This document shows positions 1 to 32,197 of a stretch of 32,197 bases of DNA, one piece after another. The notes under the pieces were generated by a model. It made no database searches and was not told the DNA's origin. It saw nothing but the letters and a program-made list of their open reading frames with translations. How positions within the stretch are numbered: the first letter of the stretch is position 1; each line of letters begins with the position of its first letter. Where the stretch lies: assembly GCA_945833805.1 (NCBI GenBank), contig CAMAGG010000006.1:1-32197 (forward strand), written 5' to 3'. This stretch comes from an uncultured Clostridia bacterium (GTDB lineage: Bacteria; Bacillota; Clostridia; Oscillospirales; Ruminococcaceae). The position numbers and the translations under genes were made by a program.

Positions 1-90
1 TTGAGGCGTGTTTAAAGATAAGAGACAAACAATTCTCTGTCAAGTAAATTCCCATAAGTCGAGCAGATGAAATTATAATACCGATTGAAT

Positions 91-110
91 GCCCCGTCAC
101 CCGACGGGGC
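91..110. terminator. GC-rich hairpin downstream of the 662-aa ORF; possible terminator or processing site
   Basis: GCCCCGTC-ACCC-GACGGGGC perfect 8-bp stem just past the stop at 121; no strong U-tract in the minus direction. Confidence 0.4.
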
Positions 111-120
111 GTTTCCTGTT

Positions 121-2109
121 TTACGGCTGCACCGCCGAAATAGTCGCAAAAAGCTCATCGGACATACCCGTCCTAAAACCCTTGAACCACAATCGTGGAT
201 TGACCTCAACACCTAAATCTGTGGCAGAAAGTCCGCGGTAATAGTGCGGCTGGGAATACTGCGGCTGCGACACCTCACCGCTCATTATGCTCACCTTTAT
301 GCTGACGTGCGGAATGGTTTCTCCTGCCGGAAAAGCATGATACCAAGTATTTGTCCCCGTAATAAAGTCGCGGGTGCTGTCGGCTGTTCCGTTGTGTGCG
401 TAGCCCACACGAAAACTGCCGTCGCTGCGGAGCAGCATATCCTCTCCTATATCGTACTCCTCGGAAATACCGTCAAGGCTGGCAAGGCAGGAGTATTCAA
501 CAAACAGCGTCACTGTGCCGTTATCGGTAAGTCCGTCAACGCTCGGAAACGGAAAGCCGTAGTCCTTTTCAAACTGCCCTGTATCAATGACATAGGCAAT
601 AGTAACCGCGCTGTAATTCAGAACATTACTCGTTATATCTGCGCTTGCAATATGACCGCCGTTCTCCATATCCCACACGTCATAAATGTAGGCAAACTGA
701 ATAGAATTGCCACAATCAAGCAGATTAGCGTAGACAGGTACGCTCTCGTTCAGCCACAAGGTTATGCCTTCCTCCGGCAGGTCGTGCGATACTCTGCCAT
801 AATTGTATTTGTGTATTTTGCTTACCTCTCCGCATTGATTGAGTATGCCGTTTGATCCGGACTTTAAGGCGGAACTGTCAACGGGCAGCTCAAAGAAACC
901 TTCAAAGTAAACAAATAACGCTGCCTGCACCATATTGTCAAGACTCAGCGTCCATTCTTCTTCCGGGACGTCTGCGTCACGCAGGGCAAGCTCGATAGCG
1001 TTCTGGGAATCCTCAACATATTGGTCGAAACTCTCATCTATGCCGAAAATCTCCGCCCACATATCGTTTGCGGGACATTCCAGCGTGATACTTAGCTTGT
1101 TGTTTGTGCGCTCGGTGGTTATCGAAACCTGTCCGTCATATACGGTATCTTCAAGCAGCGAAACAAGGTTTGAGGTTTCAAACACATTCAGCTTAATCGC
1201 TCCGCTGCCGTCTGATAGCCCCTGCCAGGTTGAATGAAGATATTCCTCGGCAGCCTCGGCGGTTTCGGGAATGTTACCTATCGCCTCGGCAAGCTGCGCG
1301 TCAAGGCTTTCTTCTGCGGCACTCTGCTCGTTCATATTCACCAGAAACTCCCGGCATTGGCGGACATTGTACATAGCAAGGAACCGCGGCAGATAGATAG
1401 TGCCGCCGCCGATACAGGTGTACTCAACTGTCTGCGTGCTGCCGGTGCTGTCGGTCACATTAAGTGTTTGGGCGGTGCAAGCCTTCCCGTCCTCGGTAGT
1501 GGTTTCATCGTAGAGGTACTCATACTGCGGCATACTCTCCATAGCACGGCAGTACAGAAAAGATTTCACGCTGTCCTCATATCCGCTGATACGCTCTATT
1601 CCCGTATCATCTGAAAATTGCGGCTTTGTTATATCGGAATAGTCCATATCCGAACTGAAATCGGCTATGTATTCGTCAAATTCGCTTTGTGAGCTTATTC
1701 CACGGAGAGCAGCGGCATAGGTTTCCATGACCGATTGTGCCTGCGCTATTTCCTCGCTGTCGTAGAGAATTAGGGTACTGCCGTCAAAGCCGCTGTTGAT
1801 AGCCGCCTTTGACAGATTAACGGAAAAATCGGGCATGAAATCATAGACCTCGCGCTTTATATCTCCGTCAATTTCAGCGTTCATTCCGTCAAAAACCTCG
1901 CTGATACAAGTCCTGATATATCTCCAATGGTTTTGCAGGTCGGTTGTCTGAATAATATCCAGCAGACCGCTTATAAAGCCGGCAAATGCCGTGAATATCA
2001 TCATAATCAGACCGATAACTACCATGATAATTTTCAGAACAGTATTGCGCCCCTGTTCGCTGGATAGGGACTCGGCAATAACGGCAATTAGTTTCGGGTT
2101 GACCGCCAT
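121..2109 (-). CDS. Large membrane-anchored conjugation-operon protein (one N-terminal TM, long extracytoplasmic part), function unknown
   Basis: Long ORF; SD GGAGGTGT before ATG; N-terminal hydrophobic segment VLKIIMVVIGLIMMIFTAFAGFISGLL; last gene of the tra operon after virB4. Confidence 0.6.
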   Translation of the reverse strand: MAVNPKLIAVIAESLSSEQGRNTVLKIIMVVIGLIMMIFTAFAGFISGLLDIIQTTDLQNHWRYIRTCISEVFDGMNAEIDGDIKREVYDFMPDFSVNLSKAAINSGFDGSTLILYDSEEIAQAQSVMETYAAALRGISSQSEFDEYIADFSSDMDYSDITKPQFSDDTGIERISGYEDSVKSFLYCRAMESMPQYEYLYDETTTEDGKACTAQTLNVTDSTGSTQTVEYTCIGGGTIYLPRFLAMYNVRQCREFLVNMNEQSAAEESLDAQLAEAIGNIPETAEAAEEYLHSTWQGLSDGSGAIKLNVFETSNLVSLLEDTVYDGQVSITTERTNNKLSITLECPANDMWAEIFGIDESFDQYVEDSQNAIELALRDADVPEEEWTLSLDNMVQAALFVYFEGFFELPVDSSALKSGSNGILNQCGEVSKIHKYNYGRVSHDLPEEGITLWLNESVPVYANLLDCGNSIQFAYIYDVWDMENGGHIASADITSNVLNYSAVTIAYVIDTGQFEKDYGFPFPSVDGLTDNGTVTLFVEYSCLASLDGISEEYDIGEDMLLRSDGSFRVGYAHNGTADSTRDFITGTNTWYHAFPAGETIPHVSIKVSIMSGEVSQPQYSQPHYYRGLSATDLGVEVNPRLWFKGFRTGMSDELFATISAVQP

Positions 2110-2121
2110 AATACACCTCCG

Positions 2122-2199
2122 TCATATTTCCGGCAGAATGAGCAGCAAAATCGCAAAGGTAACGGGTATTGCTGTAATGATTACGGGTAAGGAAATCAT
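2122..2199 (-). CDS. 25-aa hydrophobic micropeptide MISLPVIITAIPVTFAILLLILPEI, ATGA-coupled to virB4
   Basis: Start ATG overlaps the virB4 TGA stop (ATGA); complete ORF of 26 codons; fills the gap between virB4 and the 662-aa gene; absent from the ORF track because of its size. Confidence 0.45.
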   Translation of the reverse strand: MISLPVIITAIPVTFAILLLILPEI

Positions 2200-4010
2200 C
2201 TTCCGCCGCCCTTTCCGAAAATCGCAAGCCTTTCGTCCGAAAACTCAAACTTGACCTTGACCGCCTGCGAACCGACTTTCATCAGAGCAATTCCGCGCTG
2301 TTTTGCGGCGAGCAACTCATACTGTGCCTCATTAAGCGCAAATACCTCTTTTGTTTCGCGCAGGCTGTCGCCGTCAACTCCGAACAGCAGCTTGAATGAC
2401 GGCAAATCAAGAACCGCCTGTCCGTAAAGTCTTATCTGCGGGTCGAGGAAATCGGTGATTGATTGTGTTGCAACAACAATGCTGCCTTCGTACTTTCTTG
2501 CTCTTTTTTCAGCATTACGCAGAAATTCAAGGGATTGAGGTACGTTCGGGTCTATCATAGTCCAGCACTCGTCCGCAACAAGCATAATGCGCTCTGTGGT
2601 GTCGCGTGTGATTTGCTCCCAGCACCACGAAAGCACATTGAAATACTGTGCGGCAAGAACGGAACCTGACATTTGCACCAGCGACTTTGTATCCAGCACC
2701 ACGAAGGAGCTGTGCGGAGAAATGGTAGTGTGTCCGTTCCACAACCCATGGTCTGCGCCGTTTGCGGCAGACTCCAGATAGGTTTTCAAGTCCTCATAAT
2801 AAGGAGAATTGCTGTCCTTGCCGCACTTGCTCTCAATCAGGCGGTAAAGGTCGCCTATGGTTGGGAACTGCTCGTTCTTTAATCCGCGAACATCTGTATT
2901 CCATGTAATTCCGTACCGTGCGTATAGCTCGACAATGGTCTTGTTAAGCAAAGCGCGTAATCTATCGTCCATTGACGGTATGTATAGCTGGAAGAAAGTT
3001 TCAAGGGTTTTAAGGTGAATTGCCAAATCGCCTATTCCGTCGTTATCCGAGGTGTTCTTATCGTCCTCGTCCTTTGGCGCAGGGCGCACCTGCAACGGAT
3101 TGATTAGACCGCCGCGCCCTCCGGCAACGTCTATCCAGTCACCGTCAAAGTATTCGCCGCGGCACATATCCTTGTATTCACCTTCGGGGTCTATGATTAT
3201 GATTTTCGTACCGTGGGCGTATTCGCTGGCGACAATGTGCTTGGTCGCAGTAGATTTGCCCGTTCCTGTGCCGCCGATAATGGTTATATTGCTGTTGGTA
3301 CGGCTCTTTTCGCGCTTCCAGAGGTCAAGCAGAATAATTCCGCCGCCGCTGTCCTTTCCGAGATAGTAGCCGCTGCCGTCATTAAAGCCGGACGCAGCAA
3401 ATGGAAATCCGCCGACAAAGGTGGAAAGCGGAAACGCTCGACGGGAAATCTCGTTTATTTCCTTGTTCTGCGGATAGGTGGGGCTGATATGCTGATAGCC
3501 CTCTTTTTGGAGGTTAGCAAGTACGCGCAGGCGGCAGCCCACGGTGTTCGCAAGGGACACTACTCGCGTACAGCGTTCCCGGAAATCCTCCTCGTCATTT
3601 GAGATAACCATAATTGTGGTATTCCATACGCCCATAGTTTCGTTGTTCTGATCCATCTGCCGCATGGCGTTCTCCTGGTCATCAGCGGACTTTTCTGCTC
3701 TCTGGCGTTCAAGGGAGTCTTTCGTTGATAGCTGAATACCGCGCTGAGTGGTTATGTTCTTTGACATATTGGCGAGCAGTAAGCCGTTGTCGATTGGTTC
3801 ATAGTTTATAGCAACGATGGTACCGGGAAGATTGGTGAGCTTTGAGTACCAGCCATAATCGGGATTGGACGGATAGCTGATAACCGTATAGACACGGCAG
3901 AAATACTCGCCGAGCATAAAATCGTTGCGGTTAAATTCCAGACCAACAGGTGTTATCGCCGCCTGCAAAGCGGTGTTTATCTGTAATTCTTCAAATTCGT
4001 TCTGTTTCAT
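2196..4010 (-). CDS. virB4: VirB4-family conjugation ATPase
   Basis: Walker A GGTGTGKST, IIIIDPEGEY, Walker B-like RIMLVADECW, VVATQSITD; the likely start MKQNEF has SD AAAGGA upstream. Confidence 0.93.
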   Translation of the reverse strand: MKQNEFEELQINTALQAAITPVGLEFNRNDFMLGEYFCRVYTVISYPSNPDYGWYSKLTNLPGTIVAINYEPIDNGLLLANMSKNITTQRGIQLSTKDSLERQRAEKSADDQENAMRQMDQNNETMGVWNTTIMVISNDEEDFRERCTRVVSLANTVGCRLRVLANLQKEGYQHISPTYPQNKEINEISRRAFPLSTFVGGFPFAASGFNDGSGYYLGKDSGGGIILLDLWKREKSRTNSNITIIGGTGTGKSTATKHIVASEYAHGTKIIIIDPEGEYKDMCRGEYFDGDWIDVAGGRGGLINPLQVRPAPKDEDDKNTSDNDGIGDLAIHLKTLETFFQLYIPSMDDRLRALLNKTIVELYARYGITWNTDVRGLKNEQFPTIGDLYRLIESKCGKDSNSPYYEDLKTYLESAANGADHGLWNGHTTISPHSSFVVLDTKSLVQMSGSVLAAQYFNVLSWCWEQITRDTTERIMLVADECWTMIDPNVPQSLEFLRNAEKRARKYEGSIVVATQSITDFLDPQIRLYGQAVLDLPSFKLLFGVDGDSLRETKEVFALNEAQYELLAAKQRGIALMKVGSQAVKVKFEFSDERLAIFGKGGGR

Positions 4011-4021
4011 AGGGTGTCCTT

Positions 4022-4711
4022 TCATCTTGCTTTCAGCACGGAAATCTTCTCGTCAACGTCTGTGTTTTCAAGGTGAGCATAAGCGGGAATATTCACGAGA
4101 TTGCAAAGGCGAACGAGACCGCGGCTGTCAACAACGCTTGCTTTAATGCGGTTTTCGTTGTATATCTTGGCAAGTTCCTCGGCTCTTGCAACGATACCAC
4201 GCTCGTCCTCGCGCTTGGTGCTTTCCCAGATGATGATGTAATACTGACGTTCCAGCGTTTCACCTGACATTACCATTCCCGCAAGCTCGTCCATTTCTGC
4301 TTTTATCAGCTTTCGCCTGCCGCCGGCAGCATCGTTTTTCAGCTGTTCATAATCGCGGAGGGCGCGGGATATATCAACAGGACGGGATACCGCGATATAC
4401 TTGTATGGGTATTTTACAGAGGACAAGCGAGATGAGAGGTTTCGCTTTATAACCTCCTGCTCCGCGTTTGAAAACAGCTCGATTGACAGACCTTCGATCT
4501 GTACGGCTGCGATAATCATATCGTCAATAGTGTAAAGGCATTTTTCTCCTAGTGTTCGGGCATTTATAAACTCCTGCGCTGTGGCTTTTGCGGCTTTCTC
4601 CCGTTCTTCCTCGTCGTTGGACTTTATCCTTTTGGCAGCTTCGTTCCTGCGAAACCACCAGAGAAAACCGCCGCAAAGCGCCAGCACAATAAGGGAAATT
4701 GCTATCTGCAT
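4022..4711 (-). CDS. TrsD/TraD-like conjugation protein resembling the N-terminal region of VirB4 proteins
   Basis: N-terminal TM, ...EQEVIKRNLSSRLSSVKYPYKYIAVSRPVDIS..., size (229 aa) and position directly before virB4. Confidence 0.6.
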   Translation of the reverse strand: MQIAISLIVLALCGGFLWWFRRNEAAKRIKSNDEEEREKAAKATAQEFINARTLGEKCLYTIDDMIIAAVQIEGLSIELFSNAEQEVIKRNLSSRLSSVKYPYKYIAVSRPVDISRALRDYEQLKNDAAGGRRKLIKAEMDELAGMVMSGETLERQYYIIIWESTKREDERGIVARAEELAKIYNENRIKASVVDSRGLVRLCNLVNIPAYAHLENTDVDEKISVLKAR

Positions 4712-4731
4712 AGGCTTTGTTCCTTTCTGAA

Positions 4732-5763
4732 TTAAGGTTCAATCTCGTTTTCATCAGTCTGCTCGTTCTGCATGGATAAATGCGCCCATATCGCTGACGG
4801 ATATGCTTTAAGCGTATAATCCGGTGAGCTGCATAAATCAAGAACGTCTGCGGGGTTATAATCACCTATAAAGACAGAGCCTTTGTTCTCTCTCCATAGT
4901 TCTCCGGCAAGGCTAGTCTTGATACGAACGGGATTGCTTTCTGTGGTTTGCCCTTGAGCTGCGTCAATACTATCCACATTATCCATAATAAGCTGACCGT
5001 TTCCGTCTACAATGGCATATTTCACGTCGGGCGAAAGCCCGTAGTTTACGCTCTCCACAAGGTACTGCGGATTGTCGGAAAGGAGCTGCCTTCCGTCAAC
5101 TACTCTCCATTCGCCTTCAAGTCCGTCCGGAAGAATAACGCTCTCTCCGTTTATGCTGATAGGCTCATATCGGGTGTTGATGTAATGGTCATAGGCAGCG
5201 GGAATACGGTCAAAGGGGAATGATGTTCGCTTTTCTTTCACCTCGCCGCCGCTGAAATAATTCATAACAGCTACGGAACGCCTGTCCGCATTAAACTCAA
5301 TTTCAAGCACATTTTCAGAGCTTATCATATTGTCGATATAATCTGTTTGAGGGATAAACAGCGCCGATTTGGATAATGTTTCAGCAAGGCTGTCGGTATG
5401 AAACAGCATAAGTGCATCAGCCGTGTCCAGTTCATCACAGCGGAAATACAACTTTTTTCCGTTCTCAATCAACGAAATGAGAGTAATAGTGTTGGTAGTG
5501 CGGTTGTTTTCGTTCAGAAGATCGTTCGCGGTTTCATTCCTCATATCGCACCATTGGACAAGAATGTTGTATAAACAATCTTTCTGAAAATATGGGTGAT
5601 ATGTGTTTACAAGCTCTCTGTCAAGCCTGCTATCTCTGGTGCAATGCTTAACAAAATCGTATGTGTTTGTGCCTTCGTAAAACTCCGCAGGAAAATCTTT
5701 CGTTCCTTTTTCGGCAATCATGCGATTTATGAGAGAAATCACCTTAGAAACGCTGTATGTCAT
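4732..5763 (-). CDS. Hypothetical accessory protein with acidic C-terminus (QTDENEIEP)
   Basis: Intact ORF; ATG overlaps the preceding TGA (ATGA) with SD GGAGGA. Confidence 0.6.
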   Translation of the reverse strand: MTYSVSKVISLINRMIAEKGTKDFPAEFYEGTNTYDFVKHCTRDSRLDRELVNTYHPYFQKDCLYNILVQWCDMRNETANDLLNENNRTTNTITLISLIENGKKLYFRCDELDTADALMLFHTDSLAETLSKSALFIPQTDYIDNMISSENVLEIEFNADRRSVAVMNYFSGGEVKEKRTSFPFDRIPAAYDHYINTRYEPISINGESVILPDGLEGEWRVVDGRQLLSDNPQYLVESVNYGLSPDVKYAIVDGNGQLIMDNVDSIDAAQGQTTESNPVRIKTSLAGELWRENKGSVFIGDYNPADVLDLCSSPDYTLKAYPSAIWAHLSMQNEQTDENEIEP

Positions 5764-7028
5764 AGTAATTCGTTGTCCTCCCAATCGTAATCGTCATCAC
5801 CGCAGTAGCTTTCTTCATCTAAACCGAGAAATGAGGAGCGTTCAACAGAAAAACTGCCGCTTTCAAGCAGAGTAAGCTCGCCTACATTCTCTATCTCGTC
5901 CCAGAAATGAGAAATATGTTCAAGCTGCTCTGCGGTGGCATTTTCGGTTTCGCCCGTGATACCTGTCGGAGCAAAATGGTAGTATTCATACTCCGCATCA
6001 ACCGTGTCGCTCTGATTGTGGCAGTAGATGTATTCATCAGCTCTGTCGCTGTTTTTGAGATATTCCTCACAGTTGCAATAGCTGCCCTCAAAGAACACCT
6101 CTGTTTCATTCCCCTGTGACAATTCAAGGCGTGTGAATGTGATGGGATGGGAAATATTCAGAGTATTTACCAGTGCAGCGGTGTAGTCCTGTTCGTTGAG
6201 GTAAGAGTGCAGCTGAAGAAATTCCCTGCGGTCTTTACGCAGAAAATCTCTCATTATGCGGCGGTCATTGGTAAAGTCCCAGGTGGTTTTATCAAGTCCG
6301 AGTCCGCGCCGGGCTGCTTTTGTGAGCAGTTTCATAGCATATTCGTCTGCAACGCACACGGCGGCGGGTTTGAGAAAATCATTTACCGCCGCCTCAAAAC
6401 ATTCTGTTCCGCGGTCGGCAAGGTATTGGCGGCAGCTGCTCTGAAGGTGATTGAAAAAATCATAATCTCTTGAATAGGTCTTAGCAATATCCACAATATC
6501 CTCAAAATCCAGATGATTGGTCACTATCTGACCGTTTGAGGTGCTGTCGGGATTGTAGTACATCCAGCGCACCTCGTTCTTTTCATAGTCGATAAAGAAA
6601 ACCTCGCGATATTCAAGTTCGGGTTCGTTAAAAAGCATTATGCTGCCCATACTTGCACCGTCGGGCGTTGTTTCCCTGCCCATATTCGTGCGGATAAACA
6701 AATCAATGTAATTGAACGAAAATGAGTGCGTCTGTATCTCGTTAGATGTGCTATCTGCGGCAGTAATTCTACGGAACAGAAAATCGACCTCGAAAGCAAG
6801 GTAGTTTTCAGCGTTCTTGGCGGCGGTGTAATCATCATACGATGTGTGTGCGCCCATCTTCTCAATATCAATGAGAAAGAGCTGCTCCGCTTCGCAAAAG
6901 CTCTCCTGCTTACTGTATTCGTCGATTAGCCGCACCACATTTTCCGGTGAGATTGAAGGCGGACAGACGATGTATTCCGTTCGGTCTGCAACATTCAGTA
7001 ATATAAGGGTTGGTTTGTTTTGGCTCAT
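5760..7028 (-). CDS. Hypothetical accessory protein with acidic C-terminus (DDDYDWEDNELL)
   Basis: Intact ORF; start MSQNKPT with SD AAGGAG; coupled to the next gene. Confidence 0.6.
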   Translation of the reverse strand: MSQNKPTLILLNVADRTEYIVCPPSISPENVVRLIDEYSKQESFCEAEQLFLIDIEKMGAHTSYDDYTAAKNAENYLAFEVDFLFRRITAADSTSNEIQTHSFSFNYIDLFIRTNMGRETTPDGASMGSIMLFNEPELEYREVFFIDYEKNEVRWMYYNPDSTSNGQIVTNHLDFEDIVDIAKTYSRDYDFFNHLQSSCRQYLADRGTECFEAAVNDFLKPAAVCVADEYAMKLLTKAARRGLGLDKTTWDFTNDRRIMRDFLRKDRREFLQLHSYLNEQDYTAALVNTLNISHPITFTRLELSQGNETEVFFEGSYCNCEEYLKNSDRADEYIYCHNQSDTVDAEYEYYHFAPTGITGETENATAEQLEHISHFWDEIENVGELTLLESGSFSVERSSFLGLDEESYCGDDDYDWEDNELL

Positions 7029-7137
7029 TGGTGTTCTCCTTCTCAATTCCGATAACAGCTGCTAAAGGCTTAATATTTATTAGGTGAAGTCTATTCACCA
7101 TTGACTCTGCACCTCCATATAATTATTTTAGAACCTC

Positions 7138-7166
7138 TTGACAAACCCTATTAAATAGGGTATAAT
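7138..7166 (+). promoter_or_regulatory. Sigma-A type promoter of the TA module with palindromic operator between -35 and -10
   Basis: TTGACA-17 nt-TATAAT; perfect palindrome ACCCTATT-A-AATAGGGT at 7145-7161 inside the promoter. Confidence 0.85.
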
Positions 7167-7188
7167 AATATCAAAGGAGGGAATGCTA

Positions 7189-7530
7189 TTGACAAGAACA
7201 TTTGTTATGCTCCCCGAATTTGATAAGCAATGGGCAAATCTTGGGCTTACAGACAAGGATTTAAACAGATTGCAGCTTGAATTGCTTGAAAACCCACAAA
7301 AAGGCGATGTAATTCAAGGTACCGGTGGGCTGCGAAAGCTGCGCTTTGCCTTTGAAAACAGGGGAAAAAGCGGCAGCGCAAGAGTTGCCTATGTTGATTT
7401 TGTTGTCTATGAGAAAATCTACCTGATAACCGTTTATCAAAAGAACGAAAAGGAAAATCTATCACAAGCCGAAAGGAACAATATCAAACGAGTGATTGAG
7501 TTCCTGGACAAACAGCTGAAAGGAGAATGA
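7189..7530 (+). CDS. higB: RelE/HigB-family toxin
   Basis: ~113 aa; ...GDVIQGTGGLRKLRFAFENRGKSGSARVAYVDFVVYEKIYLITVYQKNEKENLSQAERNNIKRVIEFL; TTG start 8 nt after AGGAGG (alternative ATG at 7183). Confidence 0.85.
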   Translation: MTRTFVMLPEFDKQWANLGLTDKDLNRLQLELLENPQKGDVIQGTGGLRKLRFAFENRGKSGSARVAYVDFVVYEKIYLITVYQKNEKENLSQAERNNIKRVIEFLDKQLKGE

Positions 7531-7533
7531 TCC

Positions 7534-7845
7534 ATGAGTGTTTATGAAAGCATTATGCAGGGTCTTAATGAAGCCGTTGAGTACGAAAAAGGCAATGTCA
7601 AGGCTCGTACTGCAACGATTTCTGTTGCTCCTATTCCCGACATTGATTCCGATGAGGTAAAGAGCATAAGAAACTCCCTAAACATGACGCAGGTTATTTT
7701 TGCCGCTGTCATGGGTGTTTCCGTAAAGACCGTAGAGGCTTGGGAAAGCGGCACAAACACTCCGTCCGGAACAGCAAGAAGAATGCTTTATATGCTGAAA
7801 ACTGACCCGACTATCCCCGAAAAATTCAACCTCTATTGCAGATAA
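7534..7845 (+). CDS. higA: HigA-like XRE-family antitoxin
   Basis: HTH ...IRNSLNMTQVIFAAVMGVSVKTVEAWESGTNTPSGTARRML; 3 nt after the toxin stop. Confidence 0.88.
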   Translation: MSVYESIMQGLNEAVEYEKGNVKARTATISVAPIPDIDSDEVKSIRNSLNMTQVIFAAVMGVSVKTVEAWESGTNTPSGTARRMLYMLKTDPTIPEKFNLYCR

Positions 7846-7851
7846 GGCTAT

Positions 7852-7880
7852 CCGCTCCGAGTATTCGGGGCGGTTTCTTA
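7852..7880 (+). terminator. Rho-independent terminator of the TA module
   Basis: CCGCTCCGA-GTAT-TCGGGGCGG followed by TTTCTTATT. Confidence 0.7.
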
Positions 7881-7884
7881 TTCA

Positions 7885-8397
7885 TTAAAACTTTGCTTTC
7901 CATTCCGACTTTACCTCCAGCGTATAGCGCATTGGGGCAAGGCTTGACCATGCAAAATCATAGGGTATCTCAACCTCTATCGTTCCCTCAACGGAAAATT
8001 TCTCGGCTGTGCTTGTGTCGCCGGGAGCGCGGGGAGCCGGGGTTACTGAAAAGGTAATGTTCTTTATCGTGCATTGTGCTATTTCGCCGTTGGACATGGC
8101 ATTATTCATATACTGCATGATTTGCGCTTTAGTCGCGGTATGTGATTCACGCCACACATAGCCGCCTGTGTTAGAATAGCTTGCTGCCTGTCCCTCGCGC
8201 ACATTCTGATATAGTTTCGCATAATTTGACACCGAAACATGAATGATAGCGTCCTCATACTTATCGCGAATTGCTGCCACCTCGATATTTATGCGGATAA
8301 CCTCAAAAATACCAAAGGCAAGCAGCATTACAACGATAACAATAACCGAGGTCATGACCGTAGAAAAGCCCTTGTTGGAGCGTAACCTTTTAAGCAT
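7885..8397 (-). CDS. TadE/F-like pseudopilin
   Basis: MLKRLRSNKGFSTVMTSVIVIVVMLLAFGIFEVIRI N-terminal pilin-like segment; last gene of the tad block. Confidence 0.65.
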   Translation of the reverse strand: MLKRLRSNKGFSTVMTSVIVIVVMLLAFGIFEVIRINIEVAAIRDKYEDAIIHVSVSNYAKLYQNVREGQAASYSNTGGYVWRESHTATKAQIMQYMNNAMSNGEIAQCTIKNITFSVTPAPRAPGDTSTAEKFSVEGTIEVEIPYDFAWSSLAPMRYTLEVKSEWKAKF

Positions 8398-8797
8398 TTT
8401 TCCAGTACACCTCCGAGATACCGTTTGCGCTGGATGTAATTGTGATCGGGTGCCCGGTAAAAACAAAGAACGATAAGTCCACTTGTGTGGATACTGTCAC
8501 GGTGAATGTATCGCCTATCTGTATCTTACCGTTTTTCGACCATACAACGGTTGGGGTAATTCCACTGGTTTCGTTTAGCCGCTCAAGCCGTGCGGTGGTT
8601 TCGCTGCCTACTCTGCCGGCAATCTCTGCCTCACGGCAAAGCTCGTTCGCGTAATTGTTCAGAGTCATTTTCGTAAGGAAAACGGGGGCAACGGTGATGA
8701 TGAACATCAGCATCATTACCATTATCATCACGAAAATCGTAACGCCGATATAGGTACTGCCTTTCTTTTCAGCAAGCCGTTTTATGTACTTACGCAT
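8390..8797 (-). CDS. TadE/F-like pseudopilin (DUF4320-like)
   Basis: MRKYIKRLAEKKGSTYIGVTIFVMIMVMMLMFIITVAPVFL; overlaps the next gene by 8 nt. Confidence 0.65.
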   Translation of the reverse strand: MRKYIKRLAEKKGSTYIGVTIFVMIMVMMLMFIITVAPVFLTKMTLNNYANELCREAEIAGRVGSETTARLERLNETSGITPTVVWSKNGKIQIGDTFTVTVSTQVDLSFFVFTGHPITITSSANGISEVYWKNA

Positions 8798-8807
8798 ACG
8801 CACCTCC

Positions 8808-9755
8808 TTAAAAGCTGAACAGCGTACCAAAGCTGTCAAACATGGTTGTTCCGAGAACGACAACATAGAGGAGCAGCATTACGAACAGCAGAACCATTGA
8901 CAGCCTGTTGATTTTCGGCGGTATCTTCAGCGCAAAGTTGCGGAGTATCTGCTTTTGGTATTCGGAAAAACGATATATGAGCGTTTCCCAGTAGACGTGC
9001 GTATCCGAGCCACGCGCCATTTCGATAAGTCCTCTTGTTACCTCGGAAAGCTGAGTAGAGCCTATTCTTCCCTCAAATCTGGTGATAGCAGCCTCCCAAT
9101 TTGAAGAACGCATATCAGCTATGGTTATCTCTAATTCCTCGCGGAAATACGGTGAGAATGTGTCCTTGTGCTTTTCAAGAATGGAGAGGACATTGTGGTC
9201 GGTTTTTATCTCCTGCGCTATCGCGCCGACAAAGCGCGGAAGGTCGGTGTCTATCTGCTCGCGCTTCATTTTGATAGCCTCAGAGATTTTTTCCTGTGCG
9301 TTTGTGTACTGCAAAATGCCGAGGACTACCATGAGCAGAGCAAATATCACCGGAACAGCCTGTACATACTGATTGTCTATCATTGACGCGACAAGTGCGC
9401 CGAGGATATAAACGGGTATTCCGAGCAGAGCGTATGCGCCTGCTTTGACGATAGCTCTTGCCTCATAAAGCTGCGGCGACATGGATATGTGCGCTATTTT
9501 CAGATTAGCCTCTAACTGCTTTTGCCGTATATCCGACATTGGCAGCAGTTTTGACACAAACAGCGCCGTGTTGGTGTACATTTGCGAAAGCCCGTCCGGT
9601 GCGGGACGGTTGCGGGGTCCAATCGCTCTTATCGCCGCCGTTGTCTTTGAGGACGGCACTTTAAGCAGAACAAGCGCAAATGAATACGCACCTCCTGCAA
9701 AAAGCAGACAGGCGGCAAGCACCATAGCTTTCAGAGAAATGTCAATTAAGCTCAA
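8808..9755 (-). CDS. tadC: TadC-like type II/IV pilus inner-membrane platform protein
   Basis: Multi-TM protein with a T2SSF-like soluble region, directly after tadB. Confidence 0.75.
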   Translation of the reverse strand: MSLIDISLKAMVLAACLLFAGGAYSFALVLLKVPSSKTTAAIRAIGPRNRPAPDGLSQMYTNTALFVSKLLPMSDIRQKQLEANLKIAHISMSPQLYEARAIVKAGAYALLGIPVYILGALVASMIDNQYVQAVPVIFALLMVVLGILQYTNAQEKISEAIKMKREQIDTDLPRFVGAIAQEIKTDHNVLSILEKHKDTFSPYFREELEITIADMRSSNWEAAITRFEGRIGSTQLSEVTRGLIEMARGSDTHVYWETLIYRFSEYQKQILRNFALKIPPKINRLSMVLLFVMLLLYVVVLGTTMFDSFGTLFSF

Positions 9756-9760
9756 TCAGA

Positions 9761-10687
9761 TCACCTCTTATATTCAATGGGCTGGGTGTACTTGTATGTG
9801 AGTGCAATAACTATAATGACCGTAACAGCTACTACGCAATTCACTATCTGACCGGCAAGCGTTTCTGTGAGAACAGCAAACCAGTCTGCGTTGAGGAAAA
9901 AAATCAGCGGATAATTCGCAAGGACAAGCCCTATCATGGTGAACACCTCTTTGCGCGGCTGCATTATCATGTTTTTCAGTTCCGCATTAACTATGCGAAT
10001 ATCCGAAAGACGCGCCGCCAAAGGCTGGAGTGAGAATTTCTGTTCGGAATTATCCTGGCACTCTATCAGCGTATCGCACCATTCGTGGAAAATTTCGTTG
10101 TCAATCTCGTCCTTGAGCTGCTCGATAGCAAGTTTGACATTGGAGGAAATCATATCCACACGGGTGAGAAAGTTGATGAAAGCGTACTGTACAGGAGGGT
10201 TGATGTGGTCAATGGATTGTCTTACTGCATAGGCTATATCGCCGTTTGATATGTAATTCGTTGTGATGATGGACAACGCTGTTTCCAGTTCCTCTGCGAT
10301 ATGAGCCTTGTAGCTGGAAAGGAGCAGCTTAACATACACATACGGTATTACAAAAGCTGCGGCAATAAGCACTACTGAAATGAGAAGATTGTTGAACAAC
10401 GCACCAAGCAGCACTCCAACAACACCGCCGACAACCGCCGCGGTGATAAGCAGAGAAAACTTGTTTTGGGAATGCGTTGCCGCAAGAGCGTTCGTGATGT
10501 TGTCGATCATGCGCTGCATACGCGACTTTTTTATCTTGCCCTGCGTCACAAGTACCTTGTATTTAAGGCTGCGGTCACGGTGGAGCAGCGACATAATATC
10601 ATCTGTTATCCTCTGCGGAGAAAGTCCGAGAAGAATGACTACGGCGGCGGAAAGCAGCAGCGCCGCAAGCAGATAAATCACCTTCAT
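9761..10687 (-). CDS. tadB: TadB-like pilus platform protein (T2SSF)
   Basis: ~308 aa, TM pattern and ELETALSIITTNYISNGDIAYAVRQSI; adjacent to tadA. Confidence 0.75.
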   Translation of the reverse strand: MKVIYLLAALLLSAAVVILLGLSPQRITDDIMSLLHRDRSLKYKVLVTQGKIKKSRMQRMIDNITNALAATHSQNKFSLLITAAVVGGVVGVLLGALFNNLLISVVLIAAAFVIPYVYVKLLLSSYKAHIAEELETALSIITTNYISNGDIAYAVRQSIDHINPPVQYAFINFLTRVDMISSNVKLAIEQLKDEIDNEIFHEWCDTLIECQDNSEQKFSLQPLAARLSDIRIVNAELKNMIMQPRKEVFTMIGLVLANYPLIFFLNADWFAVLTETLAGQIVNCVVAVTVIIVIALTYKYTQPIEYKR

Positions 10688-10689
10688 AG

Positions 10690-12132
10690 TTATACCCTCC
10701 CGTATATTTCAAGCTTGTCCTTCGGTACGCCGTTGTCGCGCAGGCGCTTCATAAAGTTTTCGGTGGGCGGATTGACCTTGACGTGCTTGCCGATTATTCT
10801 CGCCGTTCCGTCCGGGTTACGCACCTCGTCAATAATATCGTAACGATAAAGGGTGCGGGTTTCGTACTTTCCTTTCTCACCCTGAATACATTCCGCTATT
10901 TCCATGATGTGACGCGATCCGTCATCAAGCTGCTTGAGGTAAATTCCGATAGGGAATGCCTCTGTTACAAGTGAGAGAATAGTATCAAGCGGCAGAGAGT
11001 GTGCCTGCAGGCAGAGCGTTGCAAGGCGGGTGTATATCTGGTGTGTGGAGGACGCATGTGTGGTCGTAAGAACGGTGTGTCCTGTTCGGGCTGCTTCCTG
11101 CGCCTGCCACGCTTCCTCGTTTTTCATTTCAGCAACGCAAATTGAGTTAGGGTGCATGGTTAGGCACATAGTAAGCAGCTTTGCTAATGTTACGTCCCTC
11201 GCCGGGTCATCGGTTTCCTTTGTGACGAGATGAAGAACGTCGTTGATAACATTACCGTTTTCGTCCCGCTTAACAAGGTCAAATTCTCTCACGGATTTTT
11301 CAAGCGTGATCAGGCGCTTGTTGTTCGGGTAGTTTGACATTATATCCGCCATAATAGTGGTCTTTCCTGAGCCTGTTTCACCAGCATAACACTGCGAAAC
11401 GCCGTGAATAAAGCAGGTCACAAGGAAATCGTATTCCTCCTCGCTGACCATGCCTGACTCGATAAACTGCTCACGGGTTATCTTTGAGGGATTGACGATA
11501 CGGATAGACGCGCAGGCACCGCGGGCATTGTCGCAAATATCCGTATAGCCTGCGGTCACTCTGATATTAGAACCGAGAAAGCCTGTCGCAATAGGTTTTG
11601 AGCTATCCCATGTGATGTGATTGTGGTGCAGCAGACGTTTCAGCACGTCCACAAGATGTCCTGCGTCCTTGAAATGCTCCGCCTTGAAACGTGCGCCCTT
11701 TGCGGGAATAATCTCCACATCGTCCCAGCCGTTGATGTTGATTTCCTCAATATCCTTTCGGAGCAGCCAAGGCGTGAGGATAGAATACTCCGCCATTTCT
11801 ATGTAGAGCTTGTCTGCGACCTCGCCCAGCGTCATATTCGGGACATAATAGTTGTTGTCCTTCATATACTGCTTGATAAGGCGTTTCATCATATCCTTTT
11901 TGTCGGCTTCGTAAAGCTCCACAGCGTAGTTTTCAGCCATGTGCTGCTGTACGCGGGAAAGAAGGGTGTCGAAAGGAATGAAGGAGCGTTCTATTTCCTT
12001 TACGCTTTTATCGGATATCTCAGAGAAATCTGACTTGTCCTTTTTCTTGCGGGATTTAGTTTCCGCAGCTTCCTTTACCTCCGCATATTCACCTTCGTTA
12101 TCTGCGGTCTTTTTCTTGAAAAAACTGAGCAT
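10690..12132 (-). CDS. tadA: TadA/CpaF-type secretion ATPase (VirB11-like superfamily)
   Basis: Walker A GETGSGKTT, Asp box/Walker B ICVAEMKNEEAWQAQEAARTGHTVLTTTHASS. Confidence 0.92.
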   Translation of the reverse strand: MLSFFKKKTADNEGEYAEVKEAAETKSRKKKDKSDFSEISDKSVKEIERSFIPFDTLLSRVQQHMAENYAVELYEADKKDMMKRLIKQYMKDNNYYVPNMTLGEVADKLYIEMAEYSILTPWLLRKDIEEININGWDDVEIIPAKGARFKAEHFKDAGHLVDVLKRLLHHNHITWDSSKPIATGFLGSNIRVTAGYTDICDNARGACASIRIVNPSKITREQFIESGMVSEEEYDFLVTCFIHGVSQCYAGETGSGKTTIMADIMSNYPNNKRLITLEKSVREFDLVKRDENGNVINDVLHLVTKETDDPARDVTLAKLLTMCLTMHPNSICVAEMKNEEAWQAQEAARTGHTVLTTTHASSTHQIYTRLATLCLQAHSLPLDTILSLVTEAFPIGIYLKQLDDGSRHIMEIAECIQGEKGKYETRTLYRYDIIDEVRNPDGTARIIGKHVKVNPPTENFMKRLRDNGVPKDKLEIYGRV

Positions 12133-12872
12133 TACTTCTTACCTCCGATAAGCGATTTTGCGAGCTTGTTTATTGCGTGGTTATATGCGCTGTCCGACAC
12201 TCCGTTTCGGAGGATAGCCGCCTGATTGAACGCCTCGGCGGCGTGGGTGCTGAAAGGTATCTCGCCGGATATTCTGCCGAGGGCATTACGCATAGCGGCA
12301 ACGTCCTGCTTGAACGAATTTCCCAGCGCAAGGGCGCGGATAAAGTGCTTGTATTGATACTGCTCACTCTGTAAAACAGGCTCCTGTGAGCCGTCAAACA
12401 CAAGTCCGTTAATATCCGCGGTGAACAGCTCCACGGTCTTTGTTGCAGACATGATAGACCATGCTGTCATTTTTGAGGTGATAACGGTTGACATACAATC
12501 AATTATCACATAGTCGGCGCTGCTGCGGAGATAGGAGAAAATCTGTGCAAGGCGCGTATCATCGGGCGGAGGGAAAGAATTCTCGTTCTCACGGATATTG
12601 TAGCCAAGCACCATTATCTTATCAGTAATGGGCAGCAGATTTCGACGTAAGTCGGTTTCCTCAAACGAAACATTCGACAGGCACTTTCCGAGAGAACCGT
12701 CAAACTTGCTTTCGTGCGGTGCAACAATAGGTATCAGCGGTTTGGTGGTATCAGTTCCGACAACGATAATATCCGCTTTCGGCTCAATGCGGGAAATGTT
12801 GTGTGCAAGAGCAAGAGAGGTCGTTGTCTTGTATGCGCCCGAGCTGCCGTATATTGAAAAAATCTTACCCAA
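12132..12872 (-). CDS. tadZ: TadZ/CpaE-like MinD-family ATPase
   Basis: MGKIFSIYGSSGAYKTTTSLALAHN deviant P-loop; YVIIDCMSTV; 1-nt overlap with tadA. Confidence 0.7.
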   Translation of the reverse strand: MGKIFSIYGSSGAYKTTTSLALAHNISRIEPKADIIVVGTDTTKPLIPIVAPHESKFDGSLGKCLSNVSFEETDLRRNLLPITDKIMVLGYNIRENENSFPPPDDTRLAQIFSYLRSSADYVIIDCMSTVITSKMTAWSIMSATKTVELFTADINGLVFDGSQEPVLQSEQYQYKHFIRALALGNSFKQDVAAMRNALGRISGEIPFSTHAAEAFNQAAILRNGVSDSAYNHAINKLAKSLIGGKK

Positions 12873-13679
12873 TTATTCCACCTCGCTCTCTGTGCTTTCG
12901 TCATAAATCTCGGCGGTATTAAAAACCGCCTCTGTTGTTTCATAGTCAACTACACCGAGCAGCTCACGCTGGGCGGCAAGGTATTCGGCTTTATGTTCGC
13001 TGTCGCCGCGGCAGACAAATACTGCATGGAGCGTTGTGTTCTCGCACTCGGCAAGTTTGAGTGCCTGTGTGCGGTCCTGACATATCACGGTTATCGTTGC
13101 ATAAAGCGCCTGTTCCTCATCATCGTCCTCGGCAGCATTTACCTGGTCTGCATTGTAGGTATCGTCCGAGCCGTTGTCCGCGGTAGTCGCTAAAACCTCG
13201 ATATACTGTAATTCATCGTAGATTATAGCCTCATCGTCATTGTCCTCGTTGACAGAGATTATCTGAATTATGTCGCCTGTCTGGAGCTTACCGGAAAGAC
13301 CGTTAGCAAAGCTGCGTACTGTTACTGACATAGCGGTTTCGTTCACTCCAAGCTGACGGAGCAGAGTGTCCGAGGTGTCGATGGTGTCGGACAGCTTGTT
13401 TGCGGAGAATGTGTCGCCGGAAAACATAGCGGCTACCGTGTACTTGCCAACGATCTGTTCAGGGTCGGTGATGATATTATCGGGAAGATTGAGAGTGCCA
13501 ACCTCGACGGCGGAAAGCATAGAGGGCTGTATCTGCGCTCCCTGGGGAACGTCCTCTTTGAGTCGGATAACGGTTGTTTTCTGTTCAAGCACAACAGAAA
13601 ACAGCGGCGTTATGCCAAAACAAAGAATGATAGCAAGCACAATGAGAATTATGCCGATCAGTGTACGATTTTTAAGCAT
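12873..13679 (-). CDS. cpaB: CpaB/RcpC-like SAF-domain pilus protein
   Basis: N-terminal TM, VIRLKEDVPQGAQIQPSMLSAVEVGTLNLPDNIITDPEQIVGKYTVAAMFSGDTF. Confidence 0.85.
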   Translation of the reverse strand: MLKNRTLIGIILIVLAIILCFGITPLFSVVLEQKTTVIRLKEDVPQGAQIQPSMLSAVEVGTLNLPDNIITDPEQIVGKYTVAAMFSGDTFSANKLSDTIDTSDTLLRQLGVNETAMSVTVRSFANGLSGKLQTGDIIQIISVNEDNDDEAIIYDELQYIEVLATTADNGSDDTYNADQVNAAEDDDEEQALYATITVICQDRTQALKLAECENTTLHAVFVCRGDSEHKAEYLAAQRELLGVVDYETTEAVFNTAEIYDESTESEVE

Positions 13680-14076
13680 AGAGAAAAACCTCCAATAGAA
13701 AAACAACCGCATTAGCAGCGCAAATAAACGGTGCAAGCGGCATTTCTTGTTCTTTTTTGATGTGTGCGAATATTTTTGCTGAAATCAGCGCAAGCAGCAC
13801 CGCAATAAATCCCGGAACAGCGCCGAGCGCAAAGCCAAAGGCAGCGCACAATTTAACATCACCCATACCTATATCCGCTATTAGATTTGCTGCGAAAAGC
13901 GTTATAAATAAAGCAAGCAAGCCTGTTATTCTTGCTGAAAGAGATAGCTCATTCAGAAACGGGCTTGCTGCAACAATTATGAACGGGGCAAAGTTGCTTA
14001 TTTCGCGGGTGCGTATATCTTCTGCGGATATATGGGTAAGGTATATGGTGAGTATCACCGATATTGTTAAAACCAT
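13672..14076 (-). CDS. tadV: TadV/CpaA-type prepilin peptidase
   Basis: Multi-TM, GMGDVK motif, SAEDIRTREIS aspartate motif. Confidence 0.88.
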   Translation of the reverse strand: MVLTISVILTIYLTHISAEDIRTREISNFAPFIIVAASPFLNELSLSARITGLLALFITLFAANLIADIGMGDVKLCAAFGFALGAVPGFIAVLLALISAKIFAHIKKEQEMPLAPFICAANAVVFLLEVFLYA

Positions 14077-14393
14077 TTTGATTTGTACACATACCGGTAT
14101 CGCCGCTGTGAACGGGCAAAGCGCACCATGTTTTTAACCTGTCCCACTACGGAAAGGCGGGTAATGGGGTCTTTGCGCGTCATCATAATGCTGCCGGCAG
14201 CGCCGATCATCATTGTGAAAACCAGAGCCGCAAGGTTGCCCGTGATAAGCATAAACACAGCCGCGACAACGCCAAAGCAGGCTATTCCGATAAAGCATTG
14301 TTTAAGCTCCGTTCTGCCAAAGCCGACAAAGTATTCCGGCTCGATGTTAAGTCCGTAGGGAATGTATAGCTTTCTGCGATTTTCGTTTTCCAT
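14067..14393 (-). CDS. PrgI/VirB3-like small conjugation membrane protein
   Basis: YIPYGLNIEPEYFVGFGRTELKQ... two TM helices, ...VYKSKW; overlaps the tadV start by 10 nt. Confidence 0.65.
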   Translation of the reverse strand: MENENRRKLYIPYGLNIEPEYFVGFGRTELKQCFIGIACFGVVAAVFMLITGNLAALVFTMMIGAAGSIMMTRKDPITRLSVVGQVKNMVRFARSQRRYRYVYKSKWF

Positions 14394-14406
14394 ATTACAC
14401 CGCCTT

Positions 14407-14622
14407 TCAGGTGAGATAGCTGACGATTATGTTCTCGATTAAAAACGGGAGCTGCGCTATTACCGCAAAAACAACCGTGTTCTTTAAGCGTTTCTTGTAC
14501 TGCGGAGCCTCGTCCGATTCGTGCGTGAGCTTCAGAAAAATGTATATGGCTCGCATAGCAAGTCCGCTGTTTATAGCTATCTGAAGATAGCTGCTGAGCT
14601 GGTCTATCTGTGATGTGTCCAT
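14407..14622 (-). CDS. Small conjugation-operon membrane protein
   Basis: 71 aa, two hydrophobic segments, conserved position between VirB6-like and PrgI-like genes. Confidence 0.55.
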   Translation of the reverse strand: MDTSQIDQLSSYLQIAINSGLAMRAIYIFLKLTHESDEAPQYKKRLKNTVVFAVIAQLPFLIENIIVSYLT

Positions 14623-14631
14623 ACTTTCACC

Positions 14632-15480
14632 TTACTTTATTGCTCCGCGCACCATTTGTGCGACTCTGACCGTCTGGAAGAATGTATTTCCTGCCGTTCC
14701 GCCGCCTGTCGGCACAAGAAATTCACGCAGGATACGGGGCGCTGTGGTTGCCGCAAACATACAAGCAATACCCCAAGGAATATTGGTTATATCTATCACG
14801 TTTGACGATAGCAGGAATGCAAGTCCTATCTTTAACAGCATTATCTGCACGATTGTAGTCACAAACGCTCTAACAAACTGTGTGACATAGTTGCGGAAAA
14901 TTCCCTTGTCGTTTTCAAGCAGACCTAAACACGCAAGCGGTATTCCGGCAACCATTACCTGCATCTCCACTCCCCTTGACATAAACTGAAACAGTAATAT
15001 GAGATAGAAGATGAAGAACACAAGGCAGGCGAGTACCGGAACAATACCCAGAGAAGCTATGCCTGTCAAGACGGTAGCTGTGTAGTTGGTATCTGCTCCA
15101 AGCTGTGATAGAATTGTGGTCGTTACACTATCGCAAACCTCTACGAAAATATCGTATATCCAGCGGAACATAAGCGCCGTTGCGATTGCTTTCACAAAAT
15201 TCACAAGCAGCATTGTAGGGTCGGTGTCCGGATTACCGTCCGTCCATAGCACATACAAGTCAAAGCCTTTTTTGAGAAATTTCAGCACCATAAGCGATAG
15301 TGCAAGCGAAAACGCCATATCCGAAACGGTTGTAAAGAAATTAACGCCTGTGCATTGCGTCATCATCTCGTCTGCATGGAAAACCATGTCGTACAGACCG
15401 CCAAGCACCAATTCATTCATGAAAGTGGTTACTATTCCGGTTATGAGTGCAACAACAAGCGTTATAATGATAAATACCAT
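14632..15480 (-). CDS. TrbL/VirB6-like polytopic T4SS protein
   Basis: Multiple TM helices; position and size typical of Firmicutes T4SS loci; start MVFIIITLVV. Confidence 0.75.
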   Translation of the reverse strand: MVFIIITLVVALITGIVTTFMNELVLGGLYDMVFHADEMMTQCTGVNFFTTVSDMAFSLALSLMVLKFLKKGFDLYVLWTDGNPDTDPTMLLVNFVKAIATALMFRWIYDIFVEVCDSVTTTILSQLGADTNYTATVLTGIASLGIVPVLACLVFFIFYLILLFQFMSRGVEMQVMVAGIPLACLGLLENDKGIFRNYVTQFVRAFVTTIVQIMLLKIGLAFLLSSNVIDITNIPWGIACMFAATTAPRILREFLVPTGGGTAGNTFFQTVRVAQMVRGAIK

Positions 15481-15504
15481 AAGTGTGTTTCCTTTCCAAA
15501 GCAA

Positions 15505-15561
15505 GAGCCGCAGGGGTGAACGCTCGGCGGAAATGACCGAGGCGTCACGCCTCTGCGGCTC
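15505..15561 (-). promoter_or_regulatory. Long intercistronic hairpin between Flp-like pilin and VirB6-like genes (attenuator or processing candidate)
   Basis: GAGCCGCAG...CTGCGGCTC outer arms enclosing GAGGCG-TCA-CGCCTC. Confidence 0.55.
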
Positions 15562-15591
15562 GCTTTATGCGGATTGGATAGAGGGTGGGTA

Positions 15592-15828
15592 TCAGCCCAT
15601 ATTGAACATGGATGTAACCTTGTCCTCGGTAGAGGGCATGATAACATTGTTCATCAGAGCAATCAGTCCTACCAGCAGAATGCCGCCGAGAACGACGCCG
15701 ATAATGATAACGATAGCGTGTTCGGAAACGGAGCCGCGGGTTTCCTCAATCTTGTTCTTTGCTGCCGCAACAGCCATAACTGCCTTGTTGATTGCCTTAG
15801 TCTTGATAGCGTTGATCTTGTTCATCAT
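15592..15828 (-). CDS. Flp-like (DUF6133-type) pilin
   Basis: 78 aa; leader then RGSVSEHAIVIIIGVVLGGILLVGLIALMNNVIMP, acidic residue preceding a single hydrophobic helix. Confidence 0.65.
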   Translation of the reverse strand: MMNKINAIKTKAINKAVMAVAAAKNKIEETRGSVSEHAIVIIIGVVLGGILLVGLIALMNNVIMPSTEDKVTSMFNMG

Positions 15829-15857
15829 AGTTTTGTTCCTCCAAAAATTGTAGTAGT

Positions 15858-16238
15858 TTATCTTTCAGGCTCGTCGAAAGACGGAGCGTTGAAATCCTGT
15901 GTGTTATCTGCGGTGTTCTCACCGGTGTTGGTATTGGCATTCGCATTTGCGCGGAGCTGTTTCATGAGCGTTGAGTAAGCGCCGATTACAACATTGCTTA
16001 TCTCGTCGCGCATCTCTTTGGTCGTGGGGAAAGCCGTATCAACATACTTCTTATCGCCGTTCTGGTCGGTGTAGGACACGTTCGGCATATTGACGAAAAT
16101 GCCCTTTGAACCGTTCATCACGGAAAGACCTCTCACAACGAACGAATTGTCAAGGGTAATGCTGACAGTAGCAAGACGACTGCCGTTCGGATTGTTCGAG
16201 AGCTTAATGTCCTTTTCGGGATTGCAGCTTATCTTCAT
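15858..16238 (-). CDS. SpoVG-family protein
   Basis: LATVSITLDNSFVVRGLSVMNGSKGIFVNMPNVSYTDQNGDKKYVDTAFPTTKEMRDEISNVVIGAY. Confidence 0.85.
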   Translation of the reverse strand: MKISCNPEKDIKLSNNPNGSRLATVSITLDNSFVVRGLSVMNGSKGIFVNMPNVSYTDQNGDKKYVDTAFPTTKEMRDEISNVVIGAYSTLMKQLRANANANTNTGENTADNTQDFNAPSFDEPER

Positions 16239-16318
16239 TATGTGTTCCTCCTTTGCTGCGAGATGTGGCTGCGGTGAACATTTTGTCGGGGGGGGAGGTA
16301 TCCACGAAAGGCGTAACA

Positions 16319-16666
16319 TTATGTACCACCTCCAAAGTAACCTGTGATTACCGTAAGCAGAGAGGTCGCTACTACCGCACCGATAGTGGAAACTACTGCG
16401 GTAATAATGCGGTTATCCCACTTTTTCCTGTCCATTTCGTCTGCGGCAGAACGCCTGATACAGAAATAGACAATGCAGACCGTGCCGACTACTGCGGCAA
16501 GTCCCAGCAGAATAGTTGACGCGTCATTCAGCAGGTTTTTTAAGCCTGTCGCAACGACAGAGCCGCCTAAACCGCCGCCATCTTCTGCGAAAGCGGTAAC
16601 GCTTAACGCTGCTGTCATGACCGCCGCAGAAACAGCGGAAATGATACCCTTGACCTTACTTGTCAT
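16319..16666 (-). CDS. VirB2/TrbC-like T4SS pilin-type protein
   Basis: Signal peptide ending AFA, two TM helices, Gly-rich C-terminus; directly after virD4. Confidence 0.65.
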   Translation of the reverse strand: MTSKVKGIISAVSAAVMTAALSVTAFAEDGGGLGGSVVATGLKNLLNDASTILLGLAAVVGTVCIVYFCIRRSAADEMDRKKWDNRIITAVVSTIGAVVATSLLTVITGYFGGGT

Positions 16667-16680
16667 CTTTTTTCCTCCTT

Positions 16681-18759
16681 TCAGAACATAGAATTGTGAC
16701 CTTCGTTTTCCGCATTAACAGCTTTACGCGTCTTTGCAGCTAATTCCAGCCACGGTTTCCATAGTTTTATCTCAATCTCGCCGTCATAGCTTGGTCTTGC
16801 ATTTTCATCAAGCTCGATAAGCCGCTGATTATGCTTTTTGTCGCCCAGACCAAGCATATCGTTGAATGCCCATTTGGAAATATCTGGCGACTCCATAACG
16901 GCGGGAGAGTTGTTAGAGATAACGAGCGAATATGGGCGTTCAAAACCGTTCATTATTTCCTCTGCAGTAAGCAGGCTGCGCTCTATCAGCGACACATTCA
17001 CAGAGCTGGACGGGTTTGAATACTTTTGTGCGGAGCTGCCGAGTGAATAGGTTAGGGTTGTGTACTTTCCCATTGCCTCGGAAAGTTCCTTGTTGGTTTC
17101 AATATCGGTGCTTTGGAGATATATCCAATAGCGGCAGTTTCCTTTTGCTATGTTGGCAACCTCCTCGCCGTACACAAGTTTAAGCTGTGCAAAGCTCTGC
17201 AAAAACAAATTCCACCTTATGCCGTAGCCGCGCGATACCGTGAGTTTTTTCTCAAAGGTTTCTATCTTTGAAAAGTTACCAAATTCGTCCAGCACGAAAT
17301 TTACACGATAGCGCAGGCGGTTTCCTGTTTTCTTCGCAGCAACAACAAGCAATTCATACTGCTGTGCCACAAGTATTGTGGTGATAGGATAGAATGTTTC
17401 ACGCTCATCGGGAAGAACATAGAACAATGCTTTTTTAGCCTCTGTACCGAACGATGCAAGGTCAAAATCTGACTTTGATGTAATTCGGTATGTGGTCGGA
17501 TTGGTGAACAGGCGGAGCGTTGTGAGTGCAGAGGTATAAAAGGACGCTGCCGTTTTATCGGGAGCGACATTTGCGATAGCAAGCGTTTGCCGTGCGGGGT
17601 GGTTGTCTGGGATACTGCGGAGGTACTTTTTGTACTGTATCTCTTTCTCTCCCTGCGCGGGAACAGACATATTGCTGATGAATTCGTACACGTTGGTGAG
17701 GTTCTGATATTCGGGGCAGTCTTGGTTATCGTAGACAACTGCCAGAATGGACGCAACGATGATAGCCATTTCTCCGTTAGTCCAGATAGGCTCGCCCTTT
17801 TCGCTTTTTTCTACAAGAATGTTCACCATATCCCATGCCTTTTCGCTTGCCTCGTTGATTTCACCTCTGTTTACCGCGTCGATTATCGGCTGCAAGGGAT
17901 TGTAGCACATAGATTTCCGCGGCGAATTAAAGTCGATAACGCAGACGGTATAACCGAGCGTTTCAAGGAAGGTGTGCATATAGTGGTAAAGCTCACCCTT
18001 CGGGTCGGAAACCACAATACCTTCACCGGCAAGAGCCAGCGCACACAATGTTTGAAGAACAAGCGTTCGTGTTTTGCCGCAGCCTGTCGAACCGATAGTC
18101 ATTGTGTGAACGTCATCGGTTATACAGCTTATCTGCTCCTTGATCGCTGTTGCATTTCTGCCGAGGACTATACCTGCCTCATCAAAGATATTGCCTGTTA
18201 TGCCTATGGGCTTTGCATGGTAATACTGTCCGTTGTCAACAGCTTCAGCTCGCCGCAAACCTTCCGCAAGCAGCCGTTTTATTTTATCGTCTGCCAGAAA
18301 CAGCACAACGGCGGGAAATATTCTTGCTTTTTCCTCATCGGGCATAAACCACGCAGAACCATGCTGCTTTTGTCCGTAGGGTTTTGGTATCTCAATTTTC
18401 GGAGTGACTTGATACATTTCCGCTTGATAGGGTTTGAGAGAACTAAAAAAGTAGACAAAGCAGACTAACGCCGCCATAGTTTCAAATATCCAGAACAGCT
18501 TCCGCGGCTGTTCGTTGGATAACGCTCCGTCTATCAGCGAAAATATATTGAGGTAGTTCCTCTCTGAAAGGCTCCGGTGAGTGAATGCGTCGTTGATAAG
18601 ATTTGCAAGGAACAGCGCGGCGAATGTGCCAATAATCACAAACAAGCAGCATAGGAACAGCTTATGTGAATTGTCCTTTATCAACCGTTTCAACGCACTT
18701 TTTAACCGCTGTGGAAACTTTGCAATATCCTCGCGGCAGTTTCTTGTGTTTCGTTTCAT
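16681..18759 (-). CDS. virD4: VirD4/TraG-type coupling protein
   Basis: N-terminal TMs, Walker A GSTGCGKTR, GIVVSDPKGELYHYM, VNFVLDEFGNF. Confidence 0.95.
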   Translation of the reverse strand: MKRNTRNCREDIAKFPQRLKSALKRLIKDNSHKLFLCCLFVIIGTFAALFLANLINDAFTHRSLSERNYLNIFSLIDGALSNEQPRKLFWIFETMAALVCFVYFFSSLKPYQAEMYQVTPKIEIPKPYGQKQHGSAWFMPDEEKARIFPAVVLFLADDKIKRLLAEGLRRAEAVDNGQYYHAKPIGITGNIFDEAGIVLGRNATAIKEQISCITDDVHTMTIGSTGCGKTRTLVLQTLCALALAGEGIVVSDPKGELYHYMHTFLETLGYTVCVIDFNSPRKSMCYNPLQPIIDAVNRGEINEASEKAWDMVNILVEKSEKGEPIWTNGEMAIIVASILAVVYDNQDCPEYQNLTNVYEFISNMSVPAQGEKEIQYKKYLRSIPDNHPARQTLAIANVAPDKTAASFYTSALTTLRLFTNPTTYRITSKSDFDLASFGTEAKKALFYVLPDERETFYPITTILVAQQYELLVVAAKKTGNRLRYRVNFVLDEFGNFSKIETFEKKLTVSRGYGIRWNLFLQSFAQLKLVYGEEVANIAKGNCRYWIYLQSTDIETNKELSEAMGKYTTLTYSLGSSAQKYSNPSSSVNVSLIERSLLTAEEIMNGFERPYSLVISNNSPAVMESPDISKWAFNDMLGLGDKKHNQRLIELDENARPSYDGEIEIKLWKPWLELAAKTRKAVNAENEGHNSMF

Positions 18760-19199
18760 AATTCAGCTTCTTCTGTAACGTTTTCCTCTGACACAACGGT
18801 TTCCTTAACGACGGTCTGATTACGCTGTTCATCAACAAATTTGGTGAGCTTACCGACAGCGTTATTGCAGATAAGCGCCTCGTTCATGGAAACCTCATCG
18901 CTCTTGTAATCTTCGAGCAGCTTTATTTCGCCGTTTCTGCGCTTGATGAGGTCTACTGCCCCAACACCGAACCGCCCGCCATAAAGGTGCGCAGCGTCCT
19001 TGTGTACGGTGTAATCAACACCGAGCAGAATGAGTATGTGTTCGGGGCTGTGGGCGTTTCTCTCCTTGAAAAGCTCCATTGCTTCATCAAGCGACAGTTT
19101 TCCGGCAAACGGCTCATAAATCGTTGAAGGCGTTCCACCCGGCTCATGACTTAACACATAGAATGAAAAATCGCATATCTTTCCTGTTGTAACTGCCAT
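18756..19199 (-). CDS. Hypothetical ICE protein with acidic C-terminus (ENVTEEAEL)
   Basis: MAVTTGKICDFSFYVLSHEPGG...; SD GGAGGG; overlaps the virD4 start. Confidence 0.6.
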   Translation of the reverse strand: MAVTTGKICDFSFYVLSHEPGGTPSTIYEPFAGKLSLDEAMELFKERNAHSPEHILILLGVDYTVHKDAAHLYGGRFGVGAVDLIKRRNGEIKLLEDYKSDEVSMNEALICNNAVGKLTKFVDEQRNQTVVKETVVSEENVTEEAEL

Positions 19200-19220
19200 T
19201 TTGTTTCCCTCCATAAACAG

Positions 19221-19254
19221 AAAAAGGCACGATTCTTTCTCAAAAATCGTGCCT
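19221..19254 (-). terminator. Rho-independent terminator/attenuator after the 742-aa gene
   Basis: Minus strand AGGCACGATT-loop-AATCGTGCCT followed by UUUU. Confidence 0.75.
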
Positions 19255-19270
19255 ATATTTATTGTAGTTC

Positions 19271-21499
19271 TTACGGGTTTGTCGGTGCTATATGCCAATC
19301 GTCGTAGACATTTCCTTTTATCCGTATGCTGTCATCAACAAGCCGTATCGACAACTGACCGGCAGGACACCACACGTCAAACACCTCCGCATATATACGG
19401 TACGGTGTGTTGTCGGGATACCATATCGGTGTAAAATGTGTGCGGTCATTGTAAGTGCTGTAAGGATTGACCTTAAACTGAAATTCGCTGCCGACTTTTT
19501 CAAGCAGGCGGTTGTATTTTGCGGTACTCTGCCTGTTGAAATTGAATTCGGGGAAAAGGACATTGACCTTCTGAGCGTTGGTGCAATAGCTTATATCGCC
19601 GTCAACATCCGTGGTAACGGATATGTTTATCCCATAGCCGGATTTCATTTTCCAAGCACCGTCGCTGCCTGTCGCCGTGTAGCAATACGGAGATGGAGAT
19701 ACTGTCATATCTGCGGAGAGCCGCACGGTGTATGTTACCTCGTAAGCTCCGTCAATATAAACTGCCCTCTGTATCTTTTTCTCACGCCATCGTCCGGTGG
19801 CTGTCTGATATTCGTAATAGCAGCCGTAATATTCATAGCTGCCGGTTGAGGTTGACCAGCTATCCTGCCCCCAATCATATACCCACTCTGTCCATGAAAG
19901 TTCGGTTATATCTTCTTTCGGAGCATAAGAGGAAATGTTCTTCTCAATGGAGCTTGTACCGTAATTCTTCCACCAGGAGGGGCGTGCGTCTGTAACCTTT
20001 GGGTCGGGCGGCGTCTTTTCTTCAACCTTTGCTATCTTCGCATTTATGACAATGCTGCTGACGGTCTGTTTATCCTTGTCTTTGAAAGCGCCGTCGGGCG
20101 AGGTTATCGTGATGATAACGTCCTGCGCCGTTGTGGGAGTATGCCACTTGAAATAGCCCATAGCTTCCTCATGCGAGGGACAACTTACATTGACAGTACC
20201 GGACGCGAGGGTTCTGCCGGCTGTGCTTTTGACAGAGTAGTTTACCCGTGCGCCTGTTCCCACGGTATCTCCGTCCTTAACGCGCTTTACCAGCTTGTAT
20301 TTGTCGTTTGCCTCGTCCCATTCATACACCGAAACATAGCTTGTAGGCATCATATAAGTATCGGTATAGGGTGAGCCATATTCTCCGTCGCCAAGATAGG
20401 TCGCTTTGCTGGATATAAGCGGGAGATTACCGTCGCTGTCGTAGATGGAGAATTTATAGCCGTAGTAGTCCTTGTCCTTATTATTATAGAAAGTAAACGA
20501 GGTATAGACATAGGTGTCCGTATGGTACTCGGCAATTTCTTCTCCATCGGGCAAATCTTCTTCAGGCGGCGGTTCTGCACCGATAATTCCTATACCCATA
20601 CACCTTATGATACATTCATCGGAATTGTACTTACTGTTCCCGTTGTAATAATCATTATCCGAGGGTGAATAAACAGATACACCGAGGTCTGTTGCCTGCA
20701 AAAAAGCGGCTCTCGGCAGTTCCGAGTGCGTGAGCGTTCCGACTAATGCGCGGAGGTTGTTCGTGCTGTTCCAAGCTGCCGAGTATGTGACTTTATCATA
20801 GTGGTTAAGCAGCGCACACTCCGTTGCGGTAAGCGCCCAGTTCAGACCGTCATATCGAAAATACGCAATAGGCTCAAAGGCTATCTTGTACTTTCCGTCC
20901 GCAAAGTCCTCATATTTCAGCCGCGGAAAAATTGTCTGCAAGCAGTTTTCCACAAATGCTCTGTCGCCGAGAAAGCTCTTGATAGCCTCATAATTTGAGG
21001 TATTGCTTTCGGATATAATATCAATGCTTGATAAACTCTCTACATATTCAGCATGGTATCCCGAAGATTTTACTCTCGATGATACCGTCTGCCGATATTT
21101 CGCAATAGAGGTACTGTCAAGTGCGCTGTATGTGTTTCCGACATACGCAGACGAAAGCCAAGTCGTTTTTGGTATAAGCTCCGTTCCGTCCGCAAAGTAA
21201 CACATTCCCGATACTGCGGCAATAGTTGGCTCGCCTGTTATATCCAGCGTGTTGAATACCTTTGTTTCGTCCTCTGCGTCGTAGATAGTTATGCGTAAGC
21301 CTTCAAGGTCATATCCATAACCGTCCCACACATTGCCGCCGCTGTCCGTTTGTATCGCCCACCCGTTATCATCGGTGCCGGGCTTAAACCCCGAGCCGTC
21401 ATCATTACCAAAATTCACGTCTGCAAATGCGCTGCTCGTAAAAAGGAACATAACGGCAAGGGACAACAGAACAGCTATAATTCTTTTCTGTTTCATCAT
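19271..21499 (-). CDS. Large secreted/surface protein of the conjugative operon
   Basis: Signal peptide MMKQKRIIAVLLSLAVMFLFTSSAFA; aromatic-rich extracellular-type sequence of 742 aa. Confidence 0.65.
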   Translation of the reverse strand: MMKQKRIIAVLLSLAVMFLFTSSAFADVNFGNDDGSGFKPGTDDNGWAIQTDSGGNVWDGYGYDLEGLRITIYDAEDETKVFNTLDITGEPTIAAVSGMCYFADGTELIPKTTWLSSAYVGNTYSALDSTSIAKYRQTVSSRVKSSGYHAEYVESLSSIDIISESNTSNYEAIKSFLGDRAFVENCLQTIFPRLKYEDFADGKYKIAFEPIAYFRYDGLNWALTATECALLNHYDKVTYSAAWNSTNNLRALVGTLTHSELPRAAFLQATDLGVSVYSPSDNDYYNGNSKYNSDECIIRCMGIGIIGAEPPPEEDLPDGEEIAEYHTDTYVYTSFTFYNNKDKDYYGYKFSIYDSDGNLPLISSKATYLGDGEYGSPYTDTYMMPTSYVSVYEWDEANDKYKLVKRVKDGDTVGTGARVNYSVKSTAGRTLASGTVNVSCPSHEEAMGYFKWHTPTTAQDVIITITSPDGAFKDKDKQTVSSIVINAKIAKVEEKTPPDPKVTDARPSWWKNYGTSSIEKNISSYAPKEDITELSWTEWVYDWGQDSWSTSTGSYEYYGCYYEYQTATGRWREKKIQRAVYIDGAYEVTYTVRLSADMTVSPSPYCYTATGSDGAWKMKSGYGINISVTTDVDGDISYCTNAQKVNVLFPEFNFNRQSTAKYNRLLEKVGSEFQFKVNPYSTYNDRTHFTPIWYPDNTPYRIYAEVFDVWCPAGQLSIRLVDDSIRIKGNVYDDWHIAPTNP

Positions 21500-21510
21500 T
21501 TATCCTTTCG

Positions 21511-21542
21511 CAAAAGCAAAGGCGCACATTTCTGTACGCCTT
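21511..21542 (-). terminator. Terminator/attenuator upstream of the 742-aa gene
   Basis: Minus RNA AAGGCGUACA-GAAA-UGUGCGCCUU (GNRA loop, one G-U pair) followed by UGCUUUUGC. Confidence 0.55.
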
Positions 21543-21564
21543 ACTGTGTATTAGAGGGAAATTC

Positions 21565-22215
21565 TCAATCCGTCCATTTCTCACCGCTTAATTCAAAGTC
21601 GGGAATTTCATCAACAATTACCGGACCGGACTCGGACCAGAGTTGGAAGATACCATTGTAAACCCATGTCGTTCCGTTGCTGTCCGTGTAGGTATCGCCG
21701 CTGTTCGGGTTCTTCGGAAAGCCGTTCTCGTCGGTAGGTTTCTCAACAGGCTCGTCACTAGGGTTCCGGTCTGTTGTGGTCGCTGTGCCGGTGTGTTCGG
21801 GAGCTGCTGTTACTTTCGGGAGGTCGGTGCGGACAGGCTCGTCGGGAGTGTTATCTGTCGGCTTGCTTGTGACTATGGTCACGGCGGGTTTCGTTGTATC
21901 GGCAGGATTAGTGGTGCTTGCGGGAGTTGTCGCCGTATCTGCGGGTCTTTCACTTGTGGTGGGGCTATCGGGTATCGGAGCGGATTCGGCGGTTTCCTCA
22001 ACCGAGATAGGCTCGCCCTCGCTGATGTGGCTGCTTATCGTTACCACAGGGGTATCTTCTGTTTCGGTTATTTCGTGAATTATCTCGGAGGTCTGCATGA
22101 GTTTGTCGTTGAGCAGATCAGCGTCACTCCTGCGGTTAAGTATTATAATTGTCGCCGCGGCAGCGATTGAAAGAGCTGCTGTTATTGCGATGATTATTTT
22201 TGTTGTCTTTGTCAT
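21565..22215 (-). CDS. Membrane-anchored Thr/Pro/Ser-rich stalk protein with small C-terminal domain
   Basis: N-terminal TM MTKTTKIIIAITAALSIAAAATIIIL, T/P/S/E-rich stalk, C-terminal GDTYTDSNGTTWVYNGIFQLW. Confidence 0.6.
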   Translation of the reverse strand: MTKTTKIIIAITAALSIAAAATIIILNRRSDADLLNDKLMQTSEIIHEITETEDTPVVTISSHISEGEPISVEETAESAPIPDSPTTSERPADTATTPASTTNPADTTKPAVTIVTSKPTDNTPDEPVRTDLPKVTAAPEHTGTATTTDRNPSDEPVEKPTDENGFPKNPNSGDTYTDSNGTTWVYNGIFQLWSESGPVIVDEIPDFELSGEKWTD

Positions 22216-22259
22216 AGTTTGTTCCTCCTTGTCGGATATGTAGTTTTCCTGCCAATAAT

Positions 22260-22288
22260 ATGATACCATATATTTACAGTTTTGTCAA
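22260..22288 (-). promoter_or_regulatory. Candidate main promoter of the tra operon
   Basis: Minus strand TTGACA-17 nt-TATCAT about 45 nt upstream of the ATG at 22215. Confidence 0.75.
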
Positions 22289-22356
22289 TTAGTTTACACA
22301 CAAAATTATTCACAAACATTTGAAAATATCCCTGTGCAGATCGCCTAAAAAGCAGG

Positions 22357-22403
22357 GAAATGCTCAACTGCGGAATAAGCCGTAGGCGTTTCCGGTACAT
22401 TTC
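22357..22403 (-). repeat. Composite hairpin repeat (class 2)
   Basis: GAAATG...CGGAATAAGCCGTAGGCGTTTCCG...CATTTC; overlaps the TAG stop of the upstream gene. Confidence 0.65.
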
Positions 22404-22957
22404 TATATTGAAAGCTCGTCCTCAAGTTCATCATCTTCCTCAATGTCAAGTTCGTCTGTCTGAGCGAGTTCGCTTTCGGAGTTAAGGCGGCGGACAAGAT
22501 CGGAAAAGCTGTCAAGGTAGTGCTGATAGTGTTCGTAACGGCGCATGGTAATAAGGTCATCGTTCTTGATCGCCGAACGGAGGTTCTCTGCGTAACCTAT
22601 GACAGCCGGAACACAAAGCCGTTTCATTTGCTTGTCCGAAAGGCTTTCAGCCCGCTGACGAATAAATATCAAGTTTTCATCAGCGTCGATTATCCCCATT
22701 GCTATCGCAGCATTTTTTCGTATCTCGTCCTTTCGGGCGATATAGTCGCTCGGAACAATGGGCGGCAGTTCACGCTGACAAATTTCATCGAACATGAATA
22801 AAGGAGTTTCTTCCTCAATCATCTGCTTTTCATAGATAATATGGTTGCGGACGAGGTTCAAATTCACGCCATCAGCGTAAAATGGGTCGGAGCTACCGTA
22901 TTTGTAGATATGCTCCCAGCGTTCATATTCGTTTTCAAGGTTTTTAAGTCTGTCCAT
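22403..22957 (-). CDS. Conserved ICE hypothetical with acidic C-terminus (EEDDELEDELSI)
   Basis: MDRLKNLENEYERWEHIYKYGSSDPFYADGVNLNLVRNHIIYEK; intact ORF. Confidence 0.65.
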   Translation of the reverse strand: MDRLKNLENEYERWEHIYKYGSSDPFYADGVNLNLVRNHIIYEKQMIEEETPLFMFDEICQRELPPIVPSDYIARKDEIRKNAAIAMGIIDADENLIFIRQRAESLSDKQMKRLCVPAVIGYAENLRSAIKNDDLITMRRYEHYQHYLDSFSDLVRRLNSESELAQTDELDIEEDDELEDELSI

Positions 22958-22976
22958 GCGCACCTCGCTTTCAATC

Positions 22977-23007
22977 GGAGAAATGTCCATCTGCTACCTA
23001 TTTCTCC
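22977..23007. repeat. Palindromic hairpin repeat (class 1)
   Basis: GGAGAAATG TCCATCTGCTACC TATTTCTCC. Confidence 0.85.
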
Positions 23008-23008
23008 G

Positions 23009-23761
23009 TTAGGGTTCCGGTTCTGCCTCACTCTCATCATACTCCATAGACTCATACCATTCGGGAGAATAACCGAGTATCTCTGCTGCAAGCTGGCAAG
23101 ATTCAACTGTCTGACATTGCGGAATATAGGTTTCGACTTTTTCACCGTTTTTATAGGTAGCCGTGCCAACATTGTAGCCGAAATCTTCATCAGCCCATTG
23201 GTGTTCAAAGGAGAGCGTGGGATACATTTGGGCAAGTCGTTTAATTACCGCCTCCGGTCGTGACCACGCCGTGTGAAATACTAGGGTATTGTTTTCAAAC
23301 GGTTCGGCTTTATATGCGTCCCATTTTGTGTTCCACTGCTGCAAGCGCCACTCATACCAAGTCGGAGCGCCGTAATTTATTATGTTGTGTGCAAGCTGAC
23401 GCCCCTTTTCAGCAGAGCCTTTATCTATACCAGACATTTCCCCTGAAATACCTACTTTATTTAAATCGGTAAAATACGCTTTAAGCGTTGTGATAGTATC
23501 CCGATATTCTTTAACAGAGAGCTTTTGAATACCCTCAACGGTTTCCGTATTTACCGGATTTACGGCAGATAAGTAGTTTGACAAGTCTTTAGAAAAGCTG
23601 CTTTCAAATGAAATATCAAGCTCTTTTGGCATGGGAATTATCTTGTCAAAAACAAGGAGCGTGTTTCCTTCCTCATCTTTAGTTGTAACCGCATCAAGCA
23701 ATCTGCGTATCTCCGTTTCTTCTCCGTCAATCGCAAGACGATTTGTAATATGATTTGGCAT
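23009..23761 (-). CDS. DUF1281-like (YubB ferredoxin-like fold) protein with acidic C-terminus (ESEAEPEP)
   Basis: MPNHITNRLAIDG start is typical; start corrected downstream of the listed ORF start because the extension is encoded by the repeat; SD GGAAAGGA. Confidence 0.7.
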   Translation of the reverse strand: MPNHITNRLAIDGEETEIRRLLDAVTTKDEEGNTLLVFDKIIPMPKELDISFESSFSKDLSNYLSAVNPVNTETVEGIQKLSVKEYRDTITTLKAYFTDLNKVGISGEMSGIDKGSAEKGRQLAHNIINYGAPTWYEWRLQQWNTKWDAYKAEPFENNTLVFHTAWSRPEAVIKRLAQMYPTLSFEHQWADEDFGYNVGTATYKNGEKVETYIPQCQTVESCQLAAEILGYSPEWYESMEYDESEAEPEP

Positions 23762-23778
23762 TTTCTTATCCTTTCCAC

Positions 23779-23805
23779 AGAAATGTCCCTCTGCTACCCA
23801 TTTCT
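23779..23805. repeat. Palindromic hairpin repeat (class 1)
   Basis: AGAAATG TCCCTCTGCTACC CATTTCT; overlaps the TGA stop of the mobC-like gene. Confidence 0.88.
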
Positions 23806-24287
23806 CAAACCTCGTCATCGAAATTGCTGGCATTATAGGCTCGGTTGAGTTCCTCCCGCGCCTCCTGCCGATATTCTTCTTCCGGCTTTACCTTTTCCTT
23901 TAGGTACTGTGCCGCAAATTTTTTGGCAGTAGTAAGAATGTTTTCGTGAGAACGCCCGTCGGTGTAGTTTTCGGTGAGCATACCGATTACCGTTGCGAAT
24001 GAGATCGCAGATGTTCTTCCGGTTCTTGCGCATATCGGTATAACACGGTGTTCGATTATGCCCTCTATCTTTTTCAGATATGGAGCTATGCAAATATCAA
24101 GTTCCTCACGAATGTACTGACGGATCATGTTCTCATTGGCTCTTGCCGCATCCGTGTCAAGGCTGCTGTCAATAAGCAGCCGTACAGCGTTTGAAAAGTT
24201 GGTGTTGTGTTTCGCCGCGTACTTGTCAATAGCCTCTATCATTTCCTCCGTCATAGCTATCGGTTTTTGTTGGAGTCGCCTGCTCAT
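23805..24287 (-). CDS. Ribbon-helix-helix relaxosome accessory protein (MobC/TraJ-like)
   Basis: N-terminal RHH MSRRLQQKPIAMTEEMIEAIDKYAAKHNTNFSNAVRLLID; adjacent to the oriT-like site; strong SD AAAGGAGG. Confidence 0.65.
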   Translation of the reverse strand: MSRRLQQKPIAMTEEMIEAIDKYAAKHNTNFSNAVRLLIDSSLDTDAARANENMIRQYIREELDICIAPYLKKIEGIIEHRVIPICARTGRTSAISFATVIGMLTENYTDGRSHENILTTAKKFAAQYLKEKVKPEEEYRQEAREELNRAYNASNFDDEV

Positions 24288-24321
24288 AGGATAACCTCCT
24301 TTCTGTACTGTAAATATTTAG

Positions 24322-24343
24322 GAGAAATGCTAAAGAATTTCTC
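24322..24343. repeat. Short hairpin sharing the arms of the class 1 repeat
   Basis: GAGAAAT-GCTAAAGA-ATTTCTC. Confidence 0.6.
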
Positions 24344-24368
24344 ATAACGCTGGTGAAATTCCTTGCAA

Positions 24369-24440
24369 CGCCTTTGGCGGTGCGGTGTGAGGTAGAGGAA
24401 CGAAGTTCCTCTATTCCTGCCCTACGGAGTTGGGGCGCTT
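24369..24440 (+). other. oriT: Candidate oriT (MOB_P type), nic predicted between 24419 and 24420 on the + strand
   Basis: Perfect inverted repeat TAGAGGAAC-GAA-GTTCCTCTA (24393-24413) abutting TATTCCTG|CCC, matching the RP4/Ti-border type ATCCTG|C nic motif; next to RHH gene. Confidence 0.75.
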
Positions 24441-24482
24441 TTCCCCCGCGGTGTTGAAAAGCAGTTGAATGTTGAAAAATAA

Positions 24483-25520
24483 TCACATTTGCATTTCATT
24501 AGCCTGTTGCTCCATTTCTGACTCCGCCTCGTCTATTTCTTCCGCTGTCATCTTGAGAAAATCAAGGAGAGGGATATTCAGACGGCGGTAGTGCTGCAAG
24601 TCCTCGTTCCAGTCCTTTGTTATCGGACTTATAATTCGCAGCTTGAGCTGTCTGTCGGGAAAGTCATTCTGTATCTTGCTGATAAGATGAATTGCTGCCT
24701 CTCTGCCTGCCTTGTCATTGTCAAGACCGATATAAACATGGTTTATTTCGGGGTGATTACAGAGGTATTTGTACGCCGCCATGTAATTCTCGCAGCCGTT
24801 AAGACTCAGGCGGTGTTCCGCTTTCCAGTTCTTGCCGAGCAGCGTCTGAAAGGTTGCGTGTGAGAGAGCGTCGATAGGGCTTTCAAATATGCGAAGTACG
24901 TCATTTGTTCCGCGCACCGCAAAAGGGCAGGTCTTGTCGCCGCCTGCCGCCTCACCGCGAAACTGCACAAAAGATGATGTTCCGCGAAAAGCGCAGCTCT
25001 GTATGACGCCTTTTTCGTCCGTTCCAAAGAACAGGCAGTTATGGTGAGCATTGTCCTCGGCAATGAGCTGCTGTTCTATCAGCGAAAAGACAATGTTCTT
25101 ATCAATGCCGCGCGTCCGTATGAGATAGGCACACACTCTGGATGGCTTTATATCGTGCGGCGGGACAACAAATTCTGAATTCGATTTTGTTGCGCGGTTC
25201 AAGTTCTTCCGCACGAATGTTTCCGGCTGTACAAGATATACGCCGTGGAGTACACGGTTGGCGATAAAATCGAGTGCGTCATCACGGCTGCAACCGAGAG
25301 TGTCCGCCACAAGGTCGGCGGGAAAACCTTTTGCACCATCGGAATGGCGATACCAGTTGTTTTTTTCGGGGAAAATGTAAAGACCGCCGCTGTCCTTGAT
25401 ATGTACTGCTTTTGCATTGCTGCGCTTGCTCTCGTCAATAACCAGTCCCAGCGCCTCGGCGACAAGCAGGCAGCTTGCATTGGTTATCTTAAAGTAATCA
25501 TCTCTCGAATATCTTCCCAT
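24483..25520 (-). CDS. DUF3991/TOPRIM domain primase-like protein
   Basis: N-terminal MGRYSRDDYFKITNASCLLVAEALG, ...WYRHSDGAKGFPADLVADTLG..., TOPRIM ...VYIGLDNDKAGREAA; start corrected to the SD-preceded ATG. Confidence 0.8.
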   Translation of the reverse strand: MGRYSRDDYFKITNASCLLVAEALGLVIDESKRSNAKAVHIKDSGGLYIFPEKNNWYRHSDGAKGFPADLVADTLGCSRDDALDFIANRVLHGVYLVQPETFVRKNLNRATKSNSEFVVPPHDIKPSRVCAYLIRTRGIDKNIVFSLIEQQLIAEDNAHHNCLFFGTDEKGVIQSCAFRGTSSFVQFRGEAAGGDKTCPFAVRGTNDVLRIFESPIDALSHATFQTLLGKNWKAEHRLSLNGCENYMAAYKYLCNHPEINHVYIGLDNDKAGREAAIHLISKIQNDFPDRQLKLRIISPITKDWNEDLQHYRRLNIPLLDFLKMTAEEIDEAESEMEQQANEMQM

Positions 25521-25540
25521 TGTGTACCTCACTTTCATTC

Positions 25541-25580
25541 GGAGAAATGTCCCTATGCAGAATAAGCCGAAGGCGTTTCT
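25541..25580. repeat. Composite repeat: class 1 left arm plus class 2 core
   Basis: GGAGAAATGTCCCTATGC AGAATAAGCCGAAGGCGTTTCT; overlaps the TAG stop of the MTase gene. Confidence 0.7.
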
Positions 25581-27075
25581 AGCCCATATTCGCATAGGAG
25601 TATCTGATACCGGAAAGAACAAAGCAAACACATGGAAGTGAGCAGCCGTTGCCCCAAATCTTGTATTCAGCCGCATCGGGGTGCGGTGAGCTTAACCACT
25701 TTGCTATCTGTCTGCGCGTCTTTTCTTTTTTCAGCCCTTTTATCTTTCCATACTCGCTGAAAACCTTGCTCCAATAATCAATATCTGCCTCGGTAGGATT
25801 TGCAATTTCAAGCTCGCGACACCAACAATCGGGAAAGCCCTGCAAGCGGGCACACTCGGTTGGTGTGAGATACCTTACGGCAATTCTGCCCTCGCATTCC
25901 TTATTAACGATAGGGGCAGACTTGTAATCGGACGCTGCAAGCGTTCCTGCAAGCTCTTTATCGGCGGTGCGATAAGAACGGCTGGCACAATAGGAGGGGA
26001 CGATAATTGCGTTCTGCTTTCCGGGGCTGCCGCCGTTCACGAGAGTGTTGGATATTCCATCGGAGCGCAGGCAGACGCCATGAGCCTGCATATATGGATA
26101 AAAGTTGCACGGTTCCGGTGCGAATAAGGTCTGATCCACATTTGTGGACAGAGTCGCTGACAGATTATCCTGTAACAATGCACCCTTGCCGCCGCCTTCT
26201 GCTCCGCAGCGTATTTTTAGGGTTTTCGGGGTTTCCACTACGAACGGACAGTTATTGCCGCCCATACCATAAGTTGCGGATACTGCGTTCGCTGTTTCAA
26301 GCGGTCCGGTGTAACGACAGGTCTGACTATGATTATCAAAACACTTTAGGTCAACCCTGCCTGTTTTTTCAGAGCTTCCAGCAGAACAAAGGGTAAACCC
26401 TTTCCTCGCTTCATAGAACGCTTGATTATACCCAGACACGCTTTCGGACTCAAATAGTATTTTGCCGGCACTTTCTCCTCCAAAATCTGCGACAAGGTAG
26501 ATTCGACGACGACGTTGGGCGACTCCCCAGTATTGTGCGTTAAGCAATCGCCAGGCGACAGAATAATTATCTCCCACGATTTCTCCGCTGCCGAGCCACT
26601 TGTTGTTTTTCGGCATAGGTATTGATACCTCATCGGTTCCTTTGATGGAGCAGATTGCTGTGAGGACGGAGTGGAAATCCTTTCCTCGGTTGCTGCTGAA
26701 TGCTCCTGCGACGTTTTCCCAGACGATATATCTCGGATATTTGCCATGTGTTGCACACCTCATTTCCTTTATCACACGGATTGCCTCGTAAAACAAGTTG
26801 GAGCGCGACCCGTCAAGACCGGCTCTTTTTCCGGCTATTGACATATCTTGGCAAGGCGAGCCAAATGTAATTATATCCACAGGCGGTATTTCCGCTCCGT
26901 TCATGCTGCAAATGTTACCGAGGTGCTTCACCTCCGGCATTCGCGTTCTGGTAACAAGTATCGGGAACGGTTCTATCTCCGATGCCCATATAGGCTTTAT
27001 CCCGACAAGCATACCGCCAAACGGAAAGCTGCCGCTCCCGTCAAACAGGCTGCCAAGCGTTAGTTGTTCGTTCAT
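25579..27075 (-). CDS. DNA (cytosine-5)-methyltransferase, orphan
   Basis: SLFDGSGSFPFGG, GSPCQDMSIAGKRAGL, WENVAGAF, AQRRRRIYLVADF, TPTECARLQGFP motifs. Confidence 0.93.
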   Translation of the reverse strand: MNEQLTLGSLFDGSGSFPFGGMLVGIKPIWASEIEPFPILVTRTRMPEVKHLGNICSMNGAEIPPVDIITFGSPCQDMSIAGKRAGLDGSRSNLFYEAIRVIKEMRCATHGKYPRYIVWENVAGAFSSNRGKDFHSVLTAICSIKGTDEVSIPMPKNNKWLGSGEIVGDNYSVAWRLLNAQYWGVAQRRRRIYLVADFGGESAGKILFESESVSGYNQAFYEARKGFTLCSAGSSEKTGRVDLKCFDNHSQTCRYTGPLETANAVSATYGMGGNNCPFVVETPKTLKIRCGAEGGGKGALLQDNLSATLSTNVDQTLFAPEPCNFYPYMQAHGVCLRSDGISNTLVNGGSPGKQNAIIVPSYCASRSYRTADKELAGTLAASDYKSAPIVNKECEGRIAVRYLTPTECARLQGFPDCWCRELEIANPTEADIDYWSKVFSEYGKIKGLKKEKTRRQIAKWLSSPHPDAAEYKIWGNGCSLPCVCFVLSGIRYSYANMG

Positions 27076-27093
27076 ATCCTTTCCTTTCTTTCA

Positions 27094-27335
27094 GAGAAAT
27101 GTCCCTCTGCTACCCATTTCTCACGCAGGAGCGGTGGTTATCACGGAGAAATGTCCATCTGCTACCCATTTCCTGCGCGGGGGCGGTGGTTATCACGGAG
27201 AAATGTCCCTTTGCTACCCATTTCTCGCGCGGGGGCGGTGGTTATCGCAGAGAAATGTCCATCTGCTACCCATTTCTCGCATTTCGTATTCTTGTTCTCT
27301 CTTTCAGAGAAATGTCCCTCCGCTACCCATTTCCT
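27094..27335. repeat. Array of five class 1 hairpin repeats, 52-bp period
   Basis: Repeat starts 27094, 27146, 27198, 27250, 27307; 29-bp palindromic unit plus near-identical GC-rich spacers (GCGGGGGCGGTGGTTATC). Confidence 0.92.
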
Positions 27336-27399
27336 CGATGAAAGCGCGTAGCTGCGGAGGGACTTGTTCTGATTTAATCTTCTGAAAAAGAGGATCGGT

Positions 27400-27738
27400 T
27401 CAAGAGGGTTCCAGTTCCTCATCTTCAGTTGCCGGAGTATGTTCGCGGAAATCGTCAAGGGTCATTGTATAGCCGCCGAAATTGGTGTCATCTTCGCCGA
27501 GAACAACACCTTCCTCTGCTCCCTGTATAGGGTATCTGGTAATAACCGTTCCAAAGTGATTGACGGTAATGATGTTTCTGACCTCGTTGGCGAACCCATC
27601 GTTATCATCGCGGAGGTCATAGGCATAAAGCCCGTCGGGAACAGTGCTGCGGTCAATTCGGTAGTTGCTGAAAAGCGCGTCCTGTCCGAGTATCTCAAAA
27701 GCCTCATACTCTCCGTCGTAAGCATTTACAGGTTTCAT
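27400..27738 (-). CDS. LPD28-like (large polyvalent protein-associated) domain protein with acidic tail (EDEELEPS)
   Basis: YRIDRSTVPDGLYAYDLRDDNDG...NHFGTVITRYPI...TLDDF. Confidence 0.7.
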   Translation of the reverse strand: MKPVNAYDGEYEAFEILGQDALFSNYRIDRSTVPDGLYAYDLRDDNDGFANEVRNIITVNHFGTVITRYPIQGAEEGVVLGEDDTNFGGYTMTLDDFREHTPATEDEELEPS

Positions 27739-27753
27739 TGTGATGTCCTTTCC

Positions 27754-27782
27754 GAGAAATGTCCATCTGACGGACTTTTCTC
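27754..27782. repeat. Structural variant of hairpin repeat with altered loop
   Basis: GAGAAATGTCC-ATCTGAC-GGACTTTTCTC, 10 of 11 bp paired; overlaps the upstream TGA stop. Confidence 0.75.
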
Positions 27783-29061
27783 AATCGTGTTCAGGTTCTT
27801 CTTCGTTTTCTTCTTCAAGAATGTCGTTCAGAGCGTCCCTTGCCCATGAGGGAATATGTTCCTCTTTCATAGCACCGAGGAAATCATTGCTGTGGATAGC
27901 GGCTTCCTCTCGGTCATATAAAAATACGCCGATAATCTGCCTGCCTTCCTTTTTAGGGTCGCAGCCTGTACCTAACTGTGCTAGGAAAAGCTGATTTTCA
28001 GGGATACGCTTATCCGGCACTAAATATTCGGGACGAATAATCATTACCCGTCCCGTATAGTCTGAAATGTTCGCAGTGTCAACATTGTTCTCACCATACA
28101 TTCCGCAGAAAGTGAGTTTGTCAATGTCGCCCTCGCGTTCGCTTATGTATGCCTCAAATTCTTCATCATTGCCGTATCCGAAATCATTGCGGAATTTTTC
28201 TGCCATTTCGGAAATTATGCTTTCCATTCCGGATAGGGTCGGGTTATATCCCTTTGCGCGTAATTTTTCCATGAAGTGTCCTTCAACATTCATTTGCTCA
28301 ACCATATCCCACACGCTGTCGCGTTCATCTTCGTTAAGCTCAAATTGCATTTCTTGCCCGTTGACGGTTCGGATAATTGAGCCTGCTTTCGGTGTGAGTT
28401 CTTCCTGTCTGATATGTTCATTCACATTAGATAATGCGCGGGAAAACAGGTCGTGATACGCAGCAAAACAATTATTGTTTGAGTCACCGGTGGTAAAGTA
28501 GTGTCCCCACACCGGTGAAAGACCCCCGTTGTGATTGCTGTTATACCATGTTACATAGTGGCTCGGCATATTCTTGCTCTGTCCGAGAAGAAATTCGGCG
28601 GTCGGGGTTTTAACTGTCTGAATTATGCGGTATCCTTCGACTTCCTGCTGTTTTTCTTTGTTTCTATCGTGGTAAGTAAACCTCACCTCCTCCGCTACGC
28701 TGTCGAGAAGAACAGAGTGAGCTGCCCCCAGCGTACTGTTGGCGACTTTTCTGATTGCCTCGGCGTTGGGATAATCGGCGATAAATTTGCTTGCCCACTC
28801 CTTGTTGGCTTTGTCGATACGACCGTCCCATTCAAGGCTGTTGATTCGCAGAGCAAGCATAAGCATTGCACGTTCAAAGCCGTATTTCTCGGTGACTTCC
28901 GCGGTGATTTTCTTCACATCAAGATAGTTGTTACGAAAGTTTTCGTTGATAGAACGGCGAATAAAAAAACCGCATTCCTCGTTCAAATTCATGCTTTCGC
29001 GGTACTGTTCAATTTCGCCGTTCTCTTTGGCATATTTGAGACTGTTCTTGTAAATATCCAT
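27781..29061 (-). CDS. DUF3849-like ICE protein with acidic tail (EEENEEEPEHD)
   Basis: MDIYKNSLKYAKENGEIEQYRESMNLNEECGFFI...EKYGFERAMLMLALRINSLEWDGRIDKANKEWA; C-terminal LVPDKRIPENQLFLAQLGTGCDPKKEGRQIIGVFL. Confidence 0.7.
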   Translation of the reverse strand: MDIYKNSLKYAKENGEIEQYRESMNLNEECGFFIRRSINENFRNNYLDVKKITAEVTEKYGFERAMLMLALRINSLEWDGRIDKANKEWASKFIADYPNAEAIRKVANSTLGAAHSVLLDSVAEEVRFTYHDRNKEKQQEVEGYRIIQTVKTPTAEFLLGQSKNMPSHYVTWYNSNHNGGLSPVWGHYFTTGDSNNNCFAAYHDLFSRALSNVNEHIRQEELTPKAGSIIRTVNGQEMQFELNEDERDSVWDMVEQMNVEGHFMEKLRAKGYNPTLSGMESIISEMAEKFRNDFGYGNDEEFEAYISEREGDIDKLTFCGMYGENNVDTANISDYTGRVMIIRPEYLVPDKRIPENQLFLAQLGTGCDPKKEGRQIIGVFLYDREEAAIHSNDFLGAMKEEHIPSWARDALNDILEEENEEEPEHD

Positions 29062-29079
29062 AGTAAGTGTTCCTTTCAC

Positions 29080-29106
29080 AGAAATGGGTAGCAGGTGGAC
29101 ATTTCT
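29080..29106. repeat. Class 1 hairpin repeat, inverted orientation
   Basis: AGAAATG GGTAGCAGGTGGA CATTTCT. Confidence 0.88.
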
Positions 29107-29109
29107 CAA

Positions 29110-29646
29110 TCAGAGTTCCGGTTCTTCCTCGTTGCAAACAGGGTCGTGTGTAGCAAAATATTCGTTGATTGCCTTTTGTATATCCCATTCGCTTGGCGCG
29201 GTATTATCAACGCTGTTGTTCAGATATATATCTGTGATACCGGAAATAATCTCGTCATTATACTCGTCGCTGTCTAGCTCATTTTCTTCAATATAGTTTC
29301 TTATATCCTCCATAACGCCTATTCTCTGCTGTTTCATAAAAGCGTCAAGGAGTTCGCTTTGGGATAGCCTTATCTCATAGGTCTTGTCACCTATGGTGCG
29401 CTTTACAGCAAAATCTGTTTCGTGGTTCGGAGCATGACAGATGATTACACGCGCTTTCTCGGCGGCTGCGATCATCTCAGCAAGCTCCGCAACATTCACG
29501 CTGGCAGCAAGTTTTTGCTTGCAAAACCCTATAAGTTCGGCACTTGTGCCGACGAAAAGAGTGCCATCGGTGATTTTTTCTTTCAGTATATAACTATCAG
29601 AAAAATGAGGGTGCGGTAATACGGTTATCCTATCTGTAGTCGGCAT
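29110..29646 (-). CDS. Hypothetical ICE protein with acidic tail (NEEEPEL)
   Basis: Intact 178-aa ORF in the repeat-punctuated operon. Confidence 0.6.
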   Translation of the reverse strand: MPTTDRITVLPHPHFSDSYILKEKITDGTLFVGTSAELIGFCKQKLAASVNVAELAEMIAAAEKARVIICHAPNHETDFAVKRTIGDKTYEIRLSQSELLDAFMKQQRIGVMEDIRNYIEENELDSDEYNDEIISGITDIYLNNSVDNTAPSEWDIQKAINEYFATHDPVCNEEEPEL

Positions 29647-29661
29647 TGTGATTTCCTTTCA

Positions 29662-29711
29662 AGAAATGGTCTGGAAATGCGTTTGGCTTATTTCGCAGAT
29701 GTACATTTCTC
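29662..29711. repeat. Composite hairpin repeat (class 2, inverted)
   Basis: AGAAATG...GGAAATGCGTTTGGCTTATTTCGC...CATTTCT. Confidence 0.65.
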
Positions 29712-29716
29712 TTTTT

Positions 29717-31213
29717 TCAGAGTTCCAGTTCATCTTCTTCCTCGGTCTGCGGAGCCGGTTTGCATTCGTCCAAAAACAAAAACAACGGAGTATTCTTTGT
29801 GTCCTCAAATACTCCGTTGGTTATTTCAGAAAGTCTGTTTATGTACTCCGTGCAGGCACTTGTGTCACGCTTACGGTATGCAGAATGAATATCGTAGTTG
29901 TCCAGCAGCACAGTTAGTTCCGTTGCGGCTTTTTCAAGCACCTTTGCTGCGGCAGGCGGTACGCTGCTGTCTGCGGCGCAGCGAAACAGTGAACGCTCTG
30001 CGGCTATTCTGTTCCGTATCGGGTCGGAGCTGGTGTAGTAACCTTGAATTTCATACCTGCCGTTGTAATGCCGCCACGTTGCAAACTGCGATGAGCCGGA
30101 CGAACGTTCGCCGAGGACGATTTCCATTCCGGACGTGCTTATGGTTTGGATTGTTCTGAAATGCGAATCTATATGCACTTTCTCTCCTCCCGTTACTCGG
30201 TATAGTTTCTTGAATATGTTTGTGAGAATGGGCTTAACAATACCGTTTCCGGCAAGTTTGTACAGAAATGCGTCATTGTCTTTTACGGATTTTGCGATGT
30301 AATACTCCCTATCGGAGTAGCCCATAATTCGCCAACATTCAAGCGGCATTAAGCGTCGAACTTCAATTTTCCCTAATTTGTCAACAATAATGCCGGCTGT
30401 CCCACACCGACTAACAGACGAATTGGAATGTGCTGTTATAGTCGGAACGGTATAATCCTTTTTCAGCCGCTTGTTGTAGATGTCAACTACATTCTTCATT
30501 ACTGAAACCCTGCCGATTTGTGCATACTGAATACTGCACTCATTTTGTTTAATGATGTGCTGTATCGTCTTTATAACCGTTGGTTGTGTAATAATGTATT
30601 TTTCGGGGTAATGAGGCTCAATAAAATCGAAATACCTCGCTCCACACTTGGATATGTACGGAATGACAAAACAGCCTGTATGGTTTTGGATAGATACCAT
30701 AAAGCAGCGGATACGGTGCTGCGGCACTCCGTAGTTATAAGAGTCAATATCGACAGATGTATTCGTATATCCCTTTGCTGAAAGGAAATCGCACCACATA
30801 TCAAAATCGGCTCTGTTCCTTTTGGAATGGCATTGCGTGACATTTTCCATAATCAGAACATTTGGAAGAATATCACACTCATTGAGCAATCTTTCTACCT
30901 CCCATAAAAGGGAGCTTGCTGTTCCGCTGCCTTTAACCATTCCGTCTTTTTTCCCGATAGATGATAAAGAGGTGCAGGGATAAGAGTAGGTCATCCAATA
31001 CTGACAGCCGTCATCAAGAATTTCAAGGTCATTTCCTTTCACCTCTCGTATATCTGTTGGAACAAAATCGGTGTTGTGTATTGCGTTATACACGGCAACA
31101 GTACTAGGGTCATTCTCAATAAGGCGGTGAGCTTCAAAGGGAATGCCGCTGTCACGCATTGCCATAGCTTGTGTACCAATACCGCCAAATAGCTCAATCA
31201 GCTTAATCATCAT
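29717..31213 (-). CDS. DNA (cytosine-5)-methyltransferase, orphan, acidic tail (EEEDELEL)
   Basis: IKLIELFGGIGTQAMAM, YPCTSLSSIGKKDGM, IMENVTQ, VPQHRIRCFMVSI, LAGNGIV. Confidence 0.92.
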   Translation of the reverse strand: MMIKLIELFGGIGTQAMAMRDSGIPFEAHRLIENDPSTVAVYNAIHNTDFVPTDIREVKGNDLEILDDGCQYWMTYSYPCTSLSSIGKKDGMVKGSGTASSLLWEVERLLNECDILPNVLIMENVTQCHSKRNRADFDMWCDFLSAKGYTNTSVDIDSYNYGVPQHRIRCFMVSIQNHTGCFVIPYISKCGARYFDFIEPHYPEKYIITQPTVIKTIQHIIKQNECSIQYAQIGRVSVMKNVVDIYNKRLKKDYTVPTITAHSNSSVSRCGTAGIIVDKLGKIEVRRLMPLECWRIMGYSDREYYIAKSVKDNDAFLYKLAGNGIVKPILTNIFKKLYRVTGGEKVHIDSHFRTIQTISTSGMEIVLGERSSGSSQFATWRHYNGRYEIQGYYTSSDPIRNRIAAERSLFRCAADSSVPPAAAKVLEKAATELTVLLDNYDIHSAYRKRDTSACTEYINRLSEITNGVFEDTKNTPLFLFLDECKPAPQTEEEDELEL

Positions 31214-31237
31214 TCATACTGTTCACCTCGTTTCTCC

Positions 31238-31267
31238 ATACAATGGGTAGCAGATGGACATTGTTAT
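31238..31267. repeat. Hairpin repeat, inverted, with compensatory arm changes
   Basis: ACAATG GGTAGCAGATGGA CATTGT; abuts the TAA stop of the upstream ORF. Confidence 0.82.
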
Positions 31268-31548
31268 CTGTCCATTTCTTCTGCGCCGTTTTCCTCCGCA
31301 TCTTCGTCAAGCACCTGTTCTTCCGCCTTACCAAATTCAAGCTCGGCATTTATTGCCGATTGTTTTTCGATAAGCCTTGCGAGTTCTTCTGTGTGTTCAA
31401 ACGGCTGTTCATATAGGGTTTGAGCGTTTTTAAGCTGGGTTTCATTCTTGGCTATGGACTCGGCAAGCCGTACCGGCTCGTTTTCCAACTTTTGAAGAAG
31501 ATTATCCAGCTTTGTGATTAGCACCGATACCGCTGTTTGCATAGTCAT
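31264..31548 (-). pseudogene. C-terminal coiled-coil piece of the SNF2-type helicase, out of frame with the main ORF
   Basis: ITKLDNLLQKLENEPVRLAESIAKNETQLKNAQTLYEQPFEHTEELARLIEKQSAINAELEF resembles the usual C-terminus of this helicase family; +1 frame relative to the upstream ORF. Confidence 0.6.
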
Positions 31549-32197
31549 TGCGGTAGCTGTTCTTTCCTTTCAAGACAAGGTGCATAGTAAGAGCGTCGGC
31601 ACGTCTTATGCCAATCTCAAAACCATGATACTTACCGAAAAGCAGGAGTTCGTGTTCGGATGCCTCACTTGTTCCCATATAGGCTTGCACCTGCGCCTCA
31701 ATCATTTCAGCCGCTTTTTCTTTTTCAGTATAAGTTTTTCCGTTTATTTCAATAACAAAGCTGTCATCAACAAACGGGTGCTGCTGAAAAGTCTGAATGT
31801 CTGCCAAAGCATTGTCACGCTGTCGGGTAAGGTTCTCTATCATTGTTGGATACATTTTTGTGATGTCTGTTTCCAAGCGCTTATGTTCTGATAGATAATC
31901 GGATTGCAGCAGCATAAGACGAGCGACCTCATTATCAACGGTCAATTTTTCGGCTATCAGAGGATTGTCGGTGGTCGCGGCTTTCATCTCGGCAAAGGTG
32001 AGAGCTGTTTCATCGATGTCCTCGCAGCTACGGGATACAGGCTTTCCGGAGAGAACTTTTGACGCTATCTCCTGCTTTTTTTCAAGGAGCTGCCAGCGAT
32101 ATGTATCAAAAGTACCCTTTGTAGCGTAGTAAAAGACGTGTACCTCATCAAGTTCGTTTCCTTGACGAATACCGCGACCGTTGCGCTGCTCGATGTC
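31502..32197 (-). CDS. C-terminal part of large SNF2/SF2 helicase (polyvalent ICE protein), truncated by the window edge
   Basis: Open to the window end: DIEQRNGRGIRQGNELDEVHVFYYATKGTFDTYRWQLLEKKQEIASKVLSGKPVSRSCEDIDETALTFAEMKA (helicase motif VI). Confidence 0.85.
   Translation of the reverse strand, partial: DIEQRNGRGIRQGNELDEVHVFYYATKGTFDTYRWQLLEKKQEIASKVLSGKPVSRSCEDIDETALTFAEMKAATTDNPLIAEKLTVDNEVARLMLLQSDYLSEHKRLETDITKMYPTMIENLTRQRDNALADIQTFQQHPFVDDSFVIEINGKTYTEKEKAAEMIEAQVQAYMGTSEASEHELLLFGKYHGFEIGIRRADALTMHLVLKGKNSYRNDYANSGIGANHKAG

Follow-up and report, generated by a model that had tools for sequence, protein, structure and literature searches.

Gram-positive type IV secretion systems (T4SSs) are generally regarded as operating without a retractable pilus, and how they contact recipient cells is little understood except for sex-pheromone and aggregation plasmids. 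Conjugative elements that carry their own type IV filament are exemplified by IncI R64 and TP114, which combine a type IVb pilus (T4bP) with a T4SS; this pilus keeps mating pairs together and determines which recipients are chosen, and in TP114 the plasmid-borne pilus stabilises mating pairs in broth as well as in the gut (PMC9045228). In Myxococcus, the Kil Tad pilus partners a needleless T3SS* at cell-cell contact (PMC12075869). No earlier account of a Gram-positive T4SS operon with Tad genes inside it was found in the open-licence literature.

The window analysed here is an entire linear contig of 32,197 bp, one of 287 contigs of a MAG; a circular contig was rejected, its ends having no terminal overlap. 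Within this window, the block tadV-cpaB-tadZ-tadA-tadB-tadC-DUF4320-tadF sits between prgI and virB4, and at the level of sequence it was confirmed as a monoderm-type Tad/Flp pilus locus inside the operon of a conjugative Gram-positive T4SS. The T4SS and tad genes without exception lie on the minus strand, as do the other features below unless stated otherwise, and from virD4 to tadF neighbouring genes overlap or are separated by gaps of at most about 90 bp. Gene identities were assigned from Pfam and NCBIfam matches and, for weak matches, by synteny, iterated profiles and profile-profile comparison, which carry the calls of PrgI, TadZ, TadB and TadC, all of them under Pfam cut-offs. The gene order and coordinates of a preliminary description of this DNA held; its trsD-like gene, its toxin-antitoxin (TA) module and two unknowns are reinterpreted below. 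The operon arrangement is more than chance, because further genomes show the same complete order. In a promoter and terminator scan, promoter-like sites other than the TA promoter were at the level of shuffled sequence.

The T4SS genes begin with virD4 (16681..18759), encoding a coupling protein of the CD1115 family (T4SS-DNA_transf 8e-54; 315 bits against NF045973, the model of this family, at a cut-off of 250), a virB2-like T4SS pilin gene (16319..16666; T4SS_pilin PF18895 5e-7, over cut-off), and a gene for a SpoVG-like regulator (15858..16319; PF04026 3e-18) that probably starts at 16238, where it is preceded by an SD sequence. Further along are virB6/TrbL (14632..15504; TrbL_4 6e-88) and a gene for a small TM protein of the T4SS (14407..14622; 71 aa) that has no Pfam match and keeps its place in every embedded locus as well as in the tad-free relative G125. 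The PrgI-like (VirB3-like) gene (14067..14393) scored 15 bits, under the cut-off of 27; it is syntenic in relatives and falls into one iterated profile family. At the far end, the ATPase part of VirB4 (2196..4025; 609 aa; P-loop_TraG 9e-15, over cut-off) aligned with NF045975 over model positions 285-888 of 894, and since the alignment starts only at 285, this VirB4 is without its N-domain. The adjacent gene (4022..4711) had been called trsD-like; instead, it is most likely the detached N-terminal domain of a VirB4 split into two polypeptides, as its family profile matched three VirB4 proteins of full length in their N-terminal part (3e-18 to 4e-10; hhalign probability 97.8). Of the components by which a Gram-positive conjugative T4SS is recognised, VirD4, VirB4 (as two ORFs), VirB6/TrbL and a sub-threshold, syntenic PrgI were found. 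No relaxase was found in the window; a candidate MobL relaxase, 44% identical to the relaxase of the G011C13 element, lies on another contig (C177). As for a cell-wall hydrolase (CD1107/VirB1), no NlpC/P60 or lysozyme domain was present among the window proteins scanned. Downstream of virB4, a TM protein with a large extracellular part (121..2109) has no family match and is kept in both elements of genome G011; from this last gene to the contig end there are 120 bp.

The Tad assembly genes start with tadV (13672..14076), encoding an A24 prepilin peptidase (Peptidase_A24 8e-11) in which both catalytic Asp residues are intact, in the GMGD motif and in DIRTREI (D20). It is followed by cpaB/rcpC (12873..13736; RcpC 3e-8, over cut-off; SAF 4e-7), with a probable start at 13679, and by a MinD/ParA-like tadZ (12132..12872) which matched weakly (AAA_31 0.0045, minD_arch 0.0017) and in the related loci always lies between cpaB and tadA. 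The CpaF-type assembly ATPase gene tadA (10690..12132; T2SSE 1e-20) encodes intact Walker A, Asp box, Walker B and His box motifs. Two platform proteins are present, at hhalign probabilities of 93-99 against control TadB and TadC: tadB (9761..10687) has no Pfam match and was identified by profile-profile comparison (probability 93.7 against a Gram-negative Tad platform protein), while tadC (8808..9755) matched control TadC at 93-99, with T2SSF at 0.004 in two homologues, under the Pfam threshold. Secretin, TadD and RcpB are absent from the Tad locus, as expected in a monoderm.

The candidate major pilin is a Flp-like DUF6133 protein of 78 aa (15592..15828; PF19629 5e-11), a family with one TM helix and the leader G-E-G-[FY]-[VI]-D (cleavage G|EG[FY][VI]D); in the window the leader reads R-G-S-V-S-E, with the acidic residue aligned and the Gly off by one relative to the family consensus. 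A TadE-like minor pilin is predicted from DUF4320 (8390..8866, probable start 8797; PF14208 2e-30), whose family leader is RGEGYID and whose match to TadE was only 0.07. Its AF2 model (pLDDT 78) shows a pilin-like long N-terminal helix and beta sheet and had no significant PDB match. The tadF-like minor pilin gene (7885..8466, probable start 8397), with a G-[FS]-S-x leader and a TM helix, belongs to a conserved family adjoining DUF4320. A secreted Tad-linked surface protein with an N-terminal signal-like helix (19271..21499) is a candidate pilus-associated adhesin, and its family accompanies Tad in both mobile and chromosomal loci. This gene falls just beyond the coordinates covered by the preliminary description. 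An adhesin fold cannot be claimed for it, as the structure model (pLDDT 38) was too poor.

The TA module and the two unknowns were indeed found as listed, on the one hand a RelE-type toxin (7183..7530; PF06296 5e-7) and an HTH antitoxin (7534..7845; HTH_3 1e-6, MqsA 4e-5), both on the plus strand and absent from relatives, and on the other the two neighbours at 4732-7046. They do not belong to the conserved order, however: the two closest relatives lack all of them, and tadF is directly followed by the VirB4 N-domain. By this comparison, the TA genes and their two neighbours are a window-specific insertion. The TA pair (7183-7845) has its own perfect TTGACA-N17-TATAAT box at 7138-7166, the sole standout in the promoter scan.

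The embedding of a Tad block in a Gram-positive T4SS operon, as proposed earlier, was borne out, and the order is kept across genera and families. The order prgI-tad-virB4 was found in 11 loci that represent 7 genera and 6 families; in 9 of them the whole stretch between prgI and virB4 is contiguous. It was also found in the IMG/VR contig L299 and in finished-scale contigs, with ORFs intact. In one tad-free relative of the T4SS, prgI is followed directly by virB4, and in G125 and G200 the same T4SS type has no TadA between these two genes. G335 was rejected as a tad-free empty site; transposase-like ORFs flank its virB4 and there is no other T4SS gene nearby. The tad genes are under purifying selection, with dN/dS values of 0.05-0.27 that are similar to those of the T4SS genes.

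A TadA-profile search of genome contigs yielded mostly unrelated secretion ATPases, and 5 of 80 loci were useful. T4SS core genes lay near TadA in 31 of 32 informative loci of a well-supported mobile clade, in 3 of 10 loci of the sister group and in none of 9 control Tad loci. The Tad cassette occurs beside at least four VirB4 lineages, and the pairing with a T4SS is also found on plasmids from Terrisporobacter and Clostridioides isolates. In two elements of genome G011, the tad cassettes are 81-92% identical, against mostly 61-80% for the T4SS genes on either side, and this higher identity of tad points to a selected, exchangeable module. The two G011 elements show cassette-level exchange, and across the loci the Tad cassette has spread to T4SSs of different types. 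PLSDB types four of the plasmids, pTPHSE1, pCd5_2, pESS17301a and that of MB08-C2-2, as 'non-mobilizable'.

The best explanation, which as a whole appears likely, is that the window comes from a conjugative element (an ICE or a plasmid) of a Gram-positive host, and this element probably encodes a T4SS for DNA and its own adhesive Tad pilus for mating-pair formation. The T4SS of VirD4, split VirB4, TrbL and PrgI would move DNA, and the second machine would be a Tad (type IVc) pilus, complete but for the secretin, which it lacks. TadV would mature the DUF6133, DUF4320 and TadF prepilins, and TadA would drive TadB and TadC to polymerise a DUF6133 filament which, perhaps with the 19271-21499 family protein, would stick donor to recipient. 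With donor and recipient held by the filament, the T4SS could therefore act outside dense biofilm. By analogy, the pilus would have a role like that of the type IV pilus of R64/TP114, built from Tad parts and in a single-membrane cell. Against a mating pilus stand the related T4SSs without Tad (G125/G200), so that Tad is dispensable for some, as well as the absent relaxase in an incomplete contig and the departure of the window pilin leader by one residue. The pilus could alternatively serve adhesion to host cells or surfaces. Cargo genes usually lie outside the transfer operon, whereas the Tad block is internal to it, in the same orientation and with almost no gaps; different families share this position, and several T4SS types are found together with Tad. 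It is consequently unlikely that the pilus merely travels on the element as cargo, serving the carrier cell's fitness through host, surface or biofilm adhesion with no part in conjugation, even though no filament type is commoner on plasmids, or more often transferred, than Tad (PMC6668835), sister Tad loci without a nearby T4SS exist in the same class, and a T4SS without Tad exists (G125).

A decayed or chance juxtaposition, whether through a single insertion of a chromosomal tad locus or through an error in joining the assembly, might be suspected from a MAG contig with a TA insertion and without a relaxase, but is scarcely credible given the same order in finished-scale contigs and other genera, intact ORFs, purifying selection and the same pairing on isolate plasmids; the synteny survey refuted it. 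The one-off chromosomal insertion considered in the preliminary description fails likewise, with the arrangement conserved across genera and families and the cassette beside several T4SS types. The suggestion that TadA doubles as VirB11 of the T4SS was not supported. TadA belongs to the VirB11/CpaF superfamily, matched the NCBIfam VirB11 model at 1e-33 (though under cut-off) and is in a window without any other VirB11, and Bacillus and Enterococcus plasmids carry CpaF/VirB11 and TadB/C-like genes beside their T4SS. Nevertheless, its profile fitted CpaF structures over the full length and better (1e-44) than VirB11 (4e-25), and in the tree it grouped with CpaF, apart from VirB11/TrbB; it proved no closer to VirB11 than to CpaF. 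TadA is also accompanied by TadB, and nearly always TadC, where flanks are long enough to judge, and the same T4SS type is found without TadA (G125/G200). That TadA is the missing VirB11, or that Tad platform and T4SS channel share an envelope site, is thus very unlikely. Also quite unlikely is a single hybrid machine with the Tad motor and platform at the transfer site, in which the pilus would pull or anchor the recipient onto the T4SS channel and TadA would energise both.

If the mating-pilus reading is true, Tad-carrying elements of Clostridia and Bacilli would be a widespread class that gives a general, genetically testable answer on recipient contact. It would further give DUF6133 a function as a Flp-like pilin and DUF4320 one as a TadE-like minor pilin, provide a candidate pilus-associated surface protein, and make the Tad cassette a marker for conjugative elements missed by current typing.

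Compared with known Tad/Flp (type IVc) systems, the locus shares a CpaF-type TadA, TadB, TadC, TadZ, CpaB and an A24 peptidase, together with a candidate for the small Flp-like pilin and putative TadE/F-like minor pilins, all encoded side by side, but differs in its pilin families DUF6133 and DUF4320 (function unknown in Pfam) and in lying within a T4SS operon. R64/TP114 differ in having a Gram-negative type IVb pilus, a secretin, the PilV shufflon and unrelated assembly genes, and the Kil system differs in being a chromosomal predation system of a diderm with a T3SS-like partner. The same DUF4320-type Tad cassette is found beside T4SS genes on pCd5_2 (Clostridioides) and pTPHSE1 (Terrisporobacter), where the T4SS is of the pLS20 type and the cassette is not embedded but upstream of virD4. 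With CD1115/Tn1549-like T4SSs and B. thuringiensis pBMB67, the window shares VirD4 (CD1115 family), VirB2-like, TrbL, PrgI and VirB4. VirB4 is split in the window, and pBMB67 likewise has a short gene in front of VirB4. The order in pBMB67 is VirD4-hyp-TrbL-PrgI-hyp-VirB4 with the Tad block about 9-10 kb downstream, whereas in the window the block lies inside, between PrgI and VirB4.

The gene order of the window, a complete linear contig (C6; 32,197 bp, no circular overlap between its ends) of a 2.69-Mb MAG in 287 contigs, upheld the preliminary description of a Tad block inside a T4SS operon, with every T4SS and tad gene on the minus strand. Genes were assigned by Pfam and NCBIfam matches (PrgI, TadZ, TadB and TadC scored under the Pfam cut-offs) and read, in transcription order, secreted protein (19271-21499), 18756-19298, virD4, virB2-like, spoVG, DUF6133 Flp-like, virB6/TrbL, small TM, prgI, tadV, cpaB, tadZ, tadA, tadB, tadC, DUF4320 and tadF, followed by a plus-strand TA pair, two unknowns, the VirB4 N-domain, VirB4 and 121-2109. 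Between virD4 and tadF, neighbouring genes overlap or are separated by no more than about 90 bp, a spacing compatible with a single transcription unit.

The gene directly before virB4 (4022-4711), most likely the one initially called 'trsD-like', is no T4SS subunit in its own right but a VirB4 N-domain by profile comparison: its family profile aligns with the N-terminal part of three full-length VirB4 proteins (3e-18 to 4e-10; hhalign 97.8%). The window VirB4 aligned to positions 285-888 alone of the 894-residue VirB4 model, and the protein is therefore split. The two closest relatives lack the TA pair, which comes with a perfect sigma-70 box of its own (7138-7166), as well as the next two genes (4732-7046); in these relatives the VirB4 N-domain (VirB4N) comes directly after tadF.

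Neighbourhoods were retrieved for related TadA and VirB4 genes, and their annotation by iterated profiles revealed a common order, virD4-virB2-(spoVG)-DUF6133-virB6-small TM-prgI-tadV-cpaB-tadZ-tadA-tadB-tadC-DUF4320-tadF-VirB4N-VirB4, in the window, two elements of genome G011 (contigs C13 and C17), G340, G075 (virD4 end beyond its contig), G387, G204C1, and, with extra genes within the run, G149 and the IMG/VR locus L299; in G099 and G353 it is kept as far as the contig end. The secreted-protein gene frequently sits between tadF and VirB4N, and DUF6133 was not found in the G353 and G149 loci. The genomes with the embedded arrangement span seven genera and six families of one class, and this recurrence rules out a one-off Tad insertion. 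A tad-free form of the same T4SS type exists in G125, where VirB4N-VirB4 directly follow prgI (G200 is near-identical by VirB4 tree). The tad blocks of G416 and of B. thuringiensis pBMB67 lie beside the T4SS, not inside; pBMB67 has been described as no more than a putative conjugative plasmid (PMC9673590). L299 (IMGVR_UViG_3300017589_000168) is an 87-kb contig from a viral collection that is actually a Tad and T4SS conjugative element, probably misclassified. I found no description of Tad within a Gram-positive T4SS operon in the open-licence literature, which is weak evidence of novelty.

The TadA tree places the window among 41 loci that form one clade, with support of 1.0 at the G373 node. 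T4SS core genes were within range in 31 of its 32 informative loci, nine more being too truncated for a verdict; G309, viewed for only about 20 kb each side, was the sole exception. Such genes were near none of nine control Tad loci and 3/10 loci of the sister group, which includes chromosomal Tad loci. A one-sided Fisher test calculated from the counts (31/32 vs 0/9) gives about 3e-8, a descriptive value only, since the loci share kinship and were partly picked through the window query. In the VirB4 tree, the T4SS partners divide among at least four lineages: the window type, group II, the pLS20 type (pTPHSE1, pCd5_2, pLIS1), and pESS17301a with G373. In plasmids of Bacillus and Enterococcus, pLS20-type T4SSs are also adjoined by smaller sets (CpaF/VirB11, two platform-like genes, DUF4320 present or absent), which branch outside the 41-locus clade; in E. 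faecium p51_4_65kb, which also has an annotated DUF4320, and B. thuringiensis pBtiUFT6.51.1, CpaF/VirB11, the two platform-like genes and a VirB2-like gene lie directly upstream of the T4SS. The window's MAG has one more Tad block, on contig C80 (95-6393); it differs from the first and belongs to the group II kind (DUF6133-spoVG-DUF6133-tadV...tadC), and this genome may thus harbour two mobile elements with Tad genes.

Both G011 elements carry the embedded arrangement. Their T4SS genes are 61-80% identical in nucleotides (two windows at 85-87%); identity climbs to 81-92% between cpaB and tadF and drops to 61-69% at VirB4N, a pattern suggesting that the tad cassette was exchanged as one block. 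Judging by dN/dS values of 0.05-0.15 in this pair and 0.13-0.27 for G340/G387, with T4SS genes similar, the tad genes are under purifying selection and thus not decaying cargo.

TadA has its Walker A (GETGSGKT), Asp box, Walker B and His box, TadV retains GMGD and the first Asp, and the identity of TadB and TadC was confirmed by their profile-profile match to control Tad platform proteins (probability 93-99). The DUF6133 family (70-110 aa, positively charged start, G-E-G-[FY]-[VI]-D motif, one hydrophobic helix) is read as a Flp-like pilin, and DUF4320, which shares the RGEGYID leader, as a TadE-like minor pilin. Cleavage of the window pilin is uncertain because its Gly is displaced by one residue, with the acidic residue kept. 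In many loci (also L036 and L042-L044) a SpoVG-family gene, here 15858-16319, adjoins the pilin gene, often between two copies; as a regulator that binds nucleic acids, SpoVG may control expression of the pilin. The secreted protein (C-terminal TP-x-W-x-PDG-x-Y ... D-x-WTPAGML ... DDWHI), found with Tad in mobile and chromosomal loci alike, is a candidate pilus-associated adhesin, a role on which its structure model is too poor to say more.

The 32,197 bp contain no relaxase. Contig C177 of this MAG carries a MobL relaxase that is 44% identical to that of the G011 C13 element and may belong to the window element, which could be either an ICE or a plasmid, since relatives occur in megabase contigs and as circular plasmids. 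Two C5-cytosine methyltransferase genes (25579-27075 and 29717-31213) are possibly anti-restriction. Downstream of virB4 on G011 C13 (about 41998-51142 of the joined context, L028/L029), apparent defence cargo was read by eye: a Z1-like ATPase, Vsr-like nuclease, PLD-like protein and C5-methyltransferase. A short direct repeat at 27162-27300 (KWVAEGHFS / EMGSKGTF several times in minus-strand translation) resembles an intergenic repeat that has been translated, and 23009-23833 starts with a related phrase.

Most likely, the Tad pilus would attach donor to recipient cell, after which the T4SS would transfer DNA. The further suggestion that TadA doubles as VirB11 is unneeded, because the same T4SS type exists without TadA, and gains no support from sequence: the TadA profile matches solved CpaF structures over its full length at 1e-44, vs 4e-25 for VirB11. 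Plasmids commonly carry Tad loci (PMC6668835), and in Myxococcus a Tad pilus partners a secretion system at cell contact (PMC12075869). Among tested systems the nearest analogue is TP114/R64, whose plasmid-borne type IVb pilus is required to stabilise mating pairs in broth and gut (PMC9045228).
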